A DNA stretch of 64,000 nucleotides from positions 18,057 through 82,056 of the forward strand of contig CALMZE010000212.1 of assembly GCA_937870585.1 (NCBI GenBank). Direction: 5' to 3'. The notes under the pieces are model-generated. The model worked only from the letters and a program-made list of their open reading frames with translations. It made no database searches and was not told the DNA's origin. Positions 1-64,000 of the stretch are shown piece after piece. Source of the stretch: an uncultured Sphingomonadales bacterium (lineage in GTDB: Bacteria > Pseudomonadota > Alphaproteobacteria > Sphingomonadales > Sphingomonadaceae). Position numbers and translations under genes: made by a program. Each line of letters starts with the position of its first letter. The stretch's first letter is position 1.

Positions 1-309
1 GCCTGCACAGCTTCACTGGAAGAAGGCTGGCCGGGCGTCGAGACGGTGTGGTTTGGCCATGTCTGCGATGGCAATGTCCATCTGATCGCAGGCGGTTTTG
101 GCGCGGACCAGCTCGAAGCGGTCGAACATGCCGTCTACACGGTGGCGCAGGCGCATGACGGCTCAATCTCGGCTGAGCATGGCATCGGGCTGCACAAGCG
201 GGACTTTCTGCACTTGTCCCGCTCAGCCGAGGAAATTGCGATGATGCGGGCGCTCAAAGCGGCTCTGGACCCGCTCGGGCTCCTCAATCCGGGGAAGGTG
301 CTGGGTTAG
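1..309 (+). CDS. FAD-linked oxidase, C-terminal part (5' end outside window)
   Basis: The reading frame is open from base 1 and ends with TAG at 307-309, so only about the last 102 residues are present. The motifs FGHVCDGNVHL, SISAEHGIG and LDPLGLLNPGKVL are those of the C-terminal cap domain of the GlcD / D-lactate / D-2-hydroxyglutarate dehydrogenase family (FAD-oxidase_C), flavoproteins that oxidise 2-hydroxy acids. The family usually reads GHVGDGNLH here, and this copy has Cys in place of the central Gly. The substrate cannot be told from this fragment. The GTG at 46 would make a spurious 87-residue protein; the homology clearly extends upstream of it. Confidence 0.85.
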   Translation, partial: ACTASLEEGWPGVETVWFGHVCDGNVHLIAGGFGADQLEAVEHAVYTVAQAHDGSISAEHGIGLHKRDFLHLSRSAEEIAMMRALKAALDPLGLLNPGKVLG

Positions 310-314
310 AAATC

Positions 315-340
315 AGCCCCTCCCTGTGAAGGGAGGGGCT
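315..340. terminator. Convergent hairpin terminator
   Basis: A perfect 11-bp stem (AGCCCCTCCCT / AGGGAGGGGCT) with a GTGA loop fills the gap between the converging FAD-oxidase and FadH-like genes. There is no T-tract on either strand, so termination may be weak or depend on Rho. Confidence 0.6.
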
Positions 341-347
341 CACATCC

Positions 348-2521
<2,174 letters not shown>

Positions 2522-2537
2522 AACCGGGCGGTAAACA

Positions 2538-3344
2538 TCAATCCTGAATATAGACGGGTTTGCGCTTTTCGAGGAAGGCCTTCATGCCTTCAGCGACATT
2601 GGGGCTCTTGCTCGTCATCAGCTGGTTGCGGTTCTCGATGGCCATCGCGGCCTCCAGCCCCTGTGCGTCGATTGCCATGGCCAAGCCTTCCTTAGTCATG
2701 CGCAGGCCCATGGGAGAGGCCCCAAGCAGATCATCGACCCAGGGCTGTGCTGCCGCTTCCAGCTGATCATCAGGCACCACTTCGGCGACCAGACCCACCG
2801 CCAGCGCGCGCGGGGCTTGGATGAAGCGGCCGGTGAGCATCAGTTCAGACGCAATCGATCCGCCCACCAGACGCGGCAGGAAATAGCTCACGCCCATGTC
2901 ACACGCCGATAGCCCCAGCTTGATGAAAGCCGCGTTCATCCGCGCGCTTTCGCCCGCGATACGAATGTCAGACGCAAGCGCAAAGGCAAAGCCGCCGCCA
3001 CATGCCGCGCCGTGGACCAGCGAAATGATCGGCTGCGGGCAGCGGCGCATCTTGATGTAAACGTCCGCCAGATAGCCCTGAAAATAGAAGCCGCCGCCAA
3101 AAGGCAGCGTATCGCGCGGGCGTTCATTGCCTTCCTTGATGTCCAGCCCGGCGCAGAAGGCCTTGCCCGCACCACGCATCACGACAACGCGCACCGAGCC
3201 GTCATTGTAGAGCTTGCCAAAATAGTCGTTCAGTTCCTCGACCATCTTGAGCGAGATCGCGTTGAGGCTGTCGGGCCGGTTGAGCGTCAGCCAATCGACC
3301 CGCCCCCGCTTTTCGACGCTGATCGTTTCATATGCCGTGCCCAT
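2538..3344 (-). CDS. Enoyl-CoA hydratase/isomerase family protein (crotonase)
   Basis: This 268-residue crotonase fold has the oxyanion-hole segments AFCAGLDIKEG and HGAACGGGFAFALASD. By hand alignment to rat crotonase the first catalytic Glu is kept (AGES), but the second (usually PEI) is replaced by Phe (AAFIKLG), and an Asp follows in ACDMG. That pattern is more like isomerase or hydrolase members than a standard hydratase. The ATG at 3344 has AGGAG eight bases upstream. A perfect palindrome lies just upstream. It probably forms a unit with the FadH-like gene, although R1a separates them. Confidence 0.85.
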   Translation of the reverse strand: MGTAYETISVEKRGRVDWLTLNRPDSLNAISLKMVEELNDYFGKLYNDGSVRVVVMRGAGKAFCAGLDIKEGNERPRDTLPFGGGFYFQGYLADVYIKMRRCPQPIISLVHGAACGGGFAFALASDIRIAGESARMNAAFIKLGLSACDMGVSYFLPRLVGGSIASELMLTGRFIQAPRALAVGLVAEVVPDDQLEAAAQPWVDDLLGASPMGLRMTKEGLAMAIDAQGLEAAMAIENRNQLMTSKSPNVAEGMKAFLEKRKPVYIQD

Positions 3345-3368
3345 CTTCGTGCCTCTCCTGCATTCCAG

Positions 3369-3384
3369 TTTCCGTTTACGGAAA
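3369..3384. promoter_or_regulatory. Palindromic candidate operator upstream of crotonase gene
   Basis: TTTCCGTTTACGGAAA is an inverted repeat with perfect 7-bp arms, 25 bases upstream of the crotonase ATG. The size and position suit a TetR-type operator. It differs from the 19-bp motif found elsewhere in the cluster. Function is inferred only. Confidence 0.4.
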
Positions 3385-3423
3385 TCAGATGCAGGCAGGG
3401 CCTGTCAAGAGCGTGCGCGACAA

Positions 3424-4464
3424 TCAGCCGGGCTTCACTGCCGTCACCAGAGCATAATAGCCGCCACCGGTTTGTTGCGCTTCGACCGATGTGAAGCCTG
3501 CCCCTTCCAGAAAGCCGCGCAATTCGGGCAAGCTATATTGCCGCCCGCGCGTGCCGAGCAGCATCAGGATGGAGAAGGCTGCCGTAGCGGCAGGGCCGCA
3601 GCCATCATCATCCATCAGCATTTCGTGCAGGATGATCCGGCCGCCCGGCGGCAAGGCCGCGAACGACTTGGCCGCGAGAAGCCGGCAGGTCGCATTGGAC
3701 CAGTCATGGAAAATGTTGGAGAGGAAATGCGTGTCATGACCAATGGGCCAATCCTCCCGGAACATGTCCACCGCCTGCGTCACGACGCGACCATCCAGTC
3801 CCGCCGAATCGGCATAGGGTTGTGCCGCCGCGCACATGGCGGGGATTTCCATCACCGTCGCGCGCAATTCCGGCCAGGCCTTGGCGAGCGCAATTGAGAA
3901 AATGCCGGAACCGCCGCCAACATCGAGCAATGACTGCACACCGCTGAACAGCGGCTGCCGGGCCGCCGCAGCGCTGGACCAGACGCTATGCGAATTCATG
4001 AACGCCGCAATCCGGACCGCGAGGTCGGCGGGCATCTCGCCACGCTCCCATTCCTGAACAGCGGACGCATGACCTTCTGCCTTGTCGCCGCTTTTGAGCG
4101 TGTCCATCAACTGGGCGTGGAGTGGCTGAGACGCGCGATAGCCCCAAAGCAGCGGCCCCCAATAGGCCGGATCGGCAGGATTGAGATAGGTGCGCGTCAC
4201 CGGCGTCGCCCGCCAGCGACCCTCGCGCCGCTCGACAAAGCCCGTCGCGGCAAGGAGGCCAAGATGGATAGAAAGCGCGCGAGCATCAACGCCCAGCCGC
4301 GCGGCCAGAGCCTCAGTCTCAAGCGGCGCTTCAATCAGCGCGGTAAAAATGCCCACTTCATCGGCCACCGTCATCACCGGAAGGCGATACGCGGCCAGCC
4401 AATTGTCCCAGATCGTGCGATCGTCGGTGAGCAGGGCCGCGAAATCCGGAACCGCCGCGCTCAT
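3424..4464 (-). CDS. Plant-type (COMT-like) SAM-dependent O-methyltransferase
   Basis: This 346-residue protein has an N-terminal winged-helix dimerisation domain (about residues 15-100), then a Rossmann methyltransferase domain with the SAM motif LLDVGGGSGIFS and a FHDW segment whose His matches the catalytic base of caffeate and hydroxyindole O-methyltransferases. The ATG at 4464 overlaps the TGA of the upstream P450 gene (ATGA), so translation is coupled; a longer frame to 4572 would overlap the P450 further and has no ribosome site. It likely methylates a phenolic hydroxyl. A methyltransferase coupled to a P450 inside a demethylation and degradation cluster is unusual. Confidence 0.8.
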   Translation of the reverse strand: MSAAVPDFAALLTDDRTIWDNWLAAYRLPVMTVADEVGIFTALIEAPLETEALAARLGVDARALSIHLGLLAATGFVERREGRWRATPVTRTYLNPADPAYWGPLLWGYRASQPLHAQLMDTLKSGDKAEGHASAVQEWERGEMPADLAVRIAAFMNSHSVWSSAAAARQPLFSGVQSLLDVGGGSGIFSIALAKAWPELRATVMEIPAMCAAAQPYADSAGLDGRVVTQAVDMFREDWPIGHDTHFLSNIFHDWSNATCRLLAAKSFAALPPGGRIILHEMLMDDDGCGPAATAAFSILMLLGTRGRQYSLPELRGFLEGAGFTSVEAQQTGGGYYALVTAVKPG

Positions 4465-5660
4465 GCGACAGTCCAGACAAGCGGGAGCGATTCCACGGCA
4501 TGGACGATGCCCGTCGCCAGCACGGGCGGCGCATCGGGGTCGAGCCGGAAATCGGGAATGCGTTTGAGCCATTCCTCATGGAAAATCCGCAATTCCTGCA
4601 TGGCGAGCGGCGCGCCGATGCAGCGGTGATTGCCATGGCTGAAGCTCGAATGCTTCCACGCATCCTTGCGTGTAAAATCAACGGTCAGCGGATCCGCGAA
4701 CACCGCTGGATCCATTGAATGCATACAGGCTGAAACGAGAATCTGCTCGCCCGCTTTCATCTGTGCACCTTCATACTCCATATCTTCGCGCACCACCCGC
4801 GCGATGTTGGGCACGGGGTAGCGGCGCATCATCTCTTCAATGGCGCGCGGGATCAGATCGGGATTGGAGACCAGTTGCGCGCGCAAATCAGGGTTGCGCG
4901 CAAGGCATAACGCCTGCCAGCCCATCGTGGCGGTCACGGGATCGAGCCCGCCGCCGATCAGCCCGCTCGCCAACCCCGCAGCCTCATCATCGGTCATCAC
5001 GCGTCCGCCGACATCGGCCACCAGTGCGCCGCTGAAAATGTCTTCGCCCGGATGAGCGCGCCGTTCCGCGATCAGATTGCGGATATAGTCGTTCATATAC
5101 TGCCGCCCTGCGACCTTGCGGTCCTCACTGGTGGGGCGGAGGTTGGAGTTGACCGCTTCAAGCAAAGGCAGCCGGTCTGCCATCGGCAGGTTGAGCATCC
5201 GCAGGATGATGATGATCGGCAGTTGCTGCGCGAAATCGGCCATGAATTCGCAGCGCCCCCTGGCGGCAAATCCTTCAATCAGTTCAACCGCGAGCGCACG
5301 GGCCTCTTCCGCCCATTTGCGCACCGATTGCGGCGACATGACGGGGAGCAACATCCGGCGGAACGGAGCATGGACCGGCGGGTCAAGCTCCAGCGGCACC
5401 GCAGGCGGGCGATCCGCCTTGGGAATGAAGGCAAAGCGCGAAGAGAAGCGCTCCACATCGGTCAGCACTTCCTTGGTGACAGCGCCCGTGGTCGCGATCC
5501 AGTGCCCACCATTGTGCGGCGTCCATACGACCGGCGGACCGCCTTGCAGCTTCGCCCAAGCTTCAAACGGGTCTTCGCCGCGCGGGCAAGGGGCATAGAA
5601 ATCAAAATCGACCGCCAATTCGGATGCCACATGATCGGGCCGGGCCACCTGCATACCCAT
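4461..5660 (-). CDS. Cytochrome P450, soluble bacterial class I type
   Basis: At 399 residues it has the normal length for a soluble bacterial P450. The heme-thiolate signature FSHGNHRCIG places the axial ligand at Cys347. The ExxR motif (EEMMRR) and the I-helix GGGLDPVTAT are present. Overall it resembles the CYP101-like (camphor) group common in sphingomonads. It needs a ferredoxin and ferredoxin reductase, neither of which is encoded nearby. The ATG at 5660 follows GGGAGAGTGAC. It is divergent from the GST gene, with a 19-bp operator candidate between them. O-demethylation or hydroxylation of an aromatic is inferred from context. Confidence 0.88.
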   Translation of the reverse strand: MGMQVARPDHVASELAVDFDFYAPCPRGEDPFEAWAKLQGGPPVVWTPHNGGHWIATTGAVTKEVLTDVERFSSRFAFIPKADRPPAVPLELDPPVHAPFRRMLLPVMSPQSVRKWAEEARALAVELIEGFAARGRCEFMADFAQQLPIIIILRMLNLPMADRLPLLEAVNSNLRPTSEDRKVAGRQYMNDYIRNLIAERRAHPGEDIFSGALVADVGGRVMTDDEAAGLASGLIGGGLDPVTATMGWQALCLARNPDLRAQLVSNPDLIPRAIEEMMRRYPVPNIARVVREDMEYEGAQMKAGEQILVSACMHSMDPAVFADPLTVDFTRKDAWKHSSFSHGNHRCIGAPLAMQELRIFHEEWLKRIPDFRLDPDAPPVLATGIVHAVESLPLVWTVA

Positions 5661-5705
5661 GTCACTCTCCCTCTTGCTTTGCGCTTGACCTTATCATGCG
5701 TCAAA

Positions 5706-5724
5706 CCGTATGCAACACATACAA
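5706..5724. promoter_or_regulatory. Shared 19-bp operator, site 1 (P450 / GST divergent promoter)
   Basis: Reverse strand TTGTATGTGTTGCATACGG: left arm TTGTATG, spacer TGTTG, right arm CATACGG. It lies 20 bases upstream of the GST start and 46 bases upstream of the P450 start. The same 7-5-7 motif recurs at 9662, 16717 and 25227. Confidence 0.65.
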
Positions 5725-5743
5725 TTACGGAGAGGAGAGCGGA

Positions 5744-6556
5744 GTGAGTACCGTCACCTTGTATCACTGGGAACCCAATGCCAATTCCGGCAAGCCCATG
5801 CTGGCGCTGATGGAAAAGGGCGTGGCGTTCGACAGCCATTATATCGACATGCTGAATTTCGATCAGCACAAGCCCGAATATCTGGCGATCAATCCGCAGG
5901 GCACCATCCCCGCGATGACCCATGGTGACAGGGTGCTCGTCGAATCGACCGCGATCATGGAATATGTGAACGAGGAATTTGACGGCCCGGCGCTGATGCC
6001 TGCCGACGCGCGCGCGCGCTGGCGCATCCGCTGGTGGATGAAATATATGGATCAATGGCTCGCCCCGAGTTTCTCCATGTTTGGCTGGAAATTCTTCGTT
6101 GGCCCCAATGCCCTTGCCGCGCACGGGCAGGAAAAGATTGAGGAACAGATTGCCCGCATCCCGCTGCCCGAACGTCAGACGGCGTGGCGCAAGGCGGTGT
6201 TTGGCCTGTTCTCCGAAGAGGAAATGGCCGAGTCGGGACGCCGGATCGGCGTAGGCATCCAGATGCTCGAAGCCGAACTGGGCAAGCGCGAATGGCTGGC
6301 GAGCGACGAATACAGCCTCGCTGATGTGAACGGCTTCAACCTCGCTTACGCCATGCCGCTCTCGCAGCCGCACCTGGCGAATGATGAGGTGACGCCCAAC
6401 ATCATGCGCTGGCTGCGCGCCATTTATCGCCGCCCCGCCACACGCGCCTGCTGGAAGCTGGGCCGGACCCCGATGGCGAGCCGCGTCGAAATTCTCGAAC
6501 AGGATTACATCCCGCCGGGCCGCGAGGCCGATGGCATTGCGAGCGGAGTGCGCTGA
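5744..6556 (+). CDS. Glutathione S-transferase family protein, beta-etherase (LigF)-like
   Basis: This 270-residue protein has a thioredoxin-fold GST N-terminal domain (TLYHWEPNANSGKPMLALMEKGV, INPQGTIPAM) and an all-helical C-terminal domain (SLADVNGFNLAYAMP). The opening and the NPQGTIPAM loop resemble the LigF/LigE beta-etherase group, which cleaves beta-aryl ethers of lignin dimers with glutathione. The chosen start is the GTG at 5744, preceded by GAGAGGAGAGCG and matching the family N-terminus; an upstream frame start at 5624 would cross the operator. It is followed after one base by a second GST. The substrate is not proven. Confidence 0.75.
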   Translation: MSTVTLYHWEPNANSGKPMLALMEKGVAFDSHYIDMLNFDQHKPEYLAINPQGTIPAMTHGDRVLVESTAIMEYVNEEFDGPALMPADARARWRIRWWMKYMDQWLAPSFSMFGWKFFVGPNALAAHGQEKIEEQIARIPLPERQTAWRKAVFGLFSEEEMAESGRRIGVGIQMLEAELGKREWLASDEYSLADVNGFNLAYAMPLSQPHLANDEVTPNIMRWLRAIYRRPATRACWKLGRTPMASRVEILEQDYIPPGREADGIASGVR

Positions 6557-6557
6557 G

Positions 6558-7319
6558 ATGAGCATGATCCTTTATCATGGCGAACCCAATGGCCCCTCGC
6601 TCGCTGTGCTGGCAGCCTTGGGTGAAAGCGGCGTGCAGGCGGAGTGCAAGGCCATCAACCTGCTGGCAGGCGAGCGCCACGCCATCCCCGGCCTGACGGA
6701 AGCCGTCGCGCGAAACATGGGTGTGGAAGGCGAAGGCCCTGTGCTCGTGGTGGATGGTGAAGCGATGACCGAGAGCGTCTTCATCGCGCAATTCCTCGAT
6801 GAGTCCGGCGCCAACACGCTCCAGCCGAAGGATGCCTATGCGCATTGGCAGATGCTGATGTGGTGTCGGCGCGTCACCGAACGCTGCGCGCCAGCTGCGG
6901 CCTTTCTCGGCTGCCGTGCCTATGCCCGTCCGGCTCTGGATACAGCGGCGCTGGAGCGGATTGTCTCCCCCGATTTGCGTGCGCGCTGGGAAGCGGTGCA
7001 GGCGGGCGACTATTCTCAGGCGCAGGTCGATGATTCGATCCGCCACGTCACGGCTGCGGTCCAGATGGTCGAGGATCAGCTCGCCGATGGCCGCGATTGG
7101 CTGATGGGGCCGCTCACCATTGCGGACTTCGAAACCTATGGCTGGCTGGTCGGCATGGCCGCTGTCGTGCCCGATGCGTTTGAAGGCAAGGACCGCGCGG
7201 CGGCATGGATGGCGCGGGTCAGCGCACGGCCTTCGGTGCAGGCCGCTCTGGCGCGCGCGACCAGCGCCAATCCTGAGCAGAGCTGGGCACCGGGGCCGGA
7301 AATCAACCGCTGGGGCTAA
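6558..7319 (+). CDS. Second glutathione S-transferase family protein
   Basis: This 253-residue protein has an N-terminal GST domain (MILYHGEPNGPSLAVLAAL, EGPVLVVDGEAMTESVFI) and a C-terminal helical domain (LTIADFETYGWLVG). The ATG at 6558 begins one base after the stop of the upstream GST, so the pair is one transcript and probably acts together, as paired GSTs do in beta-etherase systems. The usual cis-Pro loop is altered (EGEGPVLVV), so glutathione binding may differ. It could be a glutathione lyase (LigG-like role) or a stereo-specific etherase; the sequence alone does not decide. Confidence 0.7.
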   Translation: MSMILYHGEPNGPSLAVLAALGESGVQAECKAINLLAGERHAIPGLTEAVARNMGVEGEGPVLVVDGEAMTESVFIAQFLDESGANTLQPKDAYAHWQMLMWCRRVTERCAPAAAFLGCRAYARPALDTAALERIVSPDLRARWEAVQAGDYSQAQVDDSIRHVTAAVQMVEDQLADGRDWLMGPLTIADFETYGWLVGMAAVVPDAFEGKDRAAAWMARVSARPSVQAALARATSANPEQSWAPGPEINRWG

Positions 7320-7433
7320 ATTCCCTCTCGATTCCCGGCGCAGACGCTGGCAAGACCCGTTCTGGTTCAAAACGCATTTCGGGGCACACATGGGCAATCC
7401 ATGATCCCCGCCACAGGAAGAGGATTGTCGCCC

Positions 7434-9539
7434 ATGAAGGCCAAGCTGGTTCTCGCCGTATCGGCGCTCGCATTGATGACGGTTGCAGGCTGCAAGCAGA
7501 CGCCCAGTTCCGAACTGCCGGGTGCGGTCAATGCGGAGCGGATCAAGAAGGCGGATGGCAGCGAGTGGCTGAGCTATGGCCGCAGCTATGACGAGCAGCG
7601 CCACAGCCCGCTGGATCAGATCAACCAGACCAACATCAAGGATCTCGGCCTCGCCTGGTTTGCCGATCTGGATACCGCACGCGGTCAGGAAGCGACGCCG
7701 CTCGCCATTGATGGCAAGATTTACATCACCACTGCCTGGTCCAAGGCGAAGGCTTATGATGCGGTGACGGGCAAGCTGTTGTGGGAATATGATCCCAAGG
7801 TGCCGGGCGAGCGTGCAGTTGCGGCCTGTTGTGACGTGGTGAACCGGGGCATGGCCGCGTGGGGGGACAAGCTGTTCCTCGGCACGCTTGATGGCCGCCT
7901 TGTCGCGCTCGATCGCAATACCGGCAAGGAAGTGTGGAGCACTGTGACGCTCGACCAGTCCAAGCCCTACACCATCACCGGCGCACCGCGCGTGATTAAC
8001 GGCATGGTCATCATCGGCAATGGCGGCGCTGAAATGGGTGTGCGCGGCCATCTGACCGCCTATGACGCCGATAGCGGCAAGGAAATCTGGCGCTTCCATT
8101 CGGTGCCCGACGAACCCGGCAAGAATGAAGCCGAGCATCTGAAAAAGGCAGAATCGACGTGGAAGGGTGAATATTGGAAGATCGGCGGCGGCGGCACCAT
8201 GTGGGATGCCATGGCCTACGATCCAGAGCTCGACCTACTCTATGTCGGCGTGGGCAATGGCAGCCCGTGGAATCAGCATTTCCGCAGTCAGGGTGAGGGC
8301 GACAATCTCTATCTCTCCTCCATCGTCGCGCTGCGACCCAAGACGGGCGAATATGTCTGGCACTTCCAGACCACACCGGGTGAAACATGGGATTATACCG
8401 CCACCCAGCACATCATGCTGGCTGATCTGACCATCGGCGGCGAAAAGAAGAAGGTGCTGATGCAAGCGCCGAAGAACGGCTTCTTCTTCGTGCTCGACCG
8501 CACCAACGGCAAGCTGATTTCGGCCGACAATTATGTGCCGACGACTTGGGCCACGGGCTTTGATCTGAAGACGGGCCGTCCGATCGAAAATCCGGAAAGC
8601 CGCTATTACAAGACGGGCAAGCTCTATGTCGGTTCGCCCGGTCCGATTGGCGGGCATAACTGGCACCCGATGGCCTATGATCCCAAACAGGGTCTGGTCT
8701 ATATCCCGGCTATCAACTCCGCCTTCCCCTTCATCCACAAGCCTGACTGGAAGGCAAACAAGCACGGCTTCAACGTCGGTCTCGATCTGGCCTCCGGCGC
8801 GATGCCGGCTGACCAGAAAGCGCGCGATGCGGCCATGGCGGCAACCACGGGTGAACTGATCGCGTGGGATCCGGTTGCCAAGAAGGCGCGCTGGAAAATC
8901 AAATATCCTGCCGCATGGAATGGCGGCCTGCTCTCCACAGCGGGCAACCTCCTGTTCCAGGGCAATGCGGCGGGGGAATTCAACGCACTTGATCCGGCGT
9001 CGGGTAAGAAGCTCTGGTCGTTTGCGGCGCAAACCGGCGTGGTGGCTCCAGCTTCGACGTTCAAGGTGGGCGATGACCAATATGTCGCGGTCCTGGCGGG
9101 TTGGGGCGGCGCATGGCCGCTCGCGTCGGGCTATGTCGGAGAACAGCTTGGCCCGGTGCGCAATCAGTCCCGCCTGCTGGTGTTTAAGCTGGGCGGCAAG
9201 GCCAAGTTGCCTGAAGTCGGCCCGCATACGCTGCCGCCGCTCGATCCGCCGGTTTCCACAGGCACGCCTGAGCAAATTGCGGATGGTGCGAAGAATTTCG
9301 GCCAGTTCTGTGGCGTCTGCCACGGCGATTCAGCTATCGGCACCGGCGTCACGCGCGACCTGCGGCGTGCGGGTTCGCTGGGTGACGCGAAGATCTGGAA
9401 CCAGATCGTCATCGGCGGCGCACTCAAAGCGCGCGGCATGATCAGCTGGAAGGAAGAGCTGACCGATGCGCAGGCGGAAAATCTCCGCCACTATGTCATC
9501 AAGCGCGCGCAGGAAGATAAGGCGCTGGGGATGAAGTGA
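7434..9539 (+). CDS. PQQ-dependent alcohol dehydrogenase with C-terminal cytochrome c (quinohemoprotein), lipoprotein
   Basis: This 701-residue protein starts with a lipoprotein signal (lipobox VAGC, Cys20). It has a PQQ beta-propeller with the adjacent Cys132-Cys133 pair typical of PQQ alcohol dehydrogenases and a WDYT segment holding the likely catalytic Asp. A C-terminal cytochrome c domain has CGVCH at 626-630 and a probable Met ligand in ARGMISW. It oxidises a primary or secondary alcohol in the periplasm and passes electrons to the heme. The ATG at 7434 has AGGAAGAGGA upstream; an ATG at 7401 would put a hydrophilic tail before the signal peptide. It sits between GST genes and an aldehyde dehydrogenase, which fits stepwise oxidation of an aryl alcohol. 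Confidence 0.88.
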   Translation: MKAKLVLAVSALALMTVAGCKQTPSSELPGAVNAERIKKADGSEWLSYGRSYDEQRHSPLDQINQTNIKDLGLAWFADLDTARGQEATPLAIDGKIYITTAWSKAKAYDAVTGKLLWEYDPKVPGERAVAACCDVVNRGMAAWGDKLFLGTLDGRLVALDRNTGKEVWSTVTLDQSKPYTITGAPRVINGMVIIGNGGAEMGVRGHLTAYDADSGKEIWRFHSVPDEPGKNEAEHLKKAESTWKGEYWKIGGGGTMWDAMAYDPELDLLYVGVGNGSPWNQHFRSQGEGDNLYLSSIVALRPKTGEYVWHFQTTPGETWDYTATQHIMLADLTIGGEKKKVLMQAPKNGFFFVLDRTNGKLISADNYVPTTWATGFDLKTGRPIENPESRYYKTGKLYVGSPGPIGGHNWHPMAYDPKQGLVYIPAINSAFPFIHKPDWKANKHGFNVGLDLASGAMPADQKARDAAMAATTGELIAWDPVAKKARWKIKYPAAWNGGLLSTAGNLLFQGNAAGEFNALDPASGKKLWSFAAQTGVVAPASTFKVGDDQYVAVLAGWGGAWPLASGYVGEQLGPVRNQSRLLVFKLGGKAKLPEVGPHTLPPLDPPVSTGTPEQIADGAKNFGQFCGVCHGDSAIGTGVTRDLRRAGSLGDAKIWNQIVIGGALKARGMISWKEELTDAQAENLRHYVIKRAQEDKALGMK

Positions 9540-9554
9540 GGGCGCACGCTCTCA

Positions 9555-9650
9555 CAATAATGACGTCATTCCCGCGAAGGCGGGAATCCATGAGCATCAA
9601 GGGTCGAGACCTTGGATTCCCGCCTTCGCGGGAATGACGTGTCATTATTG
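9555..9650. repeat. R1b dispersed palindromic repeat
   Basis: This is the same element as R1a but more complete. The outer arms CAATAATGAC (9555-9564) and GTCATTATTG (9641-9650) continue into the GTCATTCCCGCG / CGCGGGAATGAC arms, giving inverted arms of nearly 40 bases around a short core. It lies directly downstream of the PQQ dehydrogenase stop and may act as its terminator. Confidence 0.85.
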
Positions 9651-9661
9651 TCACGCAAATT

Positions 9662-9680
9662 TCGTATGCAACACTAACAA
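9662..9680. promoter_or_regulatory. Shared 19-bp operator, site 2 (ALDH operon promoter)
   Basis: Reverse strand TTGTTAGTGTTGCATACGA: 7-5-7 layout with the spacer TGTTG identical to sites 1 and 3. It lies 64 bases upstream of the aldehyde dehydrogenase ATG and immediately after R1b. Confidence 0.65.
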
Positions 9681-9743
9681 AATCATGATAGCATCCGCTC
9701 CATTCCGCGCAGAGTCGGACCGATCATCGAGAGGAGTTTTGCC

Positions 9744-11258
9744 ATGAACGCCGTCACCACCATCAGCCGCGAGCAAAAGCCTTATTCGGAGGCGGCGAAG
9801 GCTGCACTGGCCCGCAAGCCCGCCCTATTCATCAACAATGAATGGGTGACCTCCAACCATGGCGCACTGCTTGAAGTGGAAGACCCTTCGAACGGCAAGA
9901 TCGTGAGCCATGTGGTTGACGCATCGGACAAGGATGTCGATCGTGCCGTGGCTGCCGCCCGCGCCGCGTTTGACGATGGCCGCTGGTCCAATCTGCCGCC
10001 GATGGTGCGCGAACGCACCATGCACCGCCTCGCCGATCTGCTCGAAGCCCATTCAGACGAATTTGCAGAGCTTGAAGCCATCGACAATGGCAAGCCCAAG
10101 GGCATGGCTGGCGCAGTCGATATTCCCGGCGCGATCAGCCAGATCCGCTTCATGGCGGGCTGGGCGAGCAAGGTCGCGGGCGATACGACACAGCCTTACA
10201 CGATGCCCAATGGCATGGTGTTCAGCTATACCGTGAAGGAGCCGGTCGGCGTCTGCGCGCAGATCGTGCCGTGGAACTTCCCGCTGCTGATGGCCTGCCT
10301 CAAGATCGCCCCCGCTCTCGCTGCGGGCTGCACCATCGTGCTCAAGCCTGCAGAACAGACCTCGCTCACCGCGCTGCGTCTGGCTGATTTCGTGGCGGAA
10401 GCAGGTTTCCCGGCCGGCGTGCTCAACATCATCACCGGCAATGGCCATACAGCGGGTGATCGCATGGTGAAGCATCCCGATGTGGACAAGGTCGCCTTCA
10501 CCGGATCAACCGAGATCGGCAAGCTGATCAACCGCAATGCGACCGACACGCTGAAGCGCGTCACGCTCGAACTCGGCGGCAAATCGCCCGTCGTGGTGAT
10601 GCCCGATGTCGATGTCGCGTCAACCGCGCCCGGCGTAGCAGGGGCCATCTTCTTCAACGCGGGCCAGGTCTGCGTCGCGGGCTCACGCCTCTATGCGCAC
10701 AAGTCGGTGTTCGACAAGGTGGTGGAAGGCATGGCCGAAACCGCGCCGTTCTGGGCACCGCGCCCTTCGCTTGATCCCGACGCGCATATGGGCGCGATCA
10801 TCAGCAAGGAGCAGCACGAGAAGGTGATGGGCTATATCGAGGCGGGCAAGCGCGATGGCGCGTCGGTCGCGATGGGCGGCGATGCGCCTTCGGTCGATGG
10901 CGGCTATTATGTGAACCCCACCATCCTTGTAGACGTAAACCCGCAAATGAGCGTCGTGCGGGAGGAGATTTTCGGCCCCGTGGTCGTCGCGCAGCGCTTC
11001 GATGATCTTGATGAAGTGGCCAAGGCTGCGAACGACACCTGTTTCGGTCTGGGTGCGGGCATCTGGACCAAGGATGTTGCCGCGATGCACAAGATGGCCG
11101 CGCGCATCAAATCGGGCACCGTCTGGGGCAATTGCCACGCGCTGATCGACACCGCTCTGCCCTTTGGCGGCTACAAGGAATCGGGTCTGGGCCGCGAACA
11201 GGGTCGGCAAGGCGTCGAAGCCTATCTGGAAACCAAAACCGTCATCATCCAGCTCTGA
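9744..11258 (+). CDS. NAD-dependent aldehyde dehydrogenase, aromatic aldehyde type
   Basis: This 504-residue ALDH has the catalytic Cys310 in FNAGQVCVAGSR, the Glu motif LELGGKSP and the cofactor-binding FTGSTEIGK. Overall it looks like the phenylacetaldehyde / vanillin / coniferyl aldehyde dehydrogenase branch and would oxidise an aromatic aldehyde to the acid. The ATG at 9744 follows AGAGGAG. Its TGA overlaps the ATG of the Rieske gene (ATGA), and the next genes overlap in the same way, so the four genes at 9744-13931 form a tightly coupled operon downstream of operator site 2. Confidence 0.9.
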   Translation: MNAVTTISREQKPYSEAAKAALARKPALFINNEWVTSNHGALLEVEDPSNGKIVSHVVDASDKDVDRAVAAARAAFDDGRWSNLPPMVRERTMHRLADLLEAHSDEFAELEAIDNGKPKGMAGAVDIPGAISQIRFMAGWASKVAGDTTQPYTMPNGMVFSYTVKEPVGVCAQIVPWNFPLLMACLKIAPALAAGCTIVLKPAEQTSLTALRLADFVAEAGFPAGVLNIITGNGHTAGDRMVKHPDVDKVAFTGSTEIGKLINRNATDTLKRVTLELGGKSPVVVMPDVDVASTAPGVAGAIFFNAGQVCVAGSRLYAHKSVFDKVVEGMAETAPFWAPRPSLDPDAHMGAIISKEQHEKVMGYIEAGKRDGASVAMGGDAPSVDGGYYVNPTILVDVNPQMSVVREEIFGPVVVAQRFDDLDEVAKAANDTCFGLGAGIWTKDVAAMHKMAARIKSGTVWGNCHALIDTALPFGGYKESGLGREQGRQGVEAYLETKTVIIQL

Positions 11259-12307
11259 TGACCTACGCCCGGAACGCCTGGTATGTCGCGGCATGGTGCT
11301 GCGATCTGGATGTGGCGACGCCTTTCGCCGTCTCCATCTTGGGCGAACCGCTGGTGATCTGGCGGAGCGAAAGCGGCGCGTTACATGCGTTGGAAGATCG
11401 GTGTGTCCATCGCCTTGCTCCGCTCTCTCTCGGCCGGTGTGAGGGCGAGCGGCTGCGCTGCCTCTATCATGGTCTGCTGTTCGATCCTGACGGTCGGGTG
11501 GCGGAGATCCCGGGGCAAGATCTGCTCCCTGCTCAAGCCAAGGTGCGCGCCTATCCGGTGGTGGACCGGCATGACTGGATCTGGGTATGGATGGGCGATC
11601 CCACGCTGGCGGATGCGGTGCTTATCCCGCCTGCGGTGGGCATTTCCGAACCAGATTGGGTGCTGGGCCATGGTCAACTTGATTATGCGGCCGAAGCCCG
11701 CCTGATCTGCGATAATCTGCTCGACTTCAGTCACCTCACCTATGTTCATGCGGCAAGCTTTGGCGCTGGCGCAGAGTTTGCAGAGCATCAGCCCAAGATT
11801 GCCATGCTGGAACGCGGCGTGCGAGTGACGCGCTGGCTGCCCAACCCTGTCGGCTCCCCACGTAACCCGCATGATGTGCCGATGGAAGCTTATCAGGCTT
11901 ATGATTTCCTCGTGCCCGGCGTGTTGCTGATGTGGTCGGGCAATTATACCTTGGGTACGTCGGCGCAGCTGGGCGCTGAAGCTCCCGCGATGGAGGATGC
12001 CGTTTCAGGCCTCAACTTCACCAGTCAGGCGGTCACACCGCTGGGTGATGGTACTGCGCGCTATTTCTTTTCATGGGGGCCGCATGTCCGCGATGGGGAT
12101 GCTGCCAAGCGCGACATGATGATGGCGATGGCCGGGCAGGCCTTTGCCGAAGACAAGATGATGATCGAAGCGCAGCAGCGTGTTATCGCCGCCACGCCCG
12201 ACCCGCGCATCATGCCCACCGCGCACGACAAGGGGGTCACACTCTACAACCGGCTGGTCGAGAAACTGGCCCGGACCCATTCTGCCGAACTGGAGACTGC
12301 CGCATGA
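11258..12307 (+). CDS. Rieske non-heme iron oxygenase, vanillate O-demethylase (VanA)-like
   Basis: At 349 residues it has the usual VanA length. The Rieske 2Fe-2S ligands are in CVH and CLYH. The mononuclear iron ligands fit NLLDFSHLTYVH (Asp/His/His pattern). The N-terminus TYARNAWYVAAW is typical of the VanA/TsaM/LigX group, which O-demethylates methoxy-aromatics or hydroxylates substituted aromatics with NADH, O2 and a separate reductase. No VanB-type reductase or ferredoxin is encoded in the window. Both gene ends overlap neighbours by four bases (ATGA). The substrate is inferred to be a methoxylated aromatic acid. Confidence 0.85.
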   Translation: MTYARNAWYVAAWCCDLDVATPFAVSILGEPLVIWRSESGALHALEDRCVHRLAPLSLGRCEGERLRCLYHGLLFDPDGRVAEIPGQDLLPAQAKVRAYPVVDRHDWIWVWMGDPTLADAVLIPPAVGISEPDWVLGHGQLDYAAEARLICDNLLDFSHLTYVHAASFGAGAEFAEHQPKIAMLERGVRVTRWLPNPVGSPRNPHDVPMEAYQAYDFLVPGVLLMWSGNYTLGTSAQLGAEAPAMEDAVSGLNFTSQAVTPLGDGTARYFFSWGPHVRDGDAAKRDMMMAMAGQAFAEDKMMIEAQQRVIAATPDPRIMPTAHDKGVTLYNRLVEKLARTHSAELETAA

Positions 12308-13173
12308 TCGACCTGTCCAAAATCAAAGCCATCGACGTTCACGTTCATGCCGAAGTGTCCTGCCATGACCCGGAAGACCCCGTGATGGGCCAGTTTTTCG
12401 ACGCTGCTTCTGCCTATTTCAAGGCCCCGCGCGAACGGCCGAAGATGCCGGAAATCGTGGAGATTTACCGCGAACAGCAGATTGCCTTCTGCATGTTCAC
12501 CGTCGATTGCGAAAGCGCAATCGGGGCCAAGCGCGTCTCCAACTATGAAGTGGCGGAATTCGCTGCCAAACATGACGACATCTGCATCCCCTTCGCCTCG
12601 ATCGACCCGCACAAGGGCAAGATGGGCGCGAAGGAAGCGCGCGATCTGGTCGAGAACTATGGCGTGAAGGGCTTCAAGTTCCACGGCATCATGCAGAACG
12701 CGCACCCCGCTGACCGCATGGGCTACCCGATCTATGAAGTGATCAACGAATATAAGCTGCCCGCCATCTTCCACACCGGCCACTCCGGCATGGGCACAGG
12801 GATGCGCGGCGGCGGCGGCGTGCGGCTGAAATATGGCCAGCCGATGCTGATCGATGATGTGGCGGTGGATTTCCCCGACATGAAGATCATCCTCGCCCAT
12901 CCCAGCTGGCCATGGGTGGATGAAAGCCTTTCCATGGCGCTGCACAAGGATAATGTGTTCATCGACCTATCCGGCTGGAGCCCCAAATTCTTCCAGCCGC
13001 AGATCATCAATTACGCCAATGGCCAGTTGCGCAAGAAGATGCTGTTCGGCTCTGACTTCCCCCTGATCCACCCGCAAAAATGGATCGATGCCGCGCTTAA
13101 GGTTGGCTTCAAGGAAGAGGTGCTGCCCGGTATCATGAAGGATAACGCCGCGCGCGTGCTGGGGCTGGCGTGA
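12304..13173 (+). CDS. Amidohydrolase family (Amidohydro_2) protein
   Basis: This 289-residue TIM-barrel hydrolase has the metal motif HVH at His13/His15, later His residues in IFHTGHSG and ILAHPSWPW, and the Asp in FGSDFP. The family includes decarboxylases (ACMSD, 5-carboxyvanillate decarboxylase LigW) and hydrolases proposed to cleave hydroxyphenyl-beta-ketoacyl-CoA in hydroxycinnamate breakdown. Its place between a Rieske oxygenase and an SDR fits either decarboxylation or C-C hydrolysis of an oxidised side chain. The ATG at 12304 overlaps the preceding stop, and the TGA overlaps the SDR GTG. Confidence 0.8.
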   Translation: MIDLSKIKAIDVHVHAEVSCHDPEDPVMGQFFDAASAYFKAPRERPKMPEIVEIYREQQIAFCMFTVDCESAIGAKRVSNYEVAEFAAKHDDICIPFASIDPHKGKMGAKEARDLVENYGVKGFKFHGIMQNAHPADRMGYPIYEVINEYKLPAIFHTGHSGMGTGMRGGGGVRLKYGQPMLIDDVAVDFPDMKIILAHPSWPWVDESLSMALHKDNVFIDLSGWSPKFFQPQIINYANGQLRKKMLFGSDFPLIHPQKWIDAALKVGFKEEVLPGIMKDNAARVLGLA

Positions 13174-13931
13174 CCGACTTTGCCGACCGCCGCATCATTG
13201 TCACTGGAGCATCGACCGGCATCGGGCGGGCAACCGCGCTGATGCTGGGCGGACGCGGCGCGCATGTGGCGCTGATCGCGCGCAGTGCTGACAAGCTGGA
13301 GGTGCTGGCAGCAGAGATCGCAGCAGCAAGCGGCAGCGCCTCGGTCCATCCGGCAGACGTGGCGGATCGTGCTGAACTCGCAGCAGCGTTCACAGCGGCA
13401 GGGCCTGCTGACGGGTTGTTCGCCAATGCGGGGTTTGGCGGCGATTTCGCGCCCTTCCCGGCCTATTCGGATGCGAATTGGGACGCTCTGATTGCCTCCA
13501 ATCTGACGAGCGTGTTCCTCTCGATCCGAGCGGTGCTGCCTGCTATGCAAGAGGCGCGCAAGGGCTCCATCGTGGTAACGGGCAGTCTGGCGAGTGAGCG
13601 CGGAATGCCAATGAATGCGGGCTATGTCGCCGCCAAGCATGGCGTATTGGGCCTTGCCCGCGCTGCTGCTGCGGAAGGCGCCCCGCACAATGTCCGCGTC
13701 AATTGCCTGATCCCCGGCTTCATCGAAACGCCGCTTCTGCACAATATCGCGGGTGGCGCAGACGTGGCGCCCGTGATGGAGGCGATGGGCAAAGGCGTGC
13801 CGCAAGGCCGCGTCGGCCAGCCGGAGGAATGCGCCTCGCTCGTCTGCTTCCTGCTGTCTGATGCGGCGAGCCATATCACCGGGCAGTCGATGGCGGTGGA
13901 TGGCGGGATTTTGGGGACGTTGATTCCGTAA
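13170..13931 (+). CDS. Short-chain dehydrogenase/reductase
   Basis: This 253-residue classical SDR has the cofactor motif TGASTGIG (residues 12-19), a catalytic Ser region VVTGSLAS and YVAAK as the Tyr-x3-Lys. The C-terminus carries the common AVDGG turn. It likely oxidises a secondary alcohol or reduces a ketone; the C-alpha dehydrogenases of beta-aryl ether breakdown (LigD/L/N) are SDRs, but a general 3-hydroxyacyl role is equally possible. It starts with GTG at 13170, overlapping the amidohydrolase stop (GTGA), and is the last gene of the coupled operon; R3a follows directly. Confidence 0.85.
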   Translation: MTDFADRRIIVTGASTGIGRATALMLGGRGAHVALIARSADKLEVLAAEIAAASGSASVHPADVADRAELAAAFTAAGPADGLFANAGFGGDFAPFPAYSDANWDALIASNLTSVFLSIRAVLPAMQEARKGSIVVTGSLASERGMPMNAGYVAAKHGVLGLARAAAAEGAPHNVRVNCLIPGFIETPLLHNIAGGADVAPVMEAMGKGVPQGRVGQPEECASLVCFLLSDAASHITGQSMAVDGGILGTLIP

Positions 13932-13940
13932 GGCGCTCCG

Positions 13941-14020
13941 TCATTGCGAGGAACGCAGTGACGAAGCAATCCAGACTGTCGGGCGTTGCACTGGATTGCT
14001 TCGCTCTGCTCGCAATGACG
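13941..14020. repeat. R3a dispersed palindromic repeat
   Basis: The left arm GTCATTGCGAGGAACGCAGT with GAAGCAATCCAG faces the right arm CTGGATTGCTTCG with CTCGCAATGACG. The same arms occur at 18245-18315 (R3b). It sits between the SDR stop and the GST ribosome site. Confidence 0.8.
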
Positions 14021-14032
14021 AAGGATGGAGTG

Positions 14033-14797
14033 ATGACACTCAAATATTACCACGCCGAACCCTTGGCTAACTCGCTCAAATCCATGATCCCGCTCATCGA
14101 AAAGGGGTTGGAGTGGGAGAGCATCTATGTCGATCTCCATAAGTTCGAACAGCATTCGGACTGGTTTACGGCGATCAACCCCGAAGGGCAGGTGCCCGTG
14201 CTTGATCATGATGGCGTGATCATCACGCACACAACCGTCATCAACGAATATCTGGAAGACGCCTTCCCGAACGCGCTGCCGCTGCGTCCGCGTGATCCGG
14301 AAGGCGCGGCGCGGATGCGCTACTGGAACAAATTTGTGGATGAGCATGTGATGAACCACGTCTCGATGCACGGATGGCACCGCATGATCCGCATCATCAC
14401 GCAGAATATCGAGGAGGGCACGTTCGAAGAGCTGATGGCGCGCATTCCGCTGCCTGATCAGCGCAAGAAGTGGATGACGGCGCGCTCCGGCTTTTCCGAA
14501 GCCGATCTGGCCAATGCCACGGTGAAGATCGACTATGCGCTGAACAAGGTAGAGGCGCAACTGGCGCAAACGCCTTGGCTGGCAGGCGCGGATTATACGC
14601 TGGCGGACATCAACTTCTATTCGCATTGCGGTGCGATGGTGGAGCGGATGTTCCCCGATCTGGAGGTCGCCGCTCGCTTCCCGCGCATTGTGGACTGGCG
14701 CGAGCGCGTGACGGCGCGGCCCGCAGTGGCAACCGCGCTCAAGGCCGAGGATCGCACCATGCCAGGCCTGCGCACCTGGTCTGGGCATGTGCGCTAG
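14033..14797 (+). CDS. Glutathione S-transferase, beta-etherase LigF-like
   Basis: This 254-residue GST has an N-terminal domain (TLKYYHAEPLANSLKSMIP, KFEQHSDWFTAINPEGQVP) that closely resembles LigF of Sphingobium SYK-6 as remembered, in particular the KFEQHSDWF and INPxGQVP segments. The C-terminal helical domain has YTLADINFYSHCG. LigF-type enzymes cleave the beta-aryl ether of lignin dimer ketones with glutathione, releasing guaiacol-type phenols. The start is the ATG at 14033, preceded by GGATGGAG; in-frame codons before it belong to repeat R3a. It is the third GST of the cluster. Family assignment is firm, the exact substrate is not. Confidence 0.82.
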   Translation: MTLKYYHAEPLANSLKSMIPLIEKGLEWESIYVDLHKFEQHSDWFTAINPEGQVPVLDHDGVIITHTTVINEYLEDAFPNALPLRPRDPEGAARMRYWNKFVDEHVMNHVSMHGWHRMIRIITQNIEEGTFEELMARIPLPDQRKKWMTARSGFSEADLANATVKIDYALNKVEAQLAQTPWLAGADYTLADINFYSHCGAMVERMFPDLEVAARFPRIVDWRERVTARPAVATALKAEDRTMPGLRTWSGHVR

Positions 14798-14809
14798 TCT
14801 TGTAGAACT

Positions 14810-14900
14810 CCGTTCGTGCTGAGCCTGTCGAAGCACTGTCTTTCCTATATGCCATCATGCCCAGAAAAGGGCAGCCCTTCGACAAGCTCAGGGCGAACGG
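14810..14900. repeat. R2a dispersed palindromic repeat
   Basis: The arm CGTTCGTGCTGAGCCTGTCG continuing AAGCACTG faces CAGCCCTTCGACAAGCTCAG continuing GGCGAACGG. This family has five copies in the window (also at 15678, 22613, 42689 and 61520). All are intergenic and have no coding capacity. Confidence 0.8.
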
Positions 14901-14923
14901 TTGAAAAGGGTTCGTAACTGACA

Positions 14924-15652
14924 ATGGCCACATTCATACTGATCCATGGCAGCTGGCATGGCGGCTGGTGCTTTGACGATGTGAAGGCGCTGCTCGAAGC
15001 GCAGGGCCATGCGGTGATTGCCCCCGATCTACCCGGCATGGGCGGCGGTGACGACGAAATGGCGCAGATTACGCTCCAAGGCTGGGGCAATTTCGCCGCA
15101 GACCTGTGCCGCAGCGCGCCGCAGAAACCCGTCATCCTTGCCGGGCACAGCCGGGGTGGGCTCGTGGTCAGCCAAGCGGCAGAAACCGCGCCCGAAGCGA
15201 TCGACGCCATCGTCTATATCTGCGCGATGATGCTGCCCAACGGCGCCTCCCGCGCGCAATTCAAGACGATGGAGGAGCCCAATCCGGCCTTTGACGCGCT
15301 GATCAGCAAGACGCCCGGCGGGCATGGCAGCGTCATCACCGGTGCAAATCCTGAGGCCGTGTTCGCGCAACTCTCTCCGCCCGATAAGGTGGCAGCGGCC
15401 ATGGCGCGGCTGGTATCCGAACCGCATGGCCCGCGCGCGACGCCCGTGCATGTCACGCCAGAGCGCTGGGGCAAAATCCCGCGCACCTATGTGGAATGCA
15501 CCGAAGACCGGACGATCCCGATCAACAGCCAGCGGCGGATGATTGCGATGTCGCCCGGCGCGAAGGTCGTGACGCTTGATGCGGACCATTCGCCTTTCCT
15601 CTCGCGCCAGAAGGAACTGGCGATCGCACTCCTAGGAGCGATTCCCGACTGA
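14924..15652 (+). CDS. Alpha/beta hydrolase
   Basis: This 242-residue protein has the oxyanion segment LIHGSWHGGW, the nucleophile elbow GHSRG and the catalytic His in DADHSPFLS, a complete triad of the esterase / hydroxynitrile-lyase / MenH type. It could hydrolyse an ester or a ring- or side-chain-derived substrate. The ATG at 14924 follows repeat R2a with no strong Shine-Dalgarno. It has the GST upstream and converges with purU across R2b. Confidence 0.8.
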   Translation: MATFILIHGSWHGGWCFDDVKALLEAQGHAVIAPDLPGMGGGDDEMAQITLQGWGNFAADLCRSAPQKPVILAGHSRGGLVVSQAAETAPEAIDAIVYICAMMLPNGASRAQFKTMEEPNPAFDALISKTPGGHGSVITGANPEAVFAQLSPPDKVAAAMARLVSEPHGPRATPVHVTPERWGKIPRTYVECTEDRTIPINSQRRMIAMSPGAKVVTLDADHSPFLSRQKELAIALLGAIPD

Positions 15653-15677
15653 CGTGGTGCGCCAACAGGTTAGCACA

Positions 15678-15765
15678 GTTCGTGCTGAGCGTGTCGAAGC
15701 ACTGCCCTTCCCTCATCGTGCAGCAACACGCAAAAGCAGTGCTTCGACACGCTCAGCACGAACGG
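15678..15765. repeat. R2b dispersed palindromic repeat (perfect arms)
   Basis: The arms at 15678-15705 and 15736-15763 are exact 28-base reverse complements around a 30-base centre. It lies between the convergent hydrolase and purU genes. Confidence 0.85.
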
Positions 15766-15796
15766 AGATCGCTTGAATTTCAGGAAAATCTGCAAA

Positions 15797-15820
15797 CGCT
15801 CCGGCTCAAAGGCCGGAGCG
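15797..15820 (-). terminator. Hairpin terminator of purU
   Basis: A perfect 9-bp stem CGCTCCGGC / GCCGGAGCG with a 6-base loop lies 11 bases past the purU stop. On the minus strand it is followed by a T-rich stretch (GTTTGCAGATTTTCC). Confidence 0.6.
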
Positions 15821-15830
15821 CGGAACAGCA

Positions 15831-18222
<2,392 letters not shown>

Positions 18223-18244
18223 GGGCGATGAATTCGCTGCGCTC

Positions 18245-18315
18245 GTCATTGCGAGCGCAGCGAAGCAATCCAGATCAGCTGCGAAGATGGATTGCCGCGC
18301 TTCGCTCGCAATGAC
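18245..18315. repeat. R3b dispersed palindromic repeat
   Basis: The arm GTCATTGCGAGCGCAGCGAA with GCAATCCAG faces ATTGCCGCGCTTCGCTCGCA with ATGAC. It is the same family as R3a. It is inserted between ligM and metF, inside what should be one transcript. Confidence 0.8.
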
Positions 18316-18353
18316 GCTGTATCGTCCATCATTCCAACACGAAGGAGGCCTGC

Positions 18354-19235
18354 ATGACCAAGCCCCTGATCCACCCCAACTGGGCGAACGCGCCGGATGG
18401 GATTACCGACGGCTATTCTCTGGAAGTGACCGCGAAGGATGAGGCGGCGCTGCGTGAAGCAGCGCCGCTGATGCCGCCTGAAACGCCGGTGTCTGTCACC
18501 TTCCTGCCGGGTGAGGCGCAGGACGCGCGAGTGGCCGCGGCCAAGGCGGTGCGGGCGCTGGGGTTCGAGCCCATGCCGCATTTCTCTGCCCGCCGCATCC
18601 TGTCTGAAGATGATTTCGAAGGCTATCTGAAGGCCGTGGTGCAGGAAGCGGGTGTGGAACGCGCCTTCATCGTCGCAGGCGATCCGCCTGAGCCGCAAGG
18701 GCCGTATTTCGATACCATGGCGCTGATCAGAACCGGCGCCTTCGAAAGGGCAGGGATCAAGGCAATCGGCATTGGCGGCCACCCCGAAGGCCATCCCAAT
18801 ATGAACACGGCGGAATGCTGGGCGATATTGGAAGCCAAGGTGAAGGAAATCGAAGCGCGCGGCATGGCCCCGCTGGTTGTCACCCAATTTGGTTTCGATC
18901 CTGATGCTTTCCTCGCTTGGCTGAAAGAATTGCGCGAACGCGGGCTCGACGTGCCGGTTCGAATTGGCATTCCCGGCCCGGCCAGCATCAAATCCCTCCT
19001 GCGCTTTGCCGCGCGCTGCGGCGTTGGCGCGTCTGCTGCGGTCATGAAGAAATATGGCGTGTCGATCACCAATCTGCTTGGCAGTGCCGGGCCGGACAAG
19101 CTTGTGGATGAATTTGCGGCCAATCTGGGTGACGAACATGGCCGGGTGCGCCTGCATTTCTATCCCTTTGGCGGGCTGAAGAAAACGGTCGAGTGGATCA
19201 GGGAATATGAACGCAAGTCCGGACGCGCTGCTTAG
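18354..19235 (+). CDS. metF: Methylenetetrahydrofolate reductase family protein
   Basis: This 293-residue TIM-barrel flavoprotein of the MTHFR family has FIVAGDPPEPQGPY, AIGIGGHPEGHP and VVTQFGFDPDAF, the usual folate/FAD segments. In this context it runs in the oxidative direction, converting 5-methyl-THF made by LigM to 5,10-methylene-THF. The ATG at 18354 follows GAAGGAGG. The order ligM-metF is the same as in SYK-6. The biosynthetic methionine-pathway copy may be elsewhere. Confidence 0.88.
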   Translation: MTKPLIHPNWANAPDGITDGYSLEVTAKDEAALREAAPLMPPETPVSVTFLPGEAQDARVAAAKAVRALGFEPMPHFSARRILSEDDFEGYLKAVVQEAGVERAFIVAGDPPEPQGPYFDTMALIRTGAFERAGIKAIGIGGHPEGHPNMNTAECWAILEAKVKEIEARGMAPLVVTQFGFDPDAFLAWLKELRERGLDVPVRIGIPGPASIKSLLRFAARCGVGASAAVMKKYGVSITNLLGSAGPDKLVDEFAANLGDEHGRVRLHFYPFGGLKKTVEWIREYERKSGRAA

Positions 19236-19313
19236 AACTCTCGCGTCCGGTCATTCATTCAGGGTTCAGCGCCGGGCTGGCCATCAGAGCCATTCAATCT
19301 GGAGAGACCGCCG

Positions 19314-19538
19314 ATGAAAGCTCTGCCGCTACTTACGCTTCTGGCCCTTACCGGCTGCGCTAACACGCGCACTTATTCTCAGCTTGAACAATGCGCGCAT
19401 GAGCCGGGCTGCGTCTCCACCTTCAATTCCGAAGGCGCCGGTGCGCCACATGCAGCCGCCATTGCCCCTGAAACGACCAGTCAGTGGGAACCCATCACCA
19501 AGGCGCGGAAACCCGCCAAACAAAAGAATAAGCCATGA
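19314..19538 (+). CDS. Small lipoprotein of unknown function
   Basis: This 74-residue protein has a signal peptide ending in the lipobox LTGC (Cys15). The mature part is short and hydrophilic, with two further Cys (CAHEPGC) and a Lys-rich tail. No family is recognised. Its TGA overlaps the ATG of the next hydrolase gene (ATGA), so the two are co-translated. A ribosome site GGAGAG lies 10-15 bases upstream of the ATG. Confidence 0.65.
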   Translation: MKALPLLTLLALTGCANTRTYSQLEQCAHEPGCVSTFNSEGAGAPHAAAIAPETTSQWEPITKARKPAKQKNKP

Positions 19539-20209
19539 CCGACTTTGTCCTCGTTCATGGCGCATGGGGCGGTGGCTGGTCTTATGATGTGCTGGCCGAA
19601 GCGCTGTGGACGGCGGGGCATCGCGTGGTCGTCGCCGAACTGCCTGGGCTCGGCAGGCGGCGCGGAGACCTCCACCCCGGCATCACGCTGACCGATCATG
19701 TCGACGCGGTATGCGCACAGATTGCGCAGGCCGGGTTTGATCGCTTCGTGCTTGCCGGGCACAGCTATGGCGGCATGGTCATTACAGGCGTGGCGACGCG
19801 GCTGGGAAGCCGGATCGATCATATCGTCTATATCGACGCCTTCCTGCCCGGCGACGGCGAGTCGCTATGGGACATTACCGGCGAGTTCGAGCACAAGCAT
19901 TATATCAACACGCAGAAATTCACGCCCGGCCTTGTCGCGCCGATCATGGGCGAGGAAAATGAGCGGATCGGCAAACATCCGCTGCTGACCTTGCTCGAAG
20001 CGGTGCGCTTCACCGGTGAAGAGAGCAAAGTGCGCAAACACAGCTACATCTTTGCCAAGAGTTGGGAGCCAACGCCCTTTCGGCGCTTCGCCAAGGCGGT
20101 GCAGGCGAATCCGCATTGGGCCTATCATGAAGCCGATTGCGGCCATGATGTGATGGCCGGTCAGCCTGCCCAGTTGCTTCAGATCATGCTGTCGGCGGGC
20201 GTAAGCTGA
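19535..20209 (+). CDS. Alpha/beta hydrolase
   Basis: This 224-residue hydrolase has LVHGAWGGGW (oxyanion hole), the nucleophile elbow GHSYGG and the catalytic His in DCGHDVM. It is the same esterase / MenH-like group as the hydrolase at 14924, but the two are clearly diverged. The gene is coupled to the small lipoprotein gene and ends three bases before the stop of the converging Tat-protein gene. The substrate is unknown; hydrolysis of an ester or lactone intermediate is a guess from context. Confidence 0.8.
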   Translation: MTDFVLVHGAWGGGWSYDVLAEALWTAGHRVVVAELPGLGRRRGDLHPGITLTDHVDAVCAQIAQAGFDRFVLAGHSYGGMVITGVATRLGSRIDHIVYIDAFLPGDGESLWDITGEFEHKHYINTQKFTPGLVAPIMGEENERIGKHPLLTLLEAVRFTGEESKVRKHSYIFAKSWEPTPFRRFAKAVQANPHWAYHEADCGHDVMAGQPAQLLQIMLSAGVS

Positions 20210-20212
20210 GCG

Positions 20213-20560
20213 TCAGCCCATATCCCAGCGGAACAGTTGGCCTTGCCGCGTTTCGGACGTGACGCGCCGCCCCTGTTCTTCCAGATAGCCGCGCACCAGC
20301 ACCAGATCGCTCCAGCGCGTCAGGCCCGCGATGCGGCCTTTAGGGGCCAGTTCGCGCAAGCTCTTCCAGAAACGGGCATCCTCATGCGCCACATCGATGC
20401 GCGGCACCGCAGCGAGCGCGGCAAAGGCGCGGCTTTCAGGCAGGCGGCTATCATAGATGACCAGAGCAGGCGCGCGCCCTGCCACGGCACGCGCCGCACC
20501 AGAGCTTGCGATCGACGCGACGGCTCCCGCCTTCAGGAGCGAACGGCGGCTGACCTTCAT
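20213..20560 (-). CDS. Small Tat-signal protein associated with the flavocytochrome
   Basis: This 115-residue protein has a twin-arginine signal (SRRSLLKAGA, residues 4-13) followed by a hydrophobic stretch and Ala-rich cleavage region. The mature domain of about 85 residues (PALVIYDSRLPESRAFAAL, WSDLVLVRGYLEEQGRRV) matches no enzyme I recognise. Its ATG overlaps the stop of the cytochrome gene (ATGA). As remembered, the p-cresol methylhydroxylase operon of Pseudomonas putida also has a small unknown gene (pchX). The flavoprotein has no signal peptide, so this protein may help export or assemble it. Confidence 0.7.
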   Translation of the reverse strand: MKVSRRSLLKAGAVASIASSGAARAVAGRAPALVIYDSRLPESRAFAALAAVPRIDVAHEDARFWKSLRELAPKGRIAGLTRWSDLVLVRGYLEEQGRRVTSETRQGQLFRWDMG

Positions 20561-20982
20561 TCGCCTGCCTTTCCAAGATAGCGGGCAATCGAATCGAGCT
20601 CCGCATCGGTCACGTCGACCCGCGTCAGGCGGGGCATCGCCATCTTGCCGTTGCGGACCACGCCCTTCACATAGCTGACGGTCAGATCCTTGCGGTGGGC
20701 AAGCAGACCGTTTTCAGGCGGTTCACCTGCGGCCACGCGCTGCTTGGTCAGCAGATTGGTGCCCATACCGCCGGCCAGATGGCAGGCACCGCAGCGGTTG
20801 GAAAACAGCTCTTCCCCGTCCCGGCCCGCGCTCTGGCGATCCCCCGAGGGCAATTCGGCGCGCATCTGGTAAGGCGGCATCGGCGGCGGGCCACCCTTTG
20901 CCGATTCCGGCGCCTTGGGGGCTTCAGCAGGCTTGCAGGCCGCAAGCAGCAGGACCGAGGCAAATGCAATCTTCTTCATCAT
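20557..20982 (-). CDS. Cytochrome c subunit of p-cresol methylhydroxylase/eugenol hydroxylase-type enzyme, lipoprotein
   Basis: This 141-residue class I cytochrome c has the heme site CGACH (Cys64, Cys67, His68) and a probable Met ligand in KMAMPRL. It starts with a lipoprotein signal (lipobox LAAC, Cys16) and a Pro-rich linker, so it should be membrane-anchored; the P. putida PchC subunit is soluble. It accepts electrons from the flavoprotein encoded just upstream. There are two tandem ATGs (20982 and 20979) with GGGAGG in the end of the flavoprotein gene; 20982 abuts the flavoprotein TGA. Confidence 0.85.
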   Translation of the reverse strand: MMKKIAFASVLLLAACKPAEAPKAPESAKGGPPPMPPYQMRAELPSGDRQSAGRDGEELFSNRCGACHLAGGMGTNLLTKQRVAAGEPPENGLLAHRKDLTVSYVKGVVRNGKMAMPRLTRVDVTDAELDSIARYLGKAGE

Positions 20983-22560
20983 TCAGCCCTCCCGCTTTCC
21001 GGCCATGTCTCGATAGGCGCTGGGCCAGACACCCTGCTTGCCCGGCGCGAGGATGCCATTGGGATCGAGCGCATCCTTCACCTTCTCATTCAGGCGACGT
21101 TGCGCACCATTGTTGAAATTATAGGTCGCGTTGACCGGATCCATCCAGCCCAGATGCGTGCGATATTCACCATAGCCCGCCTTGGCTGTATCCACGATCA
21201 GAGCATCGAACAGCTTGCGCATATTCTTCACCTGATCCGGCTTATCCCGATCATACATCAGCATGTTGATGTTGGTAGCAAAGCGGCCGCCCACGGTGAA
21301 GCTGGCGTAAAAATCCACATCATGATCGGCGATGATCTTGCGGCTGCGCTTCAACTGGCCAAGCACATGCTTCGATGTGGCAGGCACCACGGGCGAAAAG
21401 CCCATATGCGCACCGCGTCCGCCCACCCAATCACCCATCTGAAGGGCCACGGCAGAGGGCACACCCATGGTGGGATCGAACTGGTTAACCGCATCGCCCT
21501 GACGCCACCAGACTTCCATCGGCGCGGCGTCCAGATGCTTCTTGAACGCCTTCTTGACGACTTCGGCCTTGGCCTTGTTGACCGCCTCATCGCCATAGAA
21601 GCGCACCTGCACCTGCCAGTAACCGAGCTTATGCTCCTTCAGCAGTTCCTGAACCCGCCATTCGGGGATCGCGCCTTCCTTGTCCCAAAAATCCTTGCGC
21701 TGGCCCTTGAGCACGATCTTGCCCAGCCAGGAGGGGATGAAGACATTCTGATCAATCAACCCGCTATATTTGAGCGGCGTGATGGTATCGACCACCCAAC
21801 CAATATCTTCCTCATTGGGAATATCCCAAGTGAGGATCAAAGAGCTTTCAGGCGCCGGTTGCAGCCACAGACCCGCCTTGGTGACAACGCCCATGTTCGA
21901 TTGGGTGAACATCTGCGTCCAGTCCGGCCCGAAGGAGAGCGGAAAAAGGTGCCAGCTATGATTATCTTGCATCGCGCCCATACCGGTGCGCATCAGGTCC
22001 CCATCGGGCAGCACCACTTCCATGCCGCACAGATTCTTGGCGTGCTGGCCATAGGGCGTGTAGCCCATGCCATGATCGAGCGCGTTGCCGAGCACCGAGC
22101 CCCAGGCATTGCCGGGGACCGACATCCACAGCGGCGCTTTTTCACGCTGGATATGCTCGTACAGGTCAAAGAAGGAGACGCCCGGTTCAATCACGCAATA
22201 GCCGAGTTCGGTATTGAGCTCTTCGACCTTCTGCATCCGCCCGAGATCGAGAACAATCGCGCCGGGCAGTCTCGGCGCATTGGCGCCATAGCCCAGATTC
22301 TTGCCGCGCGAGACGGGCCAGAGCGGTGTCTTATGCTCGTTGGCGAGGCGGACAATGGCCTGAATTTCCTCCACCGTGGCCGGGGCGACGGCCGCAGACG
22401 CAGGCCATTCCTCTTCGGATCCCGGTGCGTAAATGTCTGAATAGGCATCACGGTCTGCATCGCTGGCCATCACCCAGGCTTTGCCGACCACGCCCTCATA
22501 AGCCTTGATCGCCGCATCGAACTGCGCAGGCGATACACGCGGGGGGAGTGTGAGTTTCAT
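20983..22560 (-). CDS. Flavoprotein of the vanillyl-alcohol oxidase / p-cresol methylhydroxylase family
   Basis: This 525-residue protein has an N-terminal PCMH-type FAD domain (WPVSRGKNLGYGANAPR, GNALDHGMGYTPYG) and a C-terminal cap. Tyr466-Arg467 (EYRTHLGW) corresponds to the Tyr473-Arg474 pair that binds the phenolate in P. putida PchF. Family members hydroxylate or oxidise the para side chain of 4-alkylphenols, eugenol or vanillyl alcohol. The paired cytochrome indicates a dehydrogenase (hydroxylase) rather than an oxidase. The ATG at 22560 has AAAGAGGAGC upstream. No signal peptide is visible. Confidence 0.9.
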   Translation of the reverse strand: MKLTLPPRVSPAQFDAAIKAYEGVVGKAWVMASDADRDAYSDIYAPGSEEEWPASAAVAPATVEEIQAIVRLANEHKTPLWPVSRGKNLGYGANAPRLPGAIVLDLGRMQKVEELNTELGYCVIEPGVSFFDLYEHIQREKAPLWMSVPGNAWGSVLGNALDHGMGYTPYGQHAKNLCGMEVVLPDGDLMRTGMGAMQDNHSWHLFPLSFGPDWTQMFTQSNMGVVTKAGLWLQPAPESSLILTWDIPNEEDIGWVVDTITPLKYSGLIDQNVFIPSWLGKIVLKGQRKDFWDKEGAIPEWRVQELLKEHKLGYWQVQVRFYGDEAVNKAKAEVVKKAFKKHLDAAPMEVWWRQGDAVNQFDPTMGVPSAVALQMGDWVGGRGAHMGFSPVVPATSKHVLGQLKRSRKIIADHDVDFYASFTVGGRFATNINMLMYDRDKPDQVKNMRKLFDALIVDTAKAGYGEYRTHLGWMDPVNATYNFNNGAQRRLNEKVKDALDPNGILAPGKQGVWPSAYRDMAGKREG

Positions 22561-22612
22561 GGCGAACCGCTCCTCTTTCTTGTCATTGAATCTGACTGGG
22601 CGTGACCTTCAT

Positions 22613-22701
22613 CGTTCGTGCTGAGCTCGTCGAAGCACTGTCCTTTCTTGTGTTTGTAACAGCAAGGGAAAGACAGCCCTTCGACAAGCTCAGGGCGAAC
22701 G
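22613..22701. repeat. R2c dispersed palindromic repeat
   Basis: The arm CGTTCGTGCTGAGCTCGTCG continuing AAGCACTGTC faces GACAGCCCTTCGACAAGCTC continuing AGGGCGAACG. It lies between the flavoprotein start and the TonB-receptor terminator, inside the likely flavoprotein promoter region. Confidence 0.8.
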
Positions 22702-22722
22702 AAGAGAGCAACATTTCCGTTC

Positions 22723-22734
22723 TAACAATTGTTA
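22723..22734. promoter_or_regulatory. Palindrome upstream of flavocytochrome operon
   Basis: TAACAATTGTTA is a perfect 12-bp palindrome about 160 bases upstream of the flavoprotein ATG. Its half site TTGTTA resembles the left arm of the shared operator but the spacing is different. It may be an operator or chance. Confidence 0.3.
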
Positions 22735-22763
22735 CGTTTCATGCCGCAGGCCGTGCCTTGCGT

Positions 22764-22795
22764 CAAACAAAAAGGGCGACCAATGGCCGCCCTTT
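22764..22795 (-). terminator. Rho-independent terminator of the TonB receptor gene
   Basis: An 8-bp stem AAAGGGCG / CGCCCTTT (22771-22778 / 22788-22795) is followed on the minus strand by TTTTTGTTTGAC, 30 bases past the receptor stop. Confidence 0.8.
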
Positions 22796-22824
22796 CCGTG
22801 TCCCTGTTGCGGACCCCAAAGCCC

Positions 22825-25167
22825 TTAGAAGGACTTCTTGACCGAGACTGCCCACTCCCGCGGACGACCCACCTGCGAGTAGATCGTGCCCGTGAAGAGC
22901 TGGACCGCAGCAAAGCGGAACGGCAGGTAATATTTGTCGAACAGGTTCTGCACTTCGAGCGACACCGACAGATCGTCGTCGGCATTGCGCCATGTCAGAC
23001 GGGCGTTCGCCAGCGTGCGGCTGGGATAATAGTCGATCGGCGCGCCCCCTCCGGTGCGGCCTGCGCTCGACTTGCCCGTATAGGCCAGATCGAAGCGCGG
23101 CGTCAGCGAGCCGGAACCGCCCAGATCAGCCTTGTACTGGATGCCAGCGCTCCATTTCCAGTTCGGCGTCACGATCGGATCAGACAGCAGATAGGCATTG
23201 CCCACGCGCGGATCGATGGTCGACCAATGGCCCGTCAGATGGCTGAGCGAGGCATCGATATCCAGACCGGGAACCGGATTGGCGTTGAGTTCAACTTCAA
23301 AGCCCTTGATCTTGCCATCACCCGCATTCTGGCGCGCACCGCATGGCGCGTTGGAACCCAGCGACGCGCAGGTGCTGAGCGGCAGTTGGATGTCCTTATA
23401 GTCGTTGATGAACGCCGCGACGTTCACACGCAGACGGCGGTCCAGAAGGTCGGTCTTGAGGCCGACTTCATAGGCCAGAACCGTTTCCGGATCGAAGCTG
23501 CCATTGAGCGCCTGAGCCGCGTCGAACGGACGCGCCGTCACACCACCGCCCTTGAAGCCCGTGCCCACGGTCACATAGGCCAGCACAGCAGGCGAGAAGC
23601 GGTAATCGGCAGACACGCGCCAATCGACCTTGTTGCCGCTATAGACAGCCTTGACACCGTCGAGGGCGCCGAGAGCACCGTTCTTGGTGATGCCGTCATA
23701 ATTCTTGCGGAAGAACGTGTAGTCCTTGCTTTCCTTGGTGTAGCGCAGACCGCCAGTCAGCGTCAGCGCTTCCATCGGGCGCGCGATGATCGTGCCGAAC
23801 ACCGCCTTCGAATCGGCATTGACCGGGTCATTGCCTTCGAACTGGAGAACGCCCGCATAGCGGATGTCCTGACGGGTGTAGTAAACCGACTTCTGATCGG
23901 AATAGAAGGCACCCACGGTCAGATCGACCATCTCACCCAGCTTTGCATTGACGCGCAGTTCCTGGCTGAAGAAGCGGAACGACAGATCGTTATAGCCCTG
24001 CCCGATGATGGCGAGATCCGGCGTGAAATCATCATCCGTGCCCCAGATTTGGCGATAGTCACGATAGGCCGTGATCGACTGGATGTTGATCGTGTCAGAC
24101 AGGTCTGCCGACAGGTTGGACGAAACACCCCAGCCTTCAAACTTGGTGGTGTTGGGCATGTTGTAGCCCTTGGTCACCTGGCCGCCAGCCGGAGCATAGA
24201 AGCTGGTATAGGTGCAGAACTTGCCGCACAGATATTGCGACGTCGGCAGACCGGCCAGACCACCGAACGGGAAGCCAACCGCGCCAGCCGTCGTCAGAAT
24301 TTCCGCAGCATTGGTGCGGTCTTCATGCGTATAGTCAGCCGAAACGACCCAATCGATCGCATCGCTGGGATTGTAACGCAGGCTGCCACGGATACCGGCA
24401 TAGCCCTTTTCGCCGAGCTTATCGATCACGCAATCGCTGCCTGCACCCGGATTGGCACCAATGCCCTGCGCATTGCCAGGCTTGGCACAGCCATAATCAA
24501 GCTGATCCACATAGCCCTTCTGGTGCTTGTAGACGCCCGAGATACGCGCCGAGAGGCTGTCGGTCAGCGCGAAATTCATGCTGGCGCGCAGATCGATACG
24601 ATCACGGCTGCCATACACAGCTTCCACCGAGCCGCCATTTTCCTGAGTCGGCTTCTTGGAGAAGAGCTTGATCGCACCACCGATGGAGTTACGACCGGTG
24701 AGCGTGCCCTGCGGGCCGCGCAGAACTTCAACGCGCTCCAGATCGAGCAGATCGAAAATGCCGCCGGTGAGCGTGGCATAATAGACATCATCGACATACA
24801 TGCCAACGCCGGGCTCATAGGCCGGGTTGAAGTCGAACTGGCCGATGCCGCGAATGGATGCACCCAATGACGAGCCATAAGCGCCGCCCATGGAGTTTAG
24901 CGTCACGTTCGGGGCCTGCGCCGCAATTTGCGACAGGTCGGTCTGGTTGCGCGATTCTAGCAGGGCCGAATCGACTGCGGTAATTGCCAGCGGCGTATCT
25001 TGCAAATTCTGTTCGCGGAACTGCGCGGTAACAAGAATTTCGCCATTGCCATTCTCTTCGTCGGCAGCGGCCTGCGCGAATGCGGGAACGGCGGTCAGTG
25101 CGGTTGCGGCAGCCGAAGCCGCCAGAATGGCACGAAAAACGGTGGTGCGACGTGCGGTCACGGTCAT
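22825..25167 (-). CDS. TonB-dependent outer membrane receptor
   Basis: This 780-residue receptor has a Sec signal peptide (to about AQA, residue 33), a TonB box EILVTAQ, a plug domain (DVYYATLTGGIFDLLDLERV, VEVLRGPQGTLTGRNSIGG) and a beta barrel ending in the aromatic terminus KKSF. The conserved LRGPQGTLTGRN segment is typical of sphingomonad receptors. In this setting it probably imports an aromatic monomer or dimer, as DdvT does in SYK-6 by analogy. The ATG at 25167 follows AGGAGGGGAGTGAA. Operator site 4 is 60 bases upstream, which ties it to the catabolic genes. Confidence 0.92.
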   Translation of the reverse strand: MTVTARRTTVFRAILAASAAATALTAVPAFAQAAADEENGNGEILVTAQFREQNLQDTPLAITAVDSALLESRNQTDLSQIAAQAPNVTLNSMGGAYGSSLGASIRGIGQFDFNPAYEPGVGMYVDDVYYATLTGGIFDLLDLERVEVLRGPQGTLTGRNSIGGAIKLFSKKPTQENGGSVEAVYGSRDRIDLRASMNFALTDSLSARISGVYKHQKGYVDQLDYGCAKPGNAQGIGANPGAGSDCVIDKLGEKGYAGIRGSLRYNPSDAIDWVVSADYTHEDRTNAAEILTTAGAVGFPFGGLAGLPTSQYLCGKFCTYTSFYAPAGGQVTKGYNMPNTTKFEGWGVSSNLSADLSDTINIQSITAYRDYRQIWGTDDDFTPDLAIIGQGYNDLSFRFFSQELRVNAKLGEMVDLTVGAFYSDQKSVYYTRQDIRYAGVLQFEGNDPVNADSKAVFGTIIARPMEALTLTGGLRYTKESKDYTFFRKNYDGITKNGALGALDGVKAVYSGNKVDWRVSADYRFSPAVLAYVTVGTGFKGGGVTARPFDAAQALNGSFDPETVLAYEVGLKTDLLDRRLRVNVAAFINDYKDIQLPLSTCASLGSNAPCGARQNAGDGKIKGFEVELNANPVPGLDIDASLSHLTGHWSTIDPRVGNAYLLSDPIVTPNWKWSAGIQYKADLGGSGSLTPRFDLAYTGKSSAGRTGGGAPIDYYPSRTLANARLTWRNADDDLSVSLEVQNLFDKYYLPFRFAAVQLFTGTIYSQVGRPREWAVSVKKSF

Positions 25168-25226
25168 TTCACTCCCCTCCTAAGGTTCAATCAGGGTCCG
25201 CATCTCTTACGCGCGGGGCCTAACTT

Positions 25227-25245
25227 TTGTTAGTGATACATACAA
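25227..25245. promoter_or_regulatory. Shared 19-bp operator, site 4 (TonB receptor promoter)
   Basis: TTGTTAGTGATACATACAA: arms TTGTTAG and CATACAA, spacer TGATA instead of TGTTG. It is the most diverged of the four copies, and marks the outer edge of the catabolic cluster. Confidence 0.55.
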
Positions 25246-25345
25246 TCTAGGCCAATGCAAGACTGAAACAGGCGCAGCGGCCCCTGCGGAATATTCGGTC
25301 GCAAACCGTTGCATTTTTGCATCATTTGACTTGGAAGGGGGTCGG

Positions 25346-25687
25346 TCAGTCGCCCGCGTGCTTCCGGGCGCGGCGTACCGCGTCCCGCCGCTTGGCAGAG
25401 GCGCGTCGCAATCCCTTGTCAGCCCAGCGGCCCATTCTGGGTTGCTTGCGCTTGAAACGGACATAGCGCCGCCGCGCCCAGACCGAGTTTTTGAGGACCA
25501 GCCCCAGACCGATCGCAAAAGTGAATATACCACCCGGACCGGGCAGCGGCCCCAGCAGTGGCGTGATCAACAGGAACAGAATGCCAAGCCCGAGCAACGC
25601 ATAGCGCATGGCAAGGTTTTGTCTCAAGCGGGACCAGCGGGACGAAGCACTCATGGCGCGCATGTGGGCACGAAGCCCGCGCAGCAC
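25346..25687 (-). CDS. PGPGW-type small membrane protein
   Basis: This protein of up to 113 residues has two closely spaced hydrophobic segments (ALLGLGILFLLITPLL and FTFAIGLGLVL) around the turn PLPGPGGIF, then a strongly basic tail. It resembles the PGPGW family of putative membrane proteins, with Gly in place of Trp. The start is uncertain: GTG at 25687 has AAGGAAGG upstream, while ATGs at 25663 and 25654 lack a clear ribosome site. It lies 6 bases downstream of the DUF1272 gene. Function unknown. Confidence 0.6.
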   Translation of the reverse strand: MLRGLRAHMRAMSASSRWSRLRQNLAMRYALLGLGILFLLITPLLGPLPGPGGIFTFAIGLGLVLKNSVWARRRYVRFKRKQPRMGRWADKGLRRASAKRRDAVRRARKHAGD

Positions 25688-25693
25688 AAGGCG

Positions 25694-25915
25694 TCAGCCC
25701 TTCCTTTGATCGCGCCTTACGCCAGACGGTGGAAAGCGGGCGACCAGTGCCTCTGGCCGGATCGGGCGGGCCACGAGATTGCCGCCACAATTGGGGCAGG
25801 CCTCCAGCCCGCACTGGCGGCAAAACGTGCATTCGAACGAACAGATCAGCGCATCCGAACTGTCCGGCGGCAGGTCTCGCCCGCACGCCTCGCAATGCAG
25901 GCGCAGTTCCAGCAT
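25694..25915 (-). CDS. DUF1272-type small zinc-binding protein
   Basis: This 73-residue protein has Cys pairs in CEACGRDLP, CSFECTFC and CPNCGGNLV, the pattern of the DUF1272 family, likely two zinc knuckles. Function is unknown. Its ATG overlaps the TGA of glmM by one base (TGATG), so it is translated from the glmM transcript. Confidence 0.75.
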   Translation of the reverse strand: MLELRLHCEACGRDLPPDSSDALICSFECTFCRQCGLEACPNCGGNLVARPIRPEALVARFPPSGVRRDQRKG

Positions 25916-27255
25916 CAGGCCGCAGCCTGTTGCACGGCGTCACATATGGAGTCCACCACGCGCTCCACCTGAGTTGCATCATCGCCTTCGGCCATCACGC
26001 GTATGACTGGCTCAGTACCGGATGGGCGAATGACGAGGCGTCCACTGCCATTCAGTTCAGCCTCCGCATCAGCAATGACGGCCTTCACGCGCGCGTCGTT
26101 GAGCGGACGTCCGCCGGAAAAGCGGACATTCTTAAGCAATTGCGGAACGGGATCGAACAAATGGAACAGGTCGCTGGCGCGCTTCTGCTGGCGCACCATT
26201 TCGGCGAGCAATTGAAGCGAGGCCACCAGTCCATCCCCGGTCGTGGCGTAATCAGACAGGATCATATGGCCTGATTGTTCTCCCCCCACATTAAAGCCGC
26301 CGCTGCGCATCCGCTCCAGAACAAAGCGGCCCCCCCGGCTTGCCTTTCCCGCGGACGGCCTTCCCCCCCCAAGAACCCCCTCCAGCCCCGGGTGGGCCAT
26401 GACTGTGCCGCCCCCCCCCCCGCCGGTCAGCCGCCCCTCGCGCGCCCAGCTGGACCCGATCAGCCCCATGATCTGGTCTCCATCGACCACGCGGCCCTGC
26501 TCATCGACAACGATCAGCCGGTCTGCGTCGCCATCCAGCGCGATGCCGATATCTGCTCCACTGGCGACCACCGTCTCCTGCAACAGATGCGGATGGGTGG
26601 AGCCGCATTGATTGTTGATGTTGGTGCCATTGGGGCTCACCCCGATTGCGACGATCTCGGCCCCCAATTCCCACAAGGCGGATGGCGCGACCTGATAGGC
26701 AGCGCCATTGGCACAATCGATAACCACCTTCAGATCATCCAGCCGCAACTCTTCGGGAAAGCAGGATTTGGCGAAGTGGATATAACGCCCCCGCGCATCC
26801 TCCACACGGCGCGCGCGCCCGATCTTTTCGGACGCGGCCAATATCGGCTCCTCTTCCAGCAGCGCCTCAATCTCATGTTCGTCCGCATCGGAGAGCTTGT
26901 AGCCGTCAGGTCCGAACAATTTAATGCCATTATCGAAATAGGGATTGTGGCTGGCCGAAAGCATCACACCCAGATCCGCGCGCATCGAGCGGGTCAGCAT
27001 GGCGACGGCGGGCGTTGGCATCGGGCCGACCTGAACCACATCCATGCCGACTGAGGTGAAACCGGAAACCAGAGCGTTTTCCAGCATATAGCCGGACAAA
27101 CGTGTATCCTTCCCAATGACGACGCGGTGGCGGTGGTTGCCGCGCACGAAATGCGCACCTGCGGCCTGCCCCACTTTCATTGCCATTGCCGCTGTCATTG
27201 CGCCCGCATTGGTGCGCCCCCTGATCCCGTCCGTCCCGAAAAACTTGCGCGCCAT
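25915..27255 (-). CDS. glmM: Phosphoglucosamine mutase GlmM
   Basis: This 446-residue enzyme converts glucosamine-6-phosphate to glucosamine-1-phosphate for cell-wall precursors. It starts with [13 protein letters not shown]; the phosphoserine loop is [15 protein letters not shown], the metal loop ALDGDADRL and the phosphate-binding loop [12 protein letters not shown]. The ATG at 27255 matches the family start; upstream frame is not conserved. The segment encoded at 26330-26421 is abnormal: the family reads roughly LTGGGVVGTVMSNLGLE, and here it is a run of Gly with odd residues. The reading frame survives. The rest is intact, so the gene is probably functional and the segment wrongly read. 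Confidence 0.92.
26330..26421. other. Suspected sequence-quality artefact inside glmM
   Basis: The plus strand here holds C-runs of 7 (26330-26336), 8 (26363-26370) and 11 (26411-26421) within 92 bases, and the minus strand correspondingly G-runs. The encoded peptide departs from the GlmM consensus exactly here and returns to it on both sides without a frameshift. This looks like substitution to G on one strand, as in low-quality G calls, rather than natural divergence. Confidence 0.6.
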
Positions 27256-27429
27256 TCCTGTTCTGTCCTTTGCCGCGAAACCTTGTGCCGGAACGAGCCC
27301 GTTAACAGGCTCGCGCCGGGATTTCTTGCACGAAACTGCCGGACTGCGCCAGCCCCCTTCCATTCAGGAGGGATTCAGGCCCAGACCGGCAGCCTCAGCG
27401 CATTGGGGATATATGAAGGAGTATCCGGG

Positions 27430-28278
27430 ATGATCAGCACACACACACGCCGCTGGCTGGCCGCTGCAACCTGCCTGTCGATGGTCGCAACGCAACCTCT
27501 TCTGGCACTAGGTTCGGGCGCGTCCAGCCCGGCGTCCACCACGCCGGTCATGGCGGCGAATGGCGGCAGCGGCAGCAAGCTGGGCGGCATATTCGGCTGT
27601 TCGGCCGATGGCGGCAAGCAGACGACCGGTGCTGTGGTGGGCGGCGTTCTGGGCGGCCTGCTCGGCAATCGCATCGCCGGGCGTGGTAGCCGAACCCTTG
27701 GCACGATTCTGGGCGGCGTGGTTGGCGCAGCGGCAGGCTCTGCTTTGGGCTGCAAACTGCAACGGAACGACCGCGCCAAAGCTGAAAAGGCCATGGAAGA
27801 CGCACTGGCCAAGAGTGAGGATCAGAGCTGGCAAAGCGCGGAAACCGGAGCCTCCGGCACGGTAACAGTCGCCGATGCGACCGCCGCCAACACCGGCCTT
27901 TCGGGCATCAGCTTTGCCAAGGGCGTGGAACCCGCCAGCGGTTATGTGAAGGTGGGTCAGGCCTATGTGACCAAGGCTGCCGCCAATGTTCGCAGCGCCC
28001 CCAATCTGCAAGGCACGGTGCTGGGGCAACTTCCTGCCGGAACGCGCGTCTGGGGGCCCGCTTCAGTGCAGGGCGCGCCCTGGTATCTGATCTCGCAGGA
28101 TGGTCAGGGCAAGGGCTATGTCTCCAACGCACTCATGACGAAGGCCGCCACCAGCGTTGCCGACAATGGTTGCAAGACGGTGACACAGACGGTGGATGTG
28201 CCCGGCGAAGGCCCGGGCTCTGAAACCTTTCAGGCCTGCAAGAGCGCAGACGGACAATGGGTGATGACGCGCGTCTGA
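27430..28278 (+). CDS. Glycine-zipper / SH3 domain envelope protein
   Basis: This 282-residue protein has a signal peptide (about residues 1-26), then a glycine-zipper segment (GAVVGGVLGGLLGNRIAG and LGTILGGVVGAAAGSALG) like that of 17-kDa surface antigens, then a bacterial SH3 domain (YVTKAAANVRSAPNLQGTVL to GKGYVSNALM). The C-terminal QTVDVPGEG / ACKSADGQWVM part resembles the surface-antigen tail. It is likely tethered at the outer membrane and binds peptidoglycan. The ATG at 27430 follows GAAGGAG; the open frame before it is not coding. It is divergent from glmM. Confidence 0.75.
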   Translation: MISTHTRRWLAAATCLSMVATQPLLALGSGASSPASTTPVMAANGGSGSKLGGIFGCSADGGKQTTGAVVGGVLGGLLGNRIAGRGSRTLGTILGGVVGAAAGSALGCKLQRNDRAKAEKAMEDALAKSEDQSWQSAETGASGTVTVADATAANTGLSGISFAKGVEPASGYVKVGQAYVTKAAANVRSAPNLQGTVLGQLPAGTRVWGPASVQGAPWYLISQDGQGKGYVSNALMTKAATSVADNGCKTVTQTVDVPGEGPGSETFQACKSADGQWVMTRV

Positions 28279-28290
28279 CCCTGAAAAGCA

Positions 28291-28315
28291 GTTGGGCCAG
28301 CCGGTCTGGCCCAAC
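28291..28315. terminator. Bidirectional hairpin terminator
   Basis: A perfect 10-bp stem GTTGGGCCAG / CTGGCCCAAC with a CCGGT loop lies between the converging SH3-protein gene and the 394-residue secreted-protein gene. Confidence 0.7.
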
Positions 28316-28325
28316 CACTTGAGAC

Positions 28326-29510
28326 TTAGCAGCCCCGGCCCATGACAGCGCCAAAGACCGAGGGCTTGCAGCGTGGCTCTCCTTGAGGTGCCCCACCTCC
28401 CATCATGCCACCCATTCCGGGGGGGCCGCCGACCATCAGGCTGGTCATCGAGCGATAGCGCACACGCGTCGTCCATTCGACATTCCATACGCCCGTGGGC
28501 GGCTTGGGCGGATAGGCGAAGTTCGCTTCGGGGCCATAGGCGTAGAGATTGGCCATCATGAAATCCGGGGCCGCCGCGCGGACTTCGGCAGGAATAGCGC
28601 AACTGGTCTGGCTGGGCGGCATTACCACTTTCTCACCAATCAGGCGTTGTACCGTCGCCGGTGACAGCCAGTCCCACAACCCACCGCCAAATTCCTTGGC
28701 CGATGAGGAAGACCACCACACCATGTCTCCCATTTCGCCGCGCTGCTGATCCATGCGCCCGCCCATCGCCCAGGCATGATAGCCCGTCGCAACGGGCAGT
28801 GCGTTCCAGCTGAGCACGGTCGCCCCGGCCACAGCCGTGGTGCGAGCGGTGAGCCCACCCATGAAATCCTGCGCCAGCGCAAATTTGATTTCGGGCGTGT
28901 AATTGCCCGCTACGCGGTGCTCCCCGATCAGCGAAGAGCCGGCTTGGGGCTGTTTGCCATTCTTGCCATTGGGCCATTCGCCATAAGTTTTGCTGTTTGA
29001 CACGCTCGGCCCGCGATCAGCAGGCACGCGCACAGACATCAGCCCGGGCGGCATCTGGCCCTTGGCGACCTTTGCGAAATCGATAATCACCGGCTGGCCC
29101 TTGGGCGCGTGTGCCCCGCATCCCCAGAACAACAGCAAGCGCCCTTTCGGCGGCTCAAACCCGGCAGGCATGTCTTCGACCGGAGACCGTTCCGGCGTGA
29201 TCAGCGGCAGCGATTTTCCCACCTTCATGCCCGGCTGCGGGAAATGATCAGCCTTGGGGCCACCCTTGTCTGGCGTCAGCGAAGTTCCGAGTCGCAGCCG
29301 CACTTCATGCGCAACCTTGCTGCCCCCGCCCCCGCCAAATGCCATCGCCATAGCCCCACCCATGCCGCTGCCCATGGCCCCCATGCCTGTGACGGTGCCC
29401 ACATCCATATTGTAGCGGGCCTTGGGCGCTGTGGCCTGCTGGGCCATCGGCGCGCTCGCGGCAAACATCACGACGCCGCCGAGCAGTGCGAACTTGACTG
29501 GTGTTTTCAT
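28326..29510 (-). CDS. Secreted Gly/Met-rich protein of unknown function
   Basis: This 394-residue protein has a signal peptide (to about residue 23). A Gly/Met-rich stretch (MGAMGSGMGGAMAMAFGGGG) follows, and a second one (GPPGMGGMMGGG) lies near the C-terminus, which ends in Cys. The middle has Trp-rich motifs (LLLFWGCGAH, DMVWWSSSS, GGLWDWLSP) and looks like beta-sandwich material. No known domain is recognised. It is divergent from the VWA-protein gene across a 231-bp region with a 7-7-7 palindrome. The start at 29510 has GGGACGG upstream. It may be surface or periplasmic. Confidence 0.65.
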   Translation of the reverse strand: MKTPVKFALLGGVVMFAASAPMAQQATAPKARYNMDVGTVTGMGAMGSGMGGAMAMAFGGGGGSKVAHEVRLRLGTSLTPDKGGPKADHFPQPGMKVGKSLPLITPERSPVEDMPAGFEPPKGRLLLFWGCGAHAPKGQPVIIDFAKVAKGQMPPGLMSVRVPADRGPSVSNSKTYGEWPNGKNGKQPQAGSSLIGEHRVAGNYTPEIKFALAQDFMGGLTARTTAVAGATVLSWNALPVATGYHAWAMGGRMDQQRGEMGDMVWWSSSSAKEFGGGLWDWLSPATVQRLIGEKVVMPPSQTSCAIPAEVRAAAPDFMMANLYAYGPEANFAYPPKPPTGVWNVEWTTRVRYRSMTSLMVGGPPGMGGMMGGGAPQGEPRCKPSVFGAVMGRGC

Positions 29511-29597
29511 ATTCCGTCCCTCATCCCTCGACTCTGTGGATGCGACCTGATGGCCCGCTTTGGCGAACTCTTGCCGTGATCATGCGCACAGACACGC

Positions 29598-29618
29598 ATT
29601 TGAGGCAATGACTCAAAT
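29598..29618. promoter_or_regulatory. Palindrome in the divergent region of secreted-protein and VWA genes
   Basis: Perfect 7-bp arms ATTTGAG and CTCAAAT flank a 7-base centre, 88 bases from the secreted-protein ATG and 124 from the VWA ATG. A second short inverted repeat (ATCATTTTCATGAT) is at 29689-29702. Both are candidate operators only. Confidence 0.35.
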
Positions 29619-29741
29619 CAAGCGACCGGCCACAGTCCGGAACCCGTTTCCCGTTTCATTTAGAGACTAATTTTACGTTACGGAATCCATCATTTTCATG
29701 ATAGCCTCCTCGAGTCGGAACACGATATAAGGAGAGGTTGC

Positions 29742-31544
29742 ATGACCACACGTTCGACGCTGTTCGCCGCTCTGCTCTGTGCAGCGGTTTCCCCCCTGAC
29801 ATATCCCGCCTTCGCTAATACACCCCAAGCGGTGGATGACGATGAAGACACGCAGGATATCATCGTCACTGCCGCGCGCGTGCGACAGGGCGGCGCGCAG
29901 GACATCAAGCATTTCAGGGACATGGCCATTCAGGAAGTGGGGCTTCCGCGACCGGAATCGCTCTCTGTCGAAGGCCTGATGGGCGAACATGATCTGACGC
30001 TGCCGACCCGCAGGGCGTGCGCGCAGCTCTTCTGCCTCGATACCGAAGCCATGGCCGCCAGCCTGCCGACCCGACCTGATGACAGGCTGTTCGTCGGGCT
30101 GGGCTTTTCCACCAACATCGATGCCGCAACGTGGAAGCGCGCGCCGCTCAATCTGGTAGCCGTGGTCGACAAGTCTGGCTCGATGTCCGGGCAGCCGTTG
30201 GCGCTGGTGCGGGACAGTCTGAAGCAGATTGTTGGCCAGATGGGGCCAGAGGACCGCTTCTCGATCGTGCTCTATGGCGATATGTCGCATGTTTTCCTCG
30301 CCCCCACCACGCTCAAGGGCCATCGCGAAGATGTGCTGGCGGCGATCGATTCGATCCAGAGTGCAGGCAGCACCAATATGGAAGCGGGACTGCGCGTGGG
30401 ATATGACACCGCTTTTGCCGATGCCCCGGGGTTCAAGGGCAACACCCGCCTCATGCTCTTCACCGATGAGCAGCCCAATGTGGGCAACACCGACGCCGGG
30501 AGCTTTATCGGCATGGCGAAAGAGGCGTCCCGTCGCGGCATCGGCCTGACGACTATCGGGGTCGGCGTCCAATTTGATGGTGCGCTGGCGACCAAGGTCT
30601 CCAGCACGCGGGGCGGCAATCTGTTCTTCATTGCCAATACCGAGGATGTGAAAACCACGTTTGAAAAGCAGCTCGACACCATGGTGAGCGAGCTGGCGCA
30701 CGATGTGACGATCACCATGTCACCGGCGGATGGCTATAAATTGTCCGGCGTCTTTGGCGTGCCTGCCGACACGATGGAGCAGTTGAGCGATGGCGCCGTA
30801 AGTATCACTGTGCCCACCGCCTTTCTCTCTACGCAAGGCGGTGGCATCTTCGCCGCCGTGGCCAAGGCGTCGGATCGGGCAAACCTGCCCGCCGCCGCGC
30901 TGGCACCCGATACGCCTCTGATGCGCGTCAGCCTCTCTTATGTCGATGCCGGATCGGGCAAGGCAGGCGCGGATCAGATCGCCATCATGCCGCCACGCGG
31001 AGAGGCGTCTGTGCCGCTGCGGACGGCGCAGGCGCTGGTCGATCAATATCTGGCGATGCGCGATGCCACGACCGCCTTTCATGCCAAGGGAGACCCGAAA
31101 ACCGCTTACCAGTTGCTCAATGGTTTAAGGGCGCGGCTGGATGGCAGCAATTTGCCCGATCTGAAGCAGGAACGGGAGCTGGTGGGCAACATGTTGGGCA
31201 AGGCCGCTGTGTTTGCAGGCTATCAGGGCGAGATTCCAAAGGCACTTCAGCCGCTGCGCGCTATGGGCAAATGGGAAATCACCCGGGTCGAAGGCTTTAC
31301 TGACCTGCGCCGTGGCGACCGTCTGGAATTCACCGATGACCGCGAACTCAACACCTATCGCACCAAGTCCGGGATCGAGGATGTGGACGAAAGCGAAGAC
31401 TTTGAAATCAACGAGAAGCAGGTGCACCTCGTCGATTCAAAGATCGTGCTCAATTATCGCGTGGTGGGGGACCGGCTGATCCTCACGCATAAATCGTTCG
31501 ACAATAACGGCCTGATCGCACTGCGCCGCATGCCGGAGCAATAG
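29742..31544 (+). CDS. Secreted von Willebrand factor A domain protein with TonB-box-like N-terminus
   Basis: This 600-residue protein has a signal peptide (to about residue 25), then the segment DIIVTA (39-44), identical in style to the TonB boxes of sphingomonad receptors. A VWA domain follows from about residue 135 with the MIDAS motif DKSGSMS (Asp143, Ser145, Ser147), resembling E. coli YfbK. The C-terminal third is predicted globular. No plug or barrel is present, so the TonB-box-like stretch is out of its normal context. The ATG at 29742 follows AAGGAGAGG. Function unknown; metal-dependent protein binding in the periplasm or at the surface is likely. Confidence 0.8.
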   Translation: MTTRSTLFAALLCAAVSPLTYPAFANTPQAVDDDEDTQDIIVTAARVRQGGAQDIKHFRDMAIQEVGLPRPESLSVEGLMGEHDLTLPTRRACAQLFCLDTEAMAASLPTRPDDRLFVGLGFSTNIDAATWKRAPLNLVAVVDKSGSMSGQPLALVRDSLKQIVGQMGPEDRFSIVLYGDMSHVFLAPTTLKGHREDVLAAIDSIQSAGSTNMEAGLRVGYDTAFADAPGFKGNTRLMLFTDEQPNVGNTDAGSFIGMAKEASRRGIGLTTIGVGVQFDGALATKVSSTRGGNLFFIANTEDVKTTFEKQLDTMVSELAHDVTITMSPADGYKLSGVFGVPADTMEQLSDGAVSITVPTAFLSTQGGGIFAAVAKASDRANLPAAALAPDTPLMRVSLSYVDAGSGKAGADQIAIMPPRGEASVPLRTAQALVDQYLAMRDATTAFHAKGDPKTAYQLLNGLRARLDGSNLPDLKQERELVGNMLGKAAVFAGYQGEIPKALQPLRAMGKWEITRVEGFTDLRRGDRLEFTDDRELNTYRTKSGIEDVDESEDFEINEKQVHLVDSKIVLNYRVVGDRLILTHKSFDNNGLIALRRMPEQ

Positions 31545-31561
31545 GCAGACGCGCGCTTCAG

Positions 31562-31580
31562 GGGCGGGCTTCACCCGCCC
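31562..31580. terminator. Convergent hairpin terminator overlapping a stop codon
   Basis: GGGCGGG / CCCGCCC with loop CTTCA. The stop codon of the minus-strand dehydrogenase (31571-31573) is in the loop. It separates the converging VWA and dehydrogenase genes; no T-tract. Confidence 0.5.
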
Positions 31581-32935
31581 TTGGAGACGCGCCAGATGCG
31601 GTTGCCGGCATCGTCCGCCACAAGCAGGGCGCCGCTTTTATCCACAATGAGCCCCGCCGGGCGACCATGCGCTTCGCCCTTATCATTGAGGAAGCCTGTC
31701 AGCACATCCACCGGCTTGATCTTGTCCACCGGAAAGCCACGTTCGTTAAAAGGCACATAGATGACTTTGTAGCCAGAAGCGGGCGAGCGGTTCCACGAAC
31801 CATGCAGCGCTACAAACGCGCCCCGGCCCCAGGCGTCACCCAATTGTGCTCCCTTGGCAAAGTCGATGCCGAGTGCCGCCACATGCGGCCCCAGCGCATA
31901 ATCGGGGCGCTTGGTGTATTGGCGCAGATCGGGCCGCGATTGCTGGACACGAGGATCCTGAATGCCGCCCCAGAAATAGAAGGGCCAACCATAGAAAGTG
32001 CCAAAATCGACCGTGGTCATATAGTCCGCCGGACCATCGGAACCGAGCATGTCGCGCTCGTTGACCGTCGTCCAGAGCGTGCCCGATTGCGGATTGAACG
32101 CCAGACCATTGGGATTACGCAGCCCATAGGCATAAATGCCCTGTTCTTGACGTTTGAAATTGTAATAGCGGATCAGCGCGCGTTCGGGCTTGTTGGCGTG
32201 ATAGGCCTCGAAGTCGCCGCCCTCACCGATATTGCCATGCGAGCCGACCGTGGCGTAGAGATTTTCACCCTTGGGATCGATGATGATGTTGCGCGCCCAA
32301 TGATTGTTGGGCGTACCCGCAGGCAGCTTCATCAGCAGCTTGCCCTTGTCGGTGATCTGGGTGTCGCCCGCCTTATAGGGGTAATAGCGCACGCCATCGG
32401 TGTTGCCGATGAACAGCATATCGCGCAGCAGCGCCATGCCGGTGGGCGAGTTGAGCCCATCAAGCAGGACCGAGCGGAATTCGGCTTTCCCATCCCCATC
32501 CGCATCGCGCAGCAGCGTGATGCGATTGGCAGATTTGTCTGAACCATTGGCCTTCTTCATCACCGCGCGGGTGATGCGGTCTCCCATACCCTTGGTCGGG
32601 CGGGCCGGGCTTGTGGCTTCTGCCACCAGCACATCACCATTGGGCAGCTGATACAGCCAGCGCGGATGATCCAGCCCGGCTGCAAATTCGTTCACAGCCA
32701 AGCCCTTGGCTGCAGCCGGAGTCTCTCCCGCCTTCCAGCCGATGATCGGTGCAATCTTGATCGACGGCACATTTTCCTGCCGGATTTCAAAGATTTCAGG
32801 CGCCTGGCCCTGCATGTCTTCCAGCGTCAGCTGCGCCTTGTCTGGCGTCATATTGTACCAGACGGCCGCCCCCGCCAGAACGAGCGTGATGATGGCCCCG
32901 TTGCGAATATGCTTGCGCTTCTCAGTCGGTTCCAT
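31571..32935 (-). CDS. PQQ-dependent sugar (sorbosone/glucose) dehydrogenase-like, membrane-anchored
   Basis: This 454-residue protein has an N-terminal transmembrane anchor (about residues 12-28) and a six-bladed GSDH-type propeller (AAGLDHPRWLYQLPNGDVLV, AYGLRNPNGLAFNP, FVALHGSWNRSPASGYKV). It belongs to the soluble glucose / L-sorbosone dehydrogenase group, which oxidises sugars or aldoses with PQQ, on the periplasmic side. The ATG at 32935 follows GAGGAGGAGAAGAG and lies 14 bases inside the end of the corC-like gene. The in-frame extension upstream is basic and unlikely. Confidence 0.8.
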   Translation of the reverse strand: MEPTEKRKHIRNGAIITLVLAGAAVWYNMTPDKAQLTLEDMQGQAPEIFEIRQENVPSIKIAPIIGWKAGETPAAAKGLAVNEFAAGLDHPRWLYQLPNGDVLVAEATSPARPTKGMGDRITRAVMKKANGSDKSANRITLLRDADGDGKAEFRSVLLDGLNSPTGMALLRDMLFIGNTDGVRYYPYKAGDTQITDKGKLLMKLPAGTPNNHWARNIIIDPKGENLYATVGSHGNIGEGGDFEAYHANKPERALIRYYNFKRQEQGIYAYGLRNPNGLAFNPQSGTLWTTVNERDMLGSDGPADYMTTVDFGTFYGWPFYFWGGIQDPRVQQSRPDLRQYTKRPDYALGPHVAALGIDFAKGAQLGDAWGRGAFVALHGSWNRSPASGYKVIYVPFNERGFPVDKIKPVDVLTGFLNDKGEAHGRPAGLIVDKSGALLVADDAGNRIWRVSKGG

Positions 32936-33824
32936 CGCTCTTCTCCTCCTCTTGCGCGTCGGTCGGCGGGTAGAGGCGCATCGCGAGCACTCGCCGATCA
33001 TCCGCCTCCGTCACTTCAATCGTCCAGCCGCTGGCATGGGCGAGCCGCGTTCCGGCTTCGGGCACCTGCCCTGCCAGCCAGAAGGCCACGCCGCCCAGCG
33101 TATCAATATCGACATCGGTTTCAGCGAGGCGCGGATCAATCTCTTCCGCCACATCATCAAGCGGGGCGCGCGCATCGGCGGACCAGCTGCCATCTTCATG
33201 GCGCACCAGCAGATCCACTGGCGCATCATCATGCTCGTCGGCAATCTCGTCGAAGATTTCCTCGACCAGATCTTCCAGCGTCACCAGCCCATCTGTCCCG
33301 CCATATTCGTCGGTGACGATCGCCAGATGCACCTGTTCGGCGCGCATCCGTCCCAGCAGATCAACCGTGCCCATCGAGGCCGGCACGAACAGCGGCTGGC
33401 GCGTCGGGAAGGGCGCAGAGGGTGCGCGCTTGGCATCATCCGCCAGAATCGCGAAAATGTCCTTCATCAGCACCATACCCGTGATGCTGTCCAGATCATC
33501 GCGATAGACGGGCAGGCGGCTATGGCCTGCGTCGGCCAGCGCCTTGACCAGTTCGGGAAAGGGGATCGATTCGGGCACTGCGATAATGTCCGCGCGCGGG
33601 ACCGCGACATCGCCCACTGTCTGTTCACCGAAATGGAGGACATTGCGCAGCATGTCGCGCTCAACTTCGGACAGGTCGCCCGCTTCGGGCGCGTCGCCAT
33701 CTTCCTCGGCCTCATCGATCACATCTTCGATCTGATCGCGCAATGTCGGTTCGGGTTCGCCCATGATGCGCCCCTTCCATTTCTGGAGGAAACGCAGGGC
33801 GCCGCTACTGGAATCGTCAGCCAT
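32922..33824 (-). CDS. CorC/HlyC-type CBS-pair protein
   Basis: This 300-residue cytosolic protein has two CBS domains (VPRADIIAVPESIPFPELV and LFVPASMGTVDLLGRM), the linker DEYGGTDGLVTLEDLVEEI and a CorC_HlyC C-terminal domain (FWLAGQVPEAG). The family binds nucleotides and supports Mg/Co efflux or envelope stability. It follows ybeY with an 8-base overlap, the usual alphaproteobacterial ybeY-corC order. The start is the ATG at 33824; three further in-frame ATGs up to 33848 are possible. Confidence 0.85.
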   Translation of the reverse strand: MADDSSSGALRFLQKWKGRIMGEPEPTLRDQIEDVIDEAEEDGDAPEAGDLSEVERDMLRNVLHFGEQTVGDVAVPRADIIAVPESIPFPELVKALADAGHSRLPVYRDDLDSITGMVLMKDIFAILADDAKRAPSAPFPTRQPLFVPASMGTVDLLGRMRAEQVHLAIVTDEYGGTDGLVTLEDLVEEIFDEIADEHDDAPVDLLVRHEDGSWSADARAPLDDVAEEIDPRLAETDVDIDTLGGVAFWLAGQVPEAGTRLAHASGWTIEVTEADDRRVLAMRLYPPTDAQEEEKSDGTD

Positions 33825-34314
33825 CGCCATGATCCGCATAGGGATCATGCAGGCCCAGATCGGCCATCACATGGCGCTCGATCACTTCCATTTCGATGGC
33901 TTCATCCTCTGCAATATGGTCATAGCCTAGCAGATGGAGCACGCCATGCACAATAAGGTGCGCGGCATGAGCAGGCATGGGCACGCCCTTGGCGTCAGCT
34001 TCAGCGATGCAGACGCCGGATGCGAGCACGATGTCACCCAGCAGAATCTCTGGCATTCCCGGCACGTCATCGGGGTGCATCATGGGGAAGGACAGCACGT
34101 TGGTCGGCTTGTCCTTCCCGCGATGCTCACGGTTGAGTTCGTGCACTTCAGCATCATCGGTCAGCCGCAGCGAGATTTCGATGCCGGCCTCCCCCTGAGC
34201 CAGCCCGGCCCAGGGCGTGCGGGCAAATGCGGCATGGGCCGCCATGTCCGCCAGCGCTTCCCAATCGGCTATGCCTACCGGCCAGCCTTCATCAAGAAGC
34301 GCAATGACGATCAC
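33817..34314 (-). CDS. ybeY: Endoribonuclease YbeY (rRNA maturation factor)
   Basis: This 165-residue protein has the zinc motif HGVLHLLGYDH (three His) and the LNREHRGKDKPTNVLSFP strand typical of YbeY, a single-strand RNase for 16S rRNA 3' maturation and ribosome quality control. It starts with GTG at 34314, overlapping the acyl-CoA dehydrogenase TGA (GTGA). PhoH, its common neighbour, is absent; an acyl-CoA dehydrogenase takes that place. Confidence 0.9.
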   Translation of the reverse strand: MIVIALLDEGWPVGIADWEALADMAAHAAFARTPWAGLAQGEAGIEISLRLTDDAEVHELNREHRGKDKPTNVLSFPMMHPDDVPGMPEILLGDIVLASGVCIAEADAKGVPMPAHAAHLIVHGVLHLLGYDHIAEDEAIEMEVIERHVMADLGLHDPYADHGDG

Positions 34315-35501
34315 AAACCCAGCACCATCTTCGAGATGATGTTGCGCTGGATTTCGTTCGACCCGCCATAAATGGTCGAGGCGCGCCCGTTGAAATAGCG
34401 GGCCGCCGCCGTGAGCGCGACGGCGGGGCCGACCGGCTCCACATTCGATCCCGGCTGGCGCGCGGCAAACTGGCTGACGGCGGCATAATCGCCCGACAGT
34501 TCGACCGCGAGTTCCTGAATGCGCTGCGCCGTTTCAGTGCCCTGCAATTTGAGCAAGGAGGATGCCGGGCCGGGATTGAAGCCGCGCGCGACCTTGGCCA
34601 TCACCGCGTCCTCGCTCGCCTCAATCGCCGCCACGTCCACGGAGAGCAGAGCGATCTTGCGGGCAATGGCAGGCGTATCGAGCAGTGTGCCGCCTTCGCC
34701 ATCGGGCAGCGCCGCAGCATGACGCTTCACATCCGCAAGCGCCATCATCAGCCCGGCCGAATGCGCGACCGCGCGTTCGAATTCGAGCAGATATTTGGCG
34801 ACGCTCCAGCCCTGATCTTCCTCGCCCAGCCGCCCCGAGACGGGCACGCGCGCATCGGTGAAGAAGACCTGATTGAAATCATGGTCATCCGCGATGGAGG
34901 GAATGGGCCGCACGTCGATGCCCGGCGTATCCATATCCAGCAACAGGAAGGTGATGCCCTGTTGCGGGCGGCCGTCACGGTTGGTGCGGACAAGGCAGAA
35001 CATCTTGTTCGCGAAGTGCGCGTGGGTCGTCCAGATTTTGGAGCCGTTCAGAACATAATGATCGCCATCCCGCTCTGCCTTCAAAGACAGGCTGGCCAGA
35101 TCGGAGCCCGAACCCGGCTCTGAATAACCCTGACACCAATAATCCTCACCCGAAAGGATGCGCGGCAGATACCAGGCCTTTTGGTCAGGCGTGCCATATT
35201 TCATGATGACCGGCGCGACCATGCGCAGGCCCATCGGGATCAGCCCCGGCGCGCCTGCAAAGGCGCATTCGCACGCAAAGATATGGCGCTGCGCCTCGCT
35301 CCACCCCGTGCCGCCATATTCGGCGGGCCAACTGGGCGCGACCCAGCCTTTGGAGTGGAGAATGGCCTGCCATTTGAGCGCGACATCGCGTTCGCTGAAC
35401 ACGCTGGTGGAGAGGCGTGCCGCCTCTCGCAGATCATCGGTGAGGTTTGCGGCCAGCCAGTCGCGCACCTCAATCCGGAAGGCTTCGAGTTCGTTGCTCA
35501 T
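34311..35501 (-). CDS. Acyl-CoA dehydrogenase
   Basis: This 396-residue FAD enzyme has the ACAD signatures QGYSEPGSGSDLASL and TYAHFANK-like flavin loop (WTTHAHFANKMFCLVRTN), and the C-terminal helical motif YGGSNEIQRNII. It introduces a C2-C3 double bond in an acyl-CoA and passes electrons to ETF. The catalytic base region is YFNGRASTIYGGSNEIQ; which acyl chain is used cannot be told. It lies three bases downstream of an acyl-CoA synthetase gene, so the two probably act in sequence. Confidence 0.88.
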   Translation of the reverse strand: MSNELEAFRIEVRDWLAANLTDDLREAARLSTSVFSERDVALKWQAILHSKGWVAPSWPAEYGGTGWSEAQRHIFACECAFAGAPGLIPMGLRMVAPVIMKYGTPDQKAWYLPRILSGEDYWCQGYSEPGSGSDLASLSLKAERDGDHYVLNGSKIWTTHAHFANKMFCLVRTNRDGRPQQGITFLLLDMDTPGIDVRPIPSIADDHDFNQVFFTDARVPVSGRLGEEDQGWSVAKYLLEFERAVAHSAGLMMALADVKRHAAALPDGEGGTLLDTPAIARKIALLSVDVAAIEASEDAVMAKVARGFNPGPASSLLKLQGTETAQRIQELAVELSGDYAAVSQFAARQPGSNVEPVGPAVALTAAARYFNGRASTIYGGSNEIQRNIISKMVLGL

Positions 35502-35504
35502 TGC

Positions 35505-37061
35505 TCAGTTCACCTGCCGTTCGCGGCCCGCCCAATAAGGCGCGCGCAGCTCCCGCCGCAAGATCTTGCCAGAAGGGTTGCGCGGCAGCGCGTCGATCGT
35601 ATCGACCGTCTTGGGGGCCTTGAAGGCGGCAATACGCTCGCGCGCCCAGGCGATCACGCTGTCCGCGTCGATGCTGTGGCCCGGCTTGGGCGCACACACG
35701 GCCTTCACCGCCTCACCCCATTTCTCATCGGGGACGCCGATCACCGCGACTTCAAGCACATCCGGGTGGCCATAGATGGCGCTTTCGACTTCCGCCGGAT
35801 AGACATTCTCCCCGCCAGTGATGATCATGTCCTTCACCCGGTCATGGATGTAAAGATAGCCATCCTTGTCCATATAACCCGCGTCTCCGGTGCGGACCCA
35901 GCCATCGTTCGAAACGGTCTTGGCGGTCGCGTCGGCCAGATTCCAATAGCCTGCCATATTGTTGGAAGAGCGGGTGATGACTTCGCCCACTTCGCCCAAT
36001 GGCAGTTCATTGCCCTCTTCATCGACAATCTTGAGCTCAACCCCCGGCAACGCCTTGCCGGCCGAGCGCATCCGTTCATTGCCGTTGGGATCATGATCCT
36101 CAGGCGGCAGCATCACGATTGTGCCGGTCGTTTCGGTCATGCCGTAATTCTGGATGAATTCGCATTTGAACATCTGGATGCACTGGCGCAGCAGTTCGAG
36201 CGGGATCGGCGCGGCCCCATACAGGATATATTTAAGGCGGCTATAATCCACACTCGCACAGCGCGGGTGCTGGAGCAGGATGTGGAGCGCAGCGGGCACG
36301 ATGAAGAAGCGCGTGACGCCGCCCGTCTCAATCGAATCAAACAGCCCGTCAGGTGTGAATTCGGACAGGATATAGGCCGGAAGACCGGACCCTACAGCCA
36401 TCACGCCCAGGCCGGTGCCCCCAATATGCGCGCACGGCATGGCGACGAGCACAACCTCATCATCATCCCATTTGGTATAAGCGAGATCGGAATTGATGCT
36501 GTTCTTGCGCAGGCCAAACAGGTTGCGGTTGGAAAGCGGCACACCCTTGGGGTTGCCGGTGGTGCCAGACGTATAAAGCTGGAGAATCGCATCATCCGGG
36601 CCGGAGCCTTCGAACGGTGCGCGCTCCGTCTGATCGAGCAGCGCATAGCCTTGCGCGGCGGTCACGAATTGCGGGCCATGCTCCAGCAGACCGTCGAGTG
36701 CCTTGGCGACATCATCAAAACCGGGGCCGGTAAAGACAATCTTCGCGTGCGTATCGTTGATGATATAGGCCTGTTCAGGCGGTGCAAGCCGCCAGCCGAT
36801 CGGCGCCATCACGACGCCAAGCCGCGCCGCGCCATAGAAGATCGTGAAGTAGAGATCACTATTCTTGCCAATCCAGGCAATCCGGTCCCCCTTCGCCACA
36901 CCTTGCGCCAGCAGCCAAGTGGCGGCGCGCGCGGTGCGCTCTTCCAGCTGGGCATAGCTCCAGAAGCGATCCTCTTCACGCATCGCCAGCCGGTCAGGGC
37001 GGTCTGCGGCCCAGGTGCTCAAATGCTCGTCAAAGGTCATCAATGTGCTTGTGTCGGTCAT
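35505..37061 (-). CDS. AMP-forming acyl-CoA synthetase / ligase
   Basis: This 518-residue ANL-family ligase has the P-loop-like LYTSGTTGNPKG, the A5 motif YGMTETTG, the A7 motif VRTGDAGYMDKDGY and the A10 motif PRNPSGKILRRELR. It activates a carboxylic acid to its CoA thioester via an acyl-adenylate. The start is the ATG at 37061 with GGAGAGAGAC upstream; an ATG at 37082 has no ribosome site. Together with the next acyl-CoA dehydrogenase it suggests a small fatty- or aryl-acid activation pathway. Confidence 0.88.
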   Translation of the reverse strand: MTDTSTLMTFDEHLSTWAADRPDRLAMREEDRFWSYAQLEERTARAATWLLAQGVAKGDRIAWIGKNSDLYFTIFYGAARLGVVMAPIGWRLAPPEQAYIINDTHAKIVFTGPGFDDVAKALDGLLEHGPQFVTAAQGYALLDQTERAPFEGSGPDDAILQLYTSGTTGNPKGVPLSNRNLFGLRKNSINSDLAYTKWDDDEVVLVAMPCAHIGGTGLGVMAVGSGLPAYILSEFTPDGLFDSIETGGVTRFFIVPAALHILLQHPRCASVDYSRLKYILYGAAPIPLELLRQCIQMFKCEFIQNYGMTETTGTIVMLPPEDHDPNGNERMRSAGKALPGVELKIVDEEGNELPLGEVGEVITRSSNNMAGYWNLADATAKTVSNDGWVRTGDAGYMDKDGYLYIHDRVKDMIITGGENVYPAEVESAIYGHPDVLEVAVIGVPDEKWGEAVKAVCAPKPGHSIDADSVIAWARERIAAFKAPKTVDTIDALPRNPSGKILRRELRAPYWAGRERQVN

Positions 37062-37194
37062 TTGGTGTCTCTCTCCAGTCATTCTTGACTAGCATATAGG
37101 CAGGATGGGGCTTACTGCAATCGCCTCTCAGGTTCGCAATCAGTCTTTGCCCTGCTATAGGATGGGCTCTGCATCGTTCCTCAATCGGGTCATC

Positions 37195-38052
37195 ATGTCC
37201 ACCACCTTCACCATCGATACCGCCACCAGCCGCGCCAACCCCACGCCAGCGCCCATGAAGCGCGTCACGGTGCCCGCCGTGCGCACGCGCAAGGGGGGAG
37301 AGCCGCTGGTGATGCTGACGGCCTATACCGTGCGCATGGCGCAGCTGCTCGATCCGCATTGCGACATGCTGCTGGTGGGCGATTCGCTGGGGCAAGTGGT
37401 CTATGGTCTGCCCTCCACAGTGCCGGTGACGCTCGACATGATGGCCGCGCATGGGGCCGCCGTCGTGCGCGGCAGCTATCATGCGCTGGTGGTGATCGAC
37501 ATGCCATTTGGCTCATATGAGGAATCGCCCGAACAGGCGTTCCGCAGCGCCGCGCATCTGCTGAAGGAAACCGGGGCGGCAGCGGTGAAGCTGGAAGGTG
37601 GCGAGGCGATGGCCCCCACCATCGAATTCCTCTCCAAAAGGGGCATTCCGGTGATGGCGCATATTGGCCTCACGCCGCAGGCGATCAACGTGCTAGGCGG
37701 ATACGGTGCGCGCGGGCGCAGCGATGCCGAACAGAGTAAATTGCTGGGAGATGCACGCGCGGTCGATCAGGCTGGCGCCTTCGCCATGGTCGTCGAAGGC
37801 GTGGTGGAACCCATCGCCATTGCCATTACCCAAGCAGTATCCTGCCCCACCATCGGCATCGGAGCTTCAGCGCAGTGCGACGGGCAGGTGCTCGTTGCCG
37901 AAGACATGCTGGGCATGTTTGACCGTGTTCCCCGCTTCGTGAAACGCTATCATGAAGTGGCGAATGAAATCTCCGATGCTGCCGCGCGTTATGCCGCAGA
38001 TGTGCGGGCGCGGGCCTTCCCGACGCCGGAGCAGACCTACCAGCCCAAATAG
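37195..38052 (+). CDS. panB: 3-methyl-2-oxobutanoate hydroxymethyltransferase PanB
   Basis: This 285-residue TIM-barrel enzyme makes ketopantoate from 2-oxoisovalerate and methylene-THF, the first step of pantothenate synthesis. Signatures are [32 protein letters not shown] and MAHIGLTPQ. The ATG at 37195 fits the family N-terminus; 30 in-frame codons before it are not conserved. It is divergent from the acyl-CoA synthetase. Confidence 0.95.
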
Positions 38053-38116
38053 GGCGCTTCCCCTTGCGCCGCTGCACCGCTAAGGGGTTCGCAGACTGCG
38101 AGTTTGGAGACGCGCC

Positions 38117-38827
38117 TTGGCCCTTCCGCCGATCAATATGAGTGATGAATCCTTTGTCCGCGAAGTGGATGAAGAGCTTCAGCGCGATACGATGCTGTCG
38201 CTCTGGAAGCGCTGGGGCAAGATCGGCATCGGCGCGGTCGTTGCGTTGGTTCTGGGCTGGGGCGGATGGCTCTATTGGTCACACCAGCAAAATGAAACGC
38301 GCGGCGCGGAAGCCGAGCAACTGATTCAGGTCATCGAAAACCTGAACGCCAACAATGAAGCCGATGTGGCACCCAAGCTGGCTGCGCTCGCCAAGTCTGA
38401 CAGCAAGGGCTACCGCGCTGCCGCGATGATGACGCAGGCCGCGCTGGCACTTTCCAAGAGCGACACGAAATTCGCCATAGAAACCTATGGCAAGGTCGCT
38501 GCCGACACCAGCCTGTCGCAGCACTGGCGCGATCTGGCGCTGATCCGGCAGACCGCGCTTGAGTTCGATACGATGAAACCGGAAGCCATTGTTGCGCGAT
38601 TGAAGCCGCTCGCGGTTCCGGGCAATGCTTGGTTTGGCAGCGCGGGTGAAATGGCCGCATTGGCTTATGCTCGGATGGACAAACCGGCACTGGCTGCCAA
38701 GATGTTCGAAGATATGGCCAAGGACGAACAGGTTCCAGATTCAATCAAGGCGCGCGCCAAGGCCATGGCTTCATCCCTTGCCCCCGCTCCCGCGACAACC
38801 CCCGCGACTAAGGAAGACAAGCAATGA
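38117..38827 (+). CDS. YfgM-like tetratricopeptide membrane protein
   Basis: This 236-residue protein has an N-terminal cytoplasmic segment (SFVREVDEELQRD), one transmembrane helix (IGIGAVVALVLGWGGWLYW, about residues 36-55) and a TPR-like periplasmic domain, the layout of YfgM/TPR_21 ancillary chaperones of the Sec translocon. The start used is TTG at 38117 with GGAG eight bases upstream; ATG at 38138 lacks one. Its TGA overlaps the bamB ATG (ATGA), the usual yfgM-bamB-der arrangement. Confidence 0.8.
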   Translation: MALPPINMSDESFVREVDEELQRDTMLSLWKRWGKIGIGAVVALVLGWGGWLYWSHQQNETRGAEAEQLIQVIENLNANNEADVAPKLAALAKSDSKGYRAAAMMTQAALALSKSDTKFAIETYGKVAADTSLSQHWRDLALIRQTALEFDTMKPEAIVARLKPLAVPGNAWFGSAGEMAALAYARMDKPALAAKMFEDMAKDEQVPDSIKARAKAMASSLAPAPATTPATKEDKQ

Positions 38828-40182
38828 AATTTTCCCGTCTCGTCCTTGTTTCCCTGATGTGTGCGGTTTCGCTTTCGGGCTGCGCCAAGCTCGGCCTGAG
38901 CGGCGGCAAAGACAAGAAGCGCACGCCCGTGATGGGCAACCGGATTTCGATTCTCTCGTCTGAACAGGGTATCGAGCCTGATCCCGCTCTGGCAGGCGTG
39001 CAGGTGGTCCTGCCCGAAGCCGCTCTTAACGCTGATTGGGCACAACCCGGCGGAAATGCGTCAAAGTCGGTTGGGCACCTTGCCATGGGTCAGGCGCTGG
39101 GCAAGCTCTGGACTGTGAAGATCAACGGCAGTTCAAAGGCGGAACGTCTTGCCGCTGCGCCGGTCGTCAGCGGTGGCAACCTCTACGCCGTGGATGTGAA
39201 CGGCGTGCTCAACGCGTTCAGCGCCTCCACGGGCCGCAAGCTGTGGGCGCAAACCGTCAACGCAGCCCCCAAAGGCTCGCAAACCTCGCTGTTCGGCGGC
39301 GGGGTGAGCGTGGATGGCGACACTGTGTTTGCCACCAACGGTCTGGGCGATGTCGTCGCGATGGATGCCGCGTCTGGCAACCGCAAATGGAAGGTCCACC
39401 CCGCAGGCCCGCTGCGCGGTGCGCCCACGGTATCCAACGGCAACGTCTATGTGATGACGCAGGACAGCCAGCTGCTCGCACTCTCGCAAGCCGATGGCAG
39501 CACGGTCTGGACCCAGTCGGCCTCGCTTGAAATCACCGGCGTGTTCGGAAATTCGTCGCCCGCCGCCGCGCAGGGCTCGGTCGTCGCCGGCTTCTCGTCG
39601 GGCGAACTCAACGCCTATCGCTATGAAAATGGCCGCCCGCTCTGGGGCGACACGCTGTCGCGCACCAGCATGTCCACCTCGGTCTCCAGCCTGTCAGACA
39701 TTGACGCCAATCCGGTCATTGATCGTGGTCGCGTCTTTGCCATCGGGCAGGGCGGCCGCATGGTTTCGATGGATCTCGTTACCGGTCAGCGCCTGTGGGA
39801 ACTCAGCCTCGCGGGCGTTTCCTCGCCTTGGGTGGCGGGCGAATGGGTGTTCGTGGTCGATGATCAGGCCCGCCTGCTCTGCGTCTCTCGCACCACCGGC
39901 AAGGTGCGCTGGCTGACGCAGCTGCAACGCTACAAGAAGCAGAAGGAAAAGAACGGTCGCACCGTGAAGGCCAAGGATCCGATCAGCTGGGTCGGGCCGG
40001 TCCTCGCCGGGGGCCGCCTGATCCTCGCCAACAGCCGGGGTGAATTGTTCAACGTCGCCCCGGAAACCGGTGCCGTGCAAACACGCACCAGCGTCGGTGC
40101 ACCGGTCAGCTTCGGCCCAGTGGTGGCCAACAACACGCTCTACATCATGGATGATGAGGGGCGGATTTCCGCTTGGCGATGA
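38824..40182 (+). CDS. bamB: Outer membrane assembly lipoprotein BamB
   Basis: This 452-residue lipoprotein (lipobox LSGC, Cys20) folds as an eight-bladed PQQ-like beta-propeller, with repeated blades such as LYAVDVNGVLNAFSASTGRK and VYVMTQDSQLLALSQADGS. It is a subunit of the BAM complex that inserts outer membrane proteins. It carries no PQQ-binding residues. It overlaps yfgM upstream and der downstream by four bases each (ATGA), so all three are translationally coupled. Confidence 0.92.
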   Translation: MKFSRLVLVSLMCAVSLSGCAKLGLSGGKDKKRTPVMGNRISILSSEQGIEPDPALAGVQVVLPEAALNADWAQPGGNASKSVGHLAMGQALGKLWTVKINGSSKAERLAAAPVVSGGNLYAVDVNGVLNAFSASTGRKLWAQTVNAAPKGSQTSLFGGGVSVDGDTVFATNGLGDVVAMDAASGNRKWKVHPAGPLRGAPTVSNGNVYVMTQDSQLLALSQADGSTVWTQSASLEITGVFGNSSPAAAQGSVVAGFSSGELNAYRYENGRPLWGDTLSRTSMSTSVSSLSDIDANPVIDRGRVFAIGQGGRMVSMDLVTGQRLWELSLAGVSSPWVAGEWVFVVDDQARLLCVSRTTGKVRWLTQLQRYKKQKEKNGRTVKAKDPISWVGPVLAGGRLILANSRGELFNVAPETGAVQTRTSVGAPVSFGPVVANNTLYIMDDEGRISAWR

Positions 40183-41543
40183 GCCCTCCCACCGTCGCCA
40201 TCATCGGCCGCCCCAATGTAGGCAAATCGACGCTCTTCAACCGTCTGGTCGGCAAGAAGCTGGCGCTGGTCGATGACCGGCCCGGCGTGACGCGCGACCG
40301 GCGCGAGGGCGAGGCGAGCCTGCTCGGTCTGGATTTCCGCATCATCGATACAGCGGGCTTCGAAGATGAAGACCCCGATACGCTTCCGGGCCGGATGCGC
40401 CGCCAAACCGAGGCCGCCGTTGAAACAGCGGACGTGGCGCTCTTCGTCATTGACGCGCGCGCCGGTGTGGTACCGCTTGATGAGGAAATCGCCCGTTGGT
40501 TGCGCGGGTCTGATACGCCCATCGTGCTGCTCGCCAACAAGGCCGAAGGGCGCGCTGGCGAAGGTGGCGTGCTGGAAGCCTATGCTCTGGGCTTTGGCGA
40601 CCCAATTCCCTTTAGCGCCGAACATGGCGAAGGGCTGGACGATCTGTTCCACGCCATCCGCCCGCACGTTGAACGCGAAGACGTGTTTGAGGAGGATGAG
40701 GAAGACGAATCCCCGAATGCGCCGCTCAAGCTCGCCATTGTTGGTCGGCCCAATGCGGGCAAATCCACGCTGGTCAACCAGATGCTGGGCGAAGACCGGA
40801 TGATCACCGGGCCGGAAGCCGGGATCACGCGCGATTCGATCAGCATTGATTGGGAATGGACCGACGCGGAGGGCAATGTTCGCCCTGTCCGTCTGGTTGA
40901 TACCGCAGGGCTGCGCAAAAAAGCGAAGGTGGAAGACAAGCTGGAAAAGCTGTCCGCCGCCGATACGCGCCGCGCCATTGATTTCGCCGAAGTGGTGGTA
41001 TTGCTGCTCGATGCTTCGCGCGGGCTGGAGGCGCAGGATCTGCGCATTGCCGATCAGGTCTATTCCGAAGGGCGCGCCATCATCATCGCGCTCAACAAAT
41101 GGGATATCGTCGAACATGGGGCCGCGCTGCTGCAAGGCGTGCGCAAGGCGCTGGATGATGGCTTTGCACAGGTGCGCGGCATCCCCCTGCTCACCGTTTC
41201 CGGCGCGACGGGCAAGGGCGTGGACCTGATCATGAAGGTCGCCTTCGAAACGCGCGAAGCCTGGTCTCGCCGCGTGCCGACCGGCCAGCTCAACCGCTGG
41301 TTTGAGGGCGCAGTGGAGAAGAACCCGCCTCCAGCGCCGGGCGGCAAGCGCATCAAGCTGCGCTACGCCACCCAGATCAAGACGCGTCCACCCAGTTTCG
41401 TGGTGTTCGGCACCCGCGTGGACCAGCTTCCTGAAAGCTATCGCCGCTATCTGGTCAATGGCCTGCGCAAGGAACTGGGCTTTGGCGCCGTCCCCGTGCG
41501 ACTGACGTTGCGCGCACCTAAGAACCCGTTTGTCACTTCATAA
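40179..41543 (+). CDS. der: Ribosome-associated GTPase Der (EngA)
   Basis: This 454-residue protein has two tandem GTPase domains: GRPNVGKST, DTAGFED and NKAE in the first; GRPNAGKST, DTAGLRKKAK and NKWD in the second. A C-terminal KH-like domain follows. Der is needed for 50S subunit assembly. The ATG at 40179 overlaps the bamB stop. Confidence 0.96.
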   Translation: MSPPTVAIIGRPNVGKSTLFNRLVGKKLALVDDRPGVTRDRREGEASLLGLDFRIIDTAGFEDEDPDTLPGRMRRQTEAAVETADVALFVIDARAGVVPLDEEIARWLRGSDTPIVLLANKAEGRAGEGGVLEAYALGFGDPIPFSAEHGEGLDDLFHAIRPHVEREDVFEEDEEDESPNAPLKLAIVGRPNAGKSTLVNQMLGEDRMITGPEAGITRDSISIDWEWTDAEGNVRPVRLVDTAGLRKKAKVEDKLEKLSAADTRRAIDFAEVVVLLLDASRGLEAQDLRIADQVYSEGRAIIIALNKWDIVEHGAALLQGVRKALDDGFAQVRGIPLLTVSGATGKGVDLIMKVAFETREAWSRRVPTGQLNRWFEGAVEKNPPPAPGGKRIKLRYATQIKTRPPSFVVFGTRVDQLPESYRRYLVNGLRKELGFGAVPVRLTLRAPKNPFVTS

Positions 41544-41602
41544 CGGACCAGATTGCAGCACACCTGCAAGCAATTGTTCAATGCCATGCCCGCACAAAGC
41601 CC

Positions 41603-41623
41603 CCTCCTGATCGGACAAGGAGG
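41603..41623 (+). promoter_or_regulatory. Hairpin that can hide the ribosome-binding site of the Hpt-like gene
   Basis: CCTCCT (41603-41608) is complementary to AGGAGG (41618-41623), which is the strong Shine-Dalgarno of the gene starting at 41629. The loop is nine bases. When paired, translation would be blocked. Confidence 0.35.
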
Positions 41624-41628
41624 ATATT

Positions 41629-42024
41629 ATGGGCGCACAGGGCCAGACAGCGATTGACTGGGCGCGCTTTCAGATGGTGCGCAGCTATGCCGACCGCCGC
41701 ATCGCGCGGCTCGTCGGCTATTTCCGCGAAGATGCCGAGCAGCATCTAGCGCTGGCCGACCGCGCGGCGCGTGATGGCAATTTGCGGGCGATGATCGGCC
41801 AGCTGGAAGCGCTTCGGCGCGATGCGATCCAGATTGGCGCGCTTGGCCTTGCTGAAATGGCAGAGGGAATCGAGCAGGAGGTGCGTGACATTCTCGATCA
41901 TGGCCTGACCGATTTTGCCCTGCCGCCCGGCCTTCCCGCACTCTCCCGCATGATCCAGGATACGCTGGCCGCGCTGGAAGCCGATATCAGCCCGCCTCTT
42001 GCGGCGCTTCAAACTTCTCGATGA
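41629..42024 (+). CDS. Hpt-like four-helix protein lacking the phospho-histidine
   Basis: This 131-residue all-helical protein has a segment QLEALRRDAIQIGALGLAEM that aligns by hand with the active helix of histidine phosphotransfer domains (HxLKGxSxxxGAxxLA), but the His position is Glu. So it should not carry phosphate and may act as a binding or inhibitory relative. A strong AAGGAGG precedes the ATG and can be folded into a hairpin. Its 3' end overlaps the converging GST gene by 38 bases. The Hpt relationship is moderate and a plain hypothetical protein is the alternative. Confidence 0.6.
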   Translation: MGAQGQTAIDWARFQMVRSYADRRIARLVGYFREDAEQHLALADRAARDGNLRAMIGQLEALRRDAIQIGALGLAEMAEGIEQEVRDILDHGLTDFALPPGLPALSRMIQDTLAALEADISPPLAALQTSR

Positions 42025-42664
42025 CCCAATCCTCGGCCTGCGCACCCGCAATCCAGTCCTGCATCCAGGGATGCTGGATGACAGCCTGCATGTAAGGCAC
42101 TGCGAAGCGCGCGACCGGGATGGAGTAAGTGATCAGCCGCGTGACAACCGGGGCGTACATGATGTCCACCGCGCCAAAGGCACCGAACAGGAAATCACCC
42201 TCCCCGCCAAAGCGCGCACGGGCCTGCGCCCAAATTTCCATGATGCGCGCCACATCGCCCTGCACGGCCTCGCTGAGCGGCGCAGGCGGATGGATGCGGC
42301 GAATGTTCATGCTGTGCTCGCGCCGCAGCGCCTGATAGCCGGAGTGCATCTCTGCCGCCATCGAGCGTGCCATGGCCCGCGCCGCCGGGTCGGCAGGCCA
42401 GAATCGCTCCCCGCCCGAGGCTTCGTTGAGATATTCGACGATCGCCAGACTGTCCCACACCACTGCCTCACCATCCCACAGGATCGGCACCTTGCCCGAT
42501 GACGGCGCGAACTCCGCGCCCTCGCGGCGCTTGTCCCACGCTTCATCATAGAGTGGAACCACCACCTCCTCGAACGGCAGGCCCGATTGCTTGCACGCCA
42601 GCCAGCCACGCAGCGACCAGGAAGAATAGGTTTTGTTGCCGATGAAGAGTTTGAGCATGGTCAT
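41987..42664 (-). CDS. Glutathione S-transferase family protein
   Basis: This 225-residue GST has the N-terminal motif GNKTYSSWSLRGWLACKQ with likely catalytic Ser, the KVPILWDG cis-Pro loop and the DSLAIVEYLNE glutathione-binding segment. It is of the general detoxification / maleylacetoacetate-isomerase-like type and unlike the LigF-like copies. ATG at 42664 (GGGAG upstream) or 42658. Its neighbours are housekeeping genes and there is no clue to a substrate. Confidence 0.85.
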   Translation of the reverse strand: MTMLKLFIGNKTYSSWSLRGWLACKQSGLPFEEVVVPLYDEAWDKRREGAEFAPSSGKVPILWDGEAVVWDSLAIVEYLNEASGGERFWPADPAARAMARSMAAEMHSGYQALRREHSMNIRRIHPPAPLSEAVQGDVARIMEIWAQARARFGGEGDFLFGAFGAVDIMYAPVVTRLITYSIPVARFAVPYMQAVIQHPWMQDWIAGAQAEDWVIEKFEAPQEAG

Positions 42665-42688
42665 CAGGGCTCCCGGTGTCCCACCCCC

Positions 42689-42797
42689 CGCTCGCCCTGA
42701 GCGTGTCGAAGCCTGTCCTGAGCTCCGCCAAAGGGGGCTGCCCTTTCTCTGGGCACACAGTTGAAGAACAGTGCTTCGACAAGCTCAGCACGAGCGG
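42689..42797. repeat. R2d dispersed palindromic repeat
   Basis: The arm CTCGCCCTGAGCGTGTCGAA faces CAGTGCTTCGACAAGCTCAG continuing CACGAGCGG. The left arm is partly rearranged (GCCTGTCCTGAGC). It lies between the GST and engB genes. Confidence 0.7.
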
Positions 42798-42818
42798 TGT
42801 GGGGGAAACCCCCAGGCC

Positions 42819-43454
42819 TTACCCTATGGCCTCCAGCACGGCCGCGCGCAATTCGGGAATGCCGAGCCCCCCTTCGGACGATGTGGCGATGACTTCGGGA
42901 TGGGCAGCCGTTCGTTTGCGCGCCGCCGCCTCCGTCGCAGCCAGCACTTTCGCCAGTTCGCTCGCTTTCACCTTGTCCGCCTTGGTGAGCACGAGGCGAT
43001 AGGAGACGGCCGCGCCATCGAGCATCGCCATAATCTCTTCATCCACCGCCTTGATGCCATGGCGGCTGTCGATCAGAACGAACGCGCGCTTGAGTACCAC
43101 GCGTCCGCGCAGAAAGTCATTGACCAGAAACCGCCATTTCTTGACGACCGCCAGCGGCGCTTCGGCAAAGCCATAGCCCGGCATATCGACCAGCCGGAAG
43201 CGCAGCGGGTCTCCCACATCAAAGAAGTTCAGTTCCTGCGTCCGCCCCGGTGTGTTTGATGTGCGCGCCAGACCGTTGCGGTTGGTCAGCGCGTTGAGCA
43301 GCGACGATTTTCCAACATTGGAGCGCCCGGCAAACGCCACTTCGGGCGCGTCAGGAGACGGCAGATGTTCAAGCGCGGGGGCCGATTTCAGGAACGAGAC
43401 CGGCCCGGCAAACAGCTTGCGCGCAGTTTCAAGAGATTCAGGATCAAAGCTCAC
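42819..43454 (-). CDS. engB: GTPase EngB (YsxC/YihA), ribosome biogenesis
   Basis: This 211-residue small GTPase has FAGRSNVGKSSLLNAL (P-loop), TPGRTQ, DMPGYG and TKADK. It is essential for 50S assembly in many bacteria. The start chosen is the GTG at 43454, which overlaps the yidC TGA (GTGA) and gives the normal family length; ATGs upstream at 43499 and 43589 would lie deep inside yidC with no ribosome site. Confidence 0.9.
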   Translation of the reverse strand: MSFDPESLETARKLFAGPVSFLKSAPALEHLPSPDAPEVAFAGRSNVGKSSLLNALTNRNGLARTSNTPGRTQELNFFDVGDPLRFRLVDMPGYGFAEAPLAVVKKWRFLVNDFLRGRVVLKRAFVLIDSRHGIKAVDEEIMAMLDGAAVSYRLVLTKADKVKASELAKVLAATEAAARKRTAAHPEVIATSSEGGLGIPELRAAVLEAIG

Positions 43455-45184
43455 GTCTTCACCGGTTCCTTCAGCGCCGGATGACGCGAATAGAGCCATT
43501 TCTGCTGCGCGATGGTCAGCAGGTTGGAGACGGTCCAGTACAGCTGCAAGCCCGATGCGAACGGTGCCATCATGAACATCATGATCCACGGCATGATCGC
43601 GAACACCTGTTGCTGCGCCGGGTCCATCGGGGCCGGATTCAGCTTGAATTGCAGATACATGGTGATGCCCAGCAGGATCGGCAAAATGCCCAGCGCGATG
43701 AATGAAGGCGGCGTGAAATCCAGTAGGCCAAACAGGTTGACCGGCGTCAGCGGATCAGGCGCGGAGAGATCCTTGATCCAGCCGATAAAGGGCGCGTGGC
43801 GCATTTCGATGGTCACCATCAGCACCTTGTAGAGCCCGTAAAACACCGGAATCTGGAGGAAAATCGGCAAGCAGCCCGCCAGCGGATTGATCTTCTCCGT
43901 CTGGTACAGCTTCATGATTTCCTGCTGCTGGCGCTGCTTGTCATCCTTGAAGCGCTCCTGGATCGCCTTCATCTTGGGCTGCACAGCCCGCATCGCCGCC
44001 ATGCTGGCAAACTGGCGCTGTGCCACCGGGAACATCAGCCCGCGCACGATGAAGGTGAGCAGGATGATGGCAAAGCCGAAATTGCCGACGGCCTTGAACA
44101 GCCAGTCGAGGAGGCGGAAAATCGGTTTTTCCAGAACTTCGAACCAGCCCCAGTCAATCGACTTGCCAAACAATGGAATGCCGCCCTCTTCATACCGGTC
44201 GAGGACGTTGATTTCCTTTGCGCCGGCAAAGAACTGCGATTGGGCGCTCACCACCTTGCCCGGTGCGACCACAACCGGCTTTGATCCGAAGTCGGCCTGA
44301 TAGCTGGTGGGGCTGTGGCGGAATCCTGATTCTGCCACTCCGCCTTTTGCAGGCACCAGCGCCGTCAGCCAATAGGTCTCGCCAAAGCCCAGCCAGCCGG
44401 TGTTCGCTCCGAAACGCGCGCCCTTGGCCCCCGCCTCGTCCAGTGTGGAATAATCGACTTCATAGTTCACGGCATCGTCAAACTGGCCAATGGGGCCAAT
44501 ATGAAGCGTCCAGCTGTCCACATCCTTGTTGGGGATGAGCGACGAGCCTGAAGCCACTTTCTGCTTTTCACGGCTGACGAGCCCGTAATTGGCCACAGCA
44601 ACAGCACCCGCGCCACGATTGGCCACGCGCTGTTCCACCGAAAAGAGATAGTACTGATCCACCGAGACCTTGATCGTGAACAGCTGGCCCTGCTGATTGT
44701 CCCAGCTGAGCGTGACGGGCGTTTCCGGTGTCAGCTTGGCGACATCTGCCGTCCAGACGCTATCCCCACCTGGCAGGGCCACGCCATCTCCAGACCAGCC
44801 GAAGCGCGCGAAATAGCTGCCTTCTGCGCCACCTGGAGAGAGCAAACGGACGGGTGCCGAGTCCTTCTTCACCGTTTCGCGGTGGCGGACGAGGACGAGA
44901 TCATCAAGCTGCGCGCCGGTGAGGTTGATTGATCCCTTGAGCGCGGGCGTTTCAATCGGCAGGCGCTGGGTGGCAGCCAGCACGGTCGCGCGGTCCTTGA
45001 GTTTCGCAGGCGCTGCCGCTGCGGGCGCTCCAGCCATTGCGCCAGTTCCTGACCCATTTACAGGCGGCGCGGCCTGCTCAACCGGCTTGGGCTGCGGAAA
45101 GAAGCGCTCTGCCAACACCGGCCAGCCGAACAGGACGAGTGCAGACAGCACGATCGCCACGATGATGTTGCGCTGGTTTTCCAC
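43451..45184 (-). CDS. yidC: Membrane protein insertase YidC
   Basis: This 577-residue protein has an N-terminal transmembrane helix (NIIVAIVLSALVLFGWPVL), a large periplasmic beta-supersandwich and a conserved C-terminal five-helix insertase domain (GNFGFAIILLTFIVRGLMFP to the basic tail). It inserts and folds inner membrane proteins. It starts with GTG at 45184 after AAGGAAGGCCC. It is in the conserved order rpmH-rnpA-yidD-yidC-engB. Confidence 0.96.
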   Translation of the reverse strand: MENQRNIIVAIVLSALVLFGWPVLAERFFPQPKPVEQAAPPVNGSGTGAMAGAPAAAAPAKLKDRATVLAATQRLPIETPALKGSINLTGAQLDDLVLVRHRETVKKDSAPVRLLSPGGAEGSYFARFGWSGDGVALPGGDSVWTADVAKLTPETPVTLSWDNQQGQLFTIKVSVDQYYLFSVEQRVANRGAGAVAVANYGLVSREKQKVASGSSLIPNKDVDSWTLHIGPIGQFDDAVNYEVDYSTLDEAGAKGARFGANTGWLGFGETYWLTALVPAKGGVAESGFRHSPTSYQADFGSKPVVVAPGKVVSAQSQFFAGAKEINVLDRYEEGGIPLFGKSIDWGWFEVLEKPIFRLLDWLFKAVGNFGFAIILLTFIVRGLMFPVAQRQFASMAAMRAVQPKMKAIQERFKDDKQRQQQEIMKLYQTEKINPLAGCLPIFLQIPVFYGLYKVLMVTIEMRHAPFIGWIKDLSAPDPLTPVNLFGLLDFTPPSFIALGILPILLGITMYLQFKLNPAPMDPAQQQVFAIMPWIMMFMMAPFASGLQLYWTVSNLLTIAQQKWLYSRHPALKEPVKT

Positions 45185-45211
45185 GAACAGGGCCTTCCTT
45201 AAACAAAAAAA

Positions 45212-45424
45212 TCAGGGCACCGGATCATATCCGTGCCCGCCAAAGGGGTGACAGCGGGCGATGCGTTTCACCGCCAGCCAGCCGCCGCGCACCGCTCCAT
45301 AGCGGGAAAGCGCCTCGATTGCATAGGCCGAACAGGAGGGCATGTAGCGGCAGCTGGGCGGGAGAATGCGAGACGGCCCCTTCTGCCAGCCCTTGGCCAC
45401 CAGAATGAGCAGTTTCGCGATCAT
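45212..45424 (-). CDS. yidD: Membrane protein insertion efficiency factor YidD
   Basis: This 70-residue protein has the family motif [14 protein letters not shown] and a C-terminal [12 protein letters not shown]. It is an amphipathic membrane-associated helper for YidC. Its ATG overlaps the rnpA stop (ATGA). Confidence 0.93.
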
Positions 45425-45738
45425 CGCGTCGCCTTGGCAAGCGCTTTGGTCAGCTCTGCCTGCAACTGGCCGAAATCCCGTTCCAGACCGCCCTGCCGCC
45501 CGATCAGGACATGATCAGCACCGGCAACGCCGCCCTGCGCCAGCTGATCCCGCATCAGCGCGCGAAAGCGCCGCTTCATACGGTTGCGGACCACGGCTCC
45601 GCCAATCTTCTTGGTGACGGTAAAACCCACGCGCTTGGCGTCATCCCCGTCTCCGCGCGGATGAACCAAAAGCACAAAGCCGGGCATAGGAACGCGTCGC
45701 CCTTTGTTGGCGCTGAGGAAATCAGCGCGGCGACGCAT
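45421..45738 (-). CDS. rnpA: Ribonuclease P protein component RnpA
   Basis: This 105-residue basic protein has the RNR motif [20 protein letters not shown] and the N-terminal RRRADFL. It binds the P RNA in tRNA 5' processing. The start is set at ATG 45738; a TTG at 45747 has a better placed AAGGG and would add three residues. The longer frame to 45936 overlaps rpmH and is not coding. Confidence 0.9.
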
Positions 45739-45779
45739 GACGATCAAAGCATCACCCTTCACGGGCGAAGCGCGCGAAA

Positions 45780-45914
45780 TCAGGCGCTGAGCTTCTTGCG
45801 ACCGCGCGCGCGACGAGCGCGAATCACGGCGCGACCGCCCGGAGTGGCCATGCGCGTGCGAAAGCCATGGCGGCGGGCACGAACAAGGTTGCTGGGCTGA
45901 AAAGTGCGCTTCAT
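45780..45914 (-). CDS. rpmH: 50S ribosomal protein L34
   Basis: This 44-residue protein begins [18 protein letters not shown] and ends GRKKLSA, the complete L34 sequence. It lies in another frame from the rnpA extension, 41 bases upstream of rnpA. It is the first gene of the rpmH-rnpA-yidD-yidC-engB unit. Confidence 0.97.
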
Positions 45915-46030
45915 CACTCAATCCTTCAGGAATCAATCAAAATACAGACAAGCGACAACTCGCATGGCGCGCCATCCGTTGGGCAGCGCCGATAGCAGTT
46001 TTCAGCCTGAAGTCAATCGCAGGCCTGCGC

Positions 46031-47362
46031 TCAACGCGCGGCAATCAGGTCTTTCAGCGCCCTTTCGATGAAGCGATCATCGGAATCGACGCGGCCGAGC
46101 ACGGCAACATGGCCTTCATCAACGCGACGGGCGACGAGAACGACGAATTCATCCTGCCCTTCCGATTCGACGATGCCACGCGGCGCCAGCGTACGCGCAC
46201 GCTCCACCACATGCGATTCGGCCTTGGCCTTGGGTTCGGGTCGGCGCAGCGCGCGCTCCGTCTTCACCAGCCCCTTCAGTCCACCGGAAAAGGCTTCCAC
46301 AAATCCTGCAAAATCACCTTCTGCCACATTGGCGCGCATCCCGTGCGCCAGCGCCAGCGCATATTCGGCCAAGCGGGTTTTGTCATAACCGACGCCAAAG
46401 ACGAGCTTCACAACCGGCGTCATCGGCGCGCGGGCTTGCGCCACGATCCCGCTGACTTCGAGCAGCTCCTCATATTCATCGACCCGATCCCGAGCGACGA
46501 GCGCGAAATCATAGGCCATGCCAAGCGCGCGGTAGAGCGATTGGTGGCCGCGCAAGCTGGCCTGCTGGGCTTCATCCGCCAGAAAACGTGCTGCTGCCAG
46601 CCAATCGGCCAGCGCATCATCATGATGCGGAACGGAGAGCCCCAGCTCTACCGGCGCGTCCTCATGCTCAACCAATTCCGGCTCTGCCTTGCCAAACACA
46701 TAGGTCGTTTCATCAAGCGAATCGCCGCGCGCATTGGGGCCATCAGCAAAGGCCGGCATCGGCGCTTCTACGGCACGCGGTGCCACAACCGGCTGTGCAG
46801 GCTCCAGCGCGCGGGCCACTTCGCCCTGCAACTGGCTGGTCAAAGCAGGGTCAGCCGCTTCCTTCCAGTTGATCACGCCATAGATGAAGTCGATCGTGTC
46901 ATCATCGGATGAGAACGGCATCAGAATGCCGCGATAGAGAATCTCGGAACCCGAATCATTGGTGAATTCCGCTTCAAAGCCAATCGGCGCGCGATTGGCG
47001 ATGATCTGCATGAAATGGTCCGTCAGGCGAGACAGCAGCGAACGCGGCGGAATCTGATCAATCGAATCAAGCCCCGGCGGCAGCTCGCACGCTTCACGCA
47101 GGCGGTGGCCCAGAAACGAAATGGAAGGATTTTCCACCCCGGCGGTAAAATCCATCAGCACCGAATTCGGGCCGAAATCGTCCAGATCGGTGGGGTTCAG
47201 GTCTTCAATCGACGGGTAAGCACGACCATCGAGCAGCGACACCCAGTAATTATAGGCGCGCACATGCATCCGCCGTTCGTCGGTACCGATGGCAGGCGGG
47301 GCTTCCATGGCCGCGTCATCCGCAACCTGCATCCCCCCGAAATGAGCCGAACCGTCCATCAT
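46031..47362 (-). CDS. PAS_5-like domain protein
   Basis: This 443-residue cytosolic protein has an N-terminal PAS_5-like domain (about residues 35-185: YNYWVSLLDGRAYPSIEDL, FLGHRLREACE, YRGILMPFSSDDDTIDFIYG), then an acidic, variable linker and a C-terminal helical region. PAS_5 proteins are common one-domain sensors in alphaproteobacteria; no output domain is recognised here. The start is ATG at 47362 with CAGGGG upstream; another ATG follows directly at 47359. It is divergent from tRNA-Thr. Confidence 0.65.
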   Translation of the reverse strand: MMDGSAHFGGMQVADDAAMEAPPAIGTDERRMHVRAYNYWVSLLDGRAYPSIEDLNPTDLDDFGPNSVLMDFTAGVENPSISFLGHRLREACELPPGLDSIDQIPPRSLLSRLTDHFMQIIANRAPIGFEAEFTNDSGSEILYRGILMPFSSDDDTIDFIYGVINWKEAADPALTSQLQGEVARALEPAQPVVAPRAVEAPMPAFADGPNARGDSLDETTYVFGKAEPELVEHEDAPVELGLSVPHHDDALADWLAAARFLADEAQQASLRGHQSLYRALGMAYDFALVARDRVDEYEELLEVSGIVAQARAPMTPVVKLVFGVGYDKTRLAEYALALAHGMRANVAEGDFAGFVEAFSGGLKGLVKTERALRRPEPKAKAESHVVERARTLAPRGIVESEGQDEFVVLVARRVDEGHVAVLGRVDSDDRFIERALKDLIAAR

Positions 47363-47517
47363 TACCAAACCCCTGCACGGAAAATGAAATCTGCAAGCCG
47401 TGTCATGCACCGATATGGTTGACGAACAGTTAAGATTGGCAGCCCAAAGCCCGCGCGCACCAAAGGGGGATTGCGCAGCGCGTAAGACGCTGGTAACGGC
47501 CCCGCCAATCGGGTTTA

Positions 47518-47593
47518 GCCGCTTTAGCTCAGTTGGTAGAGCATCGCATTCGTAATGCGGGGGTCACAGGTTCGAGTCCTGTAAGCGGCACCA
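47518..47593 (+). tRNA. tRNA-Thr (anticodon CGT)
   Basis: A 76-base cloverleaf: acceptor stem GCCGCTT / AAGCGGC, anticodon stem TCGCA / TGCGG around the loop TTCGTAA, T-loop GTTCGAGTC, discriminator A and an encoded CCA at 47591-47593. Confidence 0.97.
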
Positions 47594-47622
47594 TCTCCCT
47601 GTCCCCGGATCCCCCTAATCAA

Positions 47623-47652
47623 CCGCACCGCCATTGCGACGGGCCGGTGCGG
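47623..47652 (+). terminator. Hairpin downstream of tRNA-Thr
   Basis: An 8-bp stem CCGCACCG / CGGTGCGG with a 14-base loop, 30 bases after the tRNA. The following bases are only moderately T-rich (CTCTTTC). Confidence 0.35.
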
Positions 47653-47775
47653 ACCGGGCTCTTTCATGCATTGATCTCAAGCAAAGCCTGGCAATGACCT
47701 GCCCCTATGCTCATGCCTTTGAGTTTGCCGCATTTCTCTTGTCATCGGCAAGCCGCACAGGATAGGCAGCCGATC

Positions 47776-48459
47776 ATGAAGCAATCCTCTGTTGCCCGTG
47801 TGTTGATCGTCGAAGACGATATGTTGGTGCGGGAAGGGCTTGCGGGGTTGCTGGCCGACTGTGCGGACCTTGTGGTCGATGCCGCAGTGGCTTGCGTGCG
47901 CGATGCGCTGGCGGCGCTGCCATCCGCGCCCGGCCTGATCCTGCTCGACCTGTGCCTGCCCGATGGAGAGGGCATAGACGTGATCCGCGCTGTGCGGACG
48001 GACCCGACACTGGCAGGGACGCGTATTCTGGTGCTCAGCCTGTTCAACGATGAAGGCCGGGTGCTGGGCGCGCTGGGTGCGGGAGCGGACGGCTATCTGC
48101 TCAAGGATTGCGAGCCGGACATGCTGCGCCAGAGCATCCGGGCCACACTGGCCGGAGAAACGCCGATCAGCCCGGCCGCAGCGGCACACCTGCTCCGCCA
48201 GTTCCGGGCGGCACCCGAAGTCCTGAAAGGCGAAAGAAAGGCTGCAAGTGGCGAAGCGCTTTCTCCCCTGACTGCGCGCGAGATTGATCTGCTGAAGCTT
48301 CTTGCCAAGGGGCTGAGCTATGTGGATGCCGCCGCGACGATGGGCATTTCCAGCCATACTGTTCATGATCACGTGAAGAATATTTACCGCAAGCTGGACG
48401 TGAATTCGCGCGGCGAAGCCGTGTTTGAGGCGGTTTCGATGGGAGTGATCAGCCTGTGA
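47776..48459 (+). CDS. NarL/LuxR-family response regulator
   Basis: This 227-residue regulator has an N-terminal receiver domain (acidic VEDD, phospho-acceptor Asp58 in LLDLCLPDG, Lys110 in GYLLKD) and a C-terminal LuxR helix-turn-helix (LTAREIDLLKLLAKG, HTVHDHVKNIYRKLDV). Its GTGA overlap with the downstream kinase gene makes a two-component operon. The curli genes follow, so it may control them; this is inferred from position. The ATG at 47776 matches the receiver start; weak ribosome site. Confidence 0.9.
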   Translation: MKQSSVARVLIVEDDMLVREGLAGLLADCADLVVDAAVACVRDALAALPSAPGLILLDLCLPDGEGIDVIRAVRTDPTLAGTRILVLSLFNDEGRVLGALGAGADGYLLKDCEPDMLRQSIRATLAGETPISPAAAAHLLRQFRAAPEVLKGERKAASGEALSPLTAREIDLLKLLAKGLSYVDAAATMGISSHTVHDHVKNIYRKLDVNSRGEAVFEAVSMGVISL

Positions 48460-50387
48460 GCCGGTTTCTGGAACGATTGAACGACACGCGCTTTGCTTGG
48501 CTGGCTCTGGTGCTGCTGGTGGCTGCGATACAGGCGAGCTTCTGGTGGCTCTCGGCCAGCTTGCAACAACCGGCCCTGCCCAAATCTGCCGTTCTGCCCT
48601 ATGATGTCCGCGCGGTAACAGTTGTCCCGCTGGACCGCGCAGAGGCCCCGGCACAGCTTGGCCCGATGCCCGCCGCGCCCATAGCCAAAGAGGCTCGACT
48701 GCCGTTGGTTCCGCCCGAAACGCTCCGCAACGCCTGTGTGCGGGGCACGCCGGGCAAGGTGGCGCGTGTGCATTTCAGCAAGGAGATCGCACCAGCGCAT
48801 GGGCCACAGGCGCTGGTGGTGCTTTTTGCGGCAGATAATGTCGCACCCTATGTCAACGGCGCGCGTCTGGCCCCACCACGCGGCAAGTTTGACGCGCAAC
48901 CTTCGCGTGACGGGCGCATGTTCTGGCTGCTCGACGTGCCTGACCGGATGTTGCAACCGGGGATCAATCAGTTCGACCTGATCGTGGCGCATAATGGCTG
49001 CCTGCCGATCATCACGAATGCCATGTTTGGCGAACGCGCGATACTGGAGCAGGTTCATGCCAAGGCTGCGCAGCTTCGAGAGGTTGTCCCCAACCTTGCC
49101 GTCGGGTTGACGCTGTTCGTGGGGCTTGCTGTGTTCCTGTTGCTGCCGATTGCGGAAGACCGGCGGCTGATCCTCTCTTTCACCGCCATGATGGTCTCAA
49201 CGGCGCTGCGATCCTATTATCCCTTATGGAATGACTGGCGGTTCGATCAGGCGGATTATGCGGCCGTCGGCGCGACTGTTTCCATCCTCAACGGTGCGGC
49301 ATTTGCCTGGTTTGCGCATGTGCTGGCAGTGCCACATTGGCGGCGTGCGGAGGCCGCACTGGGGCTCGCAACGCTGGCGCATCTCGCCATTGTTATCTGG
49401 GCATGGTGGCAAGGGCACACTGCGGTTCAAACCTATATCGATGTTGGCTTCCTGTTTGTGACGGCGCTCTATGCGGGGCTGGTCCTGATCCTCTGGTTCC
49501 GCCGCGCCCCGAAAGACGCGCTTTGGCCGCTCGCGATTTTCTCCATCTATGTGGCGATGACGGTGTGGACCCAGATCATGTCCTGGTTGCTGATCCCGAT
49601 GAGCTTCAACCTCCGCCATCTGATGCCCTTCTATCTGGCGATCGGCCTTGGGATGCTGATGCTCTATCGGGGCTATAACATGTACCGCGCTGCAGAAGCC
49701 GCACGCAGTTCACTGGCCGAACAGGTCAAGGAAAAGGAGAGCGAAATCCGCGCCTCCTATCTCCGGCTGCGTGAGCAGGAGCGGGTCAACGCCATTCAGC
49801 ATGAACGGCAGCGCCTGATTTCTGACATGCACGACGGGGTGAGCGGCCAGCTGACGGGACTTTTGATGCTGGTGCGCGGAGACCGCTATGATGCCACGCA
49901 ATTGCCGGGCCGCGTGCAGGCGATCATCACCGATTTGCGGCTGATCATCGATTCGATGGACAGCACCGGCGACACGTTGAGCGAGGCGATGGACACCTTT
50001 CGAGATCGCGTGCTGGCACGAATGCCGACCACCGGCGTCTCATTCGAATGGGATGATCGTCTGCCCAAAGGCACAGCAGGACTGGCCGTTGAAGGCATTT
50101 TGCAGCTCTATCGCTTCTTGCAGGAGGCGATAGCCAATGTCCTCAAACATGCCAGCGCTAACCGTGCGGTCATTGCCATCGCGATGGACGAAGGCGGGGC
50201 CGTGCTCAACCTTTCCGTCAGCGATAATGGACGGGGCCTGTCTGCGGATGCAGCGGAGGGGCCGGGGCGCGGACTCGAAACGATGCGCCGCCGCATTGCC
50301 CAACTCGGCGGTATGCTGACCATAGCGCCATCATCGAGCGGGGGCACGACGGTTACAGCACGCGTTCCGCTCAACCCTGCCGCATAG
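48456..50387 (+). CDS. Membrane histidine kinase, 7TM-DISM-like sensor with HisKA_3
   Basis: This 643-residue kinase has one N-terminal transmembrane helix, a periplasmic domain of about 160 residues, then seven predicted transmembrane helices (about 205-410), a coiled coil, the dimerisation/phosphoacceptor helix with His459 in DMHDGVSGQL, and a HATPase_c domain (EAIANVLKHA, VSDNGRGL). It is the NarX/DegS-type partner expected for a LuxR-family regulator. It starts with GTG at 48456 overlapping the regulator stop. The DISM-type sensor suggests a carbohydrate or small-molecule ligand. Confidence 0.88.
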   Translation: MSRFLERLNDTRFAWLALVLLVAAIQASFWWLSASLQQPALPKSAVLPYDVRAVTVVPLDRAEAPAQLGPMPAAPIAKEARLPLVPPETLRNACVRGTPGKVARVHFSKEIAPAHGPQALVVLFAADNVAPYVNGARLAPPRGKFDAQPSRDGRMFWLLDVPDRMLQPGINQFDLIVAHNGCLPIITNAMFGERAILEQVHAKAAQLREVVPNLAVGLTLFVGLAVFLLLPIAEDRRLILSFTAMMVSTALRSYYPLWNDWRFDQADYAAVGATVSILNGAAFAWFAHVLAVPHWRRAEAALGLATLAHLAIVIWAWWQGHTAVQTYIDVGFLFVTALYAGLVLILWFRRAPKDALWPLAIFSIYVAMTVWTQIMSWLLIPMSFNLRHLMPFYLAIGLGMLMLYRGYNMYRAAEAARSSLAEQVKEKESEIRASYLRLREQERVNAIQHERQRLISDMHDGVSGQLTGLLMLVRGDRYDATQLPGRVQAIITDLRLIIDSMDSTGDTLSEAMDTFRDRVLARMPTTGVSFEWDDRLPKGTAGLAVEGILQLYRFLQEAIANVLKHASANRAVIAIAMDEGGAVLNLSVSDNGRGLSADAAEGPGRGLETMRRRIAQLGGMLTIAPSSSGGTTVTARVPLNPAA

Positions 50388-50393
50388 CTCACC

Positions 50394-50407
50394 CCCCCAT
50401 ATGGGGG
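50394..50407. promoter_or_regulatory. Palindrome upstream of csgF, candidate operator
   Basis: CCCCCATATGGGGG is a perfect 14-bp palindrome directly after the kinase stop and 81 bases upstream of csgF. It could be the binding site of the adjacent LuxR-type regulator, or a weak terminator of the kinase gene. Confidence 0.4.
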
Positions 50408-50488
50408 ATTGTCCAAACGCGTTCCCATCATCAATTGCGTCCGCACCGGCGGCCTGTGGAGGCTGAACCGGATCGGAAGGAATTCGTG

Positions 50489-50932
50489 ATGAGCTTTCCT
50501 AACTCGCCCCGTCTTTCAGGGGTAAAACATCTGGTGGCCGCTTGTCTCATCTGGACAGGCCAAAGCGCCATAGCGTCCGATATTGTCTATACGCCGGTCA
50601 ATCCGGCCTTTGGTGGCAATCCTTTCAACGGTGCGCAACTGCTGGCCGTGGCGAACGCGCAGACAACCTACAAAGACCCCAACGCAACCAATACCAGCGA
50701 TCCTTCTGCGCAGTTCCTGCGGACGCTGCAAAGCCGTTTGCTCTCCACGCTTGCGGGCCAGATCACTGATGTGATCTTTGGCGATGCGGCAAGCGAGAGC
50801 GGCCTGATCAAGTTTGGCGATCAGGAAATCTCTTATGTGCGCGGGCTGGAATCGGTCACGCTCACCATTTCCAACGCAGCCGATGGCAGCGTGACGGAAA
50901 TCATCGTGCCGCTGCTCACCGGGGGGCAGTGA
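50489..50932 (+). CDS. csgF: Curli assembly protein CsgF
   Basis: This 147-residue secreted protein has a signal peptide (to about ASA, residue 29) and the conserved CsgF N-terminus VNPAFGGNPFNGAQLLAVANAQ region (E. coli: NPNFGGNPNNGAFLL), followed by TYKDP. CsgF caps the CsgG pore and couples nucleation to secretion. The ATG at 50489 follows GGAAGGA. The csgG ribosome site lies in its last codons. Confidence 0.92.
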   Translation: MSFPNSPRLSGVKHLVAACLIWTGQSAIASDIVYTPVNPAFGGNPFNGAQLLAVANAQTTYKDPNATNTSDPSAQFLRTLQSRLLSTLAGQITDVIFGDAASESGLIKFGDQEISYVRGLESVTLTISNAADGSVTEIIVPLLTGGQ

Positions 50933-50934
50933 CC

Positions 50935-51879
50935 ATGGCCGCCACTGGCATGACCCGCGCAGCGATGGCGACGCTCGGCGCGCTGGCGCTGACCGGATGC
51001 GCCGCGCACAACCCCAAATCATGGGGAGAAGCCAAGCCAACGCTGGCCACGCCCAAAACCTTGCAACTCCGCGCGCTGCCCGCGCCTGCGGGCAAGGTCG
51101 CGGTTGCGGTCTATGGCTTTACCGATCAGACCGGCCAGTTCCGGCAAGGAGACGGCGTGCAGACGCTCTCCCGCGCAGTGACGCAGGGCGCAACCTCAAT
51201 CCTCGTCAAATCCTTGCAGGAAGCCGGAAATCGCAGCTGGTTCACGGTGATAGAGCGCGAGCGGCTGGACAATCTGATGCGCGAACGCGCGGTCATCCGC
51301 GAAATGCGCTCCGCCTATCTGGGAGAGGCGAAGGTCAACCCCGCCGCATTGCCGCCCTTGCTGTTTGCGGGCGTTCTGCTGGAAGGCGGCATCATCGGCT
51401 ATGACACCAACACCAAGAGCGGCGGCGTGGGCGCGCGCTTTCTGGGCATTGGCGGCAATGCCCAATATCGAGAAGACACGGTGACGGTCTATCTGCGCGC
51501 GGTGAGCGTGAAGACGGGCGAGGTGCTCGCCAATGTCAGCGTGCGCAAGACGATTTCCTCGGTCGGGCTTGGGGCCAGTGCATTCCGCTATGTCTCGTTC
51601 AAGGATCTGCTCGAAGCCGAAAGCGGCGTTGCCTACAACGAGCCCGATGAGCTCGCGCTCCAGCAGGCGATTGAGGAGGCCGTTTATGGCCTGATCGTCG
51701 AAGGCGCGGAGCAGGATTTGTGGTGCTTCACGGCCGATGCAGCAACAGTGAGCACCATTCTCTCAACTTACCATGTCCGCCGAGACGGCAAACAGGCTTC
51801 GGCCCTTGCTGACCCGGGCGGACCAACACCCCGCGGAGCGTGCCCGTCAGCCCCGGCTGCATCCGGCACTGCTCAATGA
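50935..51879 (+). CDS. csgG: Curli secretion pore lipoprotein CsgG
   Basis: This 314-residue lipoprotein (lipobox LTGC, Cys22) has the CsgG core: VAVAVYGFTDQTGQFR, FTVIERERLDNLMRERAVIR, LLFAGVLLEGGIIGYDTNTK and ALQQAIEEAVYGLIVEG. It forms the nonameric outer membrane channel for curlin export. The C-terminal 35 residues are Pro/Ala-rich and extend past the usual CsgG end. The start is ATG at 50935 with a G6 Shine-Dalgarno; a GTG at 50929 overlapping the csgF stop is less well spaced. Confidence 0.93.
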   Translation: MAATGMTRAAMATLGALALTGCAAHNPKSWGEAKPTLATPKTLQLRALPAPAGKVAVAVYGFTDQTGQFRQGDGVQTLSRAVTQGATSILVKSLQEAGNRSWFTVIERERLDNLMRERAVIREMRSAYLGEAKVNPAALPPLLFAGVLLEGGIIGYDTNTKSGGVGARFLGIGGNAQYREDTVTVYLRAVSVKTGEVLANVSVRKTISSVGLGASAFRYVSFKDLLEAESGVAYNEPDELALQQAIEEAVYGLIVEGAEQDLWCFTADAATVSTILSTYHVRRDGKQASALADPGGPTPRGACPSAPAASGTAQ

Positions 51880-51922
51880 TTGTCGCATCCTGAAACGTCT
51901 CATTTCTGAACTGGAGACATTT

Positions 51923-52915
51923 ATGACCCGTTACAAGCACTCCATTCTCCTCCTCCCGCTGCTGGTTCTGGCAACACCAGCGCTGGCTCAAGGCCCCAGC
52001 AGCACCATCGTCCAGCACGGACTCAACAATGGTGCCACCATCAGTCAAACCGATGGCGGCAGCGTGACGGCTGAAATCGTCCAGTCTGGCGAAAATCTTG
52101 CGGCGACGATCACGCAGCATTGGGACCGTACAGGCCTGTTCCCGGACGTGGCAAACACGGCATCGATCAACCAGTCCGGCGGGCTCAACACTGCCACGAT
52201 CGAACAGGCATTCAGCAACGATGGAGACGCGAACGAAGCGGTCATTGGCCAAGGTGCATCCAGCAATCTTGCGACCATTGAACAGGATGCAGGCATTAAT
52301 TCCGCGCGCATCAACCAGAGTTCCGGTTCAAATCTGGCGACTGTCAGCCAGCAGCTGTCTCTTGCTGACGGGGCCAATCTGGTCATTATTGATCAGGCCG
52401 GGATCGGCTCGAACACCGCCAACGTTTCCCAGTTCGCCTACGCGGGTACAACGCATATCGTGCAGAATTCATCCTTCAGCACTGCAGACGTTGAACAGTA
52501 TAATGGTGGCCATGATGCCCAGATTCGACAATCTGGCGCGCTTCAAACGGCAGAAATCTTGCAATTGGTGCCCGACGTTCATGGCAGAGGCGCCGTGTCC
52601 ACGGTTAACCAGAATGGCATTGGCAATTCCGCTGTCACCACTCAGAGTGAAACCAGCTACTCTTCCGAAATCACTCAGGATGGAAGTGGCAACAGTGCCA
52701 CCGTTGAGCAACACCTCGAAACCGGCTCGCTGCTCATCCAGCAATTCGGATCGAACAACATCGCGACGGCTGAGTTCGAGAATAGCGCGGTTTCGTCCGC
52801 CAATATTCGCCAAGAGGGCGAGGACCATATTGCCAAATTTGTGAACAACTCTTCGCTTTCGGATACGTATATTGCCCAATATGGCACCGGGCATATCGCC
52901 ACCGTGACGCAGTAG
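51923..52915 (+). CDS. Large curlin-repeat protein
   Basis: This 330-residue secreted protein has a signal peptide (to ALAQ, residue 23) and many imperfect curlin-type repeats of about 20-25 residues ending in Ala-x-(Ile/Val)-x-Gln, e.g. NTATIEQ, NLATIEQ, NLATVSQ, NSATVEQ, HIATVTQ. Such Gln/Asn-rich repeats stack into amyloid. It is about twice the length of E. coli CsgA/CsgB (151 residues) and may be the nucleator or a second fibre subunit. The ATG at 51923 follows CTGGAGAC. Confidence 0.85.
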   Translation: MTRYKHSILLLPLLVLATPALAQGPSSTIVQHGLNNGATISQTDGGSVTAEIVQSGENLAATITQHWDRTGLFPDVANTASINQSGGLNTATIEQAFSNDGDANEAVIGQGASSNLATIEQDAGINSARINQSSGSNLATVSQQLSLADGANLVIIDQAGIGSNTANVSQFAYAGTTHIVQNSSFSTADVEQYNGGHDAQIRQSGALQTAEILQLVPDVHGRGAVSTVNQNGIGNSAVTTQSETSYSSEITQDGSGNSATVEQHLETGSLLIQQFGSNNIATAEFENSAVSSANIRQEGEDHIAKFVNNSSLSDTYIAQYGTGHIATVTQ

Positions 52916-52934
52916 GCCCAAGGAGCACCAATCC

Positions 52935-53495
52935 ATGAAACACTCAGTCTCCACAGCGGCGCTGGCAGCCTGTGCCTCGCTCTGCCTCGCTCAGCCTGCA
53001 TGGGCGGACAACAGCCTGATCACGGTCGAACAAATTGGTGGTGCCAGCACGGCCACGGTCACCCAGAATGGCCCTGCCAAGGTCGCGCTGGTCTACCAGA
53101 ACGGTGGCGGAAATCAGGCCACTGTCAGCCAGACAACCTTTTCGGGAGGCTATGTTGATCTCGACACAACAGGCAATGGCAATGTGGCGCATGTGACACA
53201 GGCGGGCGAGCTGTTCGCAGTCAGCTCCAACACAGCCACGCTGACGCAATCTGGCGATCACAACACTCTTGATCTGGTGCAGGATGCCTGGGCCGGATCG
53301 CTCAACAGCGTGACGGTTCACCAGTCCGGGAACGACAATTTCGCGAACCTGCGGCAAACCGGGGCTGACAATGACCTGGCGCTGACTCAGGACTATGGCA
53401 CCAACTGGGCCGAAATTACGCAGACCGGCATCAACCAGTCGATCGCCGTAACCCAGGCTGGCGGGGCCAGCGTCACCATCTCCCAGACCCAATGA
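52935..53495 (+). CDS. Curlin (CsgA/CsgB-like) fibre subunit
   Basis: This 186-residue secreted protein has a signal peptide (to AWA, residue 24) and about seven curlin repeats with spaced Gln/Asn/Gly, e.g. STATVTQNG, NQATVSQ, NTATLTQSGDHN, QTGADNDLALTQ and SVTISQTQ at the very end. Length and regularity are closer to the canonical fibre subunit than the neighbouring 330-residue protein. The ATG at 52935 follows AAGGAGC. Its TGA overlaps the next ATG (ATGA). Confidence 0.88.
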   Translation: MKHSVSTAALAACASLCLAQPAWADNSLITVEQIGGASTATVTQNGPAKVALVYQNGGGNQATVSQTTFSGGYVDLDTTGNGNVAHVTQAGELFAVSSNTATLTQSGDHNTLDLVQDAWAGSLNSVTVHQSGNDNFANLRQTGADNDLALTQDYGTNWAEITQTGINQSIAVTQAGGASVTISQTQ

Positions 53496-53950
53496 CCGTC
53501 TCCCCCGTCCTGCTGCTTGCCGCCGCGGGCGGGGGGGCGGGGTCGGTTGAACCCCGCCAGAACGCTCCCGCAAAAGCCCGGGCATCTGCCGGGATCGAAC
53601 AATTGCCGGTGGTCGGTGCGGGACAAGGCTTGGCTCTGCCCCGCACCGCCACTCCTGCCATATCGCGCGCGGAACAGGTCTCCAACCCCCGCCCCGCGCC
53701 ACTGCCCGCGCAAGAGTCCTTGTTGCAGCCCGATGAAACGGCGGCAGATGTGGCACTCTATCGGAAGATCCAGTCTGCCTGGGTGCAGTTGCGAGCAGCC
53801 GGCGCGCACCCCACGCAAGAGGCGTTGACGCAGATGGTGGGACCAGAAGCGCTATCCGCTTTCCTGATGCGTTTTCCTGGCGCCGAAGCCATTGTTTCCG
53901 GCCAGACCGACCAATGGCCGCTGGCTCCCATCGAGCCGCGCCCAGACTGA
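53492..53950 (+). CDS. Unrecognised curli-operon protein
   Basis: This 152-residue protein is translationally coupled to the curlin gene (ATGA overlap). It starts with a short hydrophobic stretch (MTVSPVLLLAAAGGGAG) that could be a weak export signal, continues with a Pro/Ala-rich, likely unstructured part (about residues 20-80) and ends in a helical domain (YRKIQSAWVQLRAAGAHPTQ to FLMRFPGAE). It does not look like CsgE, CsgC or CsgH. Its position suggests an accessory, chaperone or anchoring role in curli formation; nothing in the sequence proves it. Confidence 0.6.
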   Translation: MTVSPVLLLAAAGGGAGSVEPRQNAPAKARASAGIEQLPVVGAGQGLALPRTATPAISRAEQVSNPRPAPLPAQESLLQPDETAADVALYRKIQSAWVQLRAAGAHPTQEALTQMVGPEALSAFLMRFPGAEAIVSGQTDQWPLAPIEPRPD

Positions 53951-53966
53951 CACGCAGACGCCGCTC

Positions 53967-54875
53967 TCAAATCCATCCGTGCGCGCGATACCAGTCGGCT
54001 GTGGCTTTCAGGCCTTCATGCGTTTCCACCTGGGGCGTCCAGAGTGAGGCGGGCGGTCGCGCATCTGGGGTGATCACCCAATCGGGATGGCAGAAATAGG
54101 CGGCCCGGTCTGCGGTGAGTTTAGCCTTGTCTCCGCGCCACAGCCGGTCTGCCCGCGCGCCGAGGCGGACGATGGAGGCAGGCAGCGAAAGCGCCAGAAC
54201 CCGGCGGCCCATTGCGGCCCCGATCGCGCGGCCATAGCCTTCATGAGTCCAGCCGCCGGGAACCCCGTCGTCCGCTTCATAGATGTGCCCTGCTGCTTCG
54301 AGCGCGGCAATCAGCGCGAGCAACAGCCGGGCCAGATCGCCGACTTCAAGCAGAGAGAGGCGGCCATGCGGCGGCAGCGGCATGATGCCCATCTTTGCCG
54401 CCTTGAACAGATCGAGTTGATCCAGATCGCCGGGGCCGTAAATCGCAGGCGGTCGCACCATCGTCCAGTCAAGCCCGCTCGCGGCCACACGCGTTTCAGC
54501 CTCCGCCTTGGACCAGCCATAAACCGAGAGCGCAGGCTCGCGCGCGGAGAGCGAAGAGACATGGATGAACCGGCGGATGCCCGCTTGTGCCGCCGCCGCC
54601 AGCATCGCTTCCGTGCCGGTGATATTGCCCGCAATGAAGCCTTCCCGTGTGGGGGTGTTGACCACACCTGCCACATGGATGACCGCCTCTGCGCCCTCCA
54701 TCAACGCCAACAGGCTGGCGGGATCATCAAGCGCACCGGGCACCCAAATGACGCCGGGCTGATCGGGTTGGAGACGCCTTGCAAGAGCCCGCACCTGATG
54801 GCCCTGCGCCAAAGCGAGCCGGATCAGTGTCTTCCCAACAAAACCCGTGCCGCCGGTGATGGCGAGGGTAGTCAT
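53967..54875 (-). CDS. NAD(P)-dependent epimerase/dehydratase family protein
   Basis: This 302-residue extended SDR has the cofactor motif TGGTGFVG at the N-terminus, VIHVAGVV and a catalytic YGWSK (Tyr-x3-Lys) with Ser in HVSSLSA. Members act on nucleotide sugars, sterol-like or complex I-related (NDUFA9-like) substrates; this one resembles the last group. The start is ATG at 54875, with GTG at 54881 as alternative. It ends 17 bases from the converging curli operon. Confidence 0.8.
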   Translation of the reverse strand: MTTLAITGGTGFVGKTLIRLALAQGHQVRALARRLQPDQPGVIWVPGALDDPASLLALMEGAEAVIHVAGVVNTPTREGFIAGNITGTEAMLAAAAQAGIRRFIHVSSLSAREPALSVYGWSKAEAETRVAASGLDWTMVRPPAIYGPGDLDQLDLFKAAKMGIMPLPPHGRLSLLEVGDLARLLLALIAALEAAGHIYEADDGVPGGWTHEGYGRAIGAAMGRRVLALSLPASIVRLGARADRLWRGDKAKLTADRAAYFCHPDWVITPDARPPASLWTPQVETHEGLKATADWYRAHGWI

Positions 54876-54886
54876 TCCCACTGGCT

Positions 54887-54967
54887 CGTCACCCCCGCGC
54901 AGGCGAGGGGTGGGGTCAGGGCTGAGGCCTCGCTCTCAAAGCGGCCCCCGCCTGCGCGGGGGCGACG
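54887..54967. repeat. R4 dispersed palindromic repeat
   Basis: The arm CGTCACCCCCGCGCAGGCG faces CGCCTGCGCGGGGGCGACG around a 40-base centre. It is found once here. The arms are much more GC-rich than R1-R3. It lies between proB and the epimerase-like gene. Confidence 0.65.
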
Positions 54968-54981
54968 GCTGGATTTCCGTG

Positions 54982-56094
54982 TCACAGCAAAACCATATGG
55001 TCGCGGTGGACCATCGCGGCGCGGGGGGCATGGCCCAGCAGGTCAGCCAGTGCCTCGCTGCGCTTGCCGCATACCAGCGCCGCTTCCTCCGCATCATATT
55101 CAGCGAGGCCCCGCGCGAAGGCCACGCCATCCGGGCCAGATATGTCGATCACATCGCCGCGTGCGAACTTGCCCGCCACGGATCGTGCCCCGGCTGGCAA
55201 CAGGCTCGCTCCGCCCAACAGGGCCTTCACTGCGCCAGCATCCACCATAACAGAGCCGCGCACCGTCAGCCGGCCCGCGAGCCAGGCCTTGCGCGCGCGG
55301 GCATTGCCCTTGGCCATGAAGACCGTGCCACAGCCGCCGCTATCGAGCCGGTCAAGCGGGTGATCATGCTTGCCCGAAACGATGATCAGATCGGCCCCGG
55401 CACTCGCCGCAATGCGCGCAGCCTCGATCTTGGAGCCCATGCCGCCCGATCCCATGCCGGACGATGTTCCTTCCTCTGCCATACCGGCGATCCGCTGGTC
55501 GATGCGCTTGACCACCTCAATCCGCTTCGCGTCGGGATTGCGCGTCGGATCTGCCGTGAACAGACCATCGACATCAGAGAGCAGGATCACCCGCTCCGCG
55601 CCCGCCGCCTGCCCAATCCGCGCGGCCAGCCGATCATTGTCGCCAAAGCGGATTTCCTCGGTCGCCACCGAATCATTCTCGTTGATGACGGGGATAACGC
55701 CCAGCCCGATCAGCCGGTCGAGCGTGGCGGCGGCATTGAGATAGCGCCGCCGGTCCTCCAGATCATCGAGCGTGACAAGCATCTGCGCTGCCGTGATGCC
55801 ATGCCCGTCGAGCAAGTCCGCCCAGCATTGCGAGAGCGCGATCTGGCCCGTGGCCGCAGCGGCCTGCGCATCTTCCAAACTTGCCCGCCCGCCCTTGGCC
55901 AGCCCCAGCTTGCGCGCGCCGAGCGCAATCGCCCCGGAAGAGACGATAACCAGCTGTTCGCCTGCTGCATGGCGCTTGGCAATATCGGCCACCAGCGTGG
56001 TCAGCCACGCGCGCCGCACTTCTCCCTCTGGCGAAACCAGAAGCGAAGAGCCGACTTTGACGATAGAACGGCGATGGGGCGCAGGCAGTGTCAT
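54982..56094 (-). CDS. proB: Glutamate 5-kinase ProB
   Basis: This 370-residue enzyme phosphorylates glutamate in proline synthesis. The amino-acid kinase domain has VKVGSSLLV, VSSGAIALG, VINENDSVATEEIRFGDND and LLSDVDGLFTADP; a C-terminal PUA domain follows (ARGLAEYDAEEA). The ATG at 56094 fits the family. It is in the obg-proB neighbourhood common in alphaproteobacteria. Confidence 0.95.
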   Translation of the reverse strand: MTLPAPHRRSIVKVGSSLLVSPEGEVRRAWLTTLVADIAKRHAAGEQLVIVSSGAIALGARKLGLAKGGRASLEDAQAAAATGQIALSQCWADLLDGHGITAAQMLVTLDDLEDRRRYLNAAATLDRLIGLGVIPVINENDSVATEEIRFGDNDRLAARIGQAAGAERVILLSDVDGLFTADPTRNPDAKRIEVVKRIDQRIAGMAEEGTSSGMGSGGMGSKIEAARIAASAGADLIIVSGKHDHPLDRLDSGGCGTVFMAKGNARARKAWLAGRLTVRGSVMVDAGAVKALLGGASLLPAGARSVAGKFARGDVIDISGPDGVAFARGLAEYDAEEAALVCGKRSEALADLLGHAPRAAMVHRDHMVLL

Positions 56095-56112
56095 GCCCCC
56101 TCCCCTAACCCC

Positions 56113-56862
56113 TCATTTCGGTTTGCGAAAGCGATAGGCGAACTGATCGGTCTTGCCGCGAATCTCGGGGCTGAACACATTGCCGGTGTGCGGATCACTG
56201 GCATTGCGCCACGTCGCCAGTTCGCCATCAAAGCGGAAACCCGCTTTTTCCAGCGTGGCACGAGTGAAGGCGGGATCAATGCGGTGTACGGTATCAACCA
56301 CACTGCTGCCCGTTCCGGCTTCTGCGACATGATCGACCACCACCAGCGTCCCGCCGGGCTTGAGCGCGGCATAAAGCGCGGCGATGCCCTTTTCCGGCGT
56401 TCCCGGCGGCATGGGCTTGAGGTAAAGATCGTGGAAATTCTGCACCGTGATGATCACATCGGCCTTTTCAGGCAGCGCGAAATCCGAAATCAGGCTGCGC
56501 AGCGGTTTCACATTGGAACGCGCCGCCGCGACCTCATCCTGCTCGGTACCATAGGCTGCGCGATAGGTGACGAACTCGACCGGCTGATAGGCATAGACAA
56601 CGCCCTTTGCGCCGACCGCGCTCGCCATGATGTGCGTCAGATAGCCGCCCCCCATGATATAGTCAGCCACCTTCTGCCCCCGCTTCACGCGCGCAAAGGT
56701 GAGCAATTCAGCGGGTTTGCGCGCCGCATCGCGCGCGCGATGCGCTTCGGGCCGGGCGGGATCGGCCAAGGCTGCCGCATAGCCCTTCGGCACCGACGAT
56801 CCGGCGGTTGCATGCGCAGCCAGTCCGAGCATGACGGCGGCCAGCACTATGGATTTTTTCAT
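56113..56862 (-). CDS. Exported class I methyltransferase-like protein
   Basis: This 249-residue protein has a clear signal peptide (KKSIVLAAVMLGLAAHATAG) followed by a methyltransferase fold of the COG4798 type: KVADYIMGGGYLTHIMASAV as the SAM-binding loop (the usual GxGxG altered to GGGYLT), VIITVQNFHDLYL and LKPGGTLVVVDH. A SAM-dependent enzyme in the periplasm, where SAM is not expected, is odd; it may have another ligand or function. It lies between obg and proB on the same strand. Confidence 0.78.
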   Translation of the reverse strand: MKKSIVLAAVMLGLAAHATAGSSVPKGYAAALADPARPEAHRARDAARKPAELLTFARVKRGQKVADYIMGGGYLTHIMASAVGAKGVVYAYQPVEFVTYRAAYGTEQDEVAAARSNVKPLRSLISDFALPEKADVIITVQNFHDLYLKPMPPGTPEKGIAALYAALKPGGTLVVVDHVAEAGTGSSVVDTVHRIDPAFTRATLEKAGFRFDGELATWRNASDPHTGNVFSPEIRGKTDQFAYRFRKPK

Positions 56863-56910
56863 AACGGCATCTCTCCAACAATCTTGATTGCGGGAGATGC
56901 TAGCAGCGCA

Positions 56911-57954
<1,044 letters not shown>

Positions 57955-58136
57955 TTAGGCGAGCGGCGGTCAAAGCGCCAGTGGGCGGGATTGTTGCATG
58001 AATGCGACACATTTCACACATAGCCGATGGCTGCGTGGCAAACCAAGCCACACTCTAGCGCCCAGAGCGAGGTGATTCACAGAACAAGCACCACTGCATG
58101 TTCTGTCCAAGGCCAAATCCCCAATTCGTCAAGATT

Positions 58137-58730
58137 TCAGCCCTGCGCGCCGCCATCCCAATCCATTGAGGCCACCATCAGCCGTTCAGCAATATCACGG
58201 GCACGGGTGCGGGGCAGGCCGAGCGAGCGTGCCATCGATTCGCCCATCAGCGCATCGCCCAGCGCCAGCAGCACCAATGTCAGTGTGTCATCATGCAGCG
58301 CACGATCTTCATGCGCACCGTCCGAAATCTCATCGACCAGCCGGTGGATCGTTTCTACAATCGGTTCCAGCATCGCCTCATTGCCAGAAACGATCATCCA
58401 GCTGGTGAGGGCACCCGCCCCATGCTTGTCAAACGCATCAAACGCCAGATCGACAATCTCGCGCGGTTTGGCTTCGCCTGTGCGCGCCTTCTGGATGCGC
58501 TTTGCGATTTCAGCGCAAATTGATTCGGTGATTGAGGTGGCAAGCGCAGTCTGAAGGCCGGCTGCCGATCCGAAATGATGGAGCAAATTGGCGTGGGTCC
58601 GCCCGATCCGCCCGGCCACAGCCTTGAGCGTCACCGCCTGCGGCCCCGCTTCGATCAGCAGATCCCGCGCGGCCTCCAGCGCGGCGGTGCGACTGGCCTC
58701 CGGAGAAAGGCGCTTTCTACCTATTGACAT
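58137..58730 (-). CDS. TetR-family transcriptional regulator
   Basis: This 197-residue regulator has an N-terminal helix-turn-helix (TLKAVAGRIGRTHANLLHHFG) and a helical ligand-binding domain. It is divergent from the metal-dependent hydrolase gene 44 bases away. The palindrome TGACATTATTGTCA covers its own start codon and the -35 box of the hydrolase promoter, so it likely represses both. The ligand is unknown. Confidence 0.88.
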   Translation of the reverse strand: MSIGRKRLSPEASRTAALEAARDLLIEAGPQAVTLKAVAGRIGRTHANLLHHFGSAAGLQTALATSITESICAEIAKRIQKARTGEAKPREIVDLAFDAFDKHGAGALTSWMIVSGNEAMLEPIVETIHRLVDEISDGAHEDRALHDDTLTLVLLALGDALMGESMARSLGLPRTRARDIAERLMVASMDWDGGAQG

Positions 58731-58752
58731 TATTGTCAGTAATCCCTATTCA
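58724..58752 (+). promoter_or_regulatory. Promoter of metal-hydrolase gene with overlapping TetR operator
   Basis: A -35 box TTGACA (58724-58729) and a -10 box TATTCA (58747-58752) are 17 bases apart. The inverted repeat TGACA-TTAT-TGTCA (58725-58738) overlaps the -35 box and the TetR start codon. AAGGAG (58761-58766) is the ribosome site. Confidence 0.65.
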
Positions 58753-58774
58753 ATCCTCAGAAGGAGTGCCCACC

Positions 58775-59638
58775 ATGACCTCTGCCACGATGAAGACCCC
58801 TGCCGATCTTGTCATTACCCCGCGCGACCGCCGCTTTGGGCGCGATACCGCTCAAAAACGCTGGTGGGCCGGTGGCGATCCGATTGCAACGGCTTTTTAC
58901 AATGCGCTTTCCGTTACGTTCCCCAAGGGCGAGGCGATGTTCATTGAAGCCGTGAAGGCGCATCGCGATGGCGTTCCGCCCAAGCTGGCCGAGGAAATCA
59001 AGGCGTTCGTATCGCAGGAGATCATGCACACACGAGAGCATGTGGCGTTCAACCGCCGCGTGACGGAAGCGGGATATGACACGAGCCGCCTCGATGCGCA
59101 TGTTGATGAAGTCATGGCCTTTATCAAGACGCGCCCGCAGATCATGAACCTCAACGCCACCATGGCCTTGGAGCATTATACAGCGATTCTGGCCGAACAA
59201 TTTCTCAACGATCCCGACACGTTCAAGAATACCGATCCCGAGCTTGCCGATATGTGGAAATGGCACGCGATCGAGGAAATCGAGCATAAGGGCGTTGCCT
59301 ATGACACTTGGCTGCACGCCACAAAGGGCTGGAGCCGCTTCAAGCGCTGGCGGGCCAAATCGATCATGATGCTGGTCGTCAGCCTCAATTTCTGGTTGCA
59401 TCGCTATATCGGCATTCTGGATCTGCTGCGGCAGGATGGCATTACGGGTGTGAAGGCGCACGCGCGGCTCATCTGGTTCCTGATAGGAACGCCCGGCGTG
59501 CTCCGTAAGCTCTTCTTCCCCTGGGCGGCCTATTTCCTGCCGGGCTTCCACCCATGGAACCGGGATGACCGCCATCTGATCGGCGCCGTAGACAGCACCT
59601 ATGAAGCTGCCCGCTTGCCGGTGGCCGCTGCCGCCTGA
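58775..59638 (+). CDS. Predicted metal-dependent hydrolase (COG3687 type)
   Basis: This 287-residue protein has conserved Glu/His pairs spread over helices (FVSQEIMHTREHVAFNR, TMALEHYTAILAE, WHAIEEIEHKGVAYD), the pattern of a ferritin-like di-metal site in this family of uncharacterised hydrolases. A hydrophobic stretch near residues 205-225 may touch the membrane. The start is ATG at 58775 after AAGGAG. It is controlled by the adjacent TetR regulator by all appearance. Physiological substrate unknown. Confidence 0.8.
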   Translation: MTSATMKTPADLVITPRDRRFGRDTAQKRWWAGGDPIATAFYNALSVTFPKGEAMFIEAVKAHRDGVPPKLAEEIKAFVSQEIMHTREHVAFNRRVTEAGYDTSRLDAHVDEVMAFIKTRPQIMNLNATMALEHYTAILAEQFLNDPDTFKNTDPELADMWKWHAIEEIEHKGVAYDTWLHATKGWSRFKRWRAKSIMMLVVSLNFWLHRYIGILDLLRQDGITGVKAHARLIWFLIGTPGVLRKLFFPWAAYFLPGFHPWNRDDRHLIGAVDSTYEAARLPVAAAA

Positions 59639-59651
59639 TAGACAGGGCGAC

Positions 59652-60188
59652 ATGACTGTCGCCCCCACGCTCACAACCCCGCGCCTGATCCTCCGCCCCA
59701 TCGGGCTGGAGGATTGGGAGCCCTATGCCGCCGGCTGGGCCGATCCCGCCATGGTGGCCTTTATCGGCGGCGTCCCGCGCGACCGGATGACGAGTTGGGC
59801 CAAGCTGCTTTCTGCTGCCGGACTGTGGAGCCTGTGCGGCTTTGGCTATTGGACCTTCGCCTGCCGTGAAACGGGCGTGTGGCTGGGCAATGGCGGCCTT
59901 GCGCGTTTTGAGCGGGGCCTACCCGAACTGGAAGGTGTGCCTGAAGCAGGCTGGGCGCTCGCGCCTGCCGCCTGGGGCAAGGGACTCGCAACCGAAGCCA
60001 TGGCAGCTGCGCTCGATTGGGCAGAGCAGACGCTCGACGTGCCCGAAGTGCGCTGCATCATTGATCCAGACAATGCCGCTTCCAAAGCCGTCGCCCGCAA
60101 AGTTGGTTTTACGCAATGCGCTTCGACCGCAGACCATATCGGACCGGTGGATGTGTTCCGAAAACCGTTCGCGCGCGCAATATCCTAA
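59652..60188 (+). CDS. GNAT acetyltransferase, RimJ/RimL type
   Basis: This 178-residue protein begins with the RimJ-like TTPRLILRPIGLEDWEPYA and has the acetyl-CoA loop GWALAPAAWGKGLATEA and the NAASKAVARKVGF segment. It N-acetylates a protein terminus or small amine; the target is unknown. The ATG at 59652 is 13 bases after the hydrolase stop, so it is probably in the same operon. Confidence 0.85.
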   Translation: MTVAPTLTTPRLILRPIGLEDWEPYAAGWADPAMVAFIGGVPRDRMTSWAKLLSAAGLWSLCGFGYWTFACRETGVWLGNGGLARFERGLPELEGVPEAGWALAPAAWGKGLATEAMAAALDWAEQTLDVPEVRCIIDPDNAASKAVARKVGFTQCASTADHIGPVDVFRKPFARAIS

Positions 60189-60269
60189 CTTGCTATCCCT
60201 GCCCCCCTTGCCTAACAGGGCCGCGCTTTTCGTAAGGGCAAGTGCCTGAAGGCCGGAACAGGGAGTCCC

Positions 60270-61505
60270 ATGGCCAAGATCGTGATGAAATTCGGCGGCA
60301 CCTCCATGGCGGGGACGGAGCGGATCCGCAACGTCGCCTCGCGCGTGAAGAAGGAAGTCGATGCCGGGAACCAGGTAGCAGTCGTCGTGTCCGCCATGGC
60401 GGGTGAAACCGACCGTCTCGTGGGCTTCTGCCGCGAAGCCGCCCCGCTGCATGACCCCAAGGAATATGATGTGGTCGTGGCCGCCGGGGAGCAGATCCCC
60501 TCCGGCTTGCTTGCCATTACTCTGCAAGCCATGGGCGTGCCCGCGCGCAGTTGGCTGGGCTGGCAACTGCCGATCCACACCTCTGATGCGCACGCCTCTG
60601 CCCGCATCGAATCGATTGAGACCGACGCGCTCAACGCTGCGATGGCGAGCGGTGAAGTCGCTGTGATTCCGGGCTTTCAGGGCATGGCAGGCACAGGCCG
60701 CGTGACCACGCTGGGCCGGGGCGGATCGGATACGTCCGCCGTAGCCGTCGCAGCGGCCACCAAGGCAGACCGTTGCGACATCTACACAGACGTGGACGGC
60801 GTCTACACGACCGATCCCCGCATCGTCCCCAAGGCCCAAAAGCTCGACAAGGTGACGTATGAAGAAATGCTGGAGCTGGCGAGCGTGGGCGCAAAGGTGC
60901 TCCAGACCCGCTCTGTGAGCCTTGCCATGAAGGAAAATGTACGCGTGCAGGTGCTGACCTCGTTCGAGGACAAGCCCGGCACGCTGATCGTCAGCGACGA
61001 TGAAATCGGAGAAAATGACGTGGAAAGACAGGTCATCACGGGCATTGCCCATGACAAGAACGAAGCCAAGATCACACTGATCAAAGTGCCGGACCGTCCC
61101 GGTGCCGTTGCCAGCATCTTCGCGCCGCTCGCTGATGCCAGCATCAATGTGGATATGATCATCCAGAACATCGCGCATGACGCAGGTTCAACCGATGTAA
61201 CCTTCACCGTTCCCGGTGCCGAACTCGCCCGCGCGCTTGACGCGCTGGAAAAGGCGCAGTCCGCCATTGGCTATGAAAAGCTGGTGCATGATACCAAGGT
61301 CGCCAAGATCAGCATCGTCGGCGTCGGGATGCGCAGCCATGCAGGTGTGGCCTCCACCATGTTTCAGGCGCTCGGTTCGCGCGGCATCAACATCCAGGCG
61401 ATCTCGACCAGCGAAATCAAGGTCAGCGTGCTGATCGACGAGGATGAGACCGAACTCGCCGTGCGCGTGCTGCACACGGCCTACGGGCTGGATGCCAAGG
61501 ACTGA
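60270..61505 (+). CDS. lysC: Aspartate kinase
   Basis: This 411-residue kinase makes aspartyl phosphate for Lys/Thr/Met and diaminopimelate. It has the KFGGTSMAG start, the GRGGSDTSAVAVA loop and the DVDGVYTTDPR motif in the catalytic domain, then two ACT domains (VPDRPGAVASIFAPLADASI, GVGMRSHAGVASTMFQAL) for feedback regulation. The ATG at 60270 has GGGAG upstream. Length is normal. Confidence 0.95.
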   Translation: MAKIVMKFGGTSMAGTERIRNVASRVKKEVDAGNQVAVVVSAMAGETDRLVGFCREAAPLHDPKEYDVVVAAGEQIPSGLLAITLQAMGVPARSWLGWQLPIHTSDAHASARIESIETDALNAAMASGEVAVIPGFQGMAGTGRVTTLGRGGSDTSAVAVAAATKADRCDIYTDVDGVYTTDPRIVPKAQKLDKVTYEEMLELASVGAKVLQTRSVSLAMKENVRVQVLTSFEDKPGTLIVSDDEIGENDVERQVITGIAHDKNEAKITLIKVPDRPGAVASIFAPLADASINVDMIIQNIAHDAGSTDVTFTVPGAELARALDALEKAQSAIGYEKLVHDTKVAKISIVGVGMRSHAGVASTMFQALGSRGINIQAISTSEIKVSVLIDEDETELAVRVLHTAYGLDAKD

Positions 61506-61519
61506 GTGTCCCTCCAACA

Positions 61520-61634
61520 CCGTTCGGGCTGAGCCTGTCGGGGCCGAAGGCGTTGCGAAGCAACAACCCCTGCCCTTTCTTCCGGGCGGCGCGAAACAGG
61601 AAAGACAGCCCTTCGACAAGCTCAGGGCGAGCGG
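61520..61634. repeat. R2e dispersed palindromic repeat
   Basis: The left arm CGTTCGGGCTGAGCCTGTCG is broken by an extra segment before the core; the right arm is CAGCCCTTCGACAAGCTCAG continuing GGCGAGCGG. It ends eight bases before the next start codon and replaces a normal leader. Confidence 0.75.
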
Positions 61635-61641
61635 AGATACT

Positions 61642-62637
61642 ATGACCAAACTCACCACCCTCATGAAACGCGGCGCGGACTTCCTCGGATCGGATCTTGC
61701 GATCATGGCGGGTGCGATGAGCTGGATCAGCGAGCGCCACCTTGTCTCCGCCATGTCGAACGCAGGCGGCTTTGGCGTGATAGCAGGCGGGGCGATGCCG
61801 CCCCAACTGCTCGACAAGGAGATTGAGGCCACGCGCTCGATGACCAGCCGGTCGTTTGGCGTGAACCTGATCACCATGCACCCGCAATTGCTGGACCTGA
61901 TCGCCGTGTGCGCGAAACACAAGGTCAGCCATGTCGTGCTCGCGGGCGGTCTTCCGCCTGCTGGCGCCATCGAGGCGATCAAGGCCTTTGGTGCGAAGGT
62001 GATCTGCTTTGCTCCCGCGCTGGCGCTGGCCAAGAAGCTCATCCGCTCCGGCGTTGATGGCATCGTGATTGAGGGGATGGAAGCAGGCGGGCATATCGGC
62101 CCCGTCTCCACCTCTGTGCTGGTTCAGGAGATACTGCCTGAGATCAAGGACCAGGTGCCGGTGTTCGTGGCAGGCGGCATCGGGCGTGGCGAGATGATGG
62201 CGTCTTATCTGGAACAGGGTGCGGCGGGCGTGCAGATCGGCACCCGACTTGTCTGCGCGACCGAGTGCATTGCGCATCCGGCGTTCAAGAAGGCGTTTAT
62301 AAAGGGCAATGCACGCGACGCCATCGCCAGCGTCCAGATCGACCCGCGCCTGCCGGTCATCCCCGTACGCGCGCTCAAAAATGCGGGGACGGAAGAATTC
62401 ACGCGCAAGCAGATTGAAGTGGCCGGAATGCTCGATCGCGGCGAGGTCGATATGGCCGCCGCCCAACTGGAAATCGAGCAATTCTGGGCGGGTGCCTTGC
62501 GCCGCGCTGTGATTGATGGAGACGTTGAAAATGGTTCGGTGATGGCCGGCCAGTCGGTCGGCATGGTCAAAAAGGAAGAACCGGTTGCCGATATTCTGGC
62601 CGCGCTCGTGGCCGAAGCCGAAAACGCTCTGGCTTGA
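61642..62637 (+). CDS. Nitronate monooxygenase / FabK-like NAD(P)H-dependent flavoprotein
   Basis: This 331-residue TIM-barrel FMN enzyme has AGAMSWISERHLVSAMSNAG near the start, VIEGMEAGGHIGP with the catalytic-region His, and FVAGGIGRGEMMASYLEQGA as the FMN phosphate loop. The family covers 2-nitropropane dioxygenase/nitronate monooxygenase and enoyl-ACP reductase II; the split is not decided by motif. The start is ATG at 61642; the in-frame codons before it are repeat R2e. No strong Shine-Dalgarno, only GCGGAG. Confidence 0.82.
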   Translation: MTKLTTLMKRGADFLGSDLAIMAGAMSWISERHLVSAMSNAGGFGVIAGGAMPPQLLDKEIEATRSMTSRSFGVNLITMHPQLLDLIAVCAKHKVSHVVLAGGLPPAGAIEAIKAFGAKVICFAPALALAKKLIRSGVDGIVIEGMEAGGHIGPVSTSVLVQEILPEIKDQVPVFVAGGIGRGEMMASYLEQGAAGVQIGTRLVCATECIAHPAFKKAFIKGNARDAIASVQIDPRLPVIPVRALKNAGTEEFTRKQIEVAGMLDRGEVDMAAAQLEIEQFWAGALRRAVIDGDVENGSVMAGQSVGMVKKEEPVADILAALVAEAENALA

Positions 62638-62681
62638 ACCACTGACGCGCAGTCGCGCGATCTTCCAGAGACTTTTGAAAA

Positions 62682-62758
62682 TGGTCGGGACGACAGGATT
62701 CGAACCTGCGACCCCCACACCCCCAGTGTGATGCGCTACCAGGCTGCGCTACGTCCCG
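62682..62758 (-). tRNA. tRNA-Pro (anticodon GGG)
   Basis: A 77-base cloverleaf on the minus strand: acceptor stem CGGGACG / CGTCCCG, anticodon stem TCACA / TGTGG around the loop CTGGGGG (anticodon GGG), T-loop GGTTCGAATCC, discriminator A and an encoded CCA at 62682-62684. Confidence 0.96.
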
Positions 62759-62893
62759 ACCGAAGGCGCGCGCATAAGCTGAAGCGGCGCGCTTGGCAAG
62801 CCGTTCATTTGAGCAAGGGGCAATGCGTTCAGCCTCTGTCAAGCGTGAGCCGGCTTAACTCGCCTCCTGATCGACTTGTTGCAGGAGATACAC

Positions 62894-63496
62894 ATGAAGA
62901 CACGTTCCCTTTTGATCGCTGGCGGCGTTCTTGCGCTGTCCATTCCGGCGCTCGCGCAAATGCATGGTGGAGATCACGCGCCGATGGCCAAGATGCATGG
63001 CTCCGACACGCGCGCGGACCTGGAAGCCTCCGTGAAGAGCCATTTCGCGGCCATGGACGGCAACAAGGACGGTCAGGTCACGCCAGATGAAATCAAGGCC
63101 ATGCACGCCGCGCGTCGGGCAGAACGGCAAGATGCGCATTTTGCGGCGATGGACAAGGATTCCAATGGCCAGATCAGCAAGGCGGAGTTCGACGCTGCGC
63201 ACAGTGGCGATCAGACGATGAAGCATGGCGAACGCTCAGCCCATCGCGGCGCCATGGGCGAAAAGCATCATAAGGGTCAGAGGGCTGGTCAAGACGGTCC
63301 GCGCGGCATGATGGGAGAGGGCGGCATGTTCGCCATGGCCGATGCCAACAAGGATGGCGGCATAACGCTCTCCGAAGCCCTCACCGCGCGTCTCGCCCGA
63401 TTCGACGCAGTTGATTCGGACAAGAATGGCACCCTTTCGCCTGAAGAGCGGATGAAAGCGCGCCAAGCCCGAAAGATGGAACGTAAGGCTCAATAA
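62894..63496 (+). CDS. Secreted EF-hand protein
   Basis: This 200-residue protein has a signal peptide (to ALAQ, about residue 22), a His/Met-rich stretch (MHGGDHAPMAKMHG) and four EF-hand loops: DGNKDGQVTPDE, DKDSNGQISKAE, DANKDGGITLSE and DSDKNGTLSPEE. It should bind calcium in the periplasm; the His/Met-rich part could bind copper or nickel. The ATG at 62894 follows CAGGAGA. Function unknown; similar proteins are common in sphingomonads. Confidence 0.85.
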   Translation: MKTRSLLIAGGVLALSIPALAQMHGGDHAPMAKMHGSDTRADLEASVKSHFAAMDGNKDGQVTPDEIKAMHAARRAERQDAHFAAMDKDSNGQISKAEFDAAHSGDQTMKHGERSAHRGAMGEKHHKGQRAGQDGPRGMMGEGGMFAMADANKDGGITLSEALTARLARFDAVDSDKNGTLSPEERMKARQARKMERKAQ

Positions 63497-63508
63497 CGGC
63501 CATAGTCA

Positions 63509-63545
63509 GAATCAGCGCGTTCCGTTTGTCTGGTCGCGCTGATTC
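63509..63545 (+). terminator. Hairpin after the EF-hand gene
   Basis: A perfect 11-bp inverted repeat GAATCAGCGCG / CGCGCTGATTC with a 15-base loop starts 13 bases after the stop. There is no T-tract, so it may be a transcript 3' stabiliser. Confidence 0.5.
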
Positions 63546-63620
63546 GCCTTCAAACGCGCAATGCAATTCGACTTGAGGCCAGTCATCCAACCTGCGTGAG
63601 CAGCCTGCCCCACAGCGCAG

Positions 63621-63652
63621 ATAAAAAAATGGCGGCCCGAAAGCCGCCATTT
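63621..63652 (-). terminator. Rho-independent terminator of the small secreted-protein gene
   Basis: A 10-bp stem AAATGGCGGC / GCCGCCATTT is followed on the minus strand by a run of seven T (complement of 63623-63629), 25 bases past the stop of the minus-strand gene. Confidence 0.8.
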
Positions 63653-63676
63653 CAATCTCTTGCGAAGACCCCGATC

Positions 63677-63916
63677 CTACGGGCTCGTTGAGTTGCCATT
63701 GTTCGCGACAACGGCAACAGTGAGGGCGGCAGCAATCGCCAACGCAGCAAGCATCGTAGCGGAAAAAGCTTTGTTTGACTTTTCAGCGGAAACCGGAGCC
63801 GCAACGCGTGCTGCGCTCACCGTCAGCTTTTTGGCCGGTGCGGCCGAAGCGGCCACGGGTGCGCTGACAAATGCCAGAGCGGCGGCAGCCACAAGAGTTT
63901 TCTTTAGAACCGACAT
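63677..63916 (-). CDS. Small secreted or membrane-anchored protein, unknown
   Basis: This 79-residue protein has an N-terminal signal (VLKKTLVAAAALAFVSAPVA) with probable cleavage after ASA, a basic linker and a C-terminal hydrophobic helix (MLAALAIAAALTVAVVA) ending NNGNSTSP. No family is recognised. The start is ATG at 63916, with GGAGAC 8-13 bases upstream; an ATG five codons earlier lies on that ribosome site. It ends at a strong terminator. From 63917 to the window end I see no further gene. Confidence 0.65.
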   Translation of the reverse strand: MSVLKKTLVAAAALAFVSAPVAASAAPAKKLTVSAARVAAPVSAEKSNKAFSATMLAALAIAAALTVAVVANNGNSTSP

Positions 63917-64000
63917 TGAGACAGTCTCCATTGGCGTGAGATCAGTTAGGCGGCGTGGACAAATTGGTTGACGTTAGACTCGGTGGTTGATTCAAGGCTT

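Follow-up and report, generated by a model that had tools for sequence, protein, structure and literature searches.

A degenerate 19-bp repeat as the probable operator of a DesR-type MarR repressor at lignin-aromatic genes of a sphingomonad

The 64,000-nucleotide stretch analysed here (the window), from an uncultured Sphingomonadales bacterium, carries a 19-bp inverted repeat at four promoters of an aromatic-catabolism cluster, which raises the question of which regulator recognises it and how far its control extends. The initial annotation gave coordinates, a 19-bp length and a 7-5-7 layout for all four sites, which are right on re-reading the plus strand, and described an exact TTGTATG-N5-CATACAA repeat, which is not: all four copies are degenerate, with 1–3 of the 14 arm positions off. 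On the plus strand they read CCGTATG-CAACA-CATACAA at 5706 (two positions off), TCGTATG-CAACA-CTAACAA at 9662 (three), TTGTTTG-TGTTG-CATACAA at 16717 (one) and TTGTTAG-TGATA-CATACAA at 25227 (two), with 5/7, 4/7, 6/7 and 5/7 complementary arm pairs respectively. The spacer TGTTG reported for three copies holds if strand is ignored, but not on the plus strand, where two of them read CAACA. We note that the core of PheR, an IclR-type regulator, is GCAACG; three of the four boxes read GCAACA on one strand, not GCAACG. The sites and neighbouring genes are given below; genes were called by a simple custom script, and their starts are approximate.

3424-4464, minus: O-methyltransferase ORF, following the P450 gene on the same strand
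4461..5660, minus: cytochrome P450, candidate target
5706..5724, no strand: DesR-type box CCGTATGCAACACATACAA, 25.3 bits, between the divergent P450 (45 bp) and LigF-like GST (19 bp) genes
5744..6556, plus: GST, LigF (beta-etherase)-like, candidate target; best PDB match LigF 4xt0, E 5.9e-44
6558..7319, plus: second GST-fold protein
9662..9680, no strand: DesR-type box TCGTATGCAACACTAACAA, 24.8 bits, 63 bp upstream of the aldehyde dehydrogenase start
9744..11258, plus: aldehyde dehydrogenase (ALDH), candidate target
11258..12307, plus: Rieske oxygenase with VanA C-terminal domain (O-demethylase-like)
12304..13173, plus: Amidohydrolase_2 protein
13170..13931, plus: short-chain dehydrogenase (SDR)
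13958..14797, plus: LigF-like GST; LigF 4xt0, E 4e-55
15831..16691, minus: PurU, formyltetrahydrofolate deformylase, candidate target; passes two PurU models at their curated cut-offs
16717..16735, no strand: DesR-type box TTGTTTGTGTTGCATACAA, 29.0 bits, between the divergent purU (25 bp) and ligM (86 bp)
16822..18222, plus: LigM, vanillate/3-O-methylgallate O-demethylase, candidate target; 883.6 bits against a cut-off of 580
18354..19235, plus: MetF-like methylenetetrahydrofolate reductase; 46.3 bits, well short of the curated 293.7-bit cut-off
20983..22560, minus: vanillyl-alcohol/eugenol oxidase-like flavoprotein
22825..25167, minus: TonB-dependent receptor, candidate target
25227..25245, no strand: DesR-type box TTGTTAGTGATACATACAA, 29.2 bits, 59 bp upstream of the TonB-dependent receptor

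The MetF-like gene starts 131 bp after ligM on the same strand, and from this gene order only we assume that the two form one operon. The stretch 16600-16900 contains no recognisable sigma-70-like promoter.

The four sites stand out clearly from the rest of the window. Matches with no more than three mismatches number five, against 0.86 expected, and five were reached in none of 100 shuffles; the fifth (5512), internal to the P450 gene, has a matrix score of only 1.0 bit, and we therefore regard it as noise. A matrix built from 14 sites of the same genome, all outside the window, places the four sites at ranks 1–4 (28.4, 28.1, 24.7 and 23.7 bits), followed by a place in the cluster with 9.0 bits (9018); the highest score in 40 simulated Markov-1 windows with this matrix is 19.1 bits. 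The housekeeping part reaches a maximum of only 7.9 bits (50610), in keeping with the earlier observation that it holds no copy, and we likewise found no regulator gene within the cluster among the genes tested.

A mismatch search of the whole genome gave 43 places. We picked 18 sites from these by eye and set aside the remaining 25 as probable chance matches; a model (R1) was then built from own-genome sites only, with no sequence from Sphingobium sp. SYK-6. Seventeen of the 18 are intergenic, and all, spread over 13 contigs, lie 13–208 bp before a gene. Their neighbours are mostly functionally coherent and include ligM/purU, ligAB, ligK/ligJ-like genes, lsdA, LigF-like GSTs and Calpha-dehydrogenase-like SDRs, as well as TonB receptors, folD, GSH-formaldehyde dehydrogenase (GS-FDH), formate dehydrogenase and others; one more cluster site, C212:16959-16977, falls just outside the window, some 1.1 kb ahead of its first base. 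With R1, 16 places were obtained at E<=10 (150 of 214 candidates scored), none of them among the dropped 25; C164 and C212:16959 are absent from these places and have the support of the mismatch search and matrix only. In the loci fetched, three dropped places score highest by matrix: C204:2883 (20.6 bits), in an intergenic region before a CHAP-domain gene that shows no obvious connection with aromatics; C183:909 (17.8 bits), inside a gene; and C182:17539 (15.7 bits), intergenic and ahead of another P450-like gene. As C204 comes near the weakest kept site, C212:16959 (21.0 bits), the cut-off is soft there. The genome scan suggested in the initial annotation is thus positive, and the aromatic-catabolism regulon with a shared operator proposed there is well supported, although it extends well beyond the four promoters of the window and takes in one-carbon genes. 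Because the motif is genome-wide, an explanation confined to the window was rejected.

The regulator had been regarded as unknown and perhaps outside the window. The probable regulator does lie outside and belongs to a recognisable family:

Contig C146, 18366-18845: MarR-family DesR orthologue, 159 aa

Our genome-wide regulator search covered MarR-type proteins only. It gave 20 MarR-domain hits at E<=0.01, 11 of which exceed the family cut-off, and a strong box (25.7 bits) is present in the 3-kb locus of exactly one of the 20, directly upstream of the gene, the next-best score in all those loci being 12.4 bits; a regulator gene next to another site, as the initial annotation had proposed to look for, was thus found in this MarR gene with its own box. 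The protein contains MarR_2 (53.1 bits, cut-off 27) and MarR (41.8 bits, cut-off 24.6) domains and shares 62% identity with SYK-6 DesR over 154 aa, the runner-up among 19 own MarR-type proteins taken from the 20 hits showing 32% over 60 aa. SYK-6 (L066) and this genome (L067) share the arrangement LSD-type oxygenase, box, MarR, MFS, and in the latter desR has a divergent lignostilbene-type dioxygenase gene on one side and an MFS transporter gene downstream. Of the DNA-contact and pocket residues, K57, R84, R110, F45, F49 and W63 do not vary among 20 aligned orthologues, SYK-6 included, and R93 and F32 are almost invariant. In the regulator tree the outgroup branches are long, most forks are weak and one distant row falls in an odd position; orthology was rested on identity and synteny instead. 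The closest solved MarR structure by sequence is that of CouR of Rhodopseudomonas palustris (PDB 6c28, E 1.2e-15), a distant homologue from another organism and a p-coumaroyl-CoA sensor.

According to the published work, SYK-6 DesR (SLG_12870) responds to vanillate and syringate, has desB, ligM and desR as targets, and binds the operators IR-B GTTTGTGTCACATAC, IR-M GTTTGTGTAACATAC and IR-R GTATGCTACGCTTAC, which were tested by EMSA with mutated sites (Sci Rep 2019, PMC6888825). The window ligM site GTTTGTGTTGCATAC is identical to IR-M at 13 of 15 positions. The two systems thus share an orthologous MarR protein, a matching operator, the same neighbours and a box at desR and ligM, whereas the operator described there is 15 bp long and the conserved element here 19 bp. 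At E<=10, R1 finds two places only in SYK-6 (G144), those of desB and ligM; the desR site is unlisted at that threshold and scores 22.9 bits by matrix. SYK-6 shows only its three published sites, and DesR regulons are therefore not always wide.

Box and regulator occur together across the Sphingomonadaceae. Among 119 genomes, strong boxes (E<=0.7) are present in 17 of 19 with DesR and in 2 of the 100 others (G040, G118; Fisher p 1.7e-16), or in 16 of 18 with our own genome left out (p 9.7e-16); DesR genomes with no site at this threshold are G075 and G076 of the 19, and also SYK-6. All 18 LigM orthologues at least 70% identical, own included, have a box upstream, the published SYK-6 IR-M among them. 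For desR homologues at least 56% identical, own included, the box lies 18–118 bp upstream in 18 of 19 genomes, and in the remaining one (G057) at a distance of 1,064 bp, ahead of the Rieske gene that precedes the homologue; three genomes with a homologue of about 30% identity have no box of at least 12 bits. More broadly, 80 named desR-like loci have the box beside the gene (60), elsewhere in the locus (11) or not at all (9), and a single genome carries two such genes (L319, L326). Boxes are also found at the ALDH of G050 (91% identical to the window ALDH; 25.3 bits), at TonB receptor homologues in G050, G065, G111 and G002 (76, 67, 62 and 48% identical) and, in several relatives, between ligK and the ligJ operon.

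The match to SYK-6 operators, the co-occurrence with DesR and the boxes at all LigM orthologues point to a DesR regulon, and we put at about 0.9 the probability that the 19-bp repeat is the operator of the MarR repressor DesR, encoded on C146 and co-controlling lignin-aromatic genes. The sequences themselves show the motif and where it lies across the genome, the orthologous and syntenic regulator, and the co-occurrence of motif and regulator across genomes; binding, dimerisation, repression, autoregulation and the inducer are modelled on SYK-6. By that analogy, homodimeric DesR would occupy the boxes and block the promoters when no inducer is present, and a methoxylated lignin monomer, similar to vanillate or syringate, would release it; uptake, dimer cleavage, O-demethylation, ring cleavage and methyl-group disposal, by the tetrahydrofolate route with formaldehyde and formate oxidation, would then be induced jointly.

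Judged from its sites, the DesR regulon is much wider here than the three published SYK-6 targets, with about 18 predicted sites that extend to genes of uptake, dimer and ring cleavage and one-carbon metabolism. We consider it fairly probable that in Chakrabartia and several sphingomonad relatives DesR, far from being a narrow vanillate/syringate repressor, is a master switch that controls outer-membrane uptake, dimer cleavage, O-demethylation, ring opening and methyl-carbon disposal in lignin catabolism, SYK-6 being a reduced case, and, with like confidence, that the methyl-carbon genes under it comprise LigM, MetF, FolD, PurU and the GSH-formaldehyde and formate dehydrogenases. Boxes at one-carbon genes are limited to a subset of genomes. 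GS-FDH has a box in 5 of 20 genomes with DesR and in 0 of 10 lacking it, which is not significant (Fisher p 0.14). In many other genomes, genes of one-carbon metabolism follow desR itself: in 12 of 20, GS-FDH lies no more than 2.5 kb downstream, on the desR strand. For folD, 12 of 13 second copies were examined; two have a box (G050, G002) and ten have none of at least 18 bits (G013, G115, G065, G032, G066, G103, G111, G069, G144, G076), and a general association of folD with the box was dropped. The regulon is a concrete, testable scheme by which lignin-degrading sphingomonads could bring many dispersed catabolic genes under common control, and under it the disposal of methyl groups is predicted to answer to the signal that governs demethylation. 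It marks unassigned TonB receptors, SDRs, GSTs, SnoaL proteins and an MFS transporter as probable participants in lignin degradation, and its operators could be used for vanillate- or stilbene-responsive engineering.

Could the box belong to another regulator of the MarR, TetR, IclR or GntR type, its copy next to desR reflecting cross-regulation? The restriction of our search to MarR-type proteins, the nine desR-like loci with no box and the genome with two desR-like genes would fit, but the reported binding of these sequences by SYK-6 DesR (PMC6888825) and the co-occurrence of box and DesR across the family make this improbable. LigR, a LysR-type activator that like DesR is tied to sphingomonad aromatic genes, controls protocatechuate 4,5-cleavage genes in Novosphingobium aromaticivorans and SYK-6 and is reported to have two binding sites flanking ligR with the core TT-N-GC-N6-TTAT (mSystems 2025, PMC12710314); it differs from the MarR-type DesR in class and site, and was rejected on 0 matches to this core in the window, 0.61 being expected by chance. 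It is more improbable still that the four window sites act locally, their likeness to distant sites being due to chance or duplicated promoters. Adjacent clusters sometimes duplicate promoter regions, and the window sites are degenerate; against this stand the 18 sites on 13 contigs, mostly by functionally coherent genes, the absence of hits of at least 18 bits in reversed sequence against 19 in true orientation (in loci chosen for holding sites), the retention of the box at orthologous promoters in other genera, and the co-occurrence with DesR.

A different choice of inducer is a tentative alternative that we think unlikely, though less so than these: the regulator would be a DesR orthologue whose natural inducer is a stilbene or dimer fragment, the regulon reporting lignin dimers. 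Here desR adjoins a lignostilbene-type dioxygenase gene, and the predicted targets include LigF-like GSTs, Calpha-dehydrogenase-like SDRs and lsdA. Moreover Saro_0803 of N. aromaticivorans, an apparent orthologue, regulates nov1, a stilbene dioxygenase gene, and is released by its ligand resveratrol through F30, F43, F47 and W61, according to a study that also examined K55, R82, A87, R91, R108 and K109 (Biomolecules 2023, PMC10046596); compared through these ten named residues alone, the C146 protein is identical at 10 of 10 with a constant offset of 2, the four ligand residues corresponding to F32, F45, F49 and W63. However, SYK-6 DesR is reported to answer vanillate and syringate (PMC6888825), although the pocket residues F45, F49 and W63 are invariant, and F32 almost so, in the aligned orthologues, SYK-6 included; responses to both inducer classes could also coexist.

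Against the reading of the box as a DesR operator, the target repeat reported for Saro_0803, GCAATA-N6-TATTGC (PMC10046596), reads unlike the box, and it was not seen by reading between our lignostilbene-type dioxygenase gene and desR, where the box is. The box itself contains TATTGC in some Novosphingobium relatives (e.g. L307), and the reported Saro_0803 repeat may overlap a DesR-type box. The residue comparison suggests that Saro_0803 and DesR, studied separately with different ligands, are orthologues.

The four promoter sites of the initial annotation (5706-5724, 9662-9680, 16717-16735 and 25227-25245) are all correctly placed; the repeat TTGTATG-N5-CATACAA, described there as exact, has mismatches at 2, 3, 1 and 2 of its 14 arm positions, respectively. 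With up to three mismatches the pattern occurs five times in the window against 0.86 expected, and none of 100 shuffles gave five; the fifth match, at 5512, falls within the P450 gene and, with a score of only 1.0 bit, is taken as noise. By a matrix made from 14 sites of the same genome, all outside the window, the four sites rank 1-4 (23.7-28.4 bits), the next in the window scoring 9.0, and the best score among 40 simulated windows (19.1) is below all four.

The genome scan that the annotation had proposed (3.8 Mb in 233 contigs, the window being C212:18057-82056) gives 43 places at ≤3 mismatches, compared with 24 in a backwards control; 18 were retained by eye and 25 dropped. The 18 are spread over 13 contigs, each 13-208 bp from the downstream start codon as called by our own gene caller, and 17 are intergenic, the exception being the folD site, which falls in the final part of the small ORF ahead of it. 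The border of the regulon is soft, because a dropped site on C204 (L033 2883-2901, upstream of a CHAP-domain gene) scores 20.6 bits, near the weakest retained site at 21.0. A weaker site outside the regulon list (L035 9540-9558, 15.7 bits) is upstream of another P450-like gene. The search model R1 was built from the 18 sites, so that its recovery of 16 of them in this genome at E≤10, with no further place, is circular; its tests on other genomes are not.

Candidate targets of the box in the genome
Window: P450 and LigF-like GST
Window: group of ALDH, VanA-type Rieske oxygenase, amidohydrolase, SDR and GST
Window: purU and ligM
Window: TonB receptor
Just beyond the window: Rieske oxygenase and FAD oxidase
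Outside: ligAB
Outside: ligK and PrpF-type ligU candidate, opposite a DUF1932 protein and LigJ-like amidohydrolase
Outside: lsdA (857 bits, cut-off 800)
Outside: LigF-like GST (E 2.1e-102 to 4xt0)
Outside: two Calpha-dehydrogenase-like SDRs and a third SDR
Outside: MFS transporter; SnoaL proteins
Outside: second TonB receptor; second ALDH
Outside: folD
Outside: formate dehydrogenase (FdhG and FdhA identified)
Outside: GSH-formaldehyde dehydrogenase (GS-FDH)
Outside: desR with LSD-type oxygenase

The DUF1932/NAD-binding protein (L021 856-1674) precedes the LigJ-like gene and has boxed homologues in several genera (L167, L168, L170, L172 and L173).

Looking for a regulator gene beside a box, as had also been suggested, leads to exactly one MarR locus, on contig C146, with a 25.7-bit box directly upstream; the genome has 20 MarR-domain matches, 11 above cut-off, and the second-best score in all these loci is 12.4 bits. 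The box matches the operators published for DesR, the MarR-family repressor of Sphingobium sp. SYK-6 (IR-B, IR-M and IR-R; PMC6888825), the window ligM site being identical to IR-M at 13 of 15 positions. The published IR-R sequence is present in one of 249 family genomes, G144, which we take as SYK-6 because its ligM, desB-like and desR boxes contain IR-M, IR-B and IR-R. Its DesR is 62% identical to the C146 MarR (P0001), and both genes have a divergent LSD-type oxygenase and a downstream MFS gene. R1 at E≤10 reports two places only in G144, desB and ligM; it does not report the desR site, to which the matrix gives 22.9 bits. Ten residues discussed for Saro_0803 (K55, R82, A87, R91, R108, K109, F30, F43, F47 and W61; PMC10046596) map at a constant offset of 2 onto identical residues of the C146 MarR, and most of these positions are invariant or nearly so in an alignment of 20 orthologues; from this correspondence we think that Saro_0803 is a DesR orthologue.

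SYK-6 DesR is described in PMC6888825 as a DNA-binding dimer and negative regulator released by vanillate and syringate, and by analogy we infer all of these properties for the C146 MarR. A MarR dimer bound to the 19-bp repeat, close to where each transcript begins, would hold back transcription, and binding of an aromatic acid or stilbene would lift this block. Two other regulators, of LuxR response-regulator type (47776-48459) and TetR type (58137-58730), are encoded in the housekeeping half of the window, with no box seen nearby.

Comparison across the family shows that box and regulator occur together. The C146 MarR has matches at E≤1e-15 in 22 of 119 genomes, 19 at ≥56% identity (its own included) and three at about 30%. 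A box of 14.6-30.7 bits lies 18-118 bp upstream of the desR homologue in 18 of the 19; no box ≥12 bits is present at the loci of the three distant homologues. The remaining genome, G057 (6.6 Mb; L085, L177), has desR behind a VanA-type Rieske gene and a box upstream of the pair, 1,064 bp from desR; no LSD-type gene was called adjoining desR, and there is no LigM match at E≤1e-100. R1, run on the 119 genomes with stricter filters, matches at E≤0.7 in 17 of 19 genomes with DesR (16 of 18 with its own excluded) and 2 of 100 others (Fisher p 1.7e-16; such p-values are optimistic because the genomes are related). With G144 added, 17 of 20 DesR-positive and none of 10 DesR-negative genomes have R1 matches, and LigM orthologues (≥70%) are found in 18 of 20 and none of 10, with a box at all 18, the original included (20.7-30.9 bits). 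In 30 stretches from relatives, picked for having R1 sites, 4 of 56 boxes ≥20 bits fall inside called genes (coding fraction about 0.92), some of them probably through gene-caller faults. Boxed homologues in relatives include PurU, LigM, MetF, a FolD paralogue, GS-FDH, FdhG, LigA, LigK, LigF-like GST, Calpha-dehydrogenase-like SDR, TonB receptor, ALDH and PQQ dehydrogenase. Among 80 named loci (the best 80 of 191 relatives, in 78 record sets), a box ≥12 bits adjoins the desR-like gene in 60, is only elsewhere in the locus in 11, and is lacking in 9. A Novosphingobium MAG (SCN 66-18) has two desR-like genes (L319, L326) and a box at one only.

By well-known biochemistry, which is background here, LigM, the MetF-like gene behind it and other targets cover the route of methoxy carbon from methyl-THF through methylene-THF, formyl-THF and formate to CO2, and the formaldehyde made by Rieske demethylases is also covered. 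Of the DesR-positive genomes, 19 of 20 have FdhG, against 1 of 10 DesR-negative ones (p 6.7e-6). In 12 of the 20, GS-FDH follows desR on the same strand at a distance of ≤2.5 kb, and in 11 of 19 FdhG is ≤5.3 kb from desR; the one-carbon link to DesR is therefore good at the level of gene sets. GS-FDH has a box in 5 of 20 DesR-positive and 0 of 10 DesR-negative genomes (p 0.14), FdhG has one in 2 of 19 DesR-positive genomes encoding it, and folD or its paralogue in four DesR-positive genomes (G000, G025, G050 and G002); among 12 second folD copies examined, 10 lack a box. It is thus in a subset of genomes, to which the present one belongs, that the box is predicted to control one-carbon genes directly. 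We also note that MetE-like proteins of relatives (L149 14204-15331, L168 16617-17726 and L171 4652-5752) share a box with a neighbouring O-demethylase paralogue, PQQ dehydrogenase or GST; the assignment follows from a cobalamin-independent methionine synthase catalytic domain in L149 and L168, and from a similar N-terminus only in L171. Through them the regulon may include one more step of methyl transfer.

The operator and regulator type have been known since 2019; it is the breadth that appears new, at about 18 sites versus three published targets. No comparably broad DesR regulon is described in the titles and abstract openings searched, a scope outside which most subscription journals fall, and Saro_0803 is not among the regulators named in the accessible text of a 44-regulator N. 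aromaticivorans DAP-seq survey (PMC12352068).

The window also contains two dispersed elements. What looks like a REP-type palindromic element, ATTCCCGCGAAGGCGGGAAT, has four copies with ≤1 mismatch (0.01 expected), in paired inverted arrangement at 9568-9635 and 2410-2515, one pair lying directly upstream of the 9662 box. The other, GTTCGTGCTGAGCGTGTCGAAGCA, is found at 14812, 15678-15763, 22614 and 42772; it has five copies at ≤2 mismatches, a pair of which forms an inverted arrangement around 15700.
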